DNA of 64,000 nt, from contig NZ_CP109171.1 of the NCBI RefSeq assembly GCF_036246005.1, positions 992,001 to 1,056,000 of the forward strand. The letters are read 5' to 3'. The notes beneath the pieces are model-generated. The model was not told the DNA's origin, made no database searches, and saw nothing but the letters and a program-made list of their open reading frames with translations. Source of the stretch: Streptomyces sp. NBC_01723 (GTDB taxonomy: Bacteria > Actinomycetota > Actinomycetes > Streptomycetales > Streptomycetaceae). Of this stretch, positions 1 through 64,000 are shown piece after piece. Every line of letters begins with the position of its first letter. The first letter of the stretch is position 1. Position numbers and translations under genes: made by a program.

Positions 1-564
1 GACGCGCCCCTGCGCTCCGACGCGCAGCGCAACCGCGAGCGCATCCTGCGCGTCGCCACGGAGGAGCTGACGCGCTGCGCGAACGCCCCGCTCAGCATGA
101 TCGCCAAGAAGGCGGGCGTCGGGCAGGGCACGTTCTACCGCAACTTCCCGCATCGCGAGGCGCTCGTCCTGGAGGTCTACCGCTACGAGATGCAGCAGGT
201 CGCGGAGGCCGCGAGGGAGCTGCTGGCCACGCGGGAACCCGACCGGGCGCTGCGCGAGTGGATGGACCGGCTCGCCCGGTTCGCCCTGACCAAGGTCGGC
301 CTGGCGGACGCGATCCGGCTGGTCACCAGCGCACCGGGCAGCCCTGCGAAACCGGAGCCCGCCCCGGTCACGGAGGCGACCGAGCTGCTGCTCCGCGCGA
401 ACGAGGAGGCCGGCACCATCCGCCCCGGTGTGTCGGCGGACGACTTCTTCCTGGCCATCGGCGGCCTCTGGCAGGTCGACGCCAGCGAGGACTGGCAGCC
501 GAGGGTCACCCGGCTCCTCGACCTCGTCATGGACGGGCTGCGGGCGGGAGCGCCAGGCCGGTGA
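1..564 (+). CDS. TetR/AcrR-family regulator, 5'-truncated by window edge
   Basis: The open frame runs in from the window edge, so the true start lies upstream; the ATG at 97 is internal. The visible part starts with the first helix of a TetR DNA-binding domain, followed by the recognition segment KKAGVGQGTFYRNFPHREAL at about residues 35-54 of the visible protein, which is typical of TetR helix-turn-helix domains. The remaining 130 residues are a helical ligand-binding domain of the type found in many actinobacterial TetR proteins. Its 3' end overlaps the convergent response-regulator gene by 38 bases. The ligand and targets are not evident. Confidence 0.85.
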   Translation, partial: DAPLRSDAQRNRERILRVATEELTRCANAPLSMIAKKAGVGQGTFYRNFPHREALVLEVYRYEMQQVAEAARELLATREPDRALREWMDRLARFALTKVGLADAIRLVTSAPGSPAKPEPAPVTEATELLLRANEEAGTIRPGVSADDFFLAIGGLWQVDASEDWQPRVTRLLDLVMDGLRAGAPGR

Positions 565-1312
565 CCGCGCCCCGGAAGCGGTAGCGGCGCTCCGGGCGGC
601 CCGCCACGCCGTAGCGCAGCGAGACCTCCGCGGTGCCGACGGTGTGGAAGTGCTCGAGGTAGCGACGGGCACTGACCCGGGAGACGCCGGTCAGGGCCGC
701 GCACTCGCTCGCGGACAGCGTGCCGTCGGCCTCCCGGAGGGTGCGTTCGACCAGCTCGGCGGTCTCCACGCTCATGCCCTTGGGCAGCGCCGGTGCCGCG
801 GCGGTGGGTACCGCGCCCGCCAGGACGCGGTCGACGTCGGCCTGGCTGCGCACCACCGTGCCGAGCAGCCGCCCGCGCTGGACGGCGTAGCGCTCCAGCC
901 GGACCCGCAGGTCCTCGAACTCGAACGGCTTGAGCAGGTAGTCGACCACGCCGTGGCGGACCGCGCCGCGCACCGCGTCCGCCTCCCGGGCCGCGCTGAT
1001 GACCATGACGTCGCAGTCGTGCCCGGCGGCGCGCAGCCTCGGGATGACGTCCAGGCCGAAGACGTCCGGCAGGTAGAGGTCGAGGAGGACGAGGTCGGGG
1101 CGGAGTTCGGCGACGGCGGCGAGCGCCTCCTCGCCGGTGCCGGCGACGCCGACGACCCGGAAGGGTTCGACGCGTTCGACGAAGGCGCGGTGGACACGGG
1201 CCACCATGAAGTCGTCGTCGACCACGAGCACGCCGATCGCGGCGCCGGGGCCGTGGGACGCCGGCGCCCCCGCCGTACCGGTCGCGTCGGGCGTGCCGCT
1301 CGTACCCGTCAT
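527..1312 (-). CDS. CitB/DcuR-type response regulator
   Basis: A 261-residue response regulator. After about 25 linker residues, the receiver domain starts at VLVVDDDFMVARVHR, with the phosphoacceptor Asp in LVLLDLYLPD and the conserved Lys in YLLKPFEF. The C-terminal part contains an HTH (LSASECAALTGVSRVSARR) like that of the CitB/DpiA family, which usually controls di- and tricarboxylate uptake. Its start overlaps the stop of the upstream sensor kinase by four bases (1309-1312), so the pair is translationally coupled. The divergent tctCBA operon is the obvious target, by inference from position and from known CitAB/TctDE pairs. Confidence 0.9.
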   Translation of the reverse strand: MTGTSGTPDATGTAGAPASHGPGAAIGVLVVDDDFMVARVHRAFVERVEPFRVVGVAGTGEEALAAVAELRPDLVLLDLYLPDVFGLDVIPRLRAAGHDCDVMVISAAREADAVRGAVRHGVVDYLLKPFEFEDLRVRLERYAVQRGRLLGTVVRSQADVDRVLAGAVPTAAAPALPKGMSVETAELVERTLREADGTLSASECAALTGVSRVSARRYLEHFHTVGTAEVSLRYGVAGRPERRYRFRGAVTGLALPPAARP

Positions 1313-2955
1313 GGCGTTGCTCCTTCCGCCACCGCGTCGGTGAGGTGGCTGACGGTCATGCGTGCGGTGAACATGGCCCCCTCGGGGGTGTTGGTCACCG
1401 AGATCTCACCGCCGTGACGTTCGCAGACGAGCCGGGTCAGCGCCAGGCCGATGCCGCGCTCGCCCTGCCGGGCGGCCTTGGTGGTGAAGCCGTGGGAGAA
1501 GACCTCGCGGGCCAGTTCGGGAGCCACGCCGGGTCCCGAGTCGCGGACCACGATCTCGACGCTGGCGGCGTCCTGCCGCAGCTCGACCTCGACCCAGGCG
1601 TCGTGCTCCTCACCCGCCGCCGCGGCGGCGTCCACGGCGTTGTCGACGAGGTTGCCGAGGACGGTCGCCACGTCGGCGGCGTCCTGCGGAACGAGCCGGT
1701 CCAGCGCCGTGCGGTCCGAGACCCGCAACGCGACCCTGCGCTCGGCGGCGAGCGAGGACTTGGCCGTGATCAGCGCGGCAACGGCGGTGTCGCGGACCCG
1801 GCGGCTGAGCGTGACGTCCAGGGACTGGCGGCGCTGGTTGAGCGCGCGGATGTAGCGCACCACCTCGTCCTGCTCACCGATCTGGATGAGCCCGGAGATG
1901 GTGTGCAACTGGTTGGCGAACTCATGGGCCTGGGCGCGCAGCAGCTCGGAGGTGCTGCGGAAGGAACCGATCTCCCGCTCCAGGCGGGCCAGTTCGGTGC
2001 GGTCGCGCAGGGTGGTGACCGAGCCCAGCGGGCGGCCGTCCTTGGTGACGGTCATGCGGTTCATGACCAGGACCCGCCCGTGCCGGACGACGACCTCGTC
2101 GCGGGGCTCGGCGGCGTCCGGCGCGGTCCCGGCCAGTACGTCGCGCAGCCGCCCCTCGATGCCGAGGCCGTCCAGACTCTGGCCGACGCAGTCGGCGGGG
2201 AGGTCGAGCAGGCGCCGGCCCATCTCGTTGACCAGGGTGAGCCGGTGCTGCGGATCGAGGGCGACCACACCCTCGGCGATGCCGTACAGCATGGCTTCCC
2301 GGTGCTCGGCGAGCCCCGCGATCTCGCGCGGCTCCAGGCCGAGGGTCTGCCGCTTGACGCGCCGGGCCAGCAGCCAGGAGCCGGCCACGCCCAGGCCGCT
2401 GGCGATGCCGAGGTAGGCGAGGAGGTAGGAGGAGGCGCCGCTCAGTCGCTGCCACACCGTCGGGTCGGCCTCGCCGACCATCACCGTGCCCAGATGCCGG
2501 CCCAGGGTGTCCCGGGTGGCGCCGAGGACCGGCACCTGGGCGACGAGTTCACGGCTGCCCCGCAGGGTCAGGGGCCCCGACCAGCCGCGCCCCGCGGCGG
2601 CGCCCTCCACGCGCGGCAGCCGGCCGCCGATCAGCGTGGGGTCGGTGGAGCTGACGACGCCGCCGTCGGCGTCGGCGATCGTGACGGAGGTGACGCCGGA
2701 CTGGGTCTGTGTGGAGTTGACCAGCGGGGCGAGGGCCTCCTGCGGCACGGGGCGCAGCAGCTGGCTGCGGACCAGCGGCGTGGCGGCCAGCTGTTCGGCC
2801 AGCGCGGTGACCCGGCGTCCCTCGACGCGGTTGAAGGTCGCGCGGGACTGGGCGAGCGAGACGGCGGCGACCGCGCAGAGGACCACCACGACGATGGCGA
2901 GCTGGAGGACCAGCATCTCGCCCGCGAGGGTCTGACGGCGGAAGGTGGGTGCCAC
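1309..2955 (-). CDS. CitA/DcuS-type sensor histidine kinase
   Basis: Membrane sensor kinase of about 548 residues. An N-terminal transmembrane helix (LVLQLAIVVVVLCAVAAVSL) precedes an extracytoplasmic Cache-like sensor region, a second membrane helix (SYLLAYLGIASGLGVAGSWL), a PAS domain and a DcuS-type kinase core. Visible motifs are the H-box AHEFANQLHTISGL, N-box VLGNLVDNAVDAA, RDSGPGV and GFTTK. Family members sense citrate, malate or related carboxylates. I chose the GTG at 2955; an ATG at 2916 starts just before the first helix, and the open frame extends to 3333 but overlaps the divergent tctC promoter region. Confidence 0.88.
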   Translation of the reverse strand: MAPTFRRQTLAGEMLVLQLAIVVVVLCAVAAVSLAQSRATFNRVEGRRVTALAEQLAATPLVRSQLLRPVPQEALAPLVNSTQTQSGVTSVTIADADGGVVSSTDPTLIGGRLPRVEGAAAGRGWSGPLTLRGSRELVAQVPVLGATRDTLGRHLGTVMVGEADPTVWQRLSGASSYLLAYLGIASGLGVAGSWLLARRVKRQTLGLEPREIAGLAEHREAMLYGIAEGVVALDPQHRLTLVNEMGRRLLDLPADCVGQSLDGLGIEGRLRDVLAGTAPDAAEPRDEVVVRHGRVLVMNRMTVTKDGRPLGSVTTLRDRTELARLEREIGSFRSTSELLRAQAHEFANQLHTISGLIQIGEQDEVVRYIRALNQRRQSLDVTLSRRVRDTAVAALITAKSSLAAERRVALRVSDRTALDRLVPQDAADVATVLGNLVDNAVDAAAAAGEEHDAWVEVELRQDAASVEIVVRDSGPGVAPELAREVFSHGFTTKAARQGERGIGLALTRLVCERHGGEISVTNTPEGAMFTARMTVSHLTDAVAEGATP

Positions 2956-3199
2956 GGCGGACTCGATCTCGGCTGACTGGGGGGCGGGCGGGTGTGCCGG
3001 GTCGCCATCATGGCGCCCACCTGCGGCGAAGGAAAGAGATGTGCCGTCTTCGCAATGAAGCGGCGACCGCAATGACCACAACCTCCCTTGGTTCCGCAAG
3101 GAAGACACGCCGCCGGAGCGCGGGCACCATGTGGCCCACGTCACCCTTCCCCACAGGGCTCCCCGTACCGATCTACCCAACCGACAGGTGGTGTCATAC

Positions 3200-4186
3200 G
3201 TGCGCCTGCGCACCCCCCTTGCCCTGCTCGGGGCCGCCGTGCTCGTGCTCGCGGGACCGCCGCTGCTCTCCTCCGGCGGCGACTCCGACTCCGGCACGCA
3301 GATTCCCGGCCTGCGCTTCATGGTTCCCAACACGCCCGGCGGCGGTTACGACATCACCGCCCGCACGGCCGCGAAGAACGCCGAGGACGCCGGGCTCACG
3401 CACAACATCGAGGTGTTCAATCTGCCCGGCGCGGGCGGCACCGTGGGGCTGAGCCGGCTGGTGAGCGAACACGGCAACGGCAAGCTCGCGATGTCCATGG
3501 GCCTCGGCGTCGTCGGCGCCGCCCGCTCCAACCACGCGCCCAAGACCCTCGCCGACACCACGCCGATCGCGCGGCTCACCGAGGAGCAGGACGTCGTCGT
3601 GGTCGCCAAGGACTCGCCGTACAGGACGATCGGCGAGCTGATCGACGCCTGGAAGAAGGACCCGGGCAAGATCCCCGTGGGCGGTGGCTCGTCGCCCGGC
3701 GGGCCCGACCACCTCGCGCCGATGCTGATGGCGCAGGCCGCCGGGATCGCCCCGAAGTCGGTCAACTACATCCCCTTCGACGGCGGCGGCGAGCTGCTCG
3801 CCTCGATCCTCGGCAACAAGGTCGGCTTCGGCGTCTCCGGCGTCGGCGAGTACCTGGACCAGATCAAGGCGGGCGAGCTGAGGGTGCTCGCGGTGACCGG
3901 CCCGGAGCGGGTGGACGACCTCAAGGACGCGCCCACGCTGAAGGAGTCCGGCTACGACGTGGACTTCACCAACTGGCGCGGCATCGTCGCCCCGCCCGGC
4001 CTCTCGGAGGCGGAGCGGAACAAACTGACCCGCCTGGTCGAGGAGTTGCACGACTCGCCCGAGTGGCGGGAGTCGATGGACAAGAACGGCTGGGACGACG
4101 CGTTCCTCACCGGTGAGAAGTTCGGCACCTTCCTGGACGCCCAGGACAAGCGTGTGGTGTCGGTGCTGAAGGAGCTGGGACTGTGA
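3200..4186 (+). CDS. tctC: Tripartite tricarboxylate transporter substrate-binding protein (TctC)
   Basis: Periplasmic-type solute receptor of the TTT family (about 328 residues). It shows the family signature VPNTPGGGYDITAR, then SLGVVG- and VGGGSSPGG-like ligand-binding segments and a typical C-terminus. It should present a carboxylate to the TctAB permease. I chose the GTG at 3200, preceded by AGGTGG, so that the protein starts with a basic/hydrophobic signal segment (LRTPLALLGAAVLVLAGPPLL); the frame is open back to 3131. No lipobox cysteine follows the hydrophobic stretch, unusual for a Gram-positive binding protein. It overlaps tctB by four bases. Confidence 0.9.
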   Translation: MRLRTPLALLGAAVLVLAGPPLLSSGGDSDSGTQIPGLRFMVPNTPGGGYDITARTAAKNAEDAGLTHNIEVFNLPGAGGTVGLSRLVSEHGNGKLAMSMGLGVVGAARSNHAPKTLADTTPIARLTEEQDVVVVAKDSPYRTIGELIDAWKKDPGKIPVGGGSSPGGPDHLAPMLMAQAAGIAPKSVNYIPFDGGGELLASILGNKVGFGVSGVGEYLDQIKAGELRVLAVTGPERVDDLKDAPTLKESGYDVDFTNWRGIVAPPGLSEAERNKLTRLVEELHDSPEWRESMDKNGWDDAFLTGEKFGTFLDAQDKRVVSVLKELGL

Positions 4187-4737
4187 CGACACCGACCGAC
4201 TCCACCCCCGCCCCGGAGGCGGCCGGCGCCTCGGCGCCCGAGCGGCGCTCCTGGCTGCGGGACCACTCCGAACTCGGCGTGTGCGCCATGCTGCTGGCGC
4301 TGGGCGTCCTCGTCCTGACCGACGCGCTCACCATGGACGTCGACATCACCCAGCGCGGTCCGGTCGGCCCGAGGACGGTGCCGATCGTGGTGGGCATCGG
4401 CCTGCTGGTGATCGCCGCGCTGCTCGCCGTGGACGTCCTGCGCGGCGGCAGGGGCGAGGCCGAGGGCGGCGAGGACATCGACCTGTCCGAACCGGCGGAC
4501 TGGCGCACGGTGCTGCTGCTCTCCGGGATCTTCCTGGGCGCCGCCGTCCTCATCGAGCCGGCCGGGTTCCCGGTCGCCGGGGCCCTGCTCTTCTGGGGCG
4601 CCGCCTTCGCCCTGGGCAGCCGGCGCGTGGACCGCGACCCGCTGATCGCCGCGGCGCTGTCCCTGCTCACCTACGTCGTCTTCGACAAGCTGCTCGGTGT
4701 GCCGCTGCCCGGCGGTCCGCTGATGGGAGTGCTCTGA
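4183..4737 (+). CDS. tctB: Tripartite tricarboxylate transporter small permease (TctB)
   Basis: Small integral membrane subunit (184 residues) of the TTT transporter. It has an N-terminal cytoplasmic tail and about four hydrophobic helices ([55 protein letters not shown], and a C-terminal one ending in [12 protein letters not shown], a common TctB ending). It starts at a GTG overlapping the tctC stop and ends one base before tctA starts, so all three subunits are coupled. Confidence 0.9.
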
Positions 4738-4738
4738 C

Positions 4739-6250
4739 ATGAACGCCCTCAACTCCCTCATGGACGGGTTCGGCACGGCCCTGTCCCCGCTCAACCTGCT
4801 GTGGGCCGCCCTGGGTGTGCTGCTCGGCACGGCGATCGGTGTCCTGCCCGGCATCGGCCCGGCGATGGCGGTGGCGCTGCTGCTGCCGGTGACGTACGGC
4901 CTCGACCCGGTCGCGGCGTTCATCATGTTCGCCGGCATCTACTACGGCGCGATGTTCGGCGGTTCGACCACCTCCATCCTGCTGAACACCCCCGGCGAGA
5001 GCGCCGCGGTGGTGGCGGCCATGGAGGGCAACCCCATGGCCAAGGCGGGGCGCGGTGCGCAGGCACTGGCGGCCGCCGCCATCGGCCACTTCGCGGGCGG
5101 CATGATCGGCACGATCCTGCTGGTGGCGCTGGCGCCGACGGTCGCCGACCTGGCGGTGGACATCGGCGCGCCGGACTACTTCGCCATCATGGTGCTGGCG
5201 TTCATCGCCGTGACGTCGGTGCTGGGTTCCTCGCGTGTCAGAGGTCTGGCCTCGCTGCTGATCGGCCTGACCATCGGCCTGGTGGGCCTGGACCAGATGA
5301 CGGGGCAGCAGCGGCTGACCTTCGGTTCGCTGCAACTCGCCGACGGCGTCGACGTGGTGATCGTCGCGGTCGGTCTGTTCGCGATCGGCGAGGCGCTGTG
5401 GGTGGCGGCGCACCTGCGGCGCGGCGCTGCCGAGCCGATCCCGGTGGGCCGGCCCTGGCTGGGCCGCGGGGACGTCCGCCGCACCTGGAAGTCGTGGCTG
5501 CGCGGCCCCTTCATCGGCTTCCCGTTCGGCGCGATCCCGGCGGGCGGTGCGGAGATACCCACCTTCCTCTCCTACGTCACGGAGAAGCGCCTGTCCAAGC
5601 ACAAGGACGAGTGGGGCAAGGGGGCCATCGAGGGCGTGGCCGGACCGGAGTCCGCGGCGTCGGCCTCGGCAGCGGGCACGCTGGTGTCCATGCTGACCCT
5701 GGGCCTGCCGACGACGGCGGTCGCCGCGGTCATGCTGGCCGCCTTCCAGCAGTACGGCATCCAGCCCGGCCCGCTCCTCTTCGAGCGCGAACCCGAGCTG
5801 GTCTGGGGACTCATCGCGTCCCTCTTCGTCGGCATGGTGCTGCTGCTCGCGCTCAACCTGCCGCTGGCACCCGTGTGGGCCAAGCTGCTGCGGATCCCCC
5901 GGCCGTACCTCTACGCGGGGATCATGTTCTTCGCGGCGGTCGGCGCGTACGCCGTCGGCGGCGAGGTCGTCGACCTGGTGATCCTGCTGATCATCGGCCT
6001 GGTGGGCTTCGGCATGCGGCGCTACGGCCTGCCCGTCCTGCCCGCCGTGATCGGCGTCATCCTCGGCCCGAACGCCGAGCAGCAGCTGCGCCGCGCCCTG
6101 CAGATCAGCGACGGCAGCGTGACGGGCCTGGTCAACACGCCGTTCGCGGTGACGGTGTACGCGGTGATCGTGCTGCTGCTGGCCTGGCCGCTGCTGAGGC
6201 GACCGCTGGCGCGGCTGGCGGCCCGGGGACGGACGCGGGCCGACGCCTGA
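4739..6250 (+). CDS. tctA: Tripartite tricarboxylate transporter large permease (TctA)
   Basis: Large membrane subunit (503 residues, the usual size) of the TTT family. The N-terminal glycine-rich segment [21 protein letters not shown], the [15 protein letters not shown] motif and the second-half repeat around [21 protein letters not shown] are diagnostic; these Gly/Pro-rich repeats are thought to form the transport path. It is predicted to have 11-12 membrane helices. It is the third gene of the tctCBA operon, next to and divergent from the CitAB-type two-component pair that probably controls it. Confidence 0.94.
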
Positions 6251-6333
6251 CCTCAGATCCTCGTACCGTGATCCGGAGACGGGTCCTGCTCCGTCCGGCA
6301 GGACCCGCATCCGCACGACAGAGGGAGAGCCCC

Positions 6334-6663
6334 ATGATTTTCATCACCGCGAAGTTCCAGGTCCTTCCGGAGCACGCGGACCGGTGGCCGGAGATCTCCG
6401 GCGACTTCACCCGGGCCACCCGGGCGGAACCCGGCTGTCTCTGGTTCGACTGGTCCCGCAGCGTCGAGGACCCCGCGGAGTACGTCCTGGTCGAGGCGTT
6501 CCGCGACGACGAGGCGGGCGCGGCGCACGTCCAGTCGGCGCACTTCCGCGCCGCGCAGGAGCAGCTGCCGCGCCACCTCGCCCGGACACCGCGCATCGTG
6601 AACGCGTCGCTCGACCAGGACGACTGGTCGCTGCTGGGTGAGATGGCGGTCGATCGCGGCTGA
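6334..6663 (+). CDS. Antibiotic biosynthesis monooxygenase (ABM) domain protein
   Basis: A 109-residue dimeric ferredoxin-like alpha/beta barrel protein of the ABM/YgiN type (IFITAKFQVLPEHADRW, EPGCLWFDWSRS, AHVQSAHF). Homologues are cofactor-free quinol monooxygenases or haem-degrading enzymes; the substrate cannot be told here. The ATG at 6334 follows GAGGGAGAG with good spacing. It lies 83 bases after tctA on the same strand, so it may be the last gene of that operon. Residues 20-100 carry all the conserved parts; nothing looks truncated. Confidence 0.85.
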   Translation: MIFITAKFQVLPEHADRWPEISGDFTRATRAEPGCLWFDWSRSVEDPAEYVLVEAFRDDEAGAAHVQSAHFRAAQEQLPRHLARTPRIVNASLDQDDWSLLGEMAVDRG

Positions 6664-6749
6664 CGGGCGTGCGGTCGTCCGGTCAGGGCGGCCGCCGCCG
6701 GAGCTCGGGGCGCCCTTCCCCAGGGGGCGCCCGTCGCTCGGTCAGCCTT

Positions 6750-7511
6750 TCAGGGCGCCCACGGCCCGAGCATGTCCTTCATCGCGTCCGTCATCGCGAA
6801 TTGCAGCAGCGGGCCGTACGTGATCCGTCCGACACCGAGGCGACGGAAGCGCTCGAGGTCGTGCTTGACCGGGTGGGCCGTGGAGTTCACGGGAATGGAG
6901 ACTGCGCCGACCACCGCCGCGAGCAGGTCGTCGTCGTCCTGGATACGCACCGGGTAGACACTGTCGGCGCCGGCCTGCTCCAGGGCCCGCAGCCGCTCGA
7001 TCGCCTCGTCGAGGACGCCGGACGCGTCCTCCGCGTGCAGGAAGAGGTCGGTGCGCCCGTTGACCCAGACCGGGATCCCCGCGTCGTCGGCCGCCGCGCG
7101 CAGGCCGGCGATGTAGCTCGCGTGCTCCTGTGTACTGCGCACGCGTCCGCCCTCCGAGTGGACGGTGTCCTCCAGGTTGAGACCGACGCCGCCGACCTCG
7201 GTGAGCCCGGCGATGAGATCCGCGGGTTCCTGTCCGTACCCGGCCTCCAGGTCCACGGACACGGGGACGTCGACCGCCGCGATGATGGGCCTGACCGCGG
7301 CGAGCACCTCCTCGAACGTCTGCCCCTCCTGGTCCTCGGCTCCCCGGGAGTCGGCGAGCGGATGGCTGCCGATCGTCAGCGCGGGGAATCCCGCGCCGGC
7401 CGCCGTCCGCGCGGACCACACGTCCCAGACAGTCGGCAGCACCAACGGCTGGTACTGGGCGTGCAGTTGCTTGAGGAGTTGAGCCCGCTCAACAGTGGTA
7501 CGAAAGTCCAT
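6750..7511 (-). CDS. Isocitrate lyase/phosphoenolpyruvate mutase family protein
   Basis: About 253 residues of a TIM-barrel lyase of the PEP mutase/ICL superfamily. It shows the barrel segments VWDVWSARTAAGAGFPALT, the Mg-binding VSVDLEAGYG, GLNLEDT and VWVNGRTDLF, as in carboxyvinyl-carboxyphosphonate phosphorylmutase-like and 2-methylisocitrate-lyase-like proteins. The catalytic-loop Cys of true isocitrate lyases (KKCGH) is not present, so C-C or P-C bond cleavage of a small oxo-acid is inferred. The ATG at 7511 was preferred over the upstream ATG at 7562 because homology begins at MDFRTTVERAQLL. Confidence 0.85.
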   Translation of the reverse strand: MDFRTTVERAQLLKQLHAQYQPLVLPTVWDVWSARTAAGAGFPALTIGSHPLADSRGAEDQEGQTFEEVLAAVRPIIAAVDVPVSVDLEAGYGQEPADLIAGLTEVGGVGLNLEDTVHSEGGRVRSTQEHASYIAGLRAAADDAGIPVWVNGRTDLFLHAEDASGVLDEAIERLRALEQAGADSVYPVRIQDDDDLLAAVVGAVSIPVNSTAHPVKHDLERFRRLGVGRITYGPLLQFAMTDAMKDMLGPWAP

Positions 7512-7577
7512 GCCGAGGACGCTACCCCGGATCACACGACCGCGAGTCGGTACACGTCTCACATGTCGCGCCCGCGG

Positions 7578-8359
7578 TCAGTGGGTGGCCCTCAGCAGGA
7601 CGAGGGATCCGCGGTATGCCGGGCGGCTGCGCAGGTGTCCGAAGGCCTCGTCCCAGCCGCCGGAGCCCAGGGCACGGCGCAGGGAGATGTCGAACTCCTC
7701 GCGGGCGTGGTCGTCGATGAAGCTCCACGCCGAGCAGGCTTGCCGGGCCCCGGGGTCGTGGAGCATCTCGGGGCGGCCCTAGTACGCCTCGTTGAAGCCG
7801 TCGGTGCAGTCCAGCGGGATGGGGACCGGCTCGACGGTCACGGTGCCGCCGAGGGCTTCGGTCAGGGCGGCCGGGCGCGGGGAGCGGCGGGCCTCGGTGT
7901 CGAGGACGTCGGGCGCGCAGTCGTAGAGCCAGAAGTCGCGCACGAGGGTGGGATCGCAGGTGAGGATCGCGACGGGGCCGCGGGTCACACGGCGCATCTC
8001 GCGCAGTCCGGCGGCGGTGTCGGACCACTGGTGAACGCTGAAGAGGGCCATGGAGGCGTCGAACCGGCCGTCGTCGAAGGGCAGGCCCTCGGCGACCGCG
8101 TCGATCGCCGTCGCCAGTTGGCCGGGGCGCTGCGCGCGCATGGCCGACGACGGCTCGACCGCGGTGATGACGTGCGCGGGGTTCTCGTAGGAGCCGGTGC
8201 CCGCCCCGACGTTCAGGACGGTGTCGGCCCGGCCGAGAGCCTGCGCGATGACCTGGGCGATGCGGGCGTCGGGTCGGGGCGGCGCGAGCGGGCCCGGCCG
8301 GAGCCGATGCCGCCGTAGCCGACGTCACCGGCGCTGCCGTCGTGAGTGCGCATGACCAT
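7578..8359 (-). pseudogene. SAM-dependent methyltransferase, broken by a frameshift and an amber codon
   Basis: A class I methyltransferase of the GDVGYGGIGSG...RRPD type common in Streptomyces. It begins at the ATG at 8359 after GGCGAGG. Two lesions are visible. First, a 5-base direct repeat (CCCGA twice on the minus strand, 8269-8278) shifts the frame: removing one copy restores RRPDARIAQVIAQALGRADT and then the SAM motif NVGAGTGSYE. Second, TAG at 7779-7781 interrupts FNEAY-x-GRPEML, where family members have Trp (TGG). The 3' part (CSAWSFIDD...YRGSLVLLRATH) is otherwise intact. Two independent lesions make true decay more likely than sequencing error. Confidence 0.8.
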
Positions 8360-8428
8360 GGGAGACCTCGCCTCGTGGACCGGGACCTGACCGGGGCGGT
8401 GACCGCCATGACCACCCGCCCCGAACAA

Positions 8429-8530
8429 ATTTCTATCTCGCATCTGCGAGGCGAAATACCAAACAGGGCCTGTGCATGCTTGGCAGGTCACTCAATTCGC
8501 GAGGCATCTGCAACCCTGCGTGAATTGCAG
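8429..8530. promoter_or_regulatory. Cluster of inverted repeats downstream of the GH15 gene
   Basis: The 206-base space between the GH15 gene and the decayed methyltransferase is less GC-rich than its surroundings. It holds a composite palindrome at 8429-8457 (ATTTC, CTCGCA, two bases, TGCGAG, GAAAT), CAATTC/GAATTG arms at 8493-8498 and 8522-8527, and CTGCAA/TTGCAG arms at 8508-8513 and 8525-8530. They could terminate GH15 transcription or be operators of the methyltransferase promoter. Confidence 0.4.
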
Positions 8531-8565
8531 GATGTGTCGGCGGACCTCCGCCGGTGCCGCGCTGT

Positions 8566-10365
8566 TCAGCCCAGCGCCCGGTCGAGGTTGAAGGCCGCGC
8601 TGATCAGGGCGAGATGGGTGAACGCCTGCGGGAAGTTGCCGTTCTGCTCGCCGGTGTGGCTGATTTCCTCCGCGTACAGCCCGAGATGGTTCGCGTACGT
8701 GAGCATCTTCTCGAACGCCAGCTGCGCCTCCTCCAGACGTCCGGCGCGACTCAGTGCCTCGACGTACCAGAAGGAGCAGATCGAGAACGTTCCCTCCTCG
8801 CCCCGCACCCCGTCCGGGCTCGCCTGCGGGTCATACCGGTAGGCCAGGGAGTCCGCGACCAGCTCCTCCCCCAGTGTGTCCAGCGTCGACAGCCACTTCG
8901 GATCCGTGGGGGAGATGAATTTGGCCAGCGGCATCATCAACACGGAGGCGTCGAGGACGCTGTCGCCGTAATGCTGGAGGAACGCCTTCCGTTCGGCCGA
9001 CCAGCCGCGGTCCATGATCTGGCGGTAGATGGCGTCGCGCGTGCCGCTCCAGCGCGCGATGTCGGCCGGCAGCCCGCGACGACGGGCCAGGCGCATCGCC
9101 CGCTCGATCGCCACCCAGCACATCAGCCGCGAGTAGAGGTAGCTCTTGCGTCCGCCGCGGGTCTCCCAGATGCTCTCGTCGGGCTGGTCCCAGTGGTCGC
9201 AGACCCAGTCGACCAGGTCGCAGACCGTGTCCCAGTGGGCGCTGGATATCGGCTCTCCCCACTTGTCGTAGAGGTAGACCGAGTCGACGAGGGCGCCGTA
9301 TATGTCCAGCTGCAGCTGGCCGACCGCCTTGTTGCCCACACGGACGGGGGAAGAGCTCCGGTAGCCCTCGAGACCGGGCAGCTCACGCTCGGCCAGGTCC
9401 CGGCGACCGTCGACGCCGTACATGATCTGTAACGGGCCGTTTCCGGAGTCGGAGGGGTGGGCGTACTCGGTCAGGAAGCGCATGAACGCCTGCGCCTCCT
9501 CGGTGAAACCGAGCCGCAGAAGCGCGTACACGCAGAAGGCCGCGTCGCGGATCCACGCGTACCGGTAGTCCCAGTTCCGTTCGCCGCCGATCTGCTCGGG
9601 CAGGCTCGTTGTGGGTGCCGCCACCATGGCGCCGGTCGGGACGTAGGTCAGCAGCTTGAGCGTCAGTGCGGAGCGGTGCACCATCTCGCGCCAGCGGCCG
9701 CGGTAGCGCGACGTGGACAGCCACCCCCGCCAGTACCGGACGGTGGCCTGGAACAGTTCCTCCGCCTCGGCCACGGCGCAGGCCCGGGGGGCGACGCTCT
9801 CCCCGACACGGTCGAGTGCGAAGACGGCGCTCTCGCCCTCGTGGAGCTTGAAGAGCGCCCACACGTCCCGGCCGTCGTGCTCCACCGGCACGCTGGAGGT
9901 CAGCGCCAGGGAGAGCGAGGCGGACTCGAAGACCGGACAGCCGTGCTCGGTGCGGATGGTGTGCGGCTCGGTCGCGTACCCGAACCGTGGTGAGACGTTG
10001 GCCCGGAAGGGCAGTGATCCGCGGACGCAGACCACTCTGCGGATCAGCCGATGCCGGTCGGCCTCACGCGAGTTGTCGACGATCGGCATGAAGTCCTGGA
10101 TCTCGGCCACACCGTCATTCGCGAAGAAGCGGGTGATGAGCACATTGGTGTCGGGAAAGTAGAACTGCTTCGTGCGGGCCGGCACGTCCGGCGCGAGCTC
10201 GAAGCTCCCTCCCTTCTCGGCGTCGAGGATCGAGGCGAACACACTGGGAGCGTCGAATCGGGAGCAGCAGTACCAGTCGATCGTGCCGTTCGTCCCCACG
10301 AGAGCAGCACTGCGCAGGTCTCCGATGAGCCCGTGTTCCGAGACGGGCAGATACCTGGCAGACAC
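8566..10365 (-). CDS. Glycoside hydrolase family 15 protein (glucoamylase/trehalase-like)
   Basis: A cytoplasmic 599-residue GH15 enzyme. The N-terminal beta-sandwich (LIGDLRSAALVGTNGTIDWYC) is followed by the (alpha/alpha)6 barrel with the conserved NWDYRYAWIRDAAF and EEGTFSICSFWYVEAL segments, which carry active-site acids in this family. Actinobacterial members of this architecture include trehalases (mycobacterial type) and glucoamylase-like enzymes, so the substrate is an alpha-glucoside, possibly trehalose. It starts at a GTG after GGGGAGGG. It is monocistronic, with 934 bases of non-coding DNA upstream. Confidence 0.9.
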   Translation of the reverse strand: MSARYLPVSEHGLIGDLRSAALVGTNGTIDWYCCSRFDAPSVFASILDAEKGGSFELAPDVPARTKQFYFPDTNVLITRFFANDGVAEIQDFMPIVDNSREADRHRLIRRVVCVRGSLPFRANVSPRFGYATEPHTIRTEHGCPVFESASLSLALTSSVPVEHDGRDVWALFKLHEGESAVFALDRVGESVAPRACAVAEAEELFQATVRYWRGWLSTSRYRGRWREMVHRSALTLKLLTYVPTGAMVAAPTTSLPEQIGGERNWDYRYAWIRDAAFCVYALLRLGFTEEAQAFMRFLTEYAHPSDSGNGPLQIMYGVDGRRDLAERELPGLEGYRSSSPVRVGNKAVGQLQLDIYGALVDSVYLYDKWGEPISSAHWDTVCDLVDWVCDHWDQPDESIWETRGGRKSYLYSRLMCWVAIERAMRLARRRGLPADIARWSGTRDAIYRQIMDRGWSAERKAFLQHYGDSVLDASVLMMPLAKFISPTDPKWLSTLDTLGEELVADSLAYRYDPQASPDGVRGEEGTFSICSFWYVEALSRAGRLEEAQLAFEKMLTYANHLGLYAEEISHTGEQNGNFPQAFTHLALISAAFNLDRALG

Positions 10366-11299
10366 GGTGAAGCCCTCCCCTGCCGGAGGAAAGTACCGTT
10401 ATAGCTCATTTCATACTAGAACGTGAGACGCACCCCACTCACCGGAACCGGCCCCGCTCAGGTCCGGCGCCCCGTGTGGCGGCCTGCCATTCCGGGACGA
10501 AGTCGGTCAGACCGTGGCCGAACAGGCCGACCATCCATCAGCGACGCTTCGTACCGATGTCGATACGCAAAGCCACCGCGCCCGACACGCCTGCGCCGCC
10601 GCGACCCAGCACTCGATTACCACTCGAACGCGCTCAAGGCCCCCTTTGTCCCGATCAAGGGAAAAGTGGCCGTGTTTCGCGCTGAAGGTCTTACGCAGTC
10701 ACCCGATGACCGCTAGCTTCATTGTTGCGGCCATGTCATGACCTGCCGACAGCCGCACATCGGCGCGACGGCGCGCGCCAGTACTCCCAGCACATGCCGT
10801 CTGACGGGCATGCATGCCTGAACCCCTCACAGCTTCGGGAGACACCTGTGCGCACGAAACGACCGTTAGGAAGCAGAACCCCAGGCCGGCGGCGCACCCA
10901 CCTGCCATCGGCGGCCCGTTCCACGCTCCTTCTCCGCCTCGGCGGCACCCACAGCCGGCCCAGCGACCGCCTTTGGCCGACGGCGTCGGCGGACACTCCC
11001 ACGTCGTGCATCCCCCATCGCGGCACAGCATGCCGGGACGTCGAGGTCTGACGGACGGGAACTCCGGGCCCCGTCCCGCGCCCAATCTCCGCGATGCGAG
11101 CTTCGCCGGGGCAACTCGCCCGTCATCTCGTTCGGCATGCCCGGGCGCGGCGCCCCGGCATGCCCGCTGAACCCCGCACTCCCCCCCGTGCGCGGTGCGA
11201 CGGGACTGGTGTCCGGCACGCCGTCAGACGGCACCTCCCGCCTCGCGCTCCGCGCAACTCCGCAGTCCGTCCCCTCTCAATGAAGGAGATGACGCCGTC
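10366..11299. other. Long non-coding interval between the divergent GH15 and ThuA genes
   Basis: No convincing gene is visible on either strand: the short open frames have no RBS, are rich in Arg/Pro and do not look like folded proteins. It must hold the divergent promoters. On the minus strand 10640-10654 reads GGGACAAAGGGGGCC, a weak DevR-box-like sequence that shares twelve bases with 33404-33415. Confidence 0.5.
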
Positions 11300-13051
11300 T
11301 TGCACAGAAAACTGATCGGTACCCTGGCCCTGATCGCGGCGGCAGCGCTGAGTGCCACGCCGTACGCCGCGGCAGCGCCCGAGAGACCGTCCCCGCCGTC
11401 GGCGCCCACCGCTCAGGCGGCTCAGGCCGCCGCCGACCCCCACTACGAGGTCCTGGTCTTCTCCAAGACGGCCGGGTTCCGCCACTCTTCGATCGACGAC
11501 GGGCTGGCGGCCCTGCGCGAACTGGGAACGGCCAACAACTTCACCGTCGACGCCACCGAGGACGCGGGAGCCTTCACGGCCGCCGGACTGGCCCCCTACG
11601 AGGCGGTGGTCTTCCTCTCGACCACGGGTGACGTGCTGAACGACGCCCAGCAGACGGCCTTCGAGCAGTACATCAACAACGGCGGTGGCTACGTCGGCGT
11701 GCACGCGGCGGCGGACACCGAGTACGACTGGCCCTTCTACGAGGGTCTGGCGGGTGCCCTCTTCCAGTCCCATCCCGCCGTCCAGTCCGCCACGGTCCAG
11801 GTCGAGGACCGGGCCCACGACGCCACCGCCCATCTCGACCGGGCCTGGCAGCGCACCGACGAGTGGTACGACTACCGCTCCAACCCGCGTGCCTCCGCCC
11901 GCGTCCTGGCCTCGCTGGACGAGTCGAGCTACTCCGGCGGTTCCATGTCGGGCGACCATCCGATCGCCTGGTGCAAGGACTACCAAGGCGGCCGTGCCTT
12001 CTACACCGGTGGCGGCCACACCGACGAGTCCTACGGACAGGCCGAGTTCCGCCGCCACCTGCTGGGCGGTGTCCGGTGGGCGGCCGGCATGACCGAGTCG
12101 GACTGCCGTCCGGAGACCGGATACACCGGCCTCTTCGACGGCTCCGGCACCAGCGGCTGGAGCCAGGCGGGTCCCGGCGGCTTCACGCTCGCCGATGACT
12201 CCCTGACGTCGTACGGCGGGCTCGGCATGATGTGGTACAACGCCAGGGAGTTCACCGGCGACTACTCCGTGAAGCTGGACTGGAGGATGGACGACGACTC
12301 CAACTCCGGTGTCTTCCTCGGCTTCCCCGCCTCCGACGACCCCTGGTCCGCGGTGAACAACGGCTACGAGATCCAGATCGACGCCACCGACTCCCCGGAC
12401 CGCACCACGGGCTCCGTGTACGGGTTCCAGGCGGCGGACATCGCCGCGCGGGACGCCGCACTCAACCCACCCGGAGAGTGGAACACCTACGAACTCCGCG
12501 TCACCGGCGAACGGCTGGAGATCTTCCTCAACGGCCGCAAGATCAACGACTTCACCAACACCGACCCCGCCCGCAGCCTCCGCCAGGGTCACATCGGCAT
12601 CCAGAACCACGGTGACGGTGACGCGGTGTCGTTCCGCAACATCCGGGCCAAGGTACTGAACGCCGGTCCGTCCGCGGGCGAGGTGAAGGGCGTGCACGGC
12701 AAGTGCCTGGACGTCGACAACTCGCAGACCGCCGACGGCACGAAGGTCCAGTTGTGGACGTGCAACGGCACGGCCGCGCAGAAGTGGACGGTGCAGGGAG
12801 ACGGCACGGTGAAGGCACTGGGCAAGTGCCTCGACGTCTCCGGCGGTGGCAGCGCGGACGGGACTCGCATCCAGCTCTGGACCTGCAACGGCACGGGCGC
12901 GCAGTCCTGGCAGCCGCAGGCCGACGGCACGATACGCAACCCACAGTCCGGCAAGTGCCTCGACGCCTCCGGCGGAACCTGGAACGACGGAACCCCGGTC
13001 CACCTGTGGACCTGCCACACCGGCGCCAACCAGAAGTGGACCCTGCCGTGA
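11300..13051 (+). CDS. Secreted ThuA - DUF1080 - ricin-B lectin protein
   Basis: Secreted protein of about 583 residues. A signal peptide (HRKLIGTLALIAAAALSATPYAAAA) precedes three domains: a ThuA trehalose-utilisation-type glutamine-amidotransferase-like fold (about 50-265, from YEVLVFSKTAGFRHSSID), a DUF1080/3-keto-disaccharide hydrolase beta-sandwich (about 275-450, FDGSGTSGWSQ, WRMDDDSNSGVFL), and a C-terminal ricin-type beta-trefoil (about 460-583) with three QxW repeats (QKW, QSW, QKW). It probably binds and processes a sugar outside the cell. The start is a TTG with AAGGAG 11 bases upstream; the open frame reaches back to 11195 but lacks a better start. Confidence 0.88.
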   Translation: MHRKLIGTLALIAAAALSATPYAAAAPERPSPPSAPTAQAAQAAADPHYEVLVFSKTAGFRHSSIDDGLAALRELGTANNFTVDATEDAGAFTAAGLAPYEAVVFLSTTGDVLNDAQQTAFEQYINNGGGYVGVHAAADTEYDWPFYEGLAGALFQSHPAVQSATVQVEDRAHDATAHLDRAWQRTDEWYDYRSNPRASARVLASLDESSYSGGSMSGDHPIAWCKDYQGGRAFYTGGGHTDESYGQAEFRRHLLGGVRWAAGMTESDCRPETGYTGLFDGSGTSGWSQAGPGGFTLADDSLTSYGGLGMMWYNAREFTGDYSVKLDWRMDDDSNSGVFLGFPASDDPWSAVNNGYEIQIDATDSPDRTTGSVYGFQAADIAARDAALNPPGEWNTYELRVTGERLEIFLNGRKINDFTNTDPARSLRQGHIGIQNHGDGDAVSFRNIRAKVLNAGPSAGEVKGVHGKCLDVDNSQTADGTKVQLWTCNGTAAQKWTVQGDGTVKALGKCLDVSGGGSADGTRIQLWTCNGTGAQSWQPQADGTIRNPQSGKCLDASGGTWNDGTPVHLWTCHTGANQKWTLP

Positions 13052-13126
13052 CCTCGAGGTTCACCGTCCGACGTTGAACGCGGCGACCTGCACTTGATCG
13101 GCGCTTGGTAGACCGGCGGACGTGAA

Positions 13127-13184
13127 GACGGCCTTCGTCTGATCCTGTGCTCTCACCACGGAGTGGATCAGCGCGAAGGCCGTC
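13127..13184. terminator. Bidirectional hairpin terminator
   Basis: Between two convergent genes, GACGGCCTTCG (13127-13137) pairs perfectly with CGAAGGCCGTC (13174-13184). A second pairing block, CTGATCC with GGATCAG, lies inside it, leaving a loop of about 19 bases. There is no U-tract, as is usual for Streptomyces terminators. Confidence 0.7.
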
Positions 13185-13303
13185 GTCGTGCTGCGGCGCG
13201 GTGAGGTCGGCTCGGAGGCGAATGCCAAGCGCGGGAGCGCACCGGACATCCCTTGCGGAAGCGTGGGCGACGCGGAAACCGCAGCGATACCCCCGGTCGC
13301 GGC

Positions 13304-14242
13304 CTACCTCTGAGCATCCCGTTCCGGGCCCGGCACGCGGATGATCGTCTTTCCGGGAGTCCGCTTGTCCGGCGCGAAGGCCGAGGCAGCCTCGGCGAGC
13401 GGCCGGACGGCCCCGACGATCGGCTTGAGGCGCCCGTCGCGCAGGCGCTGGGCCAGGTCGGCCAGCCGGGCCCGGTCGGGTTCGACGACGAAGAAGACGG
13501 CGCGTCCGTCGCGGGGGTGGACGGTGGGCGGCTCGGCGATGGTCACCAGCGTGCCGCCGGGACGGACCAGCGCGGTGGAACGTTCGAGGATCTCACCGCC
13601 GATCACGTCGAAGACCACGTCAACCTCCCCGATGTCCTCCAGCTTCTCCGCCTGAAGGTCGACGAACGCGTTGGCGCCCAGGCCGAGGGCGGTGTCGCGG
13701 TCACCGGACCGGCCGGTACCGATCACTCGGGCGCCGGCCTCGCGGGCCAACTGCACGGCGATGGAGCCGACGCCGCCCGCGGCACCGTGGATGAGCACGG
13801 TCTGGCCGGTGATCAGGTGGGCGTGGTCGAACAGGGCCTGGTAGGAGGTGAGTCCGGAGATCGGCAGCGCCGCGGCCGTGATGTGGTCGACATCGGCCGG
13901 GAGCGGGGCGAGGTTACGGGCCTCGACCGCCGTGTACTCGGCCAGTGTGCCGTTGCGGGTCCAGTCGGTCAGACCGAGGACTCGCTGCCCGACCGTCAGG
14001 CCGGTGGTGCCGTAACCGAGTTCGGTGACCACGCCGGACAGCTCGTGGCCGGGCACGCTCGGGGTCCGGTCACGGCCGGCCCGGTCGGTCCAGGTACCGG
14101 GCCAGTCCAGCTCGCCCGGGGTGAATCCGGCGGCGTGGACCTCCACGATCACGTCGTTCTCGGCAGCATGCGGATGGGGCAGCTCGGAGCGGGTCAGGCC
14201 GCTGACACCGGCATTGCGGTCCTGGACGGTGATGGCTTGCAT
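13304..14242 (-). CDS. NADP-dependent quinone oxidoreductase-like alcohol dehydrogenase
   Basis: About 312 residues of the zinc-independent medium-chain dehydrogenase/quinone oxidoreductase family. It has an N-terminal GroES-like fold (PHPAENDVIVEVHAAGFTP, PGHELSGVV), then a Rossmann fold with the nucleotide-binding VLIHGAAGGVGSIAVQLA. No structural or catalytic zinc cysteines are seen. Such enzymes reduce quinones or enones with NADPH. The ATG at 14242 follows GGTGG; a GTG at 14254 is also possible. The divergent MerR gene probably controls it, an arrangement common for this enzyme type. Confidence 0.88.
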   Translation of the reverse strand: MQAITVQDRNAGVSGLTRSELPHPHAAENDVIVEVHAAGFTPGELDWPGTWTDRAGRDRTPSVPGHELSGVVTELGYGTTGLTVGQRVLGLTDWTRNGTLAEYTAVEARNLAPLPADVDHITAAALPISGLTSYQALFDHAHLITGQTVLIHGAAGGVGSIAVQLAREAGARVIGTGRSGDRDTALGLGANAFVDLQAEKLEDIGEVDVVFDVIGGEILERSTALVRPGGTLVTIAEPPTVHPRDGRAVFFVVEPDRARLADLAQRLRDGRLKPIVGAVRPLAEAASAFAPDKRTPGKTIIRVPGPERDAQR

Positions 14243-14382
14243 GAGGGGTTCCACCTCTGAGTGGGAGAGGTTCAGGAAGCGGGCATCGCGTCTCGTGGAC
14301 GCGGGCGTCCCAGCCTACGATCGAGGAGGCCCAGACCTCTGGGCCAATCGCACTCAGTGCTAGTGGGCCATTGACATCCATG

Positions 14383-14444
14383 GTCCGCAGATCCGCAGAT
14401 CCGCAGATCCGCAGGTCCGCAGGTCCGCAGGTCCGCAGGTCCGC
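14383..14444. repeat. Octanucleotide microsatellite (RTCCGCAG)n
   Basis: Seven full tandem copies of an 8-base unit plus a 6-base partial copy. The first is GTCCGCAG, the next three ATCCGCAG, then three GTCCGCAG. The A/G switch falls in blocks, suggesting stepwise slippage expansion. It lies in the region between the divergent oxidoreductase and MerR genes, 140 bases upstream of the former. Confidence 0.95.
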
Positions 14445-14591
14445 GCGAAGACGCGCTGGGAATCAGTGCTGCGCAGGGGCTCTTCCGTGTCACCCGGAAG
14501 ACGGGCTCGTGGCTGAGGAAGGCTGCTGTGGCACGTGATCCGATCGGGCTCGCCGGTGTACTGCCCATGAGGGTCCGGGGGTGTGTGGTTG

Positions 14592-14612
14592 CACATGCCG
14601 TAGCGGCATGTG
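14592..14612. promoter_or_regulatory. Perfect 9-bp palindrome upstream of merR-type gene
   Basis: CACATGCCG, a 3-base spacer TAG, then CGGCATGTG: a perfect dyad centred about 52 bases upstream of the MerR start codon. It is a candidate autoregulatory operator for that protein, or a leader hairpin. Confidence 0.55.
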
Positions 14613-14653
14613 GTGTCGTCGAGGGCACCAGAGCACGAAAGGCCCTGTCTGCG

Positions 14654-15496
14654 ATGTATCCCTCCGCCATGCCTCCCCGCGAGGTCAAGATCGGCGATGC
14701 CGCCGCCTTCGCCGGAACCACTCCGCGCGCCATTCGTCACTACCACCAGATCGGTCTGCTGCCGGAGCCCGGACGAGGCGGAGACGGACGCCGCCGCTAT
14801 GGCTACGACGACATGATCCGCCTGCTGTGGATCCGCAAGATGTCCGAGGCCGGCATCAGCCTGGATGACATGCGGGCCGCCTTCGACGAAGCCAGGGACG
14901 TCGAGGATGTCCTGGGACGGCTGGAGGAGACCCTGGCCGCCCAGGAGGCCGCCATCAAGCGTCAGCGCGCCGCAGTCCAGCGCCTGCGGGCCGTGGGCAG
15001 CCCACTGGGCCTGCTCTCGCCGCTGGTCACGGACCGGCTCAGCCACCTGCCTCCTGGCGCACTGCGCCCCTCCGACCTGGACGCCCTGCTGGTCACGGAA
15101 CGGATCTTCGGACCGCTGGGAGCCGCGATTCAGGCCGGCGTGTTCATCATCCTGGCGACCCATCCCGGCCTACGGGCCGAGGCAGACCGCCTCGACGCGG
15201 CCGACGCAGCCCTCGATGACACCGTCGACCCACACGACCCGCAGGTCGAGGAACTCGCCGCGCGGCACTGCGCCCACCACAAGGCCCTGCTCCAGGCCAT
15301 TGATGCGGCCGGACTGGAGGTGGCCGAGGAGAAGCTCTTCGAGATCTACGACGCCGAGGTGAGCGGTGCGGAGGACGCCCGGATGAGTGCCTTCGAAGCG
15401 GTAACCAAGATGCCCTATGGCTTCTCCGCGGCCCGGACGCGGTGCATGGAACTCACGGCACGACTCCTCGACGGGGACCTCGCCGCGGGCAGCTGA
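14654..15496 (+). CDS. MerR-family transcriptional regulator
   Basis: About 280 residues. The N-terminal MerR winged helix (VKIGDAAAFAGTTPRAIRHY, GRRRYGYDDMIRLLWIRKM) is followed by a coiled-coil dimerisation helix and an effector domain of about 170 residues. That domain is much longer than in metal-sensing MerR proteins and is like the large-ligand MerR proteins of Streptomyces. No cysteine cluster for a metal is evident. I chose the ATG at 14654; the frame is open to 14528 and an ATG at 14669 starts nearer the domain. It faces away from the NADP oxidoreductase gene, the likely target. Confidence 0.85.
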   Translation: MYPSAMPPREVKIGDAAAFAGTTPRAIRHYHQIGLLPEPGRGGDGRRRYGYDDMIRLLWIRKMSEAGISLDDMRAAFDEARDVEDVLGRLEETLAAQEAAIKRQRAAVQRLRAVGSPLGLLSPLVTDRLSHLPPGALRPSDLDALLVTERIFGPLGAAIQAGVFIILATHPGLRAEADRLDAADAALDDTVDPHDPQVEELAARHCAHHKALLQAIDAAGLEVAEEKLFEIYDAEVSGAEDARMSAFEAVTKMPYGFSAARTRCMELTARLLDGDLAAGS

Positions 15497-15646
15497 CCGC
15501 TGGACTGTGGCCGTGCGTGAGGATCCCGGATGGGCCACCGACACGAAGCCGACGTCTCGGCGTCGCGCCACGGCCCGCACACAGGTGGTGCGGGTCAATG
15601 TGGGCGTCGGCCCCCGGGCATGCCACGCGCCGGCCGCACCCCGGCG

Positions 15647-16276
15647 TCACCGGCGTGGTGCCACGAGGGAATCGGTCCCCGGTCCGTCAAGCTCCTCCAG
15701 AGCCACCCGTCGCCCGCAGACAGCCAGCAGCAGCGAAAGCGCAGGCCCCCTGACTTCCGGACCGTCTCCGATGGACAGGTCGGCGTCTACCGCTGTGAGC
15801 CGGATACTGGCTGTCAGCTCCTTGGCTCCGCCGAACGACGCGGGAGTGCGAGCCTGCAGGCGCAGCGAACGGACGACAGCCTCCGGCGGATAGGAGCGGG
15901 TGATGCCCAGCGGCCTGCGGATGTCCTCACCGTGGACGACCTGCTCGACGAGCCGGCTGTCCAGCGGCGCAGGGGGCGTCGACCTACGCGACGCGACCTG
16001 CCGAAGCCGCTGCAACGTCTCCTGCGGTGAGGCGCCCCGCTCCCGCTCCACGCCGCGTGCGTTCTGGCGGTCGAAGTCGAACCGCTCACGGACGAGACCG
16101 ACCACAAACCCAAGACGTGTCGTCCGGGCCGTGTCGATCAGGTGTGCGACCACGTCATGCACGGTCCACCCCTCACAGAGCGATGGCTGTCCCCACCGCT
16201 CCTCTTCAAGGTGCGCGAGGTCGTCGATCAGCGCAACACGCTCCGTATGCACCATCGGCCAGACATCGTTGCGCAT
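15647..16276 (-). CDS. Maleylpyruvate isomerase/DinB-family mycothiol-dependent protein
   Basis: About 209 residues with the mycothiol-dependent maleylpyruvate isomerase N-terminal four-helix bundle: ERWGQPSLCEGWTVHDVVAHL contains the first metal-ligand His of the fold, and VEQVVHGEDIRRPLG the later helix. The C-terminal part (LRLTAVDADLSIGDGPEVRGPA) is the usual SCP2-like small domain. Family members are metal-dependent thiol transferases using mycothiol, consistent with an actinomycete. The ATG at 16276 follows GAAGGA; an in-frame upstream ATG at 16327 lacks an RBS. Confidence 0.85.
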   Translation of the reverse strand: MRNDVWPMVHTERVALIDDLAHLEEERWGQPSLCEGWTVHDVVAHLIDTARTTRLGFVVGLVRERFDFDRQNARGVERERGASPQETLQRLRQVASRRSTPPAPLDSRLVEQVVHGEDIRRPLGITRSYPPEAVVRSLRLQARTPASFGGAKELTASIRLTAVDADLSIGDGPEVRGPALSLLLAVCGRRVALEELDGPGTDSLVAPRR

Positions 16277-16399
16277 GAGTTCATCCTTCACTCGACCCCG
16301 GCATTCGTCTGGTGAGACTCCCGGCACCGCGAGAACTCATCGCCCGGTCAGACGGCGGTCAGGCGGATCGGGATTTCCCCGCGGTCTTGACCACCATGT

Positions 16400-17566
16400 T
16401 CAGGAGGTGGACCTCAGCGACGGTGCCTGCCACGTCACCCCCGGCGGCTGGAGCAGGGGCGAGGGCTCGGGTCCAGGGTCGTCGGAGTCGACGACTCCGG
16501 CAGCCGTGTAATCGAAGTCGGCCGGCCAGCGGGTGTGCTCACTGGCCAGGGCGCCGGTCAGGCGTGCCTCGGCGAGGTTGGCGGTGCTCAAGTCGGTGCC
16601 GCGCAAGTCAGCCATGCGGAGGTCGGCGCGGTGGAAGACCGCACCGTGCGCGGTGGCCTTGCGCAAGTTCGCCTCGCGCAGGTCGGTCTCGGTGAAGTCG
16701 GCGTCGCACAAGTCGGTTTCGACCAGCTTCGCGGCCCGCAGGTCGGCCAGGACGCAGCGAGCCCGGCGGAGAACCCCCGTGGTGAGGTCGGCGTGCCGCA
16801 GGTTGACCGAGACCAGGGACGCCTGTGTCAGATTGACGCGGTACAGACTCGCCGCCTCCATGCAGGCGCGGTCGAAGTTGACCTCGGGAAACCACAGCCC
16901 GTCGCAGTCCGCTCGGCGCAGGTCAGTGACGCTGAGATTGACCCAGGACTGCTCCCGGCGCCGGCAGAGCACGCCGAGCGCGGTCAGCGCCACCTGGGCG
17001 TCGGCGGTGCGGATCTCCAACGGTGCGATGTCGTTGATGGGCACGTCCGGCGCCGGTGATTCCGGTCCCGCAGGTGGCCAGGGCAGGTGTGTACGCAGAT
17101 ATGCGGCCTGGATGGAGATGATGGCCTCCCGGTCACGGGTGGACTGCTCCGCGATCCGCCACAGCGCGTGCAACCCGCCGATGCGCACATCCAGCTTGTC
17201 GCTGCCGAGCTGGTCGACGGCGCGGCTGAATCGGTCCGTGACGTAGCCTTCCCGGGTGGCACGCAATCCGTCCTGGCTCACCCGCAGTTGCCGCCAGGTG
17301 GCGTAGGCGCCGAAAAGCACGATCAGGCCACCGACCACTTGCAGAAGCGTCGTGCGGACATCGTTCACCGCCTTCAGCCGGTCCTGCGCGGCGACGCTCG
17401 CCCCGGCGAGGTCGTGGTCGACCACCACCCCCGGCAGCACGACGAACAGCACGCCCAGCATGCCCAGACCCGCCCCGGCCAGCAGACCTGCGGCGATACG
17501 ACGTCTGACCGGCCTGTCGTACCATCCCCGCCGCCCGCGGTCCGGCTCCCCCATCTCCATGGGCAT
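16400..17566 (-). CDS. Membrane-anchored pentapeptide-repeat protein
   Basis: A 388-residue protein with two N-terminal membrane helices (LLAGAGLGMLGVLFVVLPGVVV and VVGGLIVLFGAYATW), a cytoplasmic linker (TDRFSRAVDQLGSDKLDVRIGG) and a right-handed quadrilateral helix of A(D/N)LxxA-type repeats, e.g. ADLRAAKLVETDLCDADF. This domain order is common in Streptomyces, and its function is unknown; the conserved RFSRAVDQLGS segment marks this subfamily. The gene stands alone. Confidence 0.85.
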   Translation of the reverse strand: MPMEMGEPDRGRRGWYDRPVRRRIAAGLLAGAGLGMLGVLFVVLPGVVVDHDLAGASVAAQDRLKAVNDVRTTLLQVVGGLIVLFGAYATWRQLRVSQDGLRATREGYVTDRFSRAVDQLGSDKLDVRIGGLHALWRIAEQSTRDREAIISIQAAYLRTHLPWPPAGPESPAPDVPINDIAPLEIRTADAQVALTALGVLCRRREQSWVNLSVTDLRRADCDGLWFPEVNFDRACMEAASLYRVNLTQASLVSVNLRHADLTTGVLRRARCVLADLRAAKLVETDLCDADFTETDLREANLRKATAHGAVFHRADLRMADLRGTDLSTANLAEARLTGALASEHTRWPADFDYTAAGVVDSDDPGPEPSPLLQPPGVTWQAPSLRSTS

Positions 17567-17710
17567 GGGAGCCTAGGCGCCGCTCAGAAGACGATCAAGA
17601 GTGACGCCACGGGCCCGCCACATGAGAACGGACTTACCGGGTGCACGAGTTGTGAGTTCTGCCCGGACCCAGCAGCCTGTTCCCGTCCTGCCCTTTTCCG
17701 GTATCTGGAT

Positions 17711-17869
17711 TCAGTCGATACAGAACTCGTTGCCCTCGATGTCCAGCATCACGAGCCCGGTGCCGACCCGCACGTCGAGATGCGCCCGGTTCTTCACGAC
17801 CTTGCCTTCGGGGACGCGCTGACAGCACAGGCGCGGGCCCCCACCGGAGGGATCACTGCAGGCGGACCA
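17711..17869 (-). pseudogene. Remnant of a VOC (glyoxalase-like) protein
   Basis: The last 53 codons match the C-terminal half of actinobacterial VOC proteins: DPSGGGPRLCCQRVPEGK, then VVKNRAHLDVRVG, but this is joined directly to LVMLDIEGNEFCID. The 30-40 residues normally between these blocks are missing, as is the whole N-terminal half. The upstream open frame (to 18103) does not resemble the family. I read it as a double-deletion relic, not a functional small protein. Confidence 0.65.
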
Positions 17870-18112
17870 CGTTCCCTGCTTCTCAGGCGGCAGGGTGCGC
17901 TTGATCGCTGACATCAACGCGTACAGGGTGCGCCCTGCCGCTCGTTTCCGCAGGCGGATCCGCCCATCAGGCATCGCGGCCCGGGCCACCATGGACACCC
18001 AGTGATCAACCCGGACGCCCCCAGCATCCCCTCCTGACCGTATCTCCGCCTGGCACCCGGAAGGTTCCTGACGTGGGCACCCGTCCGCAGGAGGCCCGGA
18101 CATCGCTCTCAG

Positions 18113-18126
18113 CCCCCCCCCCCCCC
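18113..18126. repeat. 14-base poly-C tract
   Basis: Fourteen consecutive C (G on the minus strand) in the 290-base space between the VOC relic and the DUF5996 gene. Such a homopolymer is prone to slippage in replication and sequencing; its length in the assembly may be uncertain. Confidence 0.95.
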
Positions 18127-18159
18127 AAGTACGTGATTGTCAGGTCAGGGACGACACGC

Positions 18160-19140
18160 TCAGCCCGGCTCTGCTCGTAGGGCAGCTCGGTCCCAACGGC
18201 GCGGATCACTCTCCAGTGAGGCGCGGTCCCAGTCGCCGTGCTTGGCAGCGGCCTCGTAGGTGGTGTGCAGGAATTCCATCAGTGCGTGGTCGGGATCGCG
18301 CGCGGTGCGCACGGTCTCGTACGGCAGCAGGAACTGTCCGTTCTCGGCGCTGTAGTAGGCGCCGTCGGGGCGCACCGGGTGTTCCGCGAAACCGTCGGGC
18401 TCGGGGTACGCATAGGAGTAGAAGGCACCCTCGTCGCCGCCGCCGGGCCAGAATCCGCAGCTGGAGAGTTCCCGTGAGTAGCCTTCCGCCATCACCCAGT
18501 CGCCGCAGTTCGGGGCGCCGCCAGGATGAGTGGGAGCCGACCGGCCGGAGAAGCGGGTACAGGCCAGGTCCATGGCGCCCCAGAAGAAGTGAACGGGGCT
18601 GACCTTGCCGATGAACTCCGCGCGGAAGCGGCCCAGGAGCCGGTTGGCCTGTAGCAGTTGGCGCCAGAAGAGGTGAGCTGCCGTCGCGTCGTAGGAGCAG
18701 TGCTGCTCGTCCTCGGCGAACGGGATGGAGGGTTCCACCTCGTTGGGCCGCCGTTGGAAGGCGGCTTCGATGCCCAGCGCCTCCAGGGCTTGCATGGTTT
18801 CGGTGTAGAAGGTCGCGACCGACTTGGGCTTCAGGGCCACTTCGCGGCTCGCGCCCTTGCTGCTGCGGATGACGAGCCGGTGTTCGACGAAGTCGAACTC
18901 CGCATCGAAGGCGCCGTCGCCGTAGGGCACTGAGCCGGTCGTCAGGCCTCTCGGGGTGACGTAGAGGGTCACCTGCCACCAGTGGTTGACCATGGGAGCG
19001 TGGGCCAGCCGCAGCTTGCCTACGATCTGTGTCCACATGTGCAGGGTGTCACGGGTTTTGGTCCAGTCGGCCACCCGTAGTGAGGGCCATGCTGCGCGGT
19101 GCGAGGACTCGGATGCGGTGGGTGAGTGCGGGAGGCTCAC
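18160..19140 (-). CDS. DUF5996 family protein
   Basis: About 326 residues matching the uncharacterised DUF5996 family: WPSLRVADWTKTRDTLHMWTQI, then HWWQVTLYVTPRGLTT, SPVHFFWGAMDLACTRFSGR, and an acidic/aromatic C-terminus (FWPGGGDEGAFYSYAYPEP). It is rich in Trp and His, cytoplasmic, without signal or membrane segments; no enzyme activity is known. I chose the GTG at 19140 after GGAGGTGG; the frame is open to 19209. It begins 20 bases after the flavodoxin-like gene, so the two are probably cotranscribed. Confidence 0.82.
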   Translation of the reverse strand: MSLPHSPTASESSHRAAWPSLRVADWTKTRDTLHMWTQIVGKLRLAHAPMVNHWWQVTLYVTPRGLTTGSVPYGDGAFDAEFDFVEHRLVIRSSKGASREVALKPKSVATFYTETMQALEALGIEAAFQRRPNEVEPSIPFAEDEQHCSYDATAAHLFWRQLLQANRLLGRFRAEFIGKVSPVHFFWGAMDLACTRFSGRSAPTHPGGAPNCGDWVMAEGYSRELSSCGFWPGGGDEGAFYSYAYPEPDGFAEHPVRPDGAYYSAENGQFLLPYETVRTARDPDHALMEFLHTTYEAAAKHGDWDRASLESDPRRWDRAALRAEPG

Positions 19141-19160
19141 GGGGTCCACCTCCGCTTCGG

Positions 19161-19913
19161 CTATCGGTGTTCCGGGTTGCTGGAGTCGGCGCGGCAACCG
19201 GCGTCCCATGCGGTGCGCTGGTTGCCATATGGCGGGATGCCTCCGGCTGCGCGCAGCATCGCCGCCAGGTGGAGCAGGTTGTAGGTCATGAAGGTGGTGT
19301 TGCGGTTGGTGAATTCATTGTCCGGCCCACCGGAGGCGGCGTCCAGATATGACGGTCCCGGCCCGGCCTCTCCGACCCAGGCCGCGTCTGCCTGCGGCGG
19401 GATGGTGTAGCCCAGGTGCTGCAGGCTGTAAAGGACGTTCATGGCACAGTGCTTGGCGCCGTCTTCGTTGCCGGTGATCAGACAGCCGGCGACCCGGCCG
19501 TAGTAGGCATACTGACCTGCGTCGTTGAGCATGCTGGAACAGGCGTACAGGCGCTCGATGACCTGCTTCATGACGGAGCTGTTGTCACCGAGCCAGACGG
19601 GGCCGCACAGGACCAGGATGTCCGCGTCCATCACACGACGGTAGAGCTGGGGCCACTCGTCCAGTGCGGCGCCGTGCTCGGTCATGTCCGGCCAGACGCC
19701 GGTGGCGATGTCGTGGTCGGCGGCCCGGACGATGTCGGCCTGCGCTCCGTGCTGCCGCATGATCGCCACGCTGCGGTCGATGAGGCCGCCGGTGTTGCTG
19801 ACCTCAGGTGACCGTTTGAGGGTGGCGTTGACGAACAGTGCCCGCAGCCCGTCGAAACGAGGTCCGGTCCCGTCTGTGGACCTCGCGCCTGCTTCCGTTC
19901 CGGGTCCTGCCAT
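19161..19913 (-). CDS. Flavodoxin-like NAD(P)H-dependent FMN reductase family protein
   Basis: About 250 residues with a flavodoxin fold: the first strand and FMN phosphate loop LFVNATLKRSPEVSNTGG, the second FMN-binding loop LCGPVWLGDNSSVMKQVIER, and GCLITGNEDGAKHCA. It is probably an FMN-dependent oxidoreductase. The ATG at 19913 follows AAGGGGA; an upstream ATG at 20009 would add an unlikely extension. It is the upstream partner of the DUF5996 gene; the divergent VOC gene starts 200 bases away. Confidence 0.85.
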   Translation of the reverse strand: MAGPGTEAGARSTDGTGPRFDGLRALFVNATLKRSPEVSNTGGLIDRSVAIMRQHGAQADIVRAADHDIATGVWPDMTEHGAALDEWPQLYRRVMDADILVLCGPVWLGDNSSVMKQVIERLYACSSMLNDAGQYAYYGRVAGCLITGNEDGAKHCAMNVLYSLQHLGYTIPPQADAAWVGEAGPGPSYLDAASGGPDNEFTNRNTTFMTYNLLHLAAMLRAAGGIPPYGNQRTAWDAGCRADSSNPEHR

Positions 19914-20113
19914 GATCGGTTCCCCTTGGGTGCGTGGTGAGCAGTTCGAGAGCGCCGCGACCAGCACCGTAGGTCGGCACAGGAAGTTTGCCGCTTCCGC
20001 CACGCCCACCGGGGGCGAGGAGATCGGGGTGCGGGGATGCCTGGGCGCGGCCGGAGGCGGGCACTCGGCTCATGTCCGTTCGATCCCCACACTCCGTTCA
20101 GGAGGTATGGACG

Positions 20114-20569
20114 ATGGCGCAGCAAGACCTACCGGCTCCGGCCGAGGGGCTGGTCCTCACTCACTTCCTGACCGTCCGCGACGTGGCGGTCTCCCGGCGC
20201 TTCTACGCCGATGTCCTGGGCGGGGAGATCGTGCTGGAGGAGAACCCGGCCATCGTGAAGGTCGCCAACAGCTGGATCATCATGAATCCCGGGGGCGGCC
20301 CCACCCCCGACAAGCCCGGCATCTCGCTGGAGCCGCCGGGAGACCCGGCGAGGGTGTCCGGCTTCCTCAACGTTCGGGTGGCCGACATCGCCGCCTTCTA
20401 TGCGGATGCGAGCGCGAAGGGGGCGCGGTTCGTGACCGAGCCGATCGATCGTAAGGCGGAGGTGCGTTGTTACATGAGGGACCCGGACGGCTACCTGATC
20501 GAGGTGGGGCAGGCCACCGGGATGCTGAAAGGTGTCTTCGCCGACCCACCCGCGGGCGCTGACGGGTAA
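20114..20569 (+). CDS. VOC family (glyoxalase/bleomycin-resistance-like) protein
   Basis: A 151-residue single-module VOC protein: LTHFLTVRDVAVSRRFYADVLGGEIV, LNVRVADIAAFYADASAKGARF and YMRDPDGYLIEVGQATG are the paired beta-alpha-beta-beta-beta signatures, with the C-terminal metal-site Glu in IEVGQ. Substrate unknown. The ATG at 20114 follows AGGAGG with 8-base spacing. Confidence 0.88.
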   Translation: MAQQDLPAPAEGLVLTHFLTVRDVAVSRRFYADVLGGEIVLEENPAIVKVANSWIIMNPGGGPTPDKPGISLEPPGDPARVSGFLNVRVADIAAFYADASAKGARFVTEPIDRKAEVRCYMRDPDGYLIEVGQATGMLKGVFADPPAGADG

Positions 20570-20695
20570 CGGACGGTCCGTTCCCTCGCACGGGCTGTGG
20601 TTCTCGGGGCGGCGACCGCGTCAGAGTTCGGCCGGGTCATCGGGTCGGTGACGCACCGTACGGAGATCCGGCGGCCACACCCAAAACGATCCTGC

Positions 20696-20760
20696 TCAGC
20701 CCAGGAAGCTCAGCCGGACCTGGCGGTCGGGGTTGTCCCTGTTGGTGTCCGCCAACCTCC
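20696..20760 (-). pseudogene. Copy of the 3' end of yjbQ (UPF0047)
   Basis: The minus strand encodes LADTNRDNPDRQVRLSFLG then stop, nearly identical to the end of the intact yjbQ at 51911-52333 (LVDTNKDNVDRQVRLSFLG). The similarity continues about 15 bases past the stop codon, so a DNA segment, not just a protein motif, was copied. Upstream codons are unrelated. Confidence 0.8.
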
Positions 20761-21187
20761 GCCAGGACAACCCCGACCCCACTCACGAGCGCGAGCTCCA
20801 CGCGACGTCATGCGCGGCATGCCACCCAGGAGTGCTCCGAGCCCCGCTGATCGGGCAACTGCATCCACCACGAGCGGGCGCACGGCCGTCTGGTCTCCAG
20901 CAAGCGGCTCGAGGCGGGTGTGGCGGCGGGAGAGTCTGCTGTCGGGATCCCGGGTCATCCTTGTCAGTGGCGGCCTCTGTCCTTGGGCGGCATGTCCGCC
21001 TTGCGTACAGCGCGGACACGCCGCAGTCGTACCGGTCCGTTCCACCCCTTGGGCCACTCCCGCACTGCGGCCGGGTCGGTGGTGGACCGGCACAGCGCCA
21101 TGGAGCAATGAGCCGTCGCTCGGCGACGAGGGGCCGACGCGGGTGGCTCAGGGACTCGGAGAACCGGATTCCCGCCCCTCTCCCTGC
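20761..21187. other. Non-coding interval, probably gene debris
   Basis: No open frame with an RBS or a recognisable family lies here. Together with the yjbQ 3' fragment just before it, it looks like decayed or rearranged DNA between the VOC gene and the sulfur cluster. Confidence 0.4.
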
Positions 21188-21763
21188 TCAGCGGTCCCGG
21201 AGCTTCGCCAGGGTGTCGTCGAGGTCGGCGGCGCGGGGACGGTTGTGCGGCAGCTTGGCGAGGATGGCGGCCATGCCGCAGGTGTTGGTGAGGGCGGAGA
21301 AGACCAGTCCGGCGGCGATGCACGCCGAGAGGACCTGGAAGGCCGGGTGTACCAGGTGTCCGAGAAGGAGGCCGAGCAGGACGAGCGTGCCGGCCGTGAG
21401 GCGGACTTGGCGTTCCATGCCCCAGGGGGCAGGGGCCGCGCCTTCGGGGCGGTGCAGGTCGTGGCCGTCGGCGGCCCATGCTCCCGTGCCTCCGGAGAGG
21501 GTGGCGGTGGCGATGCCGTTGTCGGCGAGGACGCGGCAGGCGTTCTCGGAGCGGGCTCCGGAAGCGCAGACGACCAGGACGTCTCCGCGCTCGGCAGCAT
21601 GCCTGATGTCGGGCAGCGCCCGCTGGACCTGGTCCAGGGGGATGTTGAAAGCGCCGGGCAGGTGACCGCCCGCGTACTCGCCCGGCGTGCGGACGTCGAT
21701 CACGGTCAGTTCGTGCAGGCGGGTGCTGGCCTCACCGGTGCCGAGGGTGGTGCGCGTGGTCAT
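21188..21763 (-). CDS. Rhodanese - DUF2892 membrane protein
   Basis: A 191-residue protein with an N-terminal rhodanese domain (LTVIDVRTPGEYAGGHLPGA; active-site loop VVCASGARSE with the catalytic Cys at about residue 72) and a C-terminal DUF2892 part with two membrane helices (LTAGTLVLLGLLLGHLV, VLSACIAAGLVFSALTNTCGMA). It is thought to pass sulfane sulfur at the membrane. It is transcribed away from the CstR-like regulator, with the palindromic operator 45 bases upstream of its ATG. Confidence 0.92.
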   Translation of the reverse strand: MTTRTTLGTGEASTRLHELTVIDVRTPGEYAGGHLPGAFNIPLDQVQRALPDIRHAAERGDVLVVCASGARSENACRVLADNGIATATLSGGTGAWAADGHDLHRPEGAAPAPWGMERQVRLTAGTLVLLGLLLGHLVHPAFQVLSACIAAGLVFSALTNTCGMAAILAKLPHNRPRAADLDDTLAKLRDR

Positions 21764-21807
21764 GGAAGGGTCGTCCTTTGCTTTGGGCGGGGCCCCGGAG
21801 GGGGAGT

Positions 21808-21826
21808 ATATTACCCCTGGGGGTAT
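21808..21826. promoter_or_regulatory. CstR/CsoR-type operator (site 1)
   Basis: TTACCCCTGGGGGTAT, a G-tract dyad with flanking A/T of the form bound by CsoR/CstR repressors. It lies between the divergent rhodanese-DUF2892 and cstR-like genes and ends 17 bases before the regulator ATG, so it can control both. Confidence 0.85.
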
Positions 21827-21833
21827 GCAATGA

Positions 21834-22130
<297 letters not shown>

Positions 22131-22157
22131 CCCCACCGCGGGGCGGCGGCGTGCGGC

Positions 22158-22901
22158 TCAGACGACCACGTCGATGAGCATCACGGCCGCCACGGCCAGC
22201 AGAACGAACGCAAAGACGCGTTGCAGTCTCTCTCCGGTGATCTTCGTGGCGAGACGCTTGCCGTCCCAGGCGCCCAGGATCGCCGCGCCGGCGAAGGGGG
22301 CGATCACCTCCCAGCGCAGGTCCCCGCCCGCGTCCGTTCGCGCGGTGAGCGCCGCGAGTGAGTTGACGGTGATGACCAGCAGGCTGGTGCCCACCGCGTG
22401 CTTCATCCGCAGGCCCAGAGCGCCCACCAGGGCCGGGACGGCGAGGAACCCGCCGCCGACGCCGAGGAACCCGGTCACCGCGCCGAGTCCGGCGCCGGCG
22501 CGGAGCGCCCTGGCGGGGCGCACCCGCTCCGGCGGCTCGGAGTCGGTCGGGCAGAGCATTCGCACAGCGGCCAGGGCTGCTACGGCGGAGAAGGCTCCGG
22601 TGAGGACGCGTGCCGGTAGGTGGCCCGCTGCGGCGCCCGCGAGGAAGGCCGGCACGATACCTGCCGCCGCGAAGAGCGCCCCGGTCCTCCAGGCGACGTT
22701 GCCGTCGCGGGTGTGGGCGTAGAGGGCGGTGGCGGAGGTCGCGGTGACGATGATCAGACTGGCGGTGGTCGCCGACGCCGGGGAGAAGCCGAGCAGGTAG
22801 ATCAGGGCGGGGACCGCGAGCACGCTGCCGCCGCCACCCAGGGCACCGAGGGCCAGACCGATGACGGCCCCGGCGACCAGGGCGAGGACGAGGATGCTCA
22901 C
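22158..22901 (-). CDS. TSUP (TauE/SafE) sulfite/organosulfonate exporter
   Basis: A 247-residue membrane protein of the TSUP family with two halves of about four helices, each starting with a glycine-rich motif: GLALGALGGGGSVLAVPALIY and GAVTGFLGVGGGFLAVPALV. These proteins export sulfite or related anions made when persulfide dioxygenase oxidises sulfane sulfur. It starts at a GTG overlapping the stop of the upstream rhodanese gene by four bases (22898-22901), so it is translationally coupled. Confidence 0.92.
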   Translation of the reverse strand: MSILVLALVAGAVIGLALGALGGGGSVLAVPALIYLLGFSPASATTASLIIVTATSATALYAHTRDGNVAWRTGALFAAAGIVPAFLAGAAAGHLPARVLTGAFSAVAALAAVRMLCPTDSEPPERVRPARALRAGAGLGAVTGFLGVGGGFLAVPALVGALGLRMKHAVGTSLLVITVNSLAALTARTDAGGDLRWEVIAPFAGAAILGAWDGKRLATKITGERLQRVFAFVLLAVAAVMLIDVVV

Positions 22902-23263
22902 GCTATTGAGCCACTGTTTCCGCGCTCGTCGACGACCGGATACCCGGCGGCGGCCCACGCGTTCATGCCGCCCTTCACGTCCACCGCGTCCGCGCCCCGT
23001 TCGGCCAGCAGCTTCGCGGCCTGCTGCGAACGGTGACCGCTGCGGCAGATCACGACCAGCGGACGTCCCTGGGCGGAGGCGGGCAGGGACGCGCCCGTGG
23101 CCAGGCCCGTCAACGGAGCGTGCACGGCGCCGGGGGCGTGCCCGGACTTCCACTCGGGCCGCTCCCGCACGTCCAGCAGGACGGCCTCGGGCGGCTCACC
23201 ACCGGTACGAGTGCGCGCTTCGTCCGCGGACACGCGCCTCTCGCTCTTTCGGAACAAGAACAT
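22898..23263 (-). CDS. Single-domain rhodanese sulfurtransferase
   Basis: A 121-residue rhodanese: VLLDVRERPEWKSGHAPGA, active-site loop VICRSGHRS with Cys at about residue 73, and DVKGGMNAWAAAGYPV at the end. It moves sulfane sulfur between thiols. It is the middle gene of the operon persulfide dioxygenase - rhodanese - TSUP. I chose the ATG at 23263 with GGCGAGAG before it; the frame is open to 23326. Confidence 0.9.
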   Translation of the reverse strand: MFLFRKSERRVSADEARTRTGGEPPEAVLLDVRERPEWKSGHAPGAVHAPLTGLATGASLPASAQGRPLVVICRSGHRSQQAAKLLAERGADAVDVKGGMNAWAAAGYPVVDERGNSGSIA

Positions 23264-23332
23264 CAGCACTCTCGCCTTTCTCTCGTCATTCGCTCTTTTA
23301 CGGCCCCCGGACGTGGGCCCGGACAAGTGCGC

Positions 23333-24697
23333 TCAGCCGGTGACGATGCTCAGCCCGGCGTCGGCGGCGGCGTCGAAGCCGTCGTCCACGGCGACCACCC
23401 GGCGACCGGCGGCATCCAGGAGCGAGGCGGCGATGCCCGCGCGCATGCCGCCCGCGCAGTGCACCCAGACCGTGCCGTCCGGCACTTCACCGAGGCGCCG
23501 GTGCACCTGATGGATCGGAATGTGGACCGAACCGGCGATCCAGCCCTCGGCGCGCTCGGAGTCACGGCGTACGTCCAGGACCACGATCCCGTCGCGATCC
23601 TGGTCCGCGAGTTCCGCGAACGCCGCCCGCGGGAACGAAGCCGGCTTGTCGCCCTCCCGCAGCCACCTGCGGGGACCGCCGGTCGCCGCGGCGGCCGGCC
23701 GGTCGATGCCGACCCGGACCAGTTCCCGCTGTGCCGCCGCCAGTTGCTCGGCCGTCTCGGCGAGCAGGGTGACCGGCTTGCCCCACGGGATCATCCAGGC
23801 CAGATAGGTGGCCAGCTTGCCGTCCGCCTCGAAGTTGAACGAGCCCGCCACATGCCCTTCGGCAAAGGCGATCCGGCTGCGCAGGTCCACGACCCACTCC
23901 CCTGCCGCCAGGCGCGCGGCGATCTCGTGCGGGTCGGCGACGGCGGGCGGGGTCATGTCGACCGGGTCGGGGCCGCCCGCGTTGGCCGGTCCCATGTGCG
24001 CGTAGTAGGCGGGCACGTCCTCCAAGCCCGCGAGCAGATCGGCGACGAAGGTCTCCACATCTACGGTCAGCGCCGTGTTCGCGGCCTTCTCCTTGCCGAT
24101 CGTCGTGGACTCGACATCCGCCTGCGCCGACGAGCAGAAACTGCCGAAGCCGTGGGTGGGAAGGACCTGGGTATCGTCGGGCAGGGCGTCGGCGAGCCGG
24201 CGCGCGGAGGCGTGCTGAGCGCGAGCCAGCTGCTCGGTCAGCCTCGGCTCGACGAGGTCGGGACGGCCCACCGTGCCGATCAGCAGCGAGCCGCCCGTAA
24301 ACGCCGCGACAGGTCGATCCGCCTCCCGCAGGACGTAGGCGGTGTGGTGCGGCGTGTGCCCAGGCGTGGCAACAGCCGCAAGACTCAGACCGGCGCCGGG
24401 ATCGATGTCGACCTCGTCCCCGTCGGAGACCGGGGTCCTGGCGAAGGAGACATGCGCACCGGATGGCACCAGGTAGACGGCGCCGGTGATCCGGGCCAGC
24501 TCCAGGCCACCGGTGACGTAGTCGTTGTGGATGTGGGTCTCCACCACGTGGGAGATACGCACCCCTCGCCGCGCCGCGGCGGCCAGTACCTGGTCGATGT
24601 CCCTCGGCGGGTCGACCGCCACCGCCGCCGACTCGCCGCCGGCGATGTAGCTGCGGTTGCCCAGACCCTCCAACTCGATCACGTCAACGAAGAACAC
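23333..24697 (-). CDS. Persulfide dioxygenase-rhodanese fusion (MBL fold)
   Basis: A 454-residue CstB-like protein. Residues 1-240 form an ETHE1-type metallo-beta-lactamase fold (VVETHIHNDYVTGG, VATPGHTPHHTAY, LPTHGFGSFCSS), a mononuclear-iron persulfide dioxygenase. Two rhodanese domains follow: the first (about 260-350, VVDLRSRIAFAEGHV) has LLAETAEQ where the Cys loop should be and is inactive; the second (about 370-454) has the active VHCAGGMRAG loop. It should oxidise glutathione- or mycothiol-type persulfide to sulfite and thiosulfate. The GTG start follows AGGAG; operator site 2 lies 23 bases upstream. Confidence 0.92.
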   Translation of the reverse strand: MFFVDVIELEGLGNRSYIAGGESAAVAVDPPRDIDQVLAAAARRGVRISHVVETHIHNDYVTGGLELARITGAVYLVPSGAHVSFARTPVSDGDEVDIDPGAGLSLAAVATPGHTPHHTAYVLREADRPVAAFTGGSLLIGTVGRPDLVEPRLTEQLARAQHASARRLADALPDDTQVLPTHGFGSFCSSAQADVESTTIGKEKAANTALTVDVETFVADLLAGLEDVPAYYAHMGPANAGGPDPVDMTPPAVADPHEIAARLAAGEWVVDLRSRIAFAEGHVAGSFNFEADGKLATYLAWMIPWGKPVTLLAETAEQLAAAQRELVRVGIDRPAAAATGGPRRWLREGDKPASFPRAAFAELADQDRDGIVVLDVRRDSERAEGWIAGSVHIPIHQVHRRLGEVPDGTVWVHCAGGMRAGIAASLLDAAGRRVVAVDDGFDAAADAGLSIVTG

Positions 24698-24719
24698 CTC
24701 GACACTCCTTCCGCACGGA

Positions 24720-24772
24720 AATTACCCCCGGGGGTATGCAATCGACCCTAACACCTTTACCCCGGGGGGTAT
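24720..24772. promoter_or_regulatory. Paired CstR/CsoR-type operators (sites 2 and 3)
   Basis: Two near-identical palindromes, TTACCCCCGGGGGTAT at 24722-24737 and TTACCCCGGGGGGTAT at 24757-24772, 35 bases apart, in the divergent promoter region between the persulfide dioxygenase and DUF302 genes. Both match site 1 at 21808; sites 1 and 2 also share the GCAAT that follows. Confidence 0.88.
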
Positions 24773-24856
24773 ATTTCAGAGAGTGGCAACCGGCACAGCG
24801 GGGCTCCGAGGGGAGCACCCGAACCACGCCGCAGTGAGAGTTGAGGAGGAAGTCAC

Positions 24857-25255
24857 GTGACCTACGACCGCACCGTGACCGTGCAGGCACCGTTCGACCG
24901 AGTACAGCAGGACGTCCGCCGCGCCCTGGCCGACCAGGGATTCGGAGTCCTGACCGAGATCGACGTGCAGGCGACCTTGAAGGCCAAGCTCGGCCATGAC
25001 ATGGAGCCCTATTTGATCCTGGGGGCCTGCAATCCGCCCCTCGCCCACCAGGCACTCGAAGCCGACCGCTCGATCGGGCTGCTGCTGCCCTGCAACGTGG
25101 TCGTCCGGTCCGACGGAGACCAAGTCATCGTCCAGGCCGTCGATCCCGGCACCATGGTCACCCTCACCGGCCTCGACGCCATGGCACCCGTGGCCGAGGA
25201 AGCCACCCGCCGCCTCGACGCAGCCCTCGCCTCCCTCACGGGCTCCGAGGACTGA
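24857..25255 (+). CDS. DUF302 domain protein
   Basis: A 132-residue DUF302 protein (TVTVQAPFDRVQQDVRRALADQGFGVL, YLILGACNPPLAHQALEADRSIGLLLPCNVVV). The fold is a small alpha/beta domain often found beside sulfur-oxidation and rhodanese genes; the conserved Cys in GACNPP and LLPCNVVV could bind a ligand or persulfide. Biochemical role unknown. The GTG start follows GAGGAGGA. Operator sites 2 and 3 place it in the CstR-like regulon. Confidence 0.9.
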   Translation: MTYDRTVTVQAPFDRVQQDVRRALADQGFGVLTEIDVQATLKAKLGHDMEPYLILGACNPPLAHQALEADRSIGLLLPCNVVVRSDGDQVIVQAVDPGTMVTLTGLDAMAPVAEEATRRLDAALASLTGSED

Positions 25256-25916
25256 ACGCCGTGCCGGCGACAGGCTGAACGGGAAGGCCTCCAAGGCGCG
25301 CACCTTGGTCGGGGGACGAAGCCCGGGAGGCAGATCATCCGACTGTGGGAGGTGTCCCGGGCTGCTCCGCGGGGTCCGGCTCCCACGGCCGGTTTCGTCG
25401 CCTCGGACGACACCGCGCCGTCACCGGGTCCAGAGAGCGAAGGGCCGCCCGAAGCAGCCACGCGCGGGCAAGCCGTTCATCTCTGTGACGGGCCTGGAAC
25501 CGACTACTGGAGGGCGTCGCGCCACACCGAGGGCTCTGGCCCGCCGAACTTCTGGACGTCGCCGGCGACAACGACCTCGGCAGGGAGAGCACCTTCCGCT
25601 GACTCCTTCCGCTGACTCCGGGGCCTTGGTCGAAGAATGCCGCCCTCTCCAGCACGCCCCCCTCACCCCACCAGGGACGTCACCCGACCCACGGCGCCCA
25701 GATCCGGACCACGCCCCGCGCATGCACGAAGGCACGCACCCTCCCCCGACCCCCTCGAAGGGGCGCTGGGCCGGATGACCTCGCCCAGCGAGGGCCTGAC
25801 GGAACACACGATGGTCGACTGTCAGACCGGCCTGGAGAACCTGCCTCGACGTCCGGCCGCGCCAACAGGACCGGGAACTGCCCGCAGCGCATGGGGCCGA
25901 GGTCGCTCACCGGACC
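25256..25916. other. Gene-free interval with a 13-bp tandem repeat
   Basis: No credible gene on either strand over 660 bases. The only structure I see is a perfect 13-base direct repeat, CCTTCCGCTGACT twice at 25592-25617. This interval separates the sulfur cluster from the stress-protein island. Confidence 0.45.
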
Positions 25917-26390
25917 TCACGGGCCGCCGGTGACGCCGGGGGCATGCCGAACCACGACGACGGGGCAGGGGGCATGCTGAACACAGTGCATGCCCACCGA
26001 GCCCACCAACGCCTCGCGGAAGGCTCCACGTCCTCGATTGCCTACCACCAGAAGGTCAGCACCCACAGCAGCGTGCAGCAGGACGGCAGCTGGGTGCCCG
26101 GCAGTCACCTCGAGCCGCATGGCCACCGGTCGCGCCGGTCCGGGACCCAGGACGTCGTCGATGGTGCCGTTCAAGGCTTCGCGTGCGCGAACCTCGAAGT
26201 CACCAGTTTCCTTGTCCGTGGGCGGGACCAACCCGTGCCAGTGGACCGGATCCTCCCACGCGAGCACCACGTCCACTGCCGCGCCGGTCATCCGCGCCTG
26301 ATCCACGGCCCACTGGAGCGCGGTCTTCGAGGACTCTGAACCGTCCACACCCACGACGATACGAGGAGGGGGCGCTGCCACGTCATTCAT
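25917..26390 (-). CDS. Universal stress protein (single domain)
   Basis: A 157-residue USP: IVVGVDGSESSKTALQWAVDQA at the N-terminus and the ATP-binding loop VVGNRGRGAFREALVGSVG near the C-terminus (G-x2-G-x8-GS form), so it should bind ATP. Single-domain USPs in DevR-type regulons are linked to survival without growth. The ATG at 26390 was chosen because homology begins at MNDVAAPPPRIVVG. It is the first gene of the stress island in this window; I see no DevR-like box before it. Confidence 0.9.
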   Translation of the reverse strand: MNDVAAPPPRIVVGVDGSESSKTALQWAVDQARMTGAAVDVVLAWEDPVHWHGLVPPTDKETGDFEVRAREALNGTIDDVLGPGPARPVAMRLEVTAGHPAAVLLHAAVGADLLVVGNRGRGAFREALVGSVGMHCVQHAPCPVVVVRHAPGVTGGP

Positions 26391-26574
26391 TACGCACCTG
26401 CCTGGCTCTGCCTGATTCCCCTCTCCCACTTTCCTCGCCGTGCGTCACCTTCGCCACCGCGAAAATCTTCCCGTCGGTGATCGACGAGGCGAGATCAGCG
26501 CCGAGCGACCATCAGGCGCTCCACCGGGCCTCGAATGGCCACCACGGCCCATGTCCCATGGAGCCGGCCTTCAC

Positions 26575-27225
26575 TCAGTCGGCGCTTCCGGGATAGAGAA
26601 CCGAGCCGACGCGCCGCGAGAGGTCCTGCCGAGCCTCCGCCGTCGGAGTGGGTGCCGCTGCCAGCAGTTCCCGTGCCAGGTCTCGCAGCTTGCGATTCGT
26701 CTGCTGGGAAAGCCGACGCAGCAGACGCATGGCGACCGCGGCATCGACACCGTACTGAGCCATCAACATGCCGCGCGCCAGATCAATGTCCTCCTGGCTG
26801 GCCCGAGCCCTGGTGACATCGCTCTCGGCAAGGTCCTTGGCATGCGTGACAACCGACTGGGTGACGTCGACGACGAAGCCCCGCACCGTAACCACCTTGC
26901 CCTGCTCGTCAGTCCTGCCGTCTGCCGCCAAGACGACAGCGTGGTCGTCACCGGCGACGTCCCTCAGCCTGTGGTAACAGCCGAAGGGTTTGCCGTCGGC
27001 TCGTACGCTGTCCATCGCGACGGTGACTCTGTCCCGATCCTCAGGATCCTGGTGTTCACGCAACCGCTCGCTGGTCGGAACGACTTCGTCGGGAACGTAA
27101 CCGAGGAGTCGGTACATGTCGTCGGACCACCACCAGGCGTCCTCTTCCACTTTGTAGACGAACACCCCGGTCAGCGGTTCCTCCGCCGCCGGTTCGTTCG
27201 TCGCCACGCCCCGCAACACGGCCAT
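26575..27225 (-). CDS. PAS-ANTAR RNA-binding regulator
   Basis: About 216 residues. A PAS fold (VFVYKVEEDAWWWSDDMYRLLGY, PFGCYHRLRDVAGDDHAVVLAADG, VVDVTQS) is followed by an ANTAR domain (DIDLARGMLMAQYGVDAAVAM...LRRLSQQTNRKLRDLARELL). ANTAR proteins bind paired RNA hairpins and prevent termination, so this may respond to a PAS-sensed signal at the RNA level. PAS-ANTAR fusions are abundant in actinomycetes. Start uncertain: ATG 27225 has GAGGGAG directly adjacent, GTG 27219 has better spacing. Confidence 0.85.
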   Translation of the reverse strand: MAVLRGVATNEPAAEEPLTGVFVYKVEEDAWWWSDDMYRLLGYVPDEVVPTSERLREHQDPEDRDRVTVAMDSVRADGKPFGCYHRLRDVAGDDHAVVLAADGRTDEQGKVVTVRGFVVDVTQSVVTHAKDLAESDVTRARASQEDIDLARGMLMAQYGVDAAVAMRLLRRLSQQTNRKLRDLARELLAAAPTPTAEARQDLSRRVGSVLYPGSAD

Positions 27226-27458
27226 CTCCCTCGGAAGCGCCCTTGCACCGGTGTTCTGATTCCAGTGTGACGCGGACCGCGGGTACTCCGCGTCACGGTG
27301 GCGGCGGCACCGTTGAGTCAGTCTGTTCACTCCGTGCCGTCGCAGCGGCTCTGCGGTCCCCGCTGCCGTGGCGCGGCGCAACACGAGTTTCGGGGGCCAG
27401 GGCGGATCCGGCGCATCGGAGACGGCCCCTCGCACCGCTCGTGATCGCGGCGGTCTGG

Positions 27459-27490
27459 CCCTCTACGGGGCTGAGGGGCCCCGTAGAGGG
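27459..27490. terminator. Strong 13-bp hairpin terminator
   Basis: CCCTCTACGGGGC (27459-27471) and GCCCCGTAGAGGG (27478-27490) form a perfect 13-base-pair stem with a 6-base loop, overlapping the last codons and stop of the Xre-PPOX gene. It probably ends that minus-strand transcript. Confidence 0.75.
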
Positions 27491-28194
27491 GGCTCTTGCG
27501 CAAGCATCTGCCGGATGACACGGCCGCTGACCTCGCGCGGCCGGACACGAACCCACAAGTCGCGCCTGCCCCCCGCCCAGGGCCCCGCCCCGAGATGGCG
27601 GGCGACGGCCTCGAGGGCATCATGGTCTGCCGGGTGCTCGACGGTACCTGTGATCAGGACACTCCAGCCCACGCCGGTGGCCTCGTCGATGTGATCGACC
27701 TCGAAGGCGACTTGGACGTCGGCAGGGACCCCGGCCGCGCCTGCCGGATCCGTGCGGTAGACCACGCTTCGTCCGTCGACGAAGAAGTTGACCGGAACCA
27801 CTACTGGCGCGCCGGTGGCCGAACCAGCCGAGTAGCCGATGCGGCCAATTCCGTGCGTTCCCAGCCGCTGCCAGCATTCCTGCGTGGACAGACGCTGCAG
27901 GACCGGGCGGGAGACCCCCGATCCCCTGCCGGGCGGCGCATCGGGCCGTCCCGCCGTAAGTTCCTCGAGCGACACTTCCAGCACTCCAGCGAGCCGCGCG
28001 AGCGCATCGGGGTCGAAGTCCCCCGCCCGATTCTCCACCTCGCGCAGGTACACCAGGGACATGCCGGCTCGCAGGGCCAGCTCGTTTCTGGACATGCCCA
28101 GCCGCTCCCGGAGCACAGCTATTCGATCGGCCACACGCTCCTCTCCGGAGGACGCGTCGGTGCCTGCTTCCGAGCGCTCTCGATCCCCTGGCAC
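27463..28194 (-). CDS. Xre HTH - pyridoxamine 5'-phosphate oxidase-fold (PPOX) protein
   Basis: A 243-residue fusion. Residues 22-80 are a Cro/C1 helix-turn-helix (VLRERLGMSRNELALRAGMSLVYLREVEN); residues 100-235 a split-barrel flavin- or F420-binding PPOX domain (LGTHGIGRIGYS, VVVPVNFFVDGRSVVYRT, VAFEVDHIDEATGVGWSVLITG). It is probably a flavin- or F420-linked sensor-regulator. The start is the GTG at 28194; a weak DevR-like sequence GGGACCAGAGACCT lies 35 bases upstream (28229-28242). Confidence 0.87.
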   Translation of the reverse strand: MPGDRERSEAGTDASSGEERVADRIAVLRERLGMSRNELALRAGMSLVYLREVENRAGDFDPDALARLAGVLEVSLEELTAGRPDAPPGRGSGVSRPVLQRLSTQECWQRLGTHGIGRIGYSAGSATGAPVVVPVNFFVDGRSVVYRTDPAGAAGVPADVQVAFEVDHIDEATGVGWSVLITGTVEHPADHDALEAVARHLGAGPWAGGRRDLWVRVRPREVSGRVIRQMLAQEPPLRGPSAP

Positions 28195-28473
28195 GATGGT
28201 CCACCCCGCTTAGTCAGCCTTCTTTCAGGGGACCAGAGACCTGTGCAGTCCGCCAGCGCAGCACAATCGCCGTCAGCCGCGGGTCTGAGTCACCCTGCCA
28301 GGAACAGTCACTGCGGTGCCCTCCGCGCCCTACTCCTCCTCGCAACGAAGCCTGCAAGATCACGGCGCCGAAAAGGACGAGCCACGTACAGATCCAGGGG
28401 TGCTCCCGGGTCCCGAGGTGGGGCCGCTCCTCATGCGCCTCGGCCGTGGAGCTTCCGACCGCCCCTGGTTGTC

Positions 28474-30201
28474 TCAATGTTGGATTTCGAGCACATCGGC
28501 CACGGGGCGTCGGGGTGTACGGGGCCCCACGGGGCCGTATCCCAGCCTCAGCAGCATCTGCGGGTGTCCCGCGCCGGTCTTCGGATCGCGAAGCAGCCAC
28601 CGCAGGTCGGGCCGTTCGAGAGGTTGTGTGGCGAGGGAGCAGACGAGGCCCTCGGCCGTCGCCAGCAGCAGGACGCGCTCCAGGGCCTGGCCTGCTTTCA
28701 CCCAGTCTTCCGGGCGGTCGTGCGTCGTGCTGATGCAGGCGATCTGGGGGGCGGTTTCGAAGACCGCGCTGTTGCGCCCGCTCACCCGACGCGGGCCCGC
28801 GAAGTCCCTCATTGGCGCCTTGCCCCCGCTCCGGACCGGGCCGAAGGCATACGCCGGTACTCCATCGGCCGCGCACTTCACCGAAGGCGCATCGGTGCGC
28901 GTCCATTCCGCCAGTTCCCGGTCGGACTCGCTGTCGGTGAGACCACGGGCGTCGGCCTCGCGCACGAGCTCCAGCACATGTTGTAGGTGCCACGATGCCG
29001 GGTAGACCAACCTGGCTCCCTCGCGGCGGGCTGCTTCCGCCAGCGCGTCGCGCAGGCCGTCGGGAATCCGCTTCTCCTCGAAGGGAAAGCGGCTGCTGTG
29101 CCGTTCGGCGACGGCCTTGTGCAGCGCGGCCAGATCGCGGTCACCAGCACCGCGCCCGGAAACCCGGACGGTCGCGACGAGCGACGGTTGCTCTGGGTGG
29201 GGCAGTAGCCAGGTCTCCGCCTGCCAGCCTTCGTCGGCCAGGGCTGCCCTCAGATTCAGCAAGGCGGCACCGCAGCCGATGTGGAGACCTCGGGTCCGTG
29301 GATCCGAATAAGGCATGGCGCGGTCGTAGTCCGCATGGAGCTCGAACGTACGGGTGTGCCGAACGTAGCGGAAGCGCCAGGGTTGCGCGTTGTGCATCGA
29401 CGGGGCCGCTACGGCGTCGCCGACCAGACTGATCACCTGTTCGTCGGATGGTGCTCGGTCGTTCACAGGTGTCTCCTCGTCCGCTCGCCGGAGAGCGGCT
29501 TCCTTGTCGCCGCCTGAAAAGTCGCTCTCCGACGCCGGCGCGTCCGCCTGTCGGTGGCGGGGACCGGTCAGCTCACAACGAACGTCGACCACCCCCTCGA
29601 CCGAGCGCGTCAGTCCTTCGACCAGCGGGACGACAGCGGTGTCGCCGACCTCGCCGGCGAGCGTGACCACACCTTCGTGGACCTCGACCCGAAGCGCACC
29701 CGCGCTGTCGGGGAGACGGCCGTCGAGGACCTCGCGCAGGACTTCCTCGGCGATCTCTTGGTCTGGCCTCAGGAAGACTCTCAACAGATCACCACGGCTG
29801 ACGATCCCCCGCAGTACGCCGTCGTCGTCCACCACGGGCATGCGTTTGATGCCACGGCGTGCCATGACGCGGGCGGCTCCGGCCAGGGTCTCGTCGGCGT
29901 GCACCGTGACGGCGGGAGACGTCATCAGGTCCGCCGCCGTCACCCCTCGGGCCTTGTCGTGGGCCGAGACGGACCCGGTCTTGCGCTGCATGTGCTGATC
30001 GCTGTCGCGGAACTCCTCCTTGCGCAGCAGGTCAGCCTCGGACACGACCCCGACCACGCGGTTCCCCACGTCGACCACGGGGAGGGCGCTGATCCGCCGG
30101 GTCCGCACGGTGCGCACGATGTCCTTGAAAGGCGCCCCGGCGGTGAGCGCCACGACGGAGCGGGTCATCACGTCACTCACGGTGTAGTCGGAGCCGTACA
30201 T
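28474..30201 (-). CDS. CBS-BON protein fused in frame to an Acg-type nitroreductase
   Basis: One uninterrupted 575-residue frame. Residues 1-235: two CBS domains (VSDVMTRSVVALTAGAPF, ADLMTSPAVTVHADETLA) and a BON domain (LRVEVHEGVVTLAGEVGD). Residues about 246-575: an Acg/Rv2032-like nitroreductase (AAPSMHNAQPWRFRYV, ERHSSRFPFEEKRIPDG, KAGQALERVLLLATAEGL), a family of the mycobacterial DosR regulon whose flavin pocket is degenerate. The ATG at 30201 follows GGGAGGAAACG. A GTG at 29466 with GAGGAG before it, just after a hairpin, looks like an old separate start. Two DevR-like boxes lie 48-84 bases upstream of the first ATG. Confidence 0.82.
   Translation of the reverse strand: MYGSDYTVSDVMTRSVVALTAGAPFKDIVRTVRTRRISALPVVDVGNRVVGVVSEADLLRKEEFRDSDQHMQRKTGSVSAHDKARGVTAADLMTSPAVTVHADETLAGAARVMARRGIKRMPVVDDDGVLRGIVSRGDLLRVFLRPDQEIAEEVLREVLDGRLPDSAGALRVEVHEGVVTLAGEVGDTAVVPLVEGLTRSVEGVVDVRCELTGPRHRQADAPASESDFSGGDKEAALRRADEETPVNDRAPSDEQVISLVGDAVAAPSMHNAQPWRFRYVRHTRTFELHADYDRAMPYSDPRTRGLHIGCGAALLNLRAALADEGWQAETWLLPHPEQPSLVATVRVSGRGAGDRDLAALHKAVAERHSSRFPFEEKRIPDGLRDALAEAARREGARLVYPASWHLQHVLELVREADARGLTDSESDRELAEWTRTDAPSVKCAADGVPAYAFGPVRSGGKAPMRDFAGPRRVSGRNSAVFETAPQIACISTTHDRPEDWVKAGQALERVLLLATAEGLVCSLATQPLERPDLRWLLRDPKTGAGHPQMLLRLGYGPVGPRTPRRPVADVLEIQH
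29466..29531 (-). promoter_or_regulatory. Internal RBS/start and hairpin at the CBS-BON/nitroreductase junction
   Basis: In the fused reading frame, 9-base arms CGGAGAGCG and CGCTCTCCG (29489-29497 and 29523-29531) form a hairpin. It is followed by GAGGAG and, six bases on, an in-frame GTG (29464-29466) that begins the nitroreductase-like sequence. This may still allow separate translation of the nitroreductase. Confidence 0.55.
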
Positions 30202-30248
30202 CGTTTCCTCCCGCGCATGGGGGTGGGACTCCCCACATGGCCAGGGTG

Positions 30249-30285
30249 AGCCTTCGAGGCCGTGGTGGCTTGGGCCGAACGGGCC
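30249..30285. promoter_or_regulatory. Candidate DevR/OsdR box pair upstream of CBS-BON-nitroreductase gene
   Basis: GGGCCGAACGGGCC at 30272-30285 (minus strand: GGCCCG-TTCG-GCCC) and a weaker copy around 30247-30260 (TGAGCC-TTCG-AGGC). Their centres are 23 bases apart and 54 and 77 bases upstream of the 30201 start codon. Confidence 0.5.
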
Positions 30286-30480
30286 CTCCCACGGGGCCGG
30301 TGTTCCCGCCGTGCTGCGGCTCGTCGCCCCGAGGCGGGGGGAGGCAGACACCGCCTCCAGGTCCTCGGTCCAGCCGGGTACGAGGACATGCCGGGTCGGG
30401 ATGCGGACGCCGAGGCGGTCCGGTGGGGGTTACGGCAGAGTGCTGGTCACCGTCGCCGCCGGGCCGGTCCGGAGGCCGGG

Positions 30481-30516
30481 AGGACCGACCGGCCCCCTTC
30501 ACGGGACCGGCGGCCC
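30481..30516. promoter_or_regulatory. Candidate DevR/OsdR box pair upstream of ppdK
   Basis: AGGACCGACCGGCC (30481-30494) and GGGACCGGCGGCCC (30503-30516), 22 bases apart, centred about 98 and 76 bases upstream of the ppdK ATG. Confidence 0.5.
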
Positions 30517-30585
30517 TCGCACCGCGCCGACCGGTGGGGAGACGCTGGGAACGGCACACACCCTCCGAGCCGAGGAGCGGGCGTC

Positions 30586-33282
<2,697 letters not shown>

Positions 33283-33518
33283 GGGCCACGGCACTGGAGG
33301 CGACGCCTGCGCATGTCCAAGACCGCGGCGCCGGCGTCATCGGCGGCGTTACGCAGCATCCGCCCGCGGCCGGTGTACCAGAGCGGCCAAGTCCGGATGC
33401 AGCACAAAGGGGGCCGTGAGGTACTTGTTCAAGGGAGTGCGCACGTTGCTGAGACCGCGGAGGCCACCTGTTATGTCACCAGCTGTCATCGCGGGTCTGG
33501 AGACCCGGGAGGCCCGCT

Positions 33519-35045
33519 GTGTCTGATCCGGGGCACCACGGGGATTCTGCGCCGGAACAGCGCGCGGACGTCTCTGAGACGCACACCGCAGTGGTCTTCT
33601 TCATGGGAGATCGCGCTTACAAGCGCAAGAAGCCGGTGAATCTGGGGTTCTTGGACTACACCGCGCTGTCGTCGCGTCGCGCCGTGTGTGAGCGCGAGAT
33701 CGAACTCAACCGACGGTTCTCGCCAGACGTGTACACGGGTCTGGGAGAGCTGCGCGCCCCGGGTGAGCAGGAGGCTGAGCCGCTTGTAGTGATGCGCCGC
33801 ATGCCTGGTGACCGCCGTCTGTCGCATCTTGTCCGGGCCGGAGCCCCCGTCGACGAAGCCCTACGGGCCGTCGCCAGGCAACTCGCCGCATGGCACGTCG
33901 CCGCGCCCCGAGGACCCGGCATCGCGGCACAGGGCACGCGGGACGCCCTGGCAGCGCGCTGGGACGCCAGTTTGGCGCAGGTCGATGCCATGGCCGCCGA
34001 GGGCGCGACGAGGGACGAGCTGACTGGGATCGAGCGGCTGTTCCGTCGCTATCTCGCGGGCCGCAAGCCCTTGTTCGACCTTCGCATCGAGCAGGGGCGG
34101 GTGCTCGACGGGCATGGTGACCTTCTCGCCGACGACATCTTCTGCCTCGACGACGGGCCACGGATCCTGGACTGCCTGGAGTTCGACGACCTTCTCCGGT
34201 ACGTCGACGGGCTTGACGACGCCGCGTTCCTGGCCATGGACCTCGAACTGCTGGGAGCGTCCGAGTCCGCGGCATTCTTCCTGGCCCAGTACAGCGAGTA
34301 CTCCGGTGACCACGCACCGCGGTCCTTGTGGCACCACTACGTCGCCTATCGCGCCTTCGTCCGGGCCAAGGTCTCCATGATCCAGGCCCGGCAGGGCGCG
34401 CCCGGCGCGCAGGCGACGGCACGACAGCTCGTCGTCATGGCGCTGCGCCATCTGCGGACTTCGGCCGTAGGTCTGACGCTCGTGGCCGGACTTCCCGGCA
34501 CCGGGAAGTCCACGCTTTCCGGGGCACTGGCCGACCGTCTGGGAGCAGTGCTGCTCAGCAGCGACCGTCTGCGCAAGGAGATGGCGGGACTCTCCCCTCA
34601 AGAGACCGCAACGGCCGAGTACGGCGAGGGCTTGTACACCCCTCAGTGGACGGCCAGAACCTATGTCGCGCTGCTGGACCGCGCAGCGGCTCTCCTGGCC
34701 AGGGGCGAGTCCGTGGTCCTGGATGCCACGTGGATCGACTCGGCCCAGCGCGAGGCGGCGCGGCGCACCGCAGAACACGCCGACGCCGATCTCGTGGCCC
34801 TGCACTGCCATGTGCCCGGCGACATGGCGGCGGCCCGCCTGACCACCCGTACCCCCGGCGCATCCGATGCCGATCTCCGCGTGGCCGACGCCATGGCGGC
34901 CAAGGAAGAGCCCTGGCCCGAGGCAATCAGCGTCGACACCAGCGGTTCTCTGGAATCGGCGGTCGCCCAGGCTATGGCGGCCGTCCGGCCGTGGGGCTCG
35001 GACCAGGCGAAAGTATTCCGGCGACCCTACATGGAGCCGGACTGA
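33519..35045 (+). CDS. APH-like kinase - AAA P-loop kinase fusion
   Basis: A 508-residue two-domain protein. Residues 1-310 resemble an aminoglycoside-phosphotransferase-type small-molecule kinase (VVFFMGDRAYKRKKPVNLGFLDY, catalytic LDGHGDLLADDIFC, then LDCLEFDDLLRYVDGLDDAAFLAMDL). Residues 318-500 are a P-loop kinase with Walker A GLPGTGKST (about 324) and DATWIDSAQREAARR. The substrate is unknown; the same fusion is seen in stress islands of several bacteria. It starts at a GTG with GGGAGG six bases upstream, 236 bases after ppdK. Confidence 0.85.
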   Translation: MSDPGHHGDSAPEQRADVSETHTAVVFFMGDRAYKRKKPVNLGFLDYTALSSRRAVCEREIELNRRFSPDVYTGLGELRAPGEQEAEPLVVMRRMPGDRRLSHLVRAGAPVDEALRAVARQLAAWHVAAPRGPGIAAQGTRDALAARWDASLAQVDAMAAEGATRDELTGIERLFRRYLAGRKPLFDLRIEQGRVLDGHGDLLADDIFCLDDGPRILDCLEFDDLLRYVDGLDDAAFLAMDLELLGASESAAFFLAQYSEYSGDHAPRSLWHHYVAYRAFVRAKVSMIQARQGAPGAQATARQLVVMALRHLRTSAVGLTLVAGLPGTGKSTLSGALADRLGAVLLSSDRLRKEMAGLSPQETATAEYGEGLYTPQWTARTYVALLDRAAALLARGESVVLDATWIDSAQREAARRTAEHADADLVALHCHVPGDMAAARLTTRTPGASDADLRVADAMAAKEEPWPEAISVDTSGSLESAVAQAMAAVRPWGSDQAKVFRRPYMEPD

Positions 35046-35406
35046 CGCACGGCGGTGTCCACCCGGCCCTGTCGGGACCCGGTCCTCCCCATGTCTCCCT
35101 GGCCGTGCGGGCGATGACCGGATTGCGGTCGCCGTGCGAAGGTACGGCGACCAGCGCGTCGCTACGCACCGTGCCCACCTCGGCGAGCTCCCCCCATCGG
35201 TCATGACCGAACCAGTCCGCCGCTCGACTTGACGGCAGGGCGAGGGCCGAACGGCCGGAAATCCGGCCCGGGCAGCCCCTGGCGTCGTGCCGCGCCCGGG
35301 AACAGCCTGGAATCAGCGAAGGGCGCGCCGCCCGGCCTGCGTGCGGAGGCGAGGTACCGCTGGACGCCACCCGACCGCGCGCCCCCGAGAAGCAGGGAGC
35401 GGAGCG
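35046..35406. other. Intergenic region with a candidate DevR/OsdR box
   Basis: No gene recognised. GGGCCGAACGGCCG at 35244-35257 (minus strand CGGCCG-TTCG-GCCC) fits the island's box pattern and lies about 157 bases upstream of the cyclic-nucleotide-domain gene. Confidence 0.4.
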
Positions 35407-35865
35407 ATGACCTCCATCACCACACTGGCCGCGGGCCTCCCGACGGAGCACCGTGAACGGCTCCTGCGAGCCGCTCGCGAGGTGTCCTTCGCGGCGGGCG
35501 CGCGCCTGTTCGAAGAGGGCGAGCGTGCCGACCGGTTCTGGATCGTCCGCACCGGCAGCGTCACCCTCGACCTGCGTGTGCCCGGCCGCCGGCCGGCCGC
35601 CATCGAGTCGCTCGGCCACGGGGAACTCCTCGGCTGGTCCTGGCACTTCCCGCCCTACCGGTGGCATCTGGGCGCTGAGGCGATGACCCCGGTTCGGGCC
35701 TGGGAGTTCGACGCCGAGGCCGTGCGTGGCCTGTGCGCCCAGGACCCGGCGTTCGGCCGTGCGGTCGCCGTCTGGGTCGGCAACGTGGTCGCCCAGAGGC
35801 TGCACGCGGCGCGCATCAGGCTGCTCGACCTGTACGGCCCGCACGGGAGCGGAAGCCTCCCATGA
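35407..35865 (+). CDS. Crp-type cyclic nucleotide-binding domain protein without HTH
   Basis: A 152-residue protein with one cNMP-binding beta-roll: VSFAAGARLFEEGERADRFWIVRTGSVTLDLRV, then GHGELLGWSWHFPPYRWHLGAEAM. The C-helix (VGNVVAQRLHAARIRLLDLYG) is present, but there is no C-terminal DNA-binding HTH, so it is not a normal CRP/FNR regulator. The phosphate-binding cassette lacks the usual RAA or RSA of cAMP-binding CRPs, so the ligand is unclear. The ATG has GGGAGCGGAG upstream. A CBS-BON gene follows 35 bases later, probably cotranscribed. Confidence 0.87.
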   Translation: MTSITTLAAGLPTEHRERLLRAAREVSFAAGARLFEEGERADRFWIVRTGSVTLDLRVPGRRPAAIESLGHGELLGWSWHFPPYRWHLGAEAMTPVRAWEFDAEAVRGLCAQDPAFGRAVAVWVGNVVAQRLHAARIRLLDLYGPHGSGSLP

Positions 35866-35900
35866 CCCGGACGTCGTCCACTCCGCGAGAAGGAAACACC

Positions 35901-36581
35901 ATGCTGTACGCCGGTCCGCGCGTCGTGAGCGACGTCATGACGCACACCGTCGTGGCCGTGGGCCGCGACGCCCCGTTCAAGGACATCGTCACGCTCATGC
36001 AGCAGTGGAAGGTCAGTGCCCTGCCCGTGCTGGAGGGCGAGGGCCGGGTCATCGGCGTCGTCTCCGAGGCCGACCTGCTCCCCAAGGAGGAGTTCCGCGA
36101 CAGCGACCCGGACCGGTTCACCCAGATGCGCCGTCTGGCCGACCTGGCCAAGGCGGGAGGGCTGAGCGCGGCAGACGTGATGTCCGCGCCCGCCGTCACC
36201 GTCCACCCCGACGCCACGCTGGCGGAGGCGGCCCGCATCATGGCCCGGCGGAGCGTCAAGCGACTGCCGGTGGTCAGCTCTGAGGGACTGCTGGAGGGTG
36301 TGGTGAGCCGGGGAGACCTGCTGCGAGTCTTCCTGCGCGCGGACGAGGAGATCGCCGACGAAGTCGAGCACGACATCGTGCCGATCGTCTTCCCGGGCGC
36401 GGCCCGCCCTGTCCGCGTGGCCGTCGCCGACGGCGTGGTCACGCTCACGGGCCCCTTCCGGGACACGTCCCTCGTCCCGGTCGCCGCCCGACTGGTCCGC
36501 GCGGTGGAGGGCGTGGTCGACGTCGAGTGCAGGGTCGAGCGTGACGAGCCTCGTGAGGCCGTGGGAAGCAACAACCCCTGA
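35901..36581 (+). CDS. CBS-pair and BON domain protein
   Basis: A 226-residue protein: CBS1 (VSDVMTHTVVAVGRDAPFKDIV), CBS2 (ADVMSAPAVTVHPDATLAEAARIMARRSVKRLPVV) and a C-terminal BON domain (VRVAVADGVVTLTGPFRD). CBS pairs bind adenosyl ligands (AMP, ATP, SAM); the BON domain may contact membranes or partners. It parallels the hypoxic response proteins of mycobacterial DosR regulons. It is one of three paralogues here (others at 28474 and 47430). RBS AGAAGGA. A strong hairpin follows. Confidence 0.92.
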   Translation: MLYAGPRVVSDVMTHTVVAVGRDAPFKDIVTLMQQWKVSALPVLEGEGRVIGVVSEADLLPKEEFRDSDPDRFTQMRRLADLAKAGGLSAADVMSAPAVTVHPDATLAEAARIMARRSVKRLPVVSSEGLLEGVVSRGDLLRVFLRADEEIADEVEHDIVPIVFPGAARPVRVAVADGVVTLTGPFRDTSLVPVAARLVRAVEGVVDVECRVERDEPREAVGSNNP

Positions 36582-36597
36582 CCGGCGTGGCACGACC

Positions 36598-36627
36598 GTG
36601 CGCGGCCGGTGGTGTCCGGCCGCGCAC
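36598..36627. terminator. Perfect 12-bp hairpin terminator
   Basis: GTGCGCGGCCGG (36598-36609), loop TGGTGT, CCGGCCGCGCAC (36616-36627), 17 bases after the CBS-BON stop and before the convergent PPOX gene; likely bidirectional. Confidence 0.85.
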
Positions 36628-36682
36628 GGCGTTGTGGGTACCCGCACCCGACAGGACGGTCAAGTCCTCCCGCGGGTCTGAC

Positions 36683-37123
36683 TCAAGGCGGCCAGGGCAC
36701 TCCGTACAAGTCCTGCCTGCCGCGGAGTTCGCGTCCGGTTACCAGTTCCGGCTCGATCCGCACGAAAAGGTCGCCCGGCCGGGCGGCCCACGAACGGGGG
36801 CCGGCTCTGATCAGGCGTTGCCGGTCGACGGGATCGGTCACCACGGAGGCCGGACCGGTGACGACGACACTCCACCCCGAGTGCGCCGCCGCGTCGACCT
36901 CGTCCGCCTCGAAGGCGATCACCGCTCCGTCGACGGCGCGGGCCATCTCGGACGCCGCCGAGGTCCGCAGCAGAACGGCACCGCCCCCGTCCAGCGAGAA
37001 GTGGACCGGCAGCACCGCCGGCAGCGCGTCGCGAGTAAAGACGACACGGCCCACATCCGCCATCGACAGCCTCCGCAGGCTCTCCTGCCTGCCCAGTTCC
37101 AGGAAACCGTCGTTGCGGTACAT
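36683..37123 (-). CDS. PPOX-fold flavin/F420-binding protein
   Basis: A 146-residue single-domain split barrel: MADVGRVVFTRDALPAVLPVHFSLDGGGAVLL, IAFEADEVDAAAHSGWSVVVTGPASVVTD. It is close in sequence to the PPOX parts of the proteins at 27463 and 46303, but lacks any HTH. Members bind FMN, haem or F420, and their reactions are mostly unknown. The ATG at 37123 was chosen; no clear RBS precedes it, and it may be translated with upstream genes. The zinc alcohol dehydrogenase ends 86 bases upstream. Confidence 0.85.
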   Translation of the reverse strand: MYRNDGFLELGRQESLRRLSMADVGRVVFTRDALPAVLPVHFSLDGGGAVLLRTSAASEMARAVDGAVIAFEADEVDAAAHSGWSVVVTGPASVVTDPVDRQRLIRAGPRSWAARPGDLFVRIEPELVTGRELRGRQDLYGVPWPP

Positions 37124-37209
37124 CGGCCCGCCGTCTCTCGTTCGTGAACCGTTCTCACCAGTGGTTCGGACGCGCCCGGCGCCACCGGACGCATCCGGCG
37201 AAGGTCGTG

Positions 37210-38280
37210 TCAGATGGCGTCGGCGGCGACGACATCGTGCCGCGGGCCTCCGAGGACCACCTTCAGGGCGCCGGTGTCGGCGGCACCCGCGAACACCTCG
37301 TACGCCTCCTCCATACGCTCCAGCGGGAAGGTGTGGGTCACCAGCTGGGACGTGGGGAGCCGGCCGGACGCGGCCATACGCAGCAGGGTGGGCGTGGAGT
37401 GGGTGTCCACCAGACCGGTGGTGATCGTGACGTTCTTGATCCAGAGGTCCTCGAGATGCAGACTCGCCGGTTTTCCGTGCACGCCGATGTTGGCGACATG
37501 TCCGCCGGGACGCACCATGCGGGTGCACATCTCGAACGTCTCCGGTACGCCGACCGCCTCGATGACGACATCGGCGCCCAGGCCCCCGGTGAGGTCGGCC
37601 ACCAGCTGCTCCGGGGTCTCCCGTGCGTCGGCCACGGCCTCGGCACCGAGTTTGCGGGCAGCCTCCAGCCGGGCGGCGGCCAGGTCCACGGCGACGATCC
37701 GTTCGGGCGCGAACAGCCGGGCCGTGGCGACGGCCGCCAGCCCTATGGGTCCGGCGCCCACGACGACGACGGTGTCCCCGGGGCGGACGCGTCCGTTGAG
37801 CACGCCGACCTCGTAGGCCGTCGGGAAGATGTCGGCCAGCAGCACGGCGTCCTCGTCGCTGACGGCACCCGGCAGGGGGTACACCGAGAGGTCGGCGAAC
37901 GGAACCCGGACGTACTCCGCCTGTGTGCCGTCGATCAGGTGGCCCAGGATCCAGCCGCCTCCTCCGAGGCACTGACCGTAGACGCCCTCACGGCAGTAGC
38001 GGCACCGTCCGCAGGCGGTGATGCAGGAGACCAGCACGCGGTCTCCGGGCCGCACGGTGCGCACGTCCGTGCCGACCTCGACGACCTCACCGACGGCCTC
38101 GTGGCCGAGGACGGTTCCGGGGCGCACCTCGGGGACGTCCCCCTTCAGGATGTGCAGGTCCGTTCCGCAGATGGTGACTGCGTCCACCCGCACCACGGCG
38201 TCGGTGGGGTCCTTGAGGTCCGGATCGGGCAGGTTCTCCCACGCGGACCGACCCGGCCCGTGGAACACGTAGCCCTTCAT
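37210..38280 (-). CDS. Zinc-dependent alcohol dehydrogenase family protein
   Basis: A 356-residue MDR enzyme with the catalytic zinc site (ICGTDLHILKGD, GHEAVGEVVEVG), the structural zinc lobe with four cysteines (CITACGRCRYCREGVYGQC) and a Rossmann fold (VVVVGAGPIGLAAVATARLF). The sequence resembles the S. coelicolor-type dehydrogenases found in OsdR-linked clusters; it probably balances NAD(H) using short alcohols or aldehydes. The ATG at 38280 was preferred to the GTG at 38292, which has no spacing from its purine tract. Candidate box at 38415-38428. Confidence 0.92.
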   Translation of the reverse strand: MKGYVFHGPGRSAWENLPDPDLKDPTDAVVRVDAVTICGTDLHILKGDVPEVRPGTVLGHEAVGEVVEVGTDVRTVRPGDRVLVSCITACGRCRYCREGVYGQCLGGGGWILGHLIDGTQAEYVRVPFADLSVYPLPGAVSDEDAVLLADIFPTAYEVGVLNGRVRPGDTVVVVGAGPIGLAAVATARLFAPERIVAVDLAAARLEAARKLGAEAVADARETPEQLVADLTGGLGADVVIEAVGVPETFEMCTRMVRPGGHVANIGVHGKPASLHLEDLWIKNVTITTGLVDTHSTPTLLRMAASGRLPTSQLVTHTFPLERMEEAYEVFAGAADTGALKVVLGGPRHDVVAADAI

Positions 38281-38414
38281 CGCGATGCTCACCCTCTCTG
38301 TGCTCGGGAGCGTCCTGGGCCCGGCCGGCCGGATTCGCCAACGGGCCCGCGACCGTCGTTACGACGGGGGCTGCCCCATGCCTCCAGAATGTCGCGGGGG
38401 CGTGGGTCACGCTT

Positions 38415-38428
38415 GGGCCGGACGGCCC
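38415..38428. promoter_or_regulatory. Candidate DevR/OsdR box upstream of alcohol dehydrogenase
   Basis: GGGCCGGACGGCCC (minus strand GGGCCG-TCCG-GCCC), preceded by TT, about 141 bases upstream of the ATG at 38280. The rest of 38281-38703 shows no gene. Confidence 0.4.
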
Positions 38429-38703
38429 CCGCACGCCGCTCGTCGGCCCCCGAACCGGGCCCGACGACCCGTTCGGTGAGGGCTCCGCCACTGCCAACTA
38501 AGGACGGGCCGACGATGGAAGGTCGGTGCGGCCGCTACGGCTTCCGGCGGCGGCCAATGACCCGGAGCCAGGCACTCCCGAGCCATAGGTGACCCTGCCG
38601 GGTCCCAGCCGGCGTCCTGCAGCGCTCGGATGTCCTCGGAAACGGGACCGACCGCCGCTCCTCGGCCGACCGGCCGGCCCGACCACGTTCGCGGAGGCGC
38701 CGG

Positions 38704-39564
38704 TCAGCGCTCTCGCGGCCGCTCGGGCACGATGACGACGGGGCACGACGAACGGTGCAGCACCGTGTGGGTGACACGGCCGAGCTTCGCATGGGTGTGA
38801 CGGCCGACCGCCAGCAGATCGGCTTCGGCCGAAGCGGCGGGCAGTACTCTGCGGGCCGGCCCCTCGGCGGTGTGCCTGCGCACCGTGATGTCGGCCGGCG
38901 TGTCCTCCAGCGCGGCTTCCAGTTCCTTGGCCGCCCGCTCCTCGTACAGGCGGGCCGGTTCCCCGGTCAGCAGCGGGTGATCGATCGTCTCGGGGGCGGG
39001 GCAGCGCCACGCCCGTACGGCGGTGAGAGGCACACGGCGCAAGCGCGCCTCCGTGAAGGCGAATCGCAGGACGGAGGCTGACGCTTCTCCGACACCGACG
39101 ACGAGACCGTCGCGCCGTCCGCCGACCGCCCTGTTGTCGTGGTCGCCGCGCAGCACCACGACGGGGCAGTCGCTGCCCGCGGCCACGGCCCGGCAGACGG
39201 AACCCAGCAGCCTGTCCGCGAAACCGCTCCGACCGCGGCTGCCCAAGACGATCATGGACGCGTTGCGTCCCGCGCACACCAGGGCGTGCTCGGCTTCGTC
39301 AGGCACCGTCTCGGAGGTGACCGCCAGGTCCCGGTGTCGCAGCCGGGCGCGCCCCGCTGCGACGCGCAGGATGTCGTCCGCCAGCACCCTCTCGGACGGC
39401 TTGCCCAGTTCGTGTGCGAGCGCGTCCCCCTCGTACCGCTCCCATCGGCTCGCGAAGAGCACCAGCAGAGGAAGCCGGTGCAGGAAGGCCTCGTCGGCCG
39501 CCCAGTCGACGGCTCGCAGGCTGGGCTCGGAGCCGTCGACGCCGACCACCAACGGCAGATACAT
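38704..39564 (-). CDS. Tandem-domain universal stress protein
   Basis: A 286-residue protein with two USP domains. Domain 1: [24 protein letters not shown] and ATP loop VLGSRGRSGFADRLLGSV. Domain 2: GLVVGVGEASASVLRFAFTEARLR and the degenerate loop VGRHTHAKLGRVTHTVL, so only domain 1 is expected to bind ATP. Very similar in layout to the USP at 44320, suggesting duplication. It begins 27 bases after the next upstream USP gene, so both are in one operon. Confidence 0.93.
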   Translation of the reverse strand: MYLPLVVGVDGSEPSLRAVDWAADEAFLHRLPLLVLFASRWERYEGDALAHELGKPSERVLADDILRVAAGRARLRHRDLAVTSETVPDEAEHALVCAGRNASMIVLGSRGRSGFADRLLGSVCRAVAAGSDCPVVVLRGDHDNRAVGGRRDGLVVGVGEASASVLRFAFTEARLRRVPLTAVRAWRCPAPETIDHPLLTGEPARLYEERAAKELEAALEDTPADITVRRHTAEGPARRVLPAASAEADLLAVGRHTHAKLGRVTHTVLHRSSCPVVIVPERPRER

Positions 39565-39591
39565 GATCCCTCCTCCACACGGCAGTAGACG

Positions 39592-40497
39592 TCAGAGGTG
39601 CGCGACAACGGCGACGGGGGCGGTGGCGTGGTGCATCACCGCGTGGGTGATGGCGCCGATGTGCGCTCCGAACGGGTTGTGACGAACGCGTCGGCCGACG
39701 ACCAGGAGGGACGCGTCGTGCGAGACGTCGACCAGATGGCGGGCGGGACTGCCAGAGCGGGACACCTCGACGACCTCGACGCCCGGGTACTTCTGCCGCC
39801 AGGGCAGCAACACCCGGGTGAGGTCGGACGCCTTCCTGCGGACCGCCCCTTCCTCGGGTGCCGCACCCGCAGCCAGCACGTACGGGTAGTACGGCGGCAG
39901 CTGCCAGCCGCTGACCACGTGCAGTGCGGTGCCGCGGCGTCGAGCCTCCTCGAAGGCGAAGTCCAGGACGCTGTCGTCGGGGCTGTCGCTGTCGACCCCG
40001 ACGACGACGGGCCGGAACGCGGTGGCCGCAGAAGGGATTCCGGAGGGATCCATCACGTGCTCGTCTGTCGCCTGCTCGCCCGCTCGCACGAGGACCACGG
40101 GGGTCTCGGTGTGGGCGATCACGGCCTGTCCGACCGAGCCGACGAGGAAGCCGCCGAGTCCGCTCAGGGCGCGCGATCCGAGGACGAGCAGTTCCGCCCC
40201 CTCGCTGGACTTGACCAGTGCGTCCGCCGGCTGGCCGGACAGCTGCTCACTCATCACCCCGACACCAGGATGGCGACGCTCCAGTCCCTCGGCCGTTTCC
40301 CGCGGAACACGCTCCGTCCAGTGCTGGTGCGTGTCGGCGCCGAGGAGCGGGGCTTGGGCCATGGGCTCGGGCACCGGCTCCCAGACGTGCAGCAGACGTA
40401 CCGGCACGTCGCGCAGCTCGGCCTCGCGGGCCGCCCATTCAGCGGCGGCTCGGCTCTCGGGCGAGCCGTCGATCCCCACGGTGATCATGCGGGTCAT
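39592..40497 (-). CDS. Tandem-domain universal stress protein
   Basis: A 301-residue double USP: domain 1 ITVGIDGSPESRAAAEWAAREAEL with the loop VLGSRALSGLGGFLVGSVGQ; domain 2 VVVGVDSDSPDDSVLDFAFEEARRR with VVGRRVRHNPFGAHIGAITHAV. The ATP loop is near-canonical in domain 1 and altered in domain 2. The ATG at 40497 has AGGAGG eight bases upstream; two DevR-like boxes lie 65-100 bases upstream. First gene of a two-gene operon. Confidence 0.93.
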   Translation of the reverse strand: MTRMITVGIDGSPESRAAAEWAAREAELRDVPVRLLHVWEPVPEPMAQAPLLGADTHQHWTERVPRETAEGLERRHPGVGVMSEQLSGQPADALVKSSEGAELLVLGSRALSGLGGFLVGSVGQAVIAHTETPVVLVRAGEQATDEHVMDPSGIPSAATAFRPVVVGVDSDSPDDSVLDFAFEEARRRGTALHVVSGWQLPPYYPYVLAAGAAPEEGAVRRKASDLTRVLLPWRQKYPGVEVVEVSRSGSPARHLVDVSHDASLLVVGRRVRHNPFGAHIGAITHAVMHHATAPVAVVAHL

Positions 40498-40561
40498 GCT
40501 GCACACCTCCTGGGTCAGGTCTTCCTGTTCTCAGCGTGTGACGCGGCCGGCCCCTGGGCGA

Positions 40562-40596
40562 GGGCCGCTGGTCCCCGCGATGCGGCCGAGGGTCCC
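40562..40596. promoter_or_regulatory. Candidate DevR/OsdR box pair upstream of USP operon
   Basis: On the minus strand GGGACC-AGCG-GCCC (40562-40575) and GGGACC-CTCG-GCCG (40583-40596), 21 bases apart, centred about 72 and 93 bases upstream of the USP ATG at 40497. Confidence 0.5.
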
Positions 40597-40654
40597 GCGC
40601 CGGACGGTGGGGCAGGCCTCGGCCCCGTCTCCGAACCTGCCCCACCGGTCCTCT

Positions 40655-40858
40655 TCAGCGCAGCCACATCCGGTCGCGGACGATCGGCAGCCGGGACCAC
40701 GGCCGACCGAGACCGACAGCGTCGCCGGCGGACGCCGTGGCCAGGACGACGAGTACCGCCGCGTAGACGATGTGGTAGTCCACGAACGGGTTCGTGGACA
40801 TGCCGGGAGCACCGTCCGGCAGATGCCGCGCAGGAGGCCACTCGGCCATCCACATCGG
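40655..40858 (-). pseudogene. C-terminal remnant of a DoxX-family membrane protein
   Basis: The last 68 codons read PMWMAEWPPARHL...MSTNPFVDYHIVYAAVLVVLATASAGDAVGLGRPW, the usual final helices and tail of actinobacterial DoxX/thiosulfate-quinone oxidoreductase-like membrane proteins. The N-terminal half of about 120 residues is missing. Upstream sequence at about 40858 changes abruptly into a nitroreductase gene on the other strand. Confidence 0.7.
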
Positions 40859-41575
40859 CCCTGGAACGTCTGATCTCCGCGGCCGCGGCCGCTCCATCCC
40901 TTCACGGCACCCAGCCCTGGCGCTTCGGCCTCGAACCGGACACCTGCACGCCGGAGGTCACAGCCGCTGCCGAACGAGCGCTGCCCCGTGCCGACCCGAG
41001 GGGCGCGCCGTCCATCTGACTGCGGGCTGCGCGGCCTTCAACCTGCGCGTGGCCGCGGTCCACCTGGGCTGGGAACCGATGACACGATTGCTACCTCACC
41101 CCGACCGCCCCGATCTGCTGGCCACGGTCCGGCTCGCGGACGCCACCCGCACCACGGTTGCACCCGGGTCGTACGACGCTGTCCGGTACCGGCACAGCAG
41201 CCGGTTCCCCTTCTCCGGCGTGGCGCTGCCCCTCGATCTCCGCGGCGAACTGGCCGACGCGGCTCGGACGGACGTCCTATCGCCCCGCCCTCTGGAGCGA
41301 CCACCACAGCTCGCGGTTCTCGCCACGGCCCAGGACCGCCGGACGGACTGGCTGCACGCCGGTCAGGCACTGGAACGTGTACTCCTGCTGGCAACCGCGT
41401 CCGGCGTGCAGGCCTCCCTGCTGCACCAGGCCGTGGAGTGGGCGGACTGCGCGGCCGGCTCAGTGACTCGACGGCTGCGCGTCGCGCCCGGCCGCAGATG
41501 GTGATTCGCATCGGTTACGGTCCGGGGAGCTCCCTCTCACCCCGACACGGCGCCGACCGAGTCTGGAGCCCGTGA
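40858..41575 (+). pseudogene. Degraded Acg-type nitroreductase
   Basis: Three frames together give a broken relative of the nitroreductase part at 28474. It begins abruptly without a start at ALERLISAAAAAPSLHGTQPWRFGL. A one-base excess in the GGGG near 41005 shifts to VHLTAGCAAFNLRVAAVHLGWEP and SSRFPFSGVALPLDL. About 100 residues are then missing before LAVLATAQDRR and HAGQALERVLLLATASG, and a last shift gives MVIRIGYGPG. It cannot make the family protein. Confidence 0.75.
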
Positions 41576-41613
41576 CGCACCCGGCACACTGAACGGATCG
41601 CCGCCCGCGGAGG

Positions 41614-43374
41614 TCAGGGGGTCGGCCCGGCGGCCTCCCCCGCCACGGGCACCCTCCACACGAGGCGAGTCCCTCCCCCCTCGGGACTCTCCAGGCGCAT
41701 CTCTCCGCCGAGCTTGCACGCGCGTTCCGCCATGTTGCGCAGTCCGCTGCGGTGACCGCCGGGCGGGATGCCGACCCCGTCGTCGGAGACCGTGAGCCCG
41801 ACCCAGGTGCCGTCCGTCTCCAGGACGACATCGGCACGGCCGGCGTGGGCGTGGCGTGCGACGTTGGTCAAGGACTCCGTCAGGACCGCTACGAGGTGCT
41901 CGACGGTGTCCCTCGGTACGTGCGTGTCGAGCAGACCCTCCATCCGGATACCGGGGGCGAAGCCCAGTGCCGGCGCCGTCTCCGCGACGGTGCGGACCGC
42001 ACGGGCCCGCAGCGCGGACGACGTGCCGTCGCCCTCTCTGGCTCGCAGCCCGAAGATCGTCGATCGGATGATCTTGATCGTCTCGTCAAGGTCCCCCACG
42101 GCCCGCTGGACCCGTTCCGCGGCCTTGGCGTGCTGGATGAAGCGCGCCGCGCTCTGCAGAGTCATGGCCGTGGCGAACAGACGCTGGATCGCCAGGTCGT
42201 GCAGATCCCGCGCGATGCGGTCACGGTCCTCGAGCAACGCGATCTGCTCCGCGTCCCGGCGGCGTTCGGCCAGTTCCATGGCGACCGCGGCCTGGGCCGC
42301 GAACACCTGCAGTGATCCGGTCTCCTCCTGAGTGAACCCGGGGTCGGACGCCGCTCGCACCAGCAGCACCACACCGCGCAGACGCTCGCCCGCAACCACG
42401 GGTACGGCCACGGCGGGCCCCAGTCCCGAGAAACGCGGCGGGCCCACCGAGATCCGCTCGTCGCCCGCCACGTCCGGGCTCCTCACCGGTGCTCTGCCGG
42501 CGTACGCCGCGCCGACGAGGCTGCCCTCCACGGGCAGCACCAGTCCGCGCCAGGTCTCGGCCTCGCGGCCGATCGCCACCTCCACCGCCAGATCCTGGGT
42601 ACCGGGGATGGGCAAGGCCACAACCCCGAGAGCGGACACCGTGATCTCCTGAGCCCGCTCCGCGATCAGCCTGAGTGCGTCGCTCTGCTCGGCACCGGAC
42701 ATCAGGGTGTGCATGATCTCCGCGTTTACCTCCAGCCAGCGCTCACGCAGCCTGGATCTCTCGTACATCCTCGCGTTGTCGATCGCCACGCCGGCCGCCA
42801 CGGCCAAGGTGGCCAGTACCGACTCGTCGTCCTCGTCGAATTCCCGCCCGCCGCGCTTCTCCGTCAGGTACAGGTTGCCGAAGACGTGATCGCGGACACG
42901 GATGGGGACGCCCAGGAAGGTGTTCATGGGCGGATGGTGCGACGGGAACCCGTAGGAGGCGGGGTGGTCGGAGAGCTTGGCCAGGCGCAGCGGCTCGGGG
43001 TGTCTGATCAGCTCCCCCAGGATGCCGTGCCCCTCCGGGAACGGACCGATGCGGGCGATCTCCTCTTCGCCGACCCCCACGGTGTGGAAGGCGGACAGCC
43101 GCCGGCCGTCCGGGCTGATCACGCCCAGCGCACCGTATTCGGCGTCCACGAGCGTCGCCGCGGCCTCCACGATGCCGCGCAGCGCCTGCTCCAGCTCCAG
43201 CTCCCGGCCCACCGAGAGCGCCGCCTCCAGCAGGCTGTGCACCCGGTCATGAGTGCCGCGGGCAGCGTCGAGTCGGGCCTGCAACTCGCCCAGCAGCTCG
43301 TCCAGCCGCAGCTGTGGCAGCCGCACCTCCCGCGCCCCCTCGGGTTCTCCCACCACCGGCCTCCGTGCGCCCAT
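41614..43374 (-). CDS. GAF-domain sensor histidine kinase, DevS/OsdK-like
   Basis: About 586 residues. Two GAF domains (about 50-195 and 215-365) precede an NarX-type dimerisation/phosphorylation domain (RIARDLHDLAIQRLF, His in DLHD) and a HATPase (LTESLTNVARHAHA, VSDDGVGIPPGG). GAF-1 contains SHHPPMNTFLGVPIRVRD, equivalent to the segment carrying the haem-ligand His in DevS/DosS (from memory, His149). Oxygen or redox sensing is therefore likely, though haem binding is unproven. Start uncertain: ATG 43374, or GTG 43392 or 43407. It lies 112 bases downstream of its response regulator. Confidence 0.9.
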   Translation of the reverse strand: MGARRPVVGEPEGAREVRLPQLRLDELLGELQARLDAARGTHDRVHSLLEAALSVGRELELEQALRGIVEAAATLVDAEYGALGVISPDGRRLSAFHTVGVGEEEIARIGPFPEGHGILGELIRHPEPLRLAKLSDHPASYGFPSHHPPMNTFLGVPIRVRDHVFGNLYLTEKRGGREFDEDDESVLATLAVAAGVAIDNARMYERSRLRERWLEVNAEIMHTLMSGAEQSDALRLIAERAQEITVSALGVVALPIPGTQDLAVEVAIGREAETWRGLVLPVEGSLVGAAYAGRAPVRSPDVAGDERISVGPPRFSGLGPAVAVPVVAGERLRGVVLLVRAASDPGFTQEETGSLQVFAAQAAVAMELAERRRDAEQIALLEDRDRIARDLHDLAIQRLFATAMTLQSAARFIQHAKAAERVQRAVGDLDETIKIIRSTIFGLRAREGDGTSSALRARAVRTVAETAPALGFAPGIRMEGLLDTHVPRDTVEHLVAVLTESLTNVARHAHAGRADVVLETDGTWVGLTVSDDGVGIPPGGHRSGLRNMAERACKLGGEMRLESPEGGGTRLVWRVPVAGEAAGPTP

Positions 43375-43486
43375 GGACAGTACGGCTCTCACACCGCACG
43401 TCTCCACGGTAGCGGCTCCCAGGGGACCGCGACATGGGAGTCGGTCGGCTCCGCACCACGCCCGGGGACGGGACCCCGGCGGCGGG

Positions 43487-44176
43487 TCAGTGTCCTTCGG
43501 TCCGCATGCGGTCCTGGGCGTGGGTCGCGATCACGGCGGCCTGGATGCGCCGCTCCACCCCAAGCTTGGCGAGCAGGCGGGAGATGTGGTTCTTGACCGT
43601 CTTCTCCGCCAGATACAGCCGCTGGCCGATCTGCCGATTGGTGAGCCCCTCTCCGATCAGCGCCAGGATGTCCCGCTCCCGCTGGGTCAGGCCGGGCAGC
43701 GCGTCCGGCTCCTCGGGCTCCTGCCCGCCGCGCAGCCGTGCCATCACTTTCGTGGTGGCGCTCGGGTCCAGGAGGGACTGTCCACGGGCCACGGTACGCA
43801 CCGCGGAGACGAGATCCGAGCCCTCGATCTGTTTCAGCACGTAACCGGCCGCACCCGCCATGATCGAGTCGAGCAGCGCCTCCTCGTCGTCGAACGAGGT
43901 CAGCATCAGACAGGCCAGGTCGGGCATGCTCGAACGCAGTTCCCGGCACACGGTCACCCCGTCGCCGTCCGGCAGGCGCACATCCAGTACGGCCACGTCC
44001 GGCCGCAGCGCCGGGACCCGGGCCAGGGCCTGTGCGACACTCGCCCCCTCGCCGACCACGGTGATGTCGGGCTCGTCGTCCAGCAGGTCGTGCACCCCCC
44101 GCCGGACGACCTCGTGATCGTCCAGAAGGAAGACCTTGATCTCGGTCACCCCGTCGGCCCGCTCGCTGCCCATCAT
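43487..44176 (-). CDS. NarL/FixJ-type response regulator, DevR/OsdR-like
   Basis: A 229-residue regulator: receiver domain [19 protein letters not shown], phosphoacceptor Asp in [13 protein letters not shown], Thr in LTSFDDEE, Lys in YVLKQIEG; C-terminal Lux[20 protein letters not shown] and [15 protein letters not shown]. The KTVKNH recognition helix is nearly identical to that of mycobacterial DevR (DosR). It is probably the master regulator of the surrounding island. ATG at 44176 with GAGGAG upstream. A DevR-like box lies about 75 bases upstream (44244), suggesting autoregulation. Confidence 0.93.
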
Positions 44177-44243
44177 CGACCACTCCTCGAGGACGCGTCC
44201 CTGCTCCAGCCTCAGTCTTCCCCCGTGCCGGGGCCATGGGCCA

Positions 44244-44257
44244 GGGCCGGTCGGCCC
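44244..44257. promoter_or_regulatory. Candidate DevR/OsdR box upstream of the response-regulator gene
   Basis: GGGCCG-GTCG-GCCC, about 75 bases upstream of the 44176 start codon, between the regulator and the upstream USP gene. Confidence 0.5.
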
Positions 44258-44319
44258 ACTCTCGGCCGTGCTCCGCGGCTCCGGGCGACGGACGGCTCGC
44301 GGCCACGGGGGGCCGGGTG

Positions 44320-45201
44320 TCACGCCGCCTGGGGCACGACCGCCACCGGGCAGGCCGCGTGCTGGAGCAGGGTGTGGGTGACTCGCCCGAGCTGGAGGCC
44401 GAAGTGGCCGGACCTGTGCCTGGCGCCCACGACGACGAGATCGGCGGCGGCCGACCGTGCCACCAGCACCTTGCGGGCGGGCCCCTCGATCGTCGTCCTG
44501 CGCATCTGGACACTGGGATGCGCCGTCACTGCCTCCGCTGTCAACGTGTCGATCAGGGCGGACGCCCGCTCCTGGTGCTGATGCCCGGCATCGGCCAGCG
44601 CCGCGGCCCCCATGATCTCGTACTCCGGGCAGCGCCAGGCCCGTACCACGTCCAGTTCGCAATCTCGTATCTCGGCCTCGTCGAATGCGAACCGCAGCGC
44701 CTCACCGCTCGTGTCGGGGTCGCCCGCACCCAGCAGGACACGCTGGTGGGAGCCGGACAGCGCGGGCTTGTCGCCCCGGACCACGATCACGGGGCAGTCG
44801 GCCCGCGCGGCGACGGCCAGGCTCACCGAGCCGAGCAGCGCCCCTTTGAGCTCTCCACGGCCGCGTGATCCCGTGATCACCGCCGTGGCGTGCATGCCTT
44901 CGGCCAGCAGCGCGGACACCGCCTCCGCGGGCACCACCTCGGTGTCGATCTCCAGGTCGGGGCCGTACCGGCGAACACGTTCGGCGGCCGTGCCGACGAT
45001 GTTGTCCGCCATCACCTGTTCGGAGGGGCGCTCCCGGCCCACGGCCGGTCGGACACCCTCGTACCGCTCCCACAGCGAGGCGTAGACGAGGCGCAACGGG
45101 AGTCGGCGCAGCAGCGCCTCGTCCACCGCCCAGTCGATGGCCTGCAGGCTGCCGTCCGACCCGTCGACTCCGACCACCAGGGGAAGTGCCATCATCTCCA
45201 C
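44320..45201 (-). CDS. Tandem-domain universal stress protein
   Basis: A 293-residue double USP: domain 1 [26 protein letters not shown] with ATP loop [18 protein letters not shown]; domain 2 [24 protein letters not shown] with [22 protein letters not shown], again degenerate. It is the closest relative in this window of the USP at 38704. The GTG at 45201 has GGAGGAG at good spacing; ATGs at 45195 and 45192 are also possible. It lies upstream of the regulator/kinase pair and probably heads that transcript. Confidence 0.92.
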
Positions 45202-45278
45202 CGCCTTCTCCTCCGCGTCCCCCCTCGTGCCGCATGGCTTGCCGTCTTCACGGTCGCACTGCCCGGACAGACATGACA

Positions 45279-45364
45279 GGGACGGGCGGGTCCCGACAGG
45301 GGACCTTCGGCCCTCCGGCAGGATGACGTGCCGTCCGGGCTCTTCTGCAGGGGCCGAACGCCCC
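45279..45364. promoter_or_regulatory. Candidate DevR/OsdR boxes upstream of USP gene
   Basis: Three elements: GGGAC-N6-GTCCC at 45279-45294; the best match in the window, GGGACCTTCGGCCC at 45300-45313; and GGGCCGAACGCCCC at 45351-45364 (minus strand GGGGCG-TTCG-GCCC). The first two lie 85-106 bases upstream of the 45201 start. The remainder of 45202-45568 shows no gene. Confidence 0.55.
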
Positions 45365-45568
45365 TCGTCCTGTGGCCGCCCGTGCGTGACGCTGGTGAAC
45401 AGCGGGGGCGGAGTGAGGCGAGGCGATCGTCATGCAACGGATCCCTGTGACAAGTCACCCCCGGCCGCCACGCCGGCCGGACCCGCCGGACCTGCTTACG
45501 CCCTCGGGGCGGCCGATGCCCTATTAGTACGGCCGCACCCGGGGATCTCGCCGACCAGGTCGCGCCCG

Positions 45569-46216
45569 TCAGGTTTCGAGCGGACCCGGGGCGTCCTCCG
45601 GGGCGCCGTTGATGACCCGTAGCTCTGTCTCCGGCGGCCTGGTGAGGGAGTTCGTGACCGTGCAGTGGGCCACCACCGCACGCAGTGCTCCCAGCTTCTC
45701 CGGTGGCAGCTCCGGAGCCACGACTGTGAGGGACAGCGAAGCCACCCGGGCCGGCCGGTCGTCCGCCATCCGGAATCGCGCGCGGACGGACAGACCGTCA
45801 CGGCCCACACCGTGCCGGTCCAGGAACCGCCCGGCGTAGTGCGCCGCGCACGAGGCCACCGCCGCGACGCACAGTTCCACCGGGGTGGGAGCGGTGTCCT
45901 TGCCTCCGTCGGTGAGCGGCTGATCGACGGTCAGGACGTGTCCACGGACGCGTATCTCGTAGGCGTCCCCGACTAACGGCACCACCTCGACCGCTCCGGG
46001 GTCGGGACGGGGCTCCGGATCCACGGCGGCGGCCTGGTACAGCAGCAGCCCGGCCAGGCGTCTTGCCTCCTCGGCCGTGAGCGACGCCCACAGCTCGTCC
46101 TCGTCGTGGGTGGAGAACGAGGTGTCCAGGACGACCCGGCCCATCCGCCCGGGCAGACCTTCCGGGGCGAACCGGGTGACGTTGATCGTGCGGCCACAGC
46201 GTGTGTGCAGTTTCAT
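45569..46216 (-). CDS. OsmC/Ohr-family protein
   Basis: A 215-residue OsmC-fold protein with an extra N-terminal region. The two redox cysteines are visible in TPVELCVAAVASCAAHYAGRFL (helix) and VVAHCTVTNSL, the site that reduces organic hydroperoxides or related thiols in the family. About 60 N-terminal residues (THDEDELWASLTAEEARRLAGLLLYQAAAV) resemble a separate small domain fused to some actinobacterial OsmC proteins. It sits in the stress island between USP and Xre-PPOX genes. ATG at 46216; no clear RBS. Confidence 0.88.
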   Translation of the reverse strand: MKLHTRCGRTINVTRFAPEGLPGRMGRVVLDTSFSTHDEDELWASLTAEEARRLAGLLLYQAAAVDPEPRPDPGAVEVVPLVGDAYEIRVRGHVLTVDQPLTDGGKDTAPTPVELCVAAVASCAAHYAGRFLDRHGVGRDGLSVRARFRMADDRPARVASLSLTVVAPELPPEKLGALRAVVAHCTVTNSLTRPPETELRVINGAPEDAPGPLET

Positions 46217-46302
46217 CGTGTCTCCCGCGAAGTTTCGACCGTCCGGCTCCTCTTCGTCGGCCGGGCATCTCCCGTCTCACGTCACGGCGCGCGGGCGCGC
46301 GC

Positions 46303-47211
46303 TCATGAGCCGGCCGCCGACGTGATCCGTCGCCCCGTCAGACGCCCGGTCGACACGGCGAACCAGAACGTACGCGCCCCGCCCGCCCAGGGCACGGTGT
46401 GGGCGGCCTCGTCCAGCCGGCGTGCCTCTTCCGGATCCGTGACGGCCCGGCACCGGCCCACGACAAGGACACTCCACCCCTGGCTCATCGCGTCGTCCAC
46501 GTGGTCGACCTCGAAGGCGACCTCATGGTCCGCGGCCGCGGCCGCCGCCGAGCCCGGAGCGGTGCGGAAGACGACCTCCCCTTCCGCCGCGTCGTAGTCG
46601 TAGTTGACGGGAAGCACGCAGGGACCGTGCTCCGAGGTGAACGCCAGGCGCCCCACTCCGTGCGTGGACAGCAGTGCCCGGCATTCGTCCCCGTCGAGGT
46701 CGCTCAGACGCGGGGTGGCGAGGGCCACTCCCTGCCCGGGCGGGCGGTCCGTGCCGCCCCCCTGCAGTTCGGCGTACGTGGTCCCAAGGGCATCTGCCAG
46801 CCGCAGCAGGGAGCCGAAGCCCGGGTCCGCGGTGTGATTCTCCAAGTAGGCCACGTACTGGGGTGCCATACCCGCTCTCCGGGCCACCTCCTCGAGCCCC
46901 AGGCCCTTGCGCCGGCGGGCGGCGAGCAGGCGTCGCCCGATGTCCCCTGCGCCGGTGGCAGGCTTCGGCGCTCGGTGGGCCGGGCGAGTTGTCCGCCTCG
47001 CCTCCGGCACCTGGTCCTGGGGCTCCCCGGGACGGTCCACATGCGCGTCGGGACCGGGAAAGACCAAGGTGACGTCTCCGGTGTCGGACCAGCGGACGTC
47101 GTAGGGCGGAGTCCCGTCGTCGTGGTGCAGGCCGACGATCTCCCCATCCCGCCGGACGACGCCGGTGGAGGGACTCTCGACGACCAGCCGGTCGCCAACG
47201 TGCGCGTACAT
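46303..47211 (-). CDS. DUF1918 - Xre HTH - PPOX three-domain protein
   Basis: A 302-residue fusion. Residues 1-58 are DUF1918 (VGDRLVVESPSTGVVRRDGEIVGL, PPYDVRWSDTGDVTLVFPGPD), an SH3-like domain; residues 88-150 an Xre HTH (LAARRRKGLGLEEVARRAGMAPQYVAYLEN); residues 170-300 a PPOX split barrel (LSTHGVGRLAFTSEHGPCVLPVNYDYD, VAFEVDHVDDAMSQGWSVLVVG). It is the most elaborate of three PPOX proteins in the island. It may be a DNA-bound redox sensor. It shares a promoter region with the divergent CBS-BON gene. Confidence 0.88.
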   Translation of the reverse strand: MYAHVGDRLVVESPSTGVVRRDGEIVGLHHDDGTPPYDVRWSDTGDVTLVFPGPDAHVDRPGEPQDQVPEARRTTRPAHRAPKPATGAGDIGRRLLAARRRKGLGLEEVARRAGMAPQYVAYLENHTADPGFGSLLRLADALGTTYAELQGGGTDRPPGQGVALATPRLSDLDGDECRALLSTHGVGRLAFTSEHGPCVLPVNYDYDAAEGEVVFRTAPGSAAAAAADHEVAFEVDHVDDAMSQGWSVLVVGRCRAVTDPEEARRLDEAAHTVPWAGGARTFWFAVSTGRLTGRRITSAAGS

Positions 47212-47299
47212 GACGGTGCCCTCTCCCTCGATGAGGCTCTGCTTCCAGCGTCACGCCCCGAGGCCGTGCCCACCAGACGGCCGAGGGTCCCGGCGGCGG

Positions 47300-47336
47300 G
47301 TGCCGAACGGCCCTGGCCGCGTTGCACGAAGGGCCC
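47300..47336. promoter_or_regulatory. Candidate DevR/OsdR box pair in a divergent promoter
   Basis: GTGCCGAACGGCCC (47300-47313; minus GGGCCG-TTCG-GCAC) and TGCACGAAGGGCCC (47323-47336; minus GGGCCC-TTCG-TGCA), exactly 23 bases apart. They could serve both the CBS-BON gene (47430) and the DUF1918-Xre-PPOX gene (47211). Confidence 0.55.
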
Positions 47337-47429
47337 CAAGCTCCTGACGGCCCGCGTGAGCACAGTGGGAGTGACCGGTGCGGATGGCCCCGGCGGCCGG
47401 CCCGCAGTGATCATCCCCAAGGAGGAGTC

Positions 47430-48101
47430 ATGCAGCACCGAACGGTGGGAGACCTCATGACCCGAGGTGTCGTCCAGGTCCACAAGGACGCGTCGTTCAA
47501 GACGATCGCGCGTTTGCTGGCCGACAACGACGTCACCGCCCTACCCGTGGTCGACGATCTCCGACACCCCCTCGGCGTCGTGTCGGAGGCCGATCTGGTG
47601 GTCAGGATCGCCGAACGCCCCGACCCGGCCGGGCCGGTTGTCTACGCGGCCTCGCCCCGGACGGACGACACTGCGGGCGACGACGTCACGGCGGAAGCGC
47701 TGATGACGGCGCCGGCGGAGTGCGCACGACCGGAGTGGACCGTCGTGGAGGCCGCGCGGGCGATGGAGTCCGGAGGAGTCAAGCGTCTGCCCGTGGTGGA
47801 CGAGGTGGGACAACTGGTGGGCATCGTCAGCCGCGGCGATCTCCTCCGGGTGTTCCTGCGTCGGGACGAAGCCCTGCGCGAGGAGATCAGCCGTGACCTG
47901 CTCGTCCGGACTCTGGGCCTTGCGCCGACCAGCCTGACGGTGGACGTCACCGATGGCCGCGTCACGCTGAAGGGCCGCGTGGACAGCGCGGAGCTGGTCC
48001 CCGTCATCGAGCGCCTCTGCCTGGGTGTCGACGGCGTGGTGTCCGTCGACACCGAGATCGTCAGCCGTTCCGGGGAGTCGGTGGAGGAGAGCATCAGCTG
48101 A
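47430..48101 (+). CDS. CBS-pair and BON domain protein
   Basis: A 223-residue protein: CBS1 (VGDLMTRGVVQVHKDASFKTIARLLADNDVTALPVVD), CBS2 (AEALMTAPAECARPEWTVVEAARAMESGGVKRLPVVD) and BON (LTVDVTDGRVTLKGRVDSAELV). Same architecture as the paralogues at 28474 and 35901. The ATG follows AAGGAGGAG, a near-perfect RBS, pointing to high expression. It is followed by the Rv1733c-like and USP genes on the same strand. Confidence 0.93.
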   Translation: MQHRTVGDLMTRGVVQVHKDASFKTIARLLADNDVTALPVVDDLRHPLGVVSEADLVVRIAERPDPAGPVVYAASPRTDDTAGDDVTAEALMTAPAECARPEWTVVEAARAMESGGVKRLPVVDEVGQLVGIVSRGDLLRVFLRRDEALREEISRDLLVRTLGLAPTSLTVDVTDGRVTLKGRVDSAELVPVIERLCLGVDGVVSVDTEIVSRSGESVEESIS

Positions 48102-48188
48102 GTCCGCCATGCCCGTGGCGGTGGTGCCGCATCTCTCCGAAGGACCGCTGCCCATCGGGGCCGGACGACCCGGGCAGAGCGCGAGCGG

Positions 48189-48202
48189 TGCCCGAACGGC
48201 CC
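48189..48202. promoter_or_regulatory. Candidate DevR/OsdR box upstream of the Rv1733c-like gene
   Basis: TGCCCGAACGGCCC (minus strand GGGCCG-TTCG-GGCA), centred about 64 bases upstream of the ATG at 48259. Confidence 0.5.
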
Positions 48203-48258
48203 ATACCGCGCATCGTCGCGGGGCGTGAGGCTGAAGTCGACAGCCGGAGGTGGTCACA

Positions 48259-48840
48259 ATGCGCAGGACCAGAACCGTTCGCCGGTCTCTGTGGCGCTGG
48301 CGCCGCAATCCGCTGCGCCGCCGCGAAGACGTGCTGGAGGGCTGGATCCTGCTACTCGTCTGGCTGCTGGTCGCTGTCGCGGCCCCCGTGGCCGGAATAC
48401 TGGGGGCGCAGGCCTCAGCTCACGGCTCGGCACAGCGACGCGCGGATCACCATCCCGTCACAGCAGTCCTGCTGTCGGACACCTCCCGCAATGCCCTGGC
48501 CGACGGAGCCACGGGGGGCCGCGTCGACGCGTCCGTGCGCTGGACGGCACCCGACGGTACGCGGCACTCGGGCAAGGCCACGGTCGACGAGAACACGAAG
48601 GCGGGTTCCCGGGTCACGGTCTGGACGGACCGGCAGGACCGCCTGACGACCGCGCCCCCCACCGCCAGTCAGGCAGGCGTGGACGCTGTTTTCATGGGCG
48701 CCGCCTCGACCTTCGCCGTCGTTACAGCGGCGGCGGCCGGCTACTACGGGTTCAAGTTGGTTCTCGACCGCCGGCGGCGCGCGGCGTGGGAGGACGAGTG
48801 GCGGGAGATCGGGTCCCAGTGGGGCCGCGCTGCCAGCTGA
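48259..48840 (+). CDS. Rv1733c-like membrane protein
   Basis: A 193-residue protein with a basic N-terminus (MRRTRTVRRSLWRWRRNPLRRREDVLEGW), one membrane helix (ILLLVWLLVAVAAPVAGIL), an external domain (VRWTAPDGTRHSGKATVDENTKAGSRVTVWTD) and a second helix (FMGAASTFAVVTAAAAGYYGF). This matches the Rv1733c family, whose founding member is a strongly DosR-induced antigen of M. tuberculosis; the function is unknown. The ATG at 48259 follows GGAGGTGG; a GTG at 48250 is less likely. A box-like sequence lies about 64 bases upstream. Confidence 0.88.
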   Translation: MRRTRTVRRSLWRWRRNPLRRREDVLEGWILLLVWLLVAVAAPVAGILGAQASAHGSAQRRADHHPVTAVLLSDTSRNALADGATGGRVDASVRWTAPDGTRHSGKATVDENTKAGSRVTVWTDRQDRLTTAPPTASQAGVDAVFMGAASTFAVVTAAAAGYYGFKLVLDRRRRAAWEDEWREIGSQWGRAAS

Positions 48841-48931
48841 TCCGCCCCTCGCGGACGCCCACATCCATCACCGCTTCGAGAGCACCGGCTCCCAGGGCGT
48901 CCGCAGGTCGGTGCGGCGGAGGGAGGAAGTG

Positions 48932-49837
48932 ATGAGGGCGAACGTGACGGTGGGCGCGGACGGTTCCGCCTCTTCCCTGGACGCCGTCGTGTGGGCCGCC
49001 AGGGATGCCGAGGCGCGCAGCCTCGCGCTACGAGTGGTGCACGTACTCGCCCGGCCCCTGGGGCTGCCGCTGGACGCCGCCCTCCCCAGGACTGTCAGAG
49101 AATATGTCCGGGAGGCGGCGGACGCGGTGGTGCAGGAGGCCGCCGACCGGGCGCGGGACGAGGCGCCCGGCATCGAGATCTCGACGCTGGTTCTTCCCGG
49201 CGAACCGGTCGGCGTGCTATCGGCCCAGTCCCGCACAGCCGAAGCCGTCGTCGTCGGACACGGCGGCCCGACTCCATTCGCCCGGCCTCTTTCGGGCGGC
49301 ACGGCCCTCGGGATCGTCGCCCGTGCCGCGTGCCCCGTGGTCGTCGTGCGGCGGGCCGAGGCGTCGGCAGGGCCCGTCGTCCTGGGCGTGGACGGTTCGC
49401 CCGCCGGAGCGGCAGCCGTCCGTTTCGCCTTCGACCAGGCGTCTGTACAGGGCGCCCGAGTGATCGCCCTGCACGCCTGGACGACCTGGAACGCCCCCCT
49501 GCCCCCTCCTCAGGACCCGTCCGAGGCCTACGCCTGCGCACCCGGCGTGTTGGCCTCCGAGGAGGAACGGCTCCTCGCCGAGGCCCTTGCCGGGATGCGG
49601 ACCCGGTATCCCGACGTGAAGGTCGAGCGCCGGAACATCCACGGACCGACGCGGCAGGCGTTGATCGAGGCGAGCCGCGACGCCCGGCTCATGGTCGTCG
49701 GGTCGAGGGGCCGCGGAGGCTTCGCCGGCCTGCTGCTGGGCTCGGTGAGCCAGGCTGTGCTCCAGCACGCGCACTGTTCCGTCGCGGTCGTAGGGGGGAC
49801 CGCCGCGACCGACACGGCGGTATGGAAATCCAAGTGA
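48932..49837 (+). CDS. Tandem-domain universal stress protein
   Basis: A 301-residue double USP. Domain 1 begins NVTVGADGSASSLDAVVWAARDAEA, with a degenerate loop VVGHGGPTPFARPLSGG; domain 2 begins VVLGVDGSPAGAAAVRFAFDQASV and has the canonical ATP loop VVGSRGRGGFAGLLLGSVSQ. ATP binding thus shifts to domain 2, the reverse of the USPs at 38704 and 44320. The ATG at 48932 has GGAGGGAGGAAG upstream. It lies 91 bases after the Rv1733c-like gene. Confidence 0.92.
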   Translation: MRANVTVGADGSASSLDAVVWAARDAEARSLALRVVHVLARPLGLPLDAALPRTVREYVREAADAVVQEAADRARDEAPGIEISTLVLPGEPVGVLSAQSRTAEAVVVGHGGPTPFARPLSGGTALGIVARAACPVVVVRRAEASAGPVVLGVDGSPAGAAAVRFAFDQASVQGARVIALHAWTTWNAPLPPPQDPSEAYACAPGVLASEEERLLAEALAGMRTRYPDVKVERRNIHGPTRQALIEASRDARLMVVGSRGRGGFAGLLLGSVSQAVLQHAHCSVAVVGGTAATDTAVWKSK

Positions 49838-50002
49838 CGGAGGGAAGGAGTCACAGGGGCCAGGGCGACGGTCAGGGGCCGGGCCCGGACGCTCTTCGGG
49901 GCTCCCCCGGGAGGGCCTTGGCAGGAGGTGAGCCGCCACGACGGCCGGAAGCCGAGGCTACGGGGCGGGGATCAAGGAAGCCGCCCTCGTGCACGAATCC
50001 CC

Positions 50003-50377
50003 TCAGGACCACATCGCCCGGGCCACGGTGACACCGATGAAGGCCGCTCCGAGACCTGCCACGATGCTGGACACGACGTTGGCGGCCGCGAAGAACTTCG
50101 CGCCTGACTCGGCCAGCCGCATCGTCTCGTAGGAGAACGTCGAATAGGTGGTCAGCGCCCCGCAGAACCCAGTGCCCACCAGGAGTTGGGTCGAGTCGGA
50201 GGCTGCGCCGTAGGTGACGGCGCCGGCGAGCAGGCCCAGGATCAGGCAACCTGCCACGTTCACGGCAAAGGTGCCCCAGGGAAAGACGGTGTCGTGCCGC
50301 TTCTGCACCGACAGGTCGGTCAGATACCGCAGGGGCGCGCCGAGGGCGGCTCCGGCGATGACCAGTGCCCAGTTCAC
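50003..50377 (-). CDS. crcB: Fluoride channel/exporter CrcB (Fluc) subunit
   Basis: A 124-residue four-helix membrane protein with the Fluc signatures: [16 protein letters not shown] (the helix-1 Arg), [19 protein letters not shown] (conserved Asn) and [16 protein letters not shown] (the phenylalanine-box region). Dimers of antiparallel subunits conduct fluoride out of the cell. It starts at a GTG with AAGGAG upstream and overlaps the DUF190 gene by four bases. It is the last gene of a crcB-DUF190-crcB operon. Confidence 0.93.
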
Positions 50378-50727
50378 TTCTTCGGCTCCTTGTCGTGGCC
50401 GGTATACCGGATGATCTCGCATTCGTCGACGATCACGAGCCCTTCGGTGACCAGTCCGTCGAGCTGTGACAGGAACGCGCGCAGGGGCTGCTCGTCGTCG
50501 ACGATCACGATGGCGACGGGTAGGTCGTCGCTCAGCGAGAGCAGCCGGGTGGTGTGGATCAATGAGGAGGCTCCGAAGCCCTCGATCCCGCGGAACACCG
50601 AGGCCCCGGCGAGCCCGGCCTGGTGGGCGCGGTGCACGATCTCGGTGTAGAGCGACTTGTGATGCCAGACGTCGCTCTCTCCGACGAGAATCGTCGCGCG
50701 CAGTGCGCGTCCGGTCAGTTTCGTCAT
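50374..50727 (-). CDS. DUF190 protein of the fluoride operon
   Basis: A 117-residue cytoplasmic DUF190 protein ([63 protein letters not shown]), a PII-like ferredoxin fold often found between two crcB genes. It may bind a nucleotide and regulate the channel. It overlaps both neighbours by four bases, so all three genes are translationally coupled. Confidence 0.92.
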
Positions 50728-51212
50728 GTCTGCCTCCACGTCACAATCCGACGTGTCATCCACGCCGCGCTCCCCACCGCTGTCAGCGCCGCGAGCGGCG
50801 TCAGCCCCAGGTAGGCCAGTCCCGTACGGGCGCTGTCGCTGTCGATGAGTTGCCGGGTGTCGACCGCGTAGGTCGAGAACGTCGTGAACCCGCCCAGCAC
50901 CCCGGTGCCCAGGAACGGCCGCACCAGCCGGTGGGCGGCGGCCCACACGTCGCTGAGGACGACCATGAACACACCGAGCACGGCGCAGCCGGCCGCGTTC
51001 ACGACCAGCGCGGTCCACGGGAAGCCGCCGGCCGCGTTCGGCCACCACAGGAATGCGCCGTAACGGGCAGAGGCGCCTATCGCACCGCCCAGTGCCACTA
51101 CTCCCAAGACGGGCGCCCGATCGCGCCACGCGCCGGTTCGCGGAGCGGTGATGTCGCGGTCGGCGTCCGGCTCGGTCGCCTCGCCCACGGCCGGGGAATG
51201 CGGGAGCTTCAT
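50724..51212 (-). CDS. crcB: Fluoride channel/exporter CrcB (Fluc) subunit
   Basis: A 162-residue Fluc subunit with a hydrophilic N-terminal extension of about 35 residues not found in the other subunit. Core motifs: [33 protein letters not shown] and [17 protein letters not shown]. Two different crcB genes in one operon suggest an obligate heterodimer. The ATG at 51212 follows GGAGAGG. First gene of the operon, with a structured leader directly upstream. Confidence 0.92.
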
Positions 51213-51226
51213 CGGGTACACCTCTC

Positions 51227-51274
51227 CTACTCGCCGAGCGCCCCTGGCTCAGGGCGCCTCGTTACCGCAAGTAG
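51227..51274 (-). promoter_or_regulatory. Nested stem-loop in the leader of the crcB operon
   Basis: On the minus strand CTACTTGC ... GCGAGTAG (one mismatched pair) encloses an inner stem GCGCCC/GGGCGC. The element ends five bases before the GGAGAGG RBS of the first crcB. I could not fit it to the known fluoride (crcB) riboswitch core. Confidence 0.5.
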
Positions 51275-51530
51275 GGACCGTTGGCGGCTCGCGCCGCGGT
51301 TCGGGTACGGCGGGCCCCACCGCCGCGCGGCAACCACAGGGTCGCCGACCCAACCCAGAATACGCACTGCCGGAAGCCGGCCGGTGGGAAACACGAGCAG
51401 CCCGGCAGCAGACCGATCGCGGCAGAGGACGTCCGACGCGCCGTGGTCACCGTCCGTAGCCCCGGGGCGGAACCCGAGTAGAGCCTGCTGGTCCCTACGC
51501 GGGCGCACAGACGCCGGGGGCTCGGCTTGA

Positions 51531-51549
51531 CCTTCGAATAGGTCGAAGG
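51531..51549. promoter_or_regulatory. Orphan MerR-type palindrome
   Basis: CCTTCGA-ATAGG-TCGAAGG: perfect 7-base arms around a 5-base spacer, preceded by TTGA (TTGACC forms a -35 box). This is the layout of promoters controlled by MerR-family activators, but no gene follows on either side except a recombinase relic. Confidence 0.5.
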
Positions 51550-51550
51550 C

Positions 51551-51766
51551 TTACCGTCGGTCATGGCCCACGGCTGCAGCCACCAACCCGTCGTACGGGC
51601 CCCTCTCATCGCGACGCCCGGGTCCCAGCTTCGGCCGGGTCATCAGGTCGGTGGCGCCCGAGACCTCCCAGTCGTCGGCCCAGCCGATGATGTGGCCTCC
51701 GACAGTCGCGGCAACGGTCAGCACGTTCTCGCGCTGCCGTTCCGGAGACGACGTGGCGAGCTTCAT
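51551..51766 (-). pseudogene. Remnant of a serine site-specific recombinase
   Basis: The frame reads LATSSPERQRENVLTVAATV, GGHIIGWADDWEVSGATDLMTRPKLGPG, ERGPYDGLVAAAV, which matches the N-terminal resolvase domain of Streptomyces serine recombinases, but stops after about 70 residues. The catalytic-serine N-terminus, the rest of the resolvase domain and the recombinase domains are missing. It lies between the orphan palindrome and yjbQ, whose 3' end is copied elsewhere in the window. Confidence 0.65.
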
Positions 51767-51910
51767 CCGCGACAGCCGTCACACACCGAGTAGACGCTTC
51801 CCGCATCCGTCGTAGGGGCGTTCGATCATGCGCAGGTCCGGCACACACAAGACCTATCCATGCCGAGCACGCAAGGTGCGCAGAATCGGCCACATCCAGG
51901 ACGATCCTGC

Positions 51911-52333
51911 TCAGCCCAGGAAGCTCAGTCGAACCTGACGGTCGACATTGTCCTTGTTGGTGTCCACCAGGCACACCGACTGCCAGGTTCCCAGCTCCAG
52001 GCGGCCGCCGATCACCGGCAGGGTCGCGTGCGGGGGTACGAGGGCGGGCAGGACGTGGTCGCGGCCGTGGCCCGGGCTGCCGTGGCGGTGCTGCCAGCGG
52101 TCGTCGGCCGGGAGCAGGGTGTGCAGTGCGGCCAGCAGGTCGTCGTCGCTGCCGGCGCCGGTCTCGATGATCGCGATCCCGGCGGTGGCGTGCGGCACGA
52201 AGACGTTGAGTAGGCCGTCGCGGCCGGCCGCCGCCTCGCGCAGGAAGGACTCGCAGTCACCGGTGATGTCGGCGACGCGCTCCGCCGAGCCGGTGGTGAG
52301 GTTCAGGACGCGGGTGGTGAAGGCATCTGGCAT
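51911..52333 (-). CDS. yjbQ: YjbQ family (UPF0047) protein
   Basis: A 140-residue YjbQ protein: LLNVFVPHATAGIAIIETGAGSDDDLLAAL, GHGRDHVLPALVPPHATLPVIGGRLELGTWQSVCLVDTNKDNVDRQV. The His and Asp of the HATAGI and GHGRDH segments form the conserved metal site. Members are thought to have thiamine-phosphate synthase-like activity. The ATG has no strong RBS and lies 55 bases from the divergent monooxygenase gene. A copy of its last 20 codons and 3' flank occurs at 20696. Confidence 0.92.
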   Translation of the reverse strand: MPDAFTTRVLNLTTGSAERVADITGDCESFLREAAAGRDGLLNVFVPHATAGIAIIETGAGSDDDLLAALHTLLPADDRWQHRHGSPGHGRDHVLPALVPPHATLPVIGGRLELGTWQSVCLVDTNKDNVDRQVRLSFLG

Positions 52334-52388
52334 GGGACCATCCTGACACCGCGGGAAGATCCAGACCCTCGGCGCCGTTGGTAGAAGC

Positions 52389-53468
52389 GTGAACTACACA
52401 CACGAGGTCGAGGTCGTCGTCATCGGGGCCGGTCAGGCGGGACTCGCCGCCGCCTATCACCTGCGGCGCACCGGCTTCGAGCCGGAACGCGACTTCGTGG
52501 TGCTGGACCACGCGCCCGGTCCCGGGGGCGCCTGGCAGTTCCGCTGGCCGTCACTGACGTACGGCAAGGTGCACGGCATGCATTCGCTGCCGGGCATGGA
52601 GCTGACCGGCGCGGATCCGGCGCGGCCGTCCGCCGAGGTGGTGGGCGGGTACTTCGCCGACTACGAGCGGACCTTCGGCCTGCGGGTGCGTCGGCCCGTC
52701 GACGTGCGCGCGGTGCGCGAGGGGACGGGCGGGCGGCTGCTCGTGGAGACTACGGCCGGGTCCTGGTCCGCGCGCGCCCTGATCAACGCGACCGGCACCT
52801 GGGACCGGCCCTTCTGGCCGCGCTACCCCGGGCAGGAGTCCTTCCGGGGCCGGCAACTGCACACCGCCCAGTACGCGGGGCCCGAGGAGTTCGCCGGGCA
52901 GCGCGTGGTCGTGGTCGGCGGCGGTGCCTCGGGGACGCAGCATCTGCTGGAGATCGCCTCGTTCGCCGCTTCCACCACTTGGGTGACCAGGCGGCCCCCG
53001 GTCTTCCGCGAGGGGCCCTTCGACGAGGACGCGGGCCGGGCGGCGGTGGCGCTCGTGGAGGAACGGGTGCGGCAAGGGCTGCCGCCGAAGAGCGTGGTGT
53101 CGGTGACGGGGCTGCCGCTCAACGACGCGATCCGGGCGGGGCTGGAGTCGGGCGTGCTGGACCGGCAGCCCATGTTCGACCGGATCACGCCCGAGGGGAT
53201 CGAGTGGGGCGACGGGCGGCGCGTGGCCGTGGACGTCATCCTGTGGGCGACCGGGTTCCGGCCCGCCATCGATCATCTGCGGCCGCTGCGGCTGCGGGAG
53301 GCGGGCGGTGGCATCCGGGTCGAGGGGACGCGCGCGGTCGCCGATCCGCGGGTCCACCTCGTCGGCTACGGTCCGTCTGCCAGCACCATCGGCGCCAACC
53401 GGGCGGGGCGCTCGGCCGTGCGGGACATCAGGCGGCTGCTGGCCGAGGAGGCACCGGTGGCCGCATGA
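52389..53468 (+). CDS. FAD-dependent monooxygenase/oxidoreductase (CzcO-like)
   Basis: A 359-residue flavin-containing monooxygenase-type protein. FAD-binding Rossmann motif VVVIGAGQAGLAAAYHL at residues 8-24, the NADPH-binding motif VVVVGGGASGTQHLLEIA at about 173, and the VILWATGFRP segment before the C-terminus. Such enzymes are found in actinomycete metal- and sulfur-related clusters; the substrate is unknown. GTG start, no strong RBS. Confidence 0.9.
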   Translation: MNYTHEVEVVVIGAGQAGLAAAYHLRRTGFEPERDFVVLDHAPGPGGAWQFRWPSLTYGKVHGMHSLPGMELTGADPARPSAEVVGGYFADYERTFGLRVRRPVDVRAVREGTGGRLLVETTAGSWSARALINATGTWDRPFWPRYPGQESFRGRQLHTAQYAGPEEFAGQRVVVVGGGASGTQHLLEIASFAASTTWVTRRPPVFREGPFDEDAGRAAVALVEERVRQGLPPKSVVSVTGLPLNDAIRAGLESGVLDRQPMFDRITPEGIEWGDGRRVAVDVILWATGFRPAIDHLRPLRLREAGGGIRVEGTRAVADPRVHLVGYGPSASTIGANRAGRSAVRDIRRLLAEEAPVAA

Positions 53469-53480
53469 CGCCCCGCCCGG

Positions 53481-54392
53481 TCACGCGGCCCCGGCCGCCT
53501 TCGAGGCGCTCTTCCGGGCCCGGTTGAACTCGGCGACGTTGCGCTGGTGTTCGGCGTAGTCGGCGGTGAAGCGGGTGTCGCCCGGCTTGACGGTGACGAA
53601 GTACAGCCAGTCCCCGGGGGTCGGATTGATCGCGGCGGTCATCGCGACGTCGCCCGGGTTGGCGATGGGCGTGGGCGGCAGGCCCATGCGCTGGTACGAG
53701 TTGTAGGGGCTGTCGACCCGGGTGTCCTTGGTGGTGGTGTCCAGCGTGGAGCGGCCCAGGGCGTAGTTGATGGTGGAGTCCATCTGGAGCGGCATCCCGC
53801 GCTCCAGCCGGTTGAAGACCACCCGGGCCACCTTGCCCATGTCCTCCTTGGCGGCGGCCTCCGCCTGCACGATGCTGGCGATGGTGACGGCCTGATAGAC
53901 GTTCAGCGCGTTGCGCTGGGCGCCCGCGGCGACCGGCGCGCCGGTGAACTTCTTGTTCGCCGCGTCGACCATGGCCTCCAGCAGCTTCTCCGGCGTCGGG
54001 GACTCACCGAGCGGATAGGTCGCCGGGAAGAGATAGCCCTCGGGGTTTCCCTCGGCGTCGTTCGGCAGCTTGAGGTCGGCCTTGGTCAGGGACTTCTTGG
54101 TGGTGCCCGCGGGCAGCTCGAGCGTCTTGTCGACGGCCGCGTAGACCTGCGTCGCCCGCCAGCCCTCGGGGATCACGAGCGAGGTGGGGCGGGGCTCGCC
54201 CTCCTCGTCCGTCGTCAGCAGGGGCACCGCCACGGCGGTGGCGGCCACGACGGCGCCGGCCGCGATCAGGGCGACGCGGCCCCGGCGTGTCAGCCGAATC
54301 GTCCGCCTCGGGCTCCTCAGGCTCCTCGGGCTCCTGGTGCTGCCGGCGCTCCTCGCGCGCCTCGCGCTTCGTCGCGGAGTGTTCGTCTGCAT
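53481..54392 (-). CDS. MltG-like endolytic transglycosylase
   Basis: A 303-residue type II membrane protein: basic cytoplasmic N-terminus (RRSARRARSAGSTRS), a membrane helix (VALIAAGAVVAATAVAVPLL) and a YceG/MltG catalytic domain with the SIVQAEA motif (catalytic Glu), VVFNRLERGMPLQMDSTINYALG and SPYNSYQRMGLPPTPIANPG. MltG cuts nascent peptidoglycan glycan strands. It is shorter than the main Streptomyces MltG and is not in the usual aroE/ruvX context, so it is a paralogue. The ATG at 54392 has a weak RBS; it follows the ABC exporter gene on the same strand. Confidence 0.9.
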   Translation of the reverse strand: MQTNTPRRSARRARSAGSTRSPRSLRSPRRTIRLTRRGRVALIAAGAVVAATAVAVPLLTTDEEGEPRPTSLVIPEGWRATQVYAAVDKTLELPAGTTKKSLTKADLKLPNDAEGNPEGYLFPATYPLGESPTPEKLLEAMVDAANKKFTGAPVAAGAQRNALNVYQAVTIASIVQAEAAAKEDMGKVARVVFNRLERGMPLQMDSTINYALGRSTLDTTTKDTRVDSPYNSYQRMGLPPTPIANPGDVAMTAAINPTPGDWLYFVTVKPGDTRFTADYAEHQRNVAEFNRARKSASKAAGAA

Positions 54393-54435
54393 GCGGGCAC
54401 GGTAACCCCGATTTGCACACAAACCCGGCATATCG

Positions 54436-56238
54436 TCATCTTGTCGGCTCCAGTCGGGCGTCTCTGCGGACCAGTGCCGCGTAGCGTCCGTCCCGCTCCA
54501 GGAGTTCCTCGTGCGTGCCCTGTTCGGCCAGGCGCCCGGCGTCGAGGACGACGATGCGGTCGGCGTCCCGGACGGTGGACAGGCGGTGGGCGATGGTGAC
54601 CGTGGTCCGGTTGGCGGACAGCGCGTCGATGGCGTCCTGCACGGCGGCCTCGGTACGGGTGTCCAGCGCGCTGGTCGCCTCGTCGAGGACCAGGACGGGC
54701 GGGTCGCGCAGGATGGTGCGCGCGATGGCCAGACGCTGCTTCTCCCCGCCGGAGAAGCGGTGGCCGCGCTCGCCGACCACCGTGTCGTAGCCGTCGGGCA
54801 GGGCGGCGATGTGTTCGTGGATCTGGGCCGCCCGCGCGGCCGCCTCCAGTTCGGCGTCGGTGGCGTCCGGCTTGGCGAACCGCAGGTTCTCGGCGACCGA
54901 GGCGTGGAAGAGGTACGTCTCCTGCGAGACCACGCCGATTCCCCGGGCGAGGGTGTCGAAGTCCAGGTCGCGCACGTCGACCCCGTCGAGGGTGACCCGG
55001 CCGTCCGTCGCGTCGTACAGGCGCGGCACCAGGTGGCCGAGGGTGGACTTGCCGGCGCCGGTCGGGCCGACGACGGCGAGGCTGCTGCCCGCCGGGACGG
55101 TGATGTCGATGCCGTCGAGGACCGCGGAGCCCTTGCCGTCGTAGCGGAACCCGACGTTCTCGAAGCGGACCTCGCCCTTGATGTGGTCGAGGTGGACCGG
55201 CTCGTCGCGTTCGGTGATGTCGATCGGCAGGTCGAGGTACTCGAAGATGCGCTGGAAGAGCGCGAGCGACGCCTGGATCTGGACACCGGTCGACAGGAGG
55301 CTCACGGCCGGACGGAACAGGCCCTGCTGGAGCGAGACGAAGGCGACGATCGTGCCGAGGGAGACCTCCGGCCCGCCCAACTGGAGGGCGATGCCGGCGG
55401 TCCAGTAGATGACGGCCGGCATGGCGGCCATGACGATCGTGATGACGGCCATCCGCCAGCGGCCCGCCATGTTCGACCGCACCTCGAGGTCGACCAGCCC
55501 CTCGGACTCGTCCGCGAAGGCGCGGGTGAGCGAGTCCGAGCGGCCCATGGTGCGGCCGAGCAGGATGCCGCTGACGGAGAGCGACTCGGTGACCGTGGCG
55601 GCCATCGCGGCCATCTGCTTCTGGCGCCGGGTGGTGATCTTCCGGCGCTCCTTGCCGACGCGGCGGCTGATCCACACGAACACCGGGAGCAGGAGCAGCG
55701 AGACGACGGTCAGGCGCCAGTCGAGGACGAGCATGGCGACGACGGTGGCGACCACGCTGGTGAGGTTGGAGACCAGGGAGGTCGCCGTGGAGGTGACGGT
55801 CGCCTGCATGCCGCCGATGTCGTTGGCGATGCGGGACTGGACCTCGCCCGTGCGGGTGCGGGTGAAGAAGGCGAGGGACATCTGCTGGAGCCGGCCGTAG
55901 ACGGCGGTGCGCAGGTCGTGCATGACGCGCTGGCCCACGGTCGTGGAGATCAACGTCTGCAGCACGCCGAAGACGCTGGTGAGGACGGCGCCGAGGATCA
56001 TGCCGAGGGCGAGCAGGCTCAGCAGGCCGGTGCGCCCCTCGGGGATCGCGACATCCAGGATCTCCTTCAGGAGGAAGGGCGTGGCGACCGAGACGAGCGA
56101 GGCGGCGCCGACCAGCAGTCCGACGACCGCGAGGCGGCCCCGGTACGGGCGGAACAGCTTCAGGATGCGTCGCACCTGCCGGGGCTGTTCCTCGGCGTCG
56201 GCGGGTGCGGTCCAGGTGGACGCGCGGTCGGGTTGCAT
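54436..56238 (-). CDS. ABC exporter half-transporter (permease-ATPase)
   Basis: A 600-residue homodimeric-type ABC exporter: six-helix membrane domain (residues 30-330) and a nucleotide-binding domain with Walker A GPTGAGKST, Q-loop VSQETYLFHASV, signature FSGGEKQRLAIARTIL, Walker B VLVLDEATSALD and His switch IAHRLSTV. All ATP-site motifs are intact. The divergent MarR gene next to it suggests an efflux pump controlled by its substrate. The ATG at 56238 is 120 bases from the marR start. Confidence 0.94.
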   Translation of the reverse strand: MQPDRASTWTAPADAEEQPRQVRRILKLFRPYRGRLAVVGLLVGAASLVSVATPFLLKEILDVAIPEGRTGLLSLLALGMILGAVLTSVFGVLQTLISTTVGQRVMHDLRTAVYGRLQQMSLAFFTRTRTGEVQSRIANDIGGMQATVTSTATSLVSNLTSVVATVVAMLVLDWRLTVVSLLLLPVFVWISRRVGKERRKITTRRQKQMAAMAATVTESLSVSGILLGRTMGRSDSLTRAFADESEGLVDLEVRSNMAGRWRMAVITIVMAAMPAVIYWTAGIALQLGGPEVSLGTIVAFVSLQQGLFRPAVSLLSTGVQIQASLALFQRIFEYLDLPIDITERDEPVHLDHIKGEVRFENVGFRYDGKGSAVLDGIDITVPAGSSLAVVGPTGAGKSTLGHLVPRLYDATDGRVTLDGVDVRDLDFDTLARGIGVVSQETYLFHASVAENLRFAKPDATDAELEAAARAAQIHEHIAALPDGYDTVVGERGHRFSGGEKQRLAIARTILRDPPVLVLDEATSALDTRTEAAVQDAIDALSANRTTVTIAHRLSTVRDADRIVVLDAGRLAEQGTHEELLERDGRYAALVRRDARLEPTR

Positions 56239-56310
56239 GGGCTCCTACGGGGGTGTCGGCAGTGGAGGGCCGGCGGATCCCTCGGATCGCCGGCCTTGCG
56301 GAGCATAGGT

Positions 56311-56350
56311 CATTGTTACCTATACTCACAATGAATATCGTCCTGATATT
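56311..56350. promoter_or_regulatory. Pair of MarR-type operator palindromes
   Basis: An AT-rich patch in the divergent promoter: CATTGT...ACAATG (56311-56316 and 56328-56333) immediately followed by AATATC-GTCCT-GATATT (56334-56350). The second ends 8 bases before the marR start codon, so a bound MarR would block its own expression and probably that of the exporter. Confidence 0.75.
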
Positions 56351-56358
56351 GTTCCCGC

Positions 56359-56826
56359 ATGACCGCCCCCGATCCCGACGGCCTGCTCGCCGAGCAGTTG
56401 CTGCGGCTCACCCGCAGGGTGCACCGCATCCAGAAGCGCCACCTGGAGCACCGCGCCCTCGGCATCACTCCGGCCCAGTCCCGGCTGCTGCGCACCCTGG
56501 CGCACTACGGCTCGCCGCCGCGCATGGCCGACCTGGCCGAGCGCCTCGAGGTGGTTCCCCGGGCGGTGACGACGCTGGTCGACGGGCTGGAGGCGGCAGG
56601 GAAGGTGCGACGTGCCCCGGATCCGGCCAATCGCAGGGTCATCCGGATCGAGCTCACCGACGACGGACGCACGGCCCTGAGTGAACTGCGCGGCGCCCGC
56701 CGCTCGGCCGCGGAGGAGATCCTGGCGCCACTGTCGGACGAGCAACGCGCGGTGCTCGGCGGTCTCCTGGACACGCTGGTCGACGGCCCCGGCTGCGGAC
56801 CGGACCGCGGCGCCGCCCGGAGCTGA
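56359..56826 (+). CDS. MarR-family transcriptional repressor
   Basis: A 155-residue MarR protein: dimerisation helices, winged helix (ITPAQSRLLRTLAHYGSPPRMADLAERLEVVPRAVTTLVDGLE) and wing (RRAPDPANRRVIRIELTDDG). No cysteine likely to act as a redox switch is seen, so a small-molecule ligand exported by the adjacent pump is more likely. The start is close to the operator and has no RBS, so it may be a leaderless mRNA. Confidence 0.92.
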   Translation: MTAPDPDGLLAEQLLRLTRRVHRIQKRHLEHRALGITPAQSRLLRTLAHYGSPPRMADLAERLEVVPRAVTTLVDGLEAAGKVRRAPDPANRRVIRIELTDDGRTALSELRGARRSAAEEILAPLSDEQRAVLGGLLDTLVDGPGCGPDRGAARS

Positions 56827-56843
56827 GGCGTTCCAGGGCGCTG

Positions 56844-57592
56844 TCAGGCCTTCAGCCGCCCCTTGTCCCCCATCACCACCACGGGACGTGCGTCCGGATC
56901 CAGCGTGCGCAGCAGGTACTCCATCGTCGGCTTGGGCAGGCTGACACAGGCCGACGTGCCGCTCCCGTGGTCCATGTGCAGCCAGATCCCGCCACCCTTG
57001 GACGCGCCCTGGGGACGGGTCGGATCGTTCGGTGAGGTGCCCTTGACGCGGTTGTAGTCGATGGCGATGACGTAGTCGAAGTCGTGCCAGTACGACTTCG
57101 CCCACCACCTCGGCGCCGCGAAGGACGCGGAACGGGTGTACGGCAGCCCGGGGCGGGATCCGGGTCCGGGAGCACGCCGCCGGCATCGCTCAGCGTGAAG
57201 ACGCCTACGGGGCTGCGCTTGTCGTTCTCGCGGTGGTCGGTGGTCCACCCCTTCGTGCCGTTGTGCGCGGCCCAACCGCGGGCGCGGTGCCAGGCGGAGC
57301 CCTGCTTCGTGTAGAGCACCACGGTGGCGTCGGCGGAGTCCGGGCCGTCGCCGTACACCGCCACGACCTGCCGGGAACCGGCCGGCACCAGCCGCTGGTA
57401 CCGGTCGCCGACGCCGGGGATCCGCGTCGGGTCGGCCGTGGCACTCGCGTGCCCGGCCCCGTCGGCCGGTCCGCTCCCCCGGTCCTCCGTACCGCCCCCG
57501 GAGGGGCCGCCGCAGCCGGCCAGCGCCGCCACCGTCAGGGATCCCAGGGCCGCCATCGCGACCGCCGTACGCCGTGTGCCACCACTTCCCAT
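56844..57592 (-). pseudogene. L,D-transpeptidase-like lipoprotein with a frameshift
   Basis: A lipoprotein signal with lipobox (VAALAGC) leads into a YkuD-like catalytic domain: VVAVYGDGPDSADATVVLYT, WTTDHRENDKRSPVGVFTLSDAGGVL, then a shift, then LPYTRSASFAAPRWWAKSYWHDFDYVIAIDY and the active-site block HMDHGSGTSACVSLP. One base appears to be missing in the C/G run near 57147-57152; adding one G would join the frames. L,D-transpeptidases cross-link peptidoglycan. Either a true frameshift or a sequencing error in a homopolymer. Confidence 0.75.
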
Positions 57593-57786
57593 CGGTCCAT
57601 GGTCGCACCAGCGTCCACAACCGCGTCCCCAACGCCCGGCGCGGGTACGGCGGAAGCAGCCTGATCCGTGCCCCACCGCGGAAAACCGCTTGATTTTGGG
57701 CATGCCTCGACGCGAACCTTTCACGGTTTGCAGCCTCTCGATGCCGTGTGGCAACGGCACCTCCTGACACGAGCCACTGGGACGTC

Positions 57787-59685
57787 ATGCAGATCCAAGA
57801 CCTTCCGTATCCCGACCCGGGTGTGCCGGACGCACGCTCGGGCTCCCGCTTCCTGTGGTGGCTGTTCCGCAACCAGCTGGGCGGCCAACTCAAGTCACTG
57901 GCCTGGGGCCTGCTGCACTTCGCCTCCGTCTCCGCCCTGCCCTTCTGCGTCGGGCTCGCCATCCAGGCCGTCGTCGACCGCTCCGGCACCCGGCTCGCCC
58001 TCGCGGGCGGTCTCATGGCGCTTTGCTGCGCCGGCAACGCGCTCGGCGACACCTTCCTGCACCGCGCCGCCGTCACCAACTGGATCACCTCCGCGGCCCG
58101 AGTACAGCAACTGCTCGCCCGCAAGGCCGCGCTGCTCGGTTCGGCACTGACCCGGCGCGTCGCGGCCGGCGAGGTCGTGGCCGTGTCCACCGGCGACGTC
58201 GAGAAGATCGGCTGGTTCGTGGAGGCCGTCTCCCGCTTCACCGCGGCCGCGCTCACCATCGTGCTCGTCTGCGTCGCGCTGGTCGTCTACCAGCCGGCCC
58301 TCGGCGTCGTCGTGATCGTGGGCCTGCCGGTGCTGGCCCTCGCGGTACTGCCCCTCCTCCCCCGGGCCACCCGGCGGGCCGACGTCCAGCGTGAGAAGGC
58401 CGGCCGGGCCACCGAACTCGCCTCCGACACCGTCGCCGGCCTGCGTGTGCTGCGCGGCATCGGCGGCGAGGCGCTCTTCCTCGACCGCTACCGGAGCGCC
58501 TCCCAGGAGGTGCGCCACGCGGCCGTGCGCAGCGCGCGCATGTGGTCCCTGATCTCCGCGATCCAGGTGCTGCTGCCGGGCCTGCTGCTGATCGCGGTGG
58601 TCTGGCACGGCGTCCACCTGGCCCGGGAGGGACGCATCGGCATCGGCGAACTCGTCACCGTCTACAGCTCCGTCATGCTCCTCACCTACCCGCTGCGGCA
58701 CTTCGAGGAGATCGCCATGGCGTACTCCTTCTCCAAGCCCTCGGCCAAGCGTGCCGCCCGGGTGCTGGCGCTGGAACGGGCCACGGACACCGCGGGGACG
58801 CGCACCGCCGAGATCCCGACCGGCGATCTGTACGACCCGGCCACCGGTCTCCTCGCCCCGTCGGGCCGGTTCACCGCCGTGGTGTGCGGCGACCCGGACA
58901 CGGCCGGACGTCTGGCGGAACGGCTCGGCGGACACCCCTCGGAGGAGGGCACGTCGGCCCTGCTGGGCGGGGTGCCACTCGACGAGCTGCCCCTCGGATC
59001 CGCCCGCACGGCCGTCCTGGTGCAGGACAAGGACCCGGTGCTGCTCTCCGGCACCCTCCGCGAACTGCTCGACGTACCCGCCTCCGGCGCAGTGCGCGCG
59101 GGGGACGCGCTGGCCGCCGCCCAGTGCGGCGACGTGCTGGCCGCCGCCCAGTGCGGCGACGTGCTGGCCGCCCTCGCGCAGGGCTCGCTCGATGCGGAAG
59201 ACCCCATGGACGCTCGCATCACCGAGCGGGGCCGCTCGCTCTCGGGCGGCCAGCGCCAGCGACTCGCCCTGGCCCGGTCCCTGATCACGGACCCTGAGGC
59301 GCTCGTCCTGGACGAACCGACCTCAGCCGTCGACTCGCACACCGAGGCACGGATCGCGGAAGGCGTACGGGAGCTGCGCGCGGGGCGCACCACGGTGGTG
59401 TTCACCTCGTCGCCACTGCTGCTGGACCGCGCGGACCGGACCGTTTTCCTGCACGAGGGCGAGGTCGCCGCGACCGGCACGCACCGGGATCTGCTGCACA
59501 CCGAGCCTCGGTACCGGGCGGTGGTGACCCGCGAGACCGAAGAGGAGACGACAGCCCGCACGGACGTGACCGCGGTCGGCGGCCGCCCGGCGAAAACCCC
59601 GGACGACGTACTGGGCGAGGACGACGTACTGCGCCACGACGGCGACGTACTGCACCGACTGGAAGAGATCGAGGAGAAGGCATGA
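57787..59685 (+). CDS. ABC exporter subunit with a lost Walker A motif
   Basis: A 632-residue exporter subunit with six membrane helices (35-330) and a nucleotide-binding domain. The Walker A position reads VVCGDPDTAGRLAE, with no GKS/T, so it cannot bind ATP in the normal way. The signature LSGGQRQRLALARSL and Walker B ALVLDEPTSAVD are intact; the switch His is replaced (VVFTSSPLLL). A 27-base tandem duplication lies between Q-loop and signature. Overlaps the partner gene by four bases (ATGA), consistent with a heterodimer. The ATG at 57787 was chosen; a GTG at 57748 is also open. Confidence 0.9.
   Translation: MQIQDLPYPDPGVPDARSGSRFLWWLFRNQLGGQLKSLAWGLLHFASVSALPFCVGLAIQAVVDRSGTRLALAGGLMALCCAGNALGDTFLHRAAVTNWITSAARVQQLLARKAALLGSALTRRVAAGEVVAVSTGDVEKIGWFVEAVSRFTAAALTIVLVCVALVVYQPALGVVVIVGLPVLALAVLPLLPRATRRADVQREKAGRATELASDTVAGLRVLRGIGGEALFLDRYRSASQEVRHAAVRSARMWSLISAIQVLLPGLLLIAVVWHGVHLAREGRIGIGELVTVYSSVMLLTYPLRHFEEIAMAYSFSKPSAKRAARVLALERATDTAGTRTAEIPTGDLYDPATGLLAPSGRFTAVVCGDPDTAGRLAERLGGHPSEEGTSALLGGVPLDELPLGSARTAVLVQDKDPVLLSGTLRELLDVPASGAVRAGDALAAAQCGDVLAAAQCGDVLAALAQGSLDAEDPMDARITERGRSLSGGQRQRLALARSLITDPEALVLDEPTSAVDSHTEARIAEGVRELRAGRTTVVFTSSPLLLDRADRTVFLHEGEVAATGTHRDLLHTEPRYRAVVTRETEEETTARTDVTAVGGRPAKTPDDVLGEDDVLRHDGDVLHRLEEIEEKA
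59107..59160 (+). repeat. 27-bp in-frame tandem duplication within an ABC gene
   Basis: Two consecutive 27-base units (59107-59133 and 59134-59160), encoding ALAAAQCGD and VLAAAQCGD, differing at one or two bases, followed by a partial third copy (VLAAL). Being a multiple of three, it leaves the frame open. Confidence 0.92.
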
Positions 59686-61463
59686 TCGGCGTCGCACCAC
59701 CGTCGTACGACCCGGCGGCCCCCACGACGGCGAACACCCTCCCCGTCGGCGCTCCCGCGACCGTCCGCGCCTACACGGGCGAACTGCTGCGCCGCCACCG
59801 CCGGGCGTTCCTGCTCCTCGTCACCGTCAACACCGTGGCCGTGATCGCCTCGATGGCAGGCCCCTACCTGCTGGGCGGGCTCGTGGAACGGGTCTCGGAC
59901 GGCGCCCGCGAGCTGCATCTCGGCCTCACGGCCACGTTCTTCGTGCTCGCCCTCGCCGTGCAGGCGCTCTTCGTCCGCGAGGTGCGGCTGCGCGGGGCCA
60001 TGCTCGGCGAACGGATGCTGGCCGATCTGCGCGAGGACTTCCTCGTGCGGTCGGTCGGACTGCCGCCCGGCGTGCTGGAACGGGCCGGTACCGGGGATCT
60101 GCTGTCCCGGATCACCACGGACATCGACCGGCTCGCCAACGCCATGCGCGAGGCGGTACCCCAGCTGGCGATCGGTGCCGTGTGGGTGGTGCTGTTGCTC
60201 GGCGGACTGGTGGTCACCGCTCCGCCGCTGGCACCGGTGGTGCTGATCGCGGTGCCGCTTCTGGTGATCGGCTGCCGCTGGTACTTCCGACGGGCGCCCT
60301 CCGCCTACCGGTCCGAGGCCGCCGGGTACGCCGCGGTGGCCGCCGCGCTCGCCGAGACGGTGGACGCCGGACGCACCGTCGAGTCGCACCGTCTGGACGC
60401 CCGGCGCATCGAGCTGTCGGAGCAGCGGATCAGGGAGTGGACGGCCTGGGAGCGCTACACGCTCTGGCTGCGGTCGGTGCTCTTCCCGGTCATCAACGTC
60501 ACCCATGTGACCGTGCTCGCCTCCGTCCTGCTGATCGGCGGTGTGTTCGTCCTGCAGGGCTGGATCGGGGTCGGGCAGATGACTACGGCCGCCCTGATCG
60601 CGCAGATGCTGGTCGACCCGGTCGGCCTCATCCTGCGCTGGTACGACGAGCTCCAGGTGGCCCAGGTCTCCCTGGCCCGGCTCGTGGGCGTGCGGGACAT
60701 CGAACCGGACGCCGGTGACGGCGCCCTGTCCCCCGAGGGACGGGACGTCCACGCCGACCGCGTGCACTTCGGCTACGTCGAGGGCGTGGACGTCCTGCGC
60801 CAGGTGTCGCTGGAGGTCGCCCCCGGCACGAGGCTCGCCCTGGTCGGGCCCTCGGGCGCCGGCAAGTCCACGCTGGGCAGGCTGCTCGCCGGAATCTACG
60901 GTCCCCGTGACGGCCGGATCACCCTGGGTGGCGCCGAACTGTCCCGGATGTCCGCGGAGCGGGTCCGCTCCCACGTCGCCCTCGTCAACCAGGAGCACCA
61001 CGTCTTCGTGGGCTCCCTGCGCGACAACCTCCGGCTGGCCAGGACGGACGCCACCGACGCCGAGCTGTGGGCGGCGCTGGGCGCGGTCGACGCGGACGAC
61101 TGGTCCCGCGCACTCGAGGACGGTCTGGACACCGAGGTCGGCTCGGGAGGCTTCGCCCTCACTCCCGCGCAGGCCCAGCAGATCGCCCTGGCCCGGCTGG
61201 TGCTGGCCGACCCGCACACCCTGGTGCTGGACGAGGCGACGTCGCTGCTCGACCCGCGGGCCGCACGTCATCTCGAACGGTCCCTGGCCCGGGTCCTGGA
61301 CGGTCGCACGGTGATCGCGATCGCCCACCGGCTGCACACCGCCCACGACGCGGACGTCATCGCCGTGGTCGAGAACGGCAGGATCAGCGAGCTGGGCAGC
61401 CACGACGAGCTGGTGACGGCGGACGGCGCCTACGCGGCACTGTGGCGGTCCTGGCACGGGTGA
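59682..61463 (+). CDS. ABC exporter subunit with canonical Walker A and degenerate signature
   Basis: A 593-residue partner of the preceding subunit. The membrane domain covers about 30-320; the nucleotide-binding domain has intact Walker A GPSGAGKST, Q-loop VNQEHHVFVGSL, Walker B TLVLDEATSLLD and His switch IAHRLHTAHD. The signature, however, is LTPAQAQQIALARL instead of LSGGQ. In the heterodimer its Walker A would face the good signature of the partner, making one working ATP site and one fully degenerate site. Confidence 0.92.
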   Translation: MIGVAPPSYDPAAPTTANTLPVGAPATVRAYTGELLRRHRRAFLLLVTVNTVAVIASMAGPYLLGGLVERVSDGARELHLGLTATFFVLALAVQALFVREVRLRGAMLGERMLADLREDFLVRSVGLPPGVLERAGTGDLLSRITTDIDRLANAMREAVPQLAIGAVWVVLLLGGLVVTAPPLAPVVLIAVPLLVIGCRWYFRRAPSAYRSEAAGYAAVAAALAETVDAGRTVESHRLDARRIELSEQRIREWTAWERYTLWLRSVLFPVINVTHVTVLASVLLIGGVFVLQGWIGVGQMTTAALIAQMLVDPVGLILRWYDELQVAQVSLARLVGVRDIEPDAGDGALSPEGRDVHADRVHFGYVEGVDVLRQVSLEVAPGTRLALVGPSGAGKSTLGRLLAGIYGPRDGRITLGGAELSRMSAERVRSHVALVNQEHHVFVGSLRDNLRLARTDATDAELWAALGAVDADDWSRALEDGLDTEVGSGGFALTPAQAQQIALARLVLADPHTLVLDEATSLLDPRAARHLERSLARVLDGRTVIAIAHRLHTAHDADVIAVVENGRISELGSHDELVTADGAYAALWRSWHG

Positions 61464-61898
61464 ACCCGCGGCGCCCTCCGGCGGCGGGGGCGGATTCGGG
61501 ATCGGGTTCGGGTGCGACCGGGCACCGGCATCGGTCCGGCCCGGTCGGCCCCCATCGGTGCCGGACGGCAGCCCATCGGCCGTGGACCGCCGCTCACCGG
61601 CCCGAGACCGCAGCTCACCCGTGCCGGACCAGGCGGCCGCGGGCCGGACCGAAGCGAGGGTGCCGGACGGAGCGGCGATGTGGCGAGGAGCGGGGTGGAC
61701 AGGGACGGCGGCCACCCGGGCGGGGTCCGTGCCGTTGCGCGGTCCCGAACCGGAGTGGAAGGCTGGGGGTAGGCACCGGCTCGAGGTGAGCCCGGGGACC
61801 GTGCGGTTCCGCGACGGGCGAAGCCTGTGCCCCGTGCAGCGGCGGTCCGCCGCGGTGCGCGGCGAGAAGGGGCCGGTCCCCACCCCCTGGAGGTACCC
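61464..61898. other. Intergenic GC-rich stretch
   Basis: 435 bases with no credible gene; rich in short irregular repeats of CGGGxxCGG and ACCGG type. It must contain the promoter of the DUF5709 gene. I see no clear operator. Confidence 0.4.
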
Positions 61899-62369
61899 GT
61901 GAACAGCGCCGACGGATGGGGAGACGACGTCTACCAACCGGACGGATCGGAGCAGCGGGAGGACACCGGGCTGCTCGACAGCGAGGACACGCTCGAGAAC
62001 GACGGTGTGGGCGATCCCCTCGATCGCGGCTGGTCCCCGCCGGAGCGCCCCTGGGCGGTGGAACACACCGGCGTGACGGCAGCCGAACGTCACGAGGGCG
62101 AGACCCTCGACCAGCGGCTCGCCGAGGAGCGGCCCGACGAGCTCGCTCCCGAGGGCGACGGGCTGGGGGACGCCGACGGCACCGACGGAGAACTGCTGGA
62201 CGGCGAGGTGGGCGCCGACCGTTCCGGAAGGCTCGTGGCACCCGACGAGGGGGCGCACGAGGACGAGGAGCCGGCGCTGGTGGCCCTGGACGTGGGCATC
62301 GACGGCGCGGCCGCCTCCGCCGAGGAGGCCGCGATGCACGTCGTCGACGAGGACGCGCTGCCCGGCTGA
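61899..62369 (+). CDS. DUF5709 family protein
   Basis: A 156-residue, very acidic and probably disordered protein (GWGDDVYQPDGSEQREDTGLLDSEDTLE, WSPPERPWAVEHTGVTAAERHEGETLDQRLAEERPD) of the actinobacterial DUF5709 family; function unknown. It starts at a GTG with GGAGG seven bases upstream. It is 63 bases upstream of the L31 type B gene on the same strand. Confidence 0.88.
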   Translation: MNSADGWGDDVYQPDGSEQREDTGLLDSEDTLENDGVGDPLDRGWSPPERPWAVEHTGVTAAERHEGETLDQRLAEERPDELAPEGDGLGDADGTDGELLDGEVGADRSGRLVAPDEGAHEDEEPALVALDVGIDGAAASAEEAAMHVVDEDALPG

Positions 62370-62432
62370 CACCCCCAGGGGCGGCACATCCACGTCGTCC
62401 GCTCCAAGATCCGCGCGGCACGAGGAGCAGCC

Positions 62433-62714
62433 ATGCAGCAGGACAAGCATCCCGAGTACCGGCCCGTGGTCTTCCGCGACCGCAGTGCCGGCTACGCCTT
62501 CCTCACCCGGTCCACCGCGACCAGCGACCAGACCATCGCGTGGGACGACGGGGAGACCTACCCGGTGGTGGAGGTGGAGATCTCCTCGGAGAGCCACCCC
62601 TTCTACACGGGCAAGGCGCGAACCGTGGACTCGGAGGGACGGGTGGCCCGCTTCGAGCGGCGCTACGGCGGTGAGGGCGGCGACGCGGGGCAGGACGCCG
62701 GCGCCTCCGGCTGA
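62433..62714 (+). CDS. rpmE2: 50S ribosomal protein L31 type B
   Basis: A 93-residue L31 of the zinc-independent (C-minus) type: [63 protein letters not shown], and no cysteines. In Streptomyces such paralogues replace the zinc-binding L31 when zinc is scarce under Zur control. I saw no clear Zur box directly upstream. RBS CACGAGGAG before the ATG. Confidence 0.93.
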
Positions 62715-62734
62715 GGTGACGGTGCCCGCTTCCC

Positions 62735-63529
62735 TCAGATGAAGTTGAGCGCCGACGCGCCGCCCGCTCCCCCTAGCAACATGAACGCCGGCATGAGCAC
62801 CTTCAGCTCCACCCAGCTCCCCGCCCGGAACCGCATCGGCTTCGGCGGCCCGATCGGATACCAGCGCTTCCGGCCCACCGGTATCGGCCAGAGTATGGGG
62901 CAGCCCGAGACGGTCAGCGCGTCCCCGATGTCGTGCACCAGCGCGCCGAGGACGACCGGCAGCCCCAGCCACAGGTACTCCTGGCCAGGCGCGGTGAACA
63001 GCCAGTCCGCGCCGCCGTCCGGCTTGTCCAGTATCCCGGCGATGATCCACGCGCTCGTCCCGGCCAGCAGCCAGACCAGCACGTCGCTGCTGGAGCCCCG
63101 GGTGGCCCGCCACAGCAGGCCCTCGATGGCCAGCACCATGTGCACGAAGAGGATCGCCAGGACCGCCCAGCGGCCACCCGTGATGGCCAGCACCGACGTG
63201 CCCGCGCCGATCAGGACGGCCCACAGCCAGGTGTGCGTGAGGGTGCGGTGCCCGCCCGAGCGTCGCGGGTCGGCCGGCTTCTTCGTGGCCTTGTAGACGG
63301 CGTACGACAGCTTGTCCACGATCTCGCACAGCCCCCGGGAGAGCGGCCCGAAGGCGCGGGAGATGGTGGCCGCCTTGTGGTCGAGGTCCGGGGCCAGCGC
63401 CGCGCCCGCACAGATCAGGGCCCCCGCGAGCAGCACCGGCCACGGCATCGGGTGTCCCACGGCGGCGGCCGCCGCCCCGACGCCGAGCCATGCCGCGGCG
63501 CCCGAGAGTGAGTGTGCTGGTCCCATCAT
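62735..63529 (-). CDS. Membrane-bound metal-dependent hydrolase (YdjM/DUF457)
   Basis: About 264 residues with roughly six membrane helices and the DUF457 metal-site pattern: GPAHSLSGAAAWLG (first His), DLDHKAATISRAFGPLSR, GGHRTLTHTWLWAV and VHDIGDALT. Family members (E. coli YdjM, a LexA-controlled protein) are thought to be membrane phospholipase-like hydrolases. Start chosen at the ATG at 63529 (MMGPAHSLSG); the frame is open to 63685. The helicase gene begins 145 bases away, divergently. Confidence 0.87.
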   Translation of the reverse strand: MMGPAHSLSGAAAWLGVGAAAAAVGHPMPWPVLLAGALICAGAALAPDLDHKAATISRAFGPLSRGLCEIVDKLSYAVYKATKKPADPRRSGGHRTLTHTWLWAVLIGAGTSVLAITGGRWAVLAILFVHMVLAIEGLLWRATRGSSSDVLVWLLAGTSAWIIAGILDKPDGGADWLFTAPGQEYLWLGLPVVLGALVHDIGDALTVSGCPILWPIPVGRKRWYPIGPPKPMRFRAGSWVELKVLMPAFMLLGGAGGASALNFI

Positions 63530-63674
63530 CGCCGTTGCCCGCCCCATTCCTCGTGTGCCGCTGTGCAGTTGTCCGGGTCCACTGATGCCTCGTCGGCGAC
63601 CCAGCGTAGCGTTCGTGATCTTCATGCGGACAGCCGATTCCCCCATCGCGACGCGGGGCAGGCAAGATGGGGGC

Positions 63675-64000
63675 GTGACCCTCATCGATCAGCTGCCGCG
63701 GACCGCCGACCCCGATGCCCTGTACGAAGCCTTCGAGGCGTGGGCCCAGGAGCGCGGTCTCACGCTCTACCCCCATCAGGAGGAGGCGCTGATCGAGGTG
63801 GTCTCCGGGGCGAACGTGATCGTGTCGACGCCCACCGGCTCCGGCAAGAGCATGATCGCGGCGGGCGCCCACTTCGCGGCCCTGGCGCGGGACGAGGTCA
63901 CCTTCTACACAGCTCCGATCAAGGCGCTGGTGTCGGAGAAGTTCTTCGAGCTGTGCAAGATCTTCGGTACCGAGAACGTCGGCATGCTGACCGGCGACGC
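63675..64000 (+). CDS. DEAD/DEAH-box helicase, 3'-truncated by window edge
   Basis: The first 108 codons, starting at a GTG: ERGLTLYPHQEEALIEVVSG, Walker A STPTGSGKSMIAAGAH, motif Ia YTAPIKALVSEKFFELC, GMLTGDA. This is the start of the large DEAD/DEAH helicases of actinomycetes (Ski2/Mtr4-like, often over 800 residues). Divergent from the YdjM-like gene. Confidence 0.9.
   Translation, partial: MTLIDQLPRTADPDALYEAFEAWAQERGLTLYPHQEEALIEVVSGANVIVSTPTGSGKSMIAAGAHFAALARDEVTFYTAPIKALVSEKFFELCKIFGTENVGMLTGD

Follow-up and report, generated by a model that had tools for sequence, protein, structure and literature searches.

A predicted OsdR regulon in a stress island of Streptomyces sp. NBC_01723, with paired boxes in register with –10-like elements

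Response regulators of the NarL family combine a receiver domain with a GerE helix-turn-helix, an architecture shared by OsdR, a dormancy regulator known from Streptomyces. In S. coelicolor the OsdR box is reported to be supported by EMSA, point mutants and reporter assays, and osdR to be required at the osdR, uspA and SCO0207 promoters (Urem 2016, PMC5069765). The closest solved relative of the regulator treated here is DevR/DosR of Mycobacterium tuberculosis; DevR is described as binding cooperatively, with at least two boxes per promoter and the proximal site overlapping the –35 element (PMC3029386).

The window analysed here, a 64-kb stretch of the Streptomyces sp. NBC_01723 chromosome, contains a stress island in which one motif recurs, and by its sequence this motif is the published OsdR box, AGGGCCGATCGGCCCT (Urem 2016, PMC5069765), with the same consensus as the S. 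coelicolor OsdR (SCO0204) regulon. The osdR box itself is nearly identical in the two, AGGGCCGGTCGGCCCC in S. coelicolor and AGGGCCGGTCGGCCCA in the window. A first-pass annotation had correctly called the motif DevR-box-like and overlooked that, as the same paper documents, it was already known in Streptomyces. The box core in the window is GGGCCG-NN-CGGCCC, and the streptomycete matrix (see below) gives the mycobacterial P and S sites scores of 8.6 and –6.7, respectively. Target kinds common to the S. coelicolor regulon and the window are osdR, usp, ppdK, nitroreductase and alcohol dehydrogenase (PMC5069765), and gene kinds known from the regulon (Usp, CBS, PPDK, nitroreductase, ADH and osdR) were found downstream of boxes. 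The paired spacing, the –10 register and the overlapping osdR box appear to be undescribed in the main text of PMC5069765.

The regulator and the kinase match DevR and DevS. In an alignment of 207 residues, OsdR and M. tuberculosis DevR agree at 129, and OsdR conserves D54, K104, K179, K182 and N183, among which we take the phosphorylated aspartate and the DNA-contacting lysines and asparagine to be represented. The first GAF domain of OsdK matches 2vzw (presumably DosT) and DevS heme GAF structures at 3e-50 to 3e-45, and the histidine of HPPM and the tyrosine 22 residues later, both presumably with heme roles, are present at the same spacing; a heme-GAF-type histidine kinase gene lies adjacent to osdR, an arrangement taken as a mark of regulon membership. 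The boxes might instead be bound mainly by another DevR-like regulator, alone or in competition with OsdR, the candidate being a 67%-identical paralogue that keeps the AEKT(I/V)KN recognition-helix core, and the S. coelicolor OsdK is reported to have a second cognate regulator, SCO3818 (PMC5069765); we consider this unlikely, since osdR lies within the box-rich island and owns the best box of the window, and the three S. coelicolor promoters named above showed lower reporter activity in an osdR mutant (PMC5069765). The island is very probably an OsdR regulon, with the boxes of Table 1 as its predicted sites.

Table 1. Features of the island and the OsdR paralogue. Scores, and ranks within the 64-kb window, are from the S. 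coelicolor matrix; offsets (+) run from a box to the A of nAnnnT.
Feature	Position	Strand	Score (rank)	Description or target	–10-like element
OsdR box	30271..30286	–	12.8 (9)	upstream of CBS-BON-nitroreductase open frame	CACCCT, A at +31
Weaker partner box	30293		7.1	22 bp from 30271	
OsdR box	30481..30496	+	14.9 (4)	distal box of ppdK	
OsdR box	30502..30517	+	6.6 (36)	proximal box of ppdK, 21 bp from distal	GACGCT, 30541-30546
OsdR box	35243..35258	+	14.4 (6)	upstream of cnb	CAGCCT, 35303-35308
Weak proximal partner	35264		1.6	partner of 35243	
cnb	35407-35865			cyclic-nucleotide-binding-domain gene	
adh	37213-38280			zinc alcohol dehydrogenase gene	
OsdR box	38414..38429	–	14.7 (5)	upstream of adh	CATTCT, at +31
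usp2	39595-40497			downstream of 40561/40582; usp1 next downstream	
OsdR box pair	40561..40597	–	40561: 9.9 (16); 40582: 2.4 (159)	usp2	CACGCT, at +31 of 40561
osdK	41617..43374	–		sensor kinase: GAF domains, HisKA_3, HATPase	
osdR	43490..44176	–		NarL/DevR-type response regulator	
Second osdR-promoter box	44229..44244	–		ctGGCCCATGGCCCCg; overlaps first, 14 bp nearer gene	
OsdR box	44243..44258	–	17.0 (1)	osdR; best of window	AAGACT, 44219-44214
usp3	44323-45192			target of 45278 and 45299	
OsdR box	45278..45293	–	1.5 (227)	weak; proximal box of usp3	GACCGT, at +31
OsdR box	45299..45314	–	15.6 (3)	strong; distal box of usp3; GGGGACCTTCGGCCCT	
OsdR box	45350..45365	+	14.0 (7)	faces microprotein ORF	GACGCT, 45388-45393
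31-codon ORF	45432-45527	+		MQRIPVTSHPRPPRRPDPPDLLTPSGRPMPY; unannotated; member of conserved microprotein family	
xrePnp	46306-47211	–		divergent from cbs3	GACGCT
OsdR boxes	47277..47337	.	47277: 4.2; 47299: 16.0 (2); 47322: 2.3 (166)	between xrePnp and cbs3; gaps 22 and 23 bp	
cbs3	47430-48101	+		divergent from xrePnp	CACAGT
OsdR boxes	48157..48203	+	48157: 9.0; 48188: 6.7 (34)	31 bp apart; ORF 48259-48840	GAGGCT, 48227-48232
ORF	48259-48840			'Rv1733c-like' in the first pass; Pfam scan, 0 matches	
OsdR paralogue	C1:4127500-4128132			candidate SCO3818-like second partner of OsdK	

Sites were scored with a palindromic matrix built from the S. coelicolor sites in print, 26 16-mers of which 25 are distinct, and not from sites chosen in the first pass; the ranks in Table 1 are to be read with the limits that the source is a related species, in which the homologous promoters have a common origin with those of the window, and that most source sites are themselves predicted. 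The motif family is present at all 14 places listed in the first pass, five of which are weak on their own (ranks 34 to 227), while the literal pattern proposed there, GGGNCC-NN-CGGCCC, has only 3 exact matches in the window, a 3-base middle adding 2. Measured against 800 kb of the same genome, the 18-kb region 30200-48250 holds 8 sites scoring at least 12 (0.38 expected) and 7 scoring at least 14 (0.11 expected), and the remainder of the window 2 (0.98 expected) and 0 (0.29 expected), respectively; of 200 column-permuted palindromic matrices, one matched the count at 12 and none that at 14. The idea that the boxes are chance palindrome matches in DNA of 71% GC can draw on the three listed sites that rank 159-227 and on the loose pattern, which shows no genome-wide excess, but the seven sites of at least 14 make it extremely improbable; we count it as refuted for the strong sites and as possible for single weak partners.

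The genome-wide enrichment for which the first pass had proposed a check proved to be little or none: GGGMCSDHSGKCCC occurs at 46 places in 8.85 Mb compared with 82 for the reversed control, and GGGCCGAWCGGCCC, at up to 2 mismatches, is in slight excess (1148 places, control 1012). The enrichment is therefore local and confined to the island. In the loci of 80 relatives, 358 sites score at least 12, that is 0.24 per kb compared with 0.021 per kb in the own-genome background. Ten of the 17 island genes catalogued have an assigned box; aphAAA, cbs2, pnp1, usp1, osdK, osmC and usp4 have none, and some of these seven may be cotranscribed. An Rfam scan of 28-50 kb at gathering thresholds gave no match.

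The distance from box centre to start codon, put at 55-125 bp in the first pass, is 63-123 bp for most boxes, with three lying farther away (38414, 141 bp upstream of adh; 35243, 156 bp upstream of cnb; 45350, 165 bp upstream of usp3). Within the window, boxes are spaced by 21 bp (30481/30502, 40561/40582, 45278/45299), 22 bp (30271/30293, 47277/47299), 23 bp (47299/47322) and 31 bp (48157/48188). As a group, the nine strong intergenic boxes surpass random intergenic anchors in the quality of their partners at 20-24 bp (P 0.0002); for the boxes taken singly, P values range from 0.03 to 0.84. The 21-23 bp pairing noticed in the first pass is borne out as a preference by the 80 relatives' loci, whose representatives were held to less than 50% ungapped flank identity and are still not phylogenetically independent: of 278 representatives, 70 have a partner scoring at least 5 at 20-24 bp, compared with 2-22 in the other 5-bp bins. 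The 71 partner hits at this distance compare with 3.9 on average and at most 28 from 100 permuted matrices, and the 69 unique pairs with a mean of 8.5 and a maximum of 20 per 5-bp window elsewhere. A weaker periodicity of 10.5 bp, a period read off overlapping data, remains at 25-100 bp (P 0.005). Such pairs could also stem from common ancestry or from promoter duplication, and not from selected spacing, as the relatives are related by descent and all loci are centred on osdR homologues; this is a very improbable account, given that 11 of the 14 named families of promoters contain partner hits (just one in 4 of them), that unassigned sites have them too (36 in 109), with flanks less than 50% identical, that the periodicity extends past the first peak, and that the P and S sites of M. 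tuberculosis tgs1-Rv3131 lie, by our own count on the printed oligonucleotide, 22 bp apart, a spacing resembling that of the window. Partner hits are few in osdR (3 in 60 representatives) and pnp1-family (2 in 31) promoters.

The preferred spacing is accompanied by a register with the predicted promoter. In all 11 assigned promoters of the window, the A of a –10-like nAnnnT follows the gene-proximal box at a distance of 31-33 bp, a count to which the choice of proximal box and the 3-bp offset window leave some freedom. Among 716 oriented sites in relatives, AnnnT occurs 89 times at +31 and 71 times at +32, then 25, 43 and 37 times at +52 to +54, and 2-20 times at the remaining offsets; where a proximal partner is present, AnnnT moves to +52 to +54. 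The register is missing from background boxes, a further argument against chance matches: of 204 boxes scoring at least 10 in 1.6 Mb of the own genome outside the window, 2, 3 and 8 have AnnnT at +31, +32 and +33, a count of 8 being found also at +26, +44 and +46. Boxes followed by AnnnT at +31 to +33 number 6 in the island at a score of at least 12 (0.06 expected) and 10 at a score of at least 6 (1.05 expected), box 45350 being counted in both directions and one hit of the latter set lying inside osmC; the rest of the window has 0 (0.14 expected) and 2 (2.67 expected). The second half of the 1.6-Mb sample was picked largely around places already matching the genome-wide patterns, so these expectations are, if anything, too high. 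That sample contains 13 boxes that score at least 10 and have AnnnT at 31-33; downstream of 3 of these comes an ORF that has a ribosome-binding-site-like stretch. The canonical TANNNT was rejected as the –10 element, with 12 occurrences in 169 oriented promoters and no peak, the signal being nAnnnT. Twenty loci of other genera showed no clear register (AnnnT 3 and 4 times at +31 and +32, 5 at +42).

The weak partner is often the gene-proximal, promoter-registered box, a feature missed in the first pass, and a –10-like AnnnT at +31 to +33 would fit a proximal box placed over the predicted –35. Such a promoter grammar for streptomycete OsdR, in which about 32 bp separate the proximal box from the –10 and a partner lies two or more helical turns upstream, would do better than the motif by itself at telling probable true sites from GC-rich noise and would give a reason why weak boxes may matter.

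The osdR promoter departs from this grammar: its box in the window has no partner at 20-24 bp and, what the first pass also missed, the predicted pair is an overlapping one. The second box overlaps the first by 2 bp, as in about half of osdR promoters (strictly in 23 and loosely in 29 of 60 representatives). We tentatively suggest, while thinking it rather doubtful, that it acts as an autoregulatory brake, which would make the osdR promoter a special autoregulatory one.

From these features we infer the following course of events for Streptomyces sp. NBC_01723, in which the island (about 28.5-49.8 kb) would constitute the OsdKR core regulon. The kinase OsdK resembles DevS and has a heme-type GAF domain; it would phosphorylate OsdR, and the regulator in turn would bind boxes of the GGGCCG-NN-CGGCCC type. 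Centred some 32 bp upstream of the –10-like A, and hence near –43 from the predicted start, the proximal box would replace the –35 element (class II activation), and in many promoters a second dimer 20-24 bp (two helical turns) upstream would cooperatively stabilise a weak proximal box. In the osdR promoter, the strong box with its 2-bp-overlapping neighbour on the promoter side might restrain positive autoregulation at high levels of OsdR~P, and box 45350 would drive expression of a 31-residue microprotein.

This strong box, overlooked in the first pass with respect to its target, faces a predicted microprotein ORF whose family (about 31 residues, ending DLRTPSGRPLPY or an F variant, DLRTPSGRPLPY/F) was found in other genera and, within Streptomyces, in 81 of the 199 genomes searched, and shows strong purifying selection at the protein level. 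Four members had no Pfam and no NCBIfam match at E<=10, and no microprotein is named in Table 1 of the S. coelicolor regulon (PMC5069765). We lean towards an overlooked actinobacterial microprotein family whose streptomycete branch is under OsdR control, the tiny proline-arginine-rich peptide being a dormancy/hypoxia effector; the unannotated family may thus share in the dormancy response. Antisense coding was rejected as the source of the codon pattern: the in-register antisense frame is open in 26 of 29, but position 3 of the sense frame is the variable one, as sense coding requires. A resemblance of the 3' end to a 23S rRNA end was likewise rejected, as the whole stretch of 149 bp occurs just once in the genome and relatives keep the reading frame, not the DNA. 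Outside the OsdR branch, no gene neighbour recurred consistently among the loci scanned, SsgA appearing twice. In 9 of 29 Streptomyces microprotein loci, a universal stress protein gene lies within about 1.5 kb.

The motif family reported in the first-pass annotation was found at all 14 of the places listed there. Scoring was based on a palindromic 16-bp matrix for the OsdR box, the DevR-box-like binding motif of Streptomyces, built solely on Table 1 of Urem 2016 (PMC5069765), which prints 26 sites, 25 of them distinct; the window itself was not used in the fitting. The source sites are mostly predictions, some with EMSA confirmation, and common descent of homologous promoters in both species is a caveat on the matrix. 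The top seven scores in the 64 kb all fall on the places noticed by eye. Within the box-rich stress-gene island (counted over 30200-48250), 8 sites score at least 12 versus 0.38 expected and 7 score at least 14 versus 0.11, both expectations being taken from an 800-kb sample of this genome; among 200 column-permuted palindromic matrices, one reaches the island count at the lower threshold and none at the higher. In the whole 8.85-Mb genome, which holds the window at C1:992001-1056000, GGGCCGAWCGGCCC with up to two mismatches occurs at 1148 places versus 1012 for the reversed control, and 6 of the 17 one-mismatch forward-strand places among the matches listed lie within 1,022,272-1,039,313. For the loose palindrome GGGMCSDHSGKCCC no genome-wide excess appeared (46 places versus 82 for the reversed control). 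Since the enrichment is limited to the island and there is little or no genome-wide excess, the array is local; it is a further instance of an already known type of system.

The regulator has DevR (3c3w, 5.4e-80) as its top match among solved structures, and DevR residues D54, K104, K179, K182 and N183 are all retained. The protein is 96% identical to OsdR of S. parvulus, the closest among the 80 relatives' loci listed, so the source genome very probably belongs to Streptomyces. The first GAF domain of the sensor kinase matches 2vzw and DevS GAF structures, and the HPPM His, as well as a Tyr 22 residues further on, is present in both the kinase GAF and the matched GAF. A paralogous regulator, 67% identical to OsdR and with the recognition-helix core retained, is encoded at C1:4127500-4128132; the palindrome GGGGACGTAAGTCCCG (score 10.0) is found in its locus (L165:1459). 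Two osdR-like genes occur in some relatives, on one contig in S. longwoodensis (loci L051 and L068) and on two contigs in Streptomyces sp. H39-S7 (L074 and L075).

Features of the island, in window coordinates
Feature	Position	Strand	Basis
Single 575-aa open frame with CBS, BON and nitroreductase domains	28477-30201	-	
Sensor kinase with GAF domains	41617-43374	-	domain matches
Response regulator (OsdR)	43490-44176	-	receiver and GerE domain
Overlapping second box of osdR promoter	44229-44244		second-box pattern at fixed place
Unannotated 31-codon ORF; microprotein family conserved in actinobacteria, with DLRTPSGRPLPY/F at the C-terminus	45432-45527	+	
Protein with DUF1918, XRE-type HTH and pyridoxamine-oxidase-like domains	46306-47211	-	

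The relatives' set comprised 80 loci with an osdR homologue at the centre, each spanning about 20 kb if the contig was long enough, and contains 0.24 sites of at least 12 per kb versus 0.021 per kb in the own-genome background. Removal of sites in annotated homologues or near locus ends reduced 358 sites to 329, and a flank-identity limit left 278 representatives. The pairing at 21-23 bp seen in the window recurs here, with a second box (at least 5) at 20-24 bp in 70 of the 278, and 2 to 22 in the remaining 5-bp bins. Partner hits at this distance number 71 versus a mean of 3.9 and a maximum of 28 with 100 permuted matrices as detectors, and unique pairs 69 versus a mean of 8.5 and a maximum of 20 per 5-bp window elsewhere. 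By promoter family, named after the island genes, partner hits per representatives are 11/23 for usp2, 5/11 for adh, 4/8 for usp3, 4/9 for cnb and 36/109 for unassigned sites, and are low in osdR (3/60) and pnp1 (2/31). A 10.5-bp periodicity persists past 25 bp, with P 0.005 for that single period, which was taken from the same data, main peak included, before testing. An extra peak at 14 bp consists of 10 unique pairs, nearly all from the osdR promoter.

With boxes oriented toward the gene, 87 of 169 named-gene representatives have an AnnnT, the predicted -10, whose A falls at +31 or +32 relative to the centre of the box; AnnnT also clusters at +52 to +54 where the gene-proximal box is the partner. 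Over 716 orientations (358 sites, both directions), it occurs 89 times at +31, 71 at +32, and 25, 43 and 37 at +52 to +54, other offsets from +26 to +59 giving 2-20; 204 oriented own-genome control boxes of at least 10 beyond the window give 2, 3 and 8 at +31, +32 and +33, and 8 at each of +26, +44 and +46. In the window, nAnnnT lies at +31 to +33 from the gene-proximal box in 11/11 assigned promoters (those of the microprotein and of 10 among 17 tabulated genes), a count with some freedom because the proximal box was chosen by hand and three offsets were allowed; the register also holds for the weak proximal boxes starting at 45278, 47277, 47322, 48188 and 35264. A mechanical count of island boxes with AnnnT at 31-33, in which 45350 is scored in both directions and one hit lies inside osmC, gives 6 versus 0.06 expected at scores of at least 12 and 10 versus 1.05 at 6 or more; at 2 or more it gives 20 versus 5.4, and several weak box hits are therefore chance. 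With its centre some 32 bp upstream of the -10 A, a box would be placed near -43 and cover the -35 region. This predicted placement agrees with the description of DevR in PMC3029386, where the proximal site overlaps the -35 and binding is cooperative; by our count, the two sites in that paper's M. tuberculosis tgs1-Rv3131 oligonucleotide stand at a 22-bp spacing. In an S. coelicolor osdR mutant, the osdR, uspA and SCO0207 promoters are poorly or not expressed, according to PMC5069765. From the register, DevR behaviour, the tgs1-Rv3131 spacing and this osdR-dependence we infer, by analogy, that activation would be of class II, with cooperative upstream OsdR dimers.

The relatives' osdR promoters have AGGGCCGANCGGCCCTGGNCNNNNGNCCC in common, that is, two boxes at a 14-bp offset. 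The strict second box (GGNCNNNNGNCC at a fixed place) is present in 23 of 60 osdR representatives versus 0 of 109 others, and at 6 of 7 key letters in 29/60 versus 3/109. In the window, overlapping boxes 14 bp apart occupy 44229-44258, an arrangement common to about half of the relatives' osdR promoters examined. The second box has the activating box on one side and the -10 on the other, so that its role may, as a fair guess, be to brake autoregulation; alternatively, it may provide extra affinity.

Rightward of box 45350, GACGCT is found at +31, and the microprotein ORF starts 43 bp past that A. Searching 199 genomes of the genus with a single sequence at E<=1e-3 finds 30 places in 29 genomes, counting the window's own; at the permissive limit of 10, some match was obtained in every one of the 199. 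A 21-row alignment, omitting 8 of 29 peptides (duplicates, close variants of the GRI-type subgroup, and locus L252, without an in-frame start at the usual place), finds 81/199 genus genomes and 38/296 class genomes (19/114 genera) at E<=1e-3, E-values referring to one genome. Over 29 loci, mean entropy at codon positions 1, 2 and 3 is 0.51, 0.56 and 1.32 (0.18, 0.11 and 1.23 in the last 12 codons), and pN/pS is below 1 in 406/406 pairs (median 0.40, maximum 0.78); locus L269, where no convincing microprotein peptide was found, was excluded. A box of at least 9 lies up to 260 bp upstream in 14/17 non-GRI members versus 0/12 GRI members, and an upstream box of at least 8 in 15 of 36 distinct same-genus places (46 loci counted, ten GRI places having been fetched twice) versus 1 of 24 other-genus loci. 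Counter to a link with OsdR, the 3 kb of L276, the locus of a close relative of the window's peptide, contain no box of at least 8 and no recognised neighbour gene from the island. Among the 15 box-bearing members, AnnnT lies at +31 to +33 of a strong box in the window's only, at 51-55 in seven, and at neither offset range in seven. Pfam and NCBIfam gave no match for the 4 members scanned, nor did a literature text search with four sequence fragments, which are absent from the main text of the Streptomyces small-ORF paper PMC10654065. For the microprotein's function, our guess is a small, basic and proline-rich stress effector. SsgA-type sporulation genes are found close to two of its other-genus relatives (L283, L289).

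The article text searched appears to contain no description of the promoter grammar, the osdR double box or the microprotein. The frame with CBS, BON and nitroreductase domains either represents two regulon kinds fused together or results from reading two overlapping genes as a single one. Elsewhere in the genome, a strong box, GGGGCCGGACGGCCCC (16.4), lies at C1:2873185 (L196:3185), with no ORF with a ribosome-binding site found up to 200 bp from it; TTAGGCTAACC, which resembles an iron box, lies 29-39 bp from the centre of that strong box. Box 47299 is common to the gene of the DUF1918 protein and the divergent CBS-BON gene.
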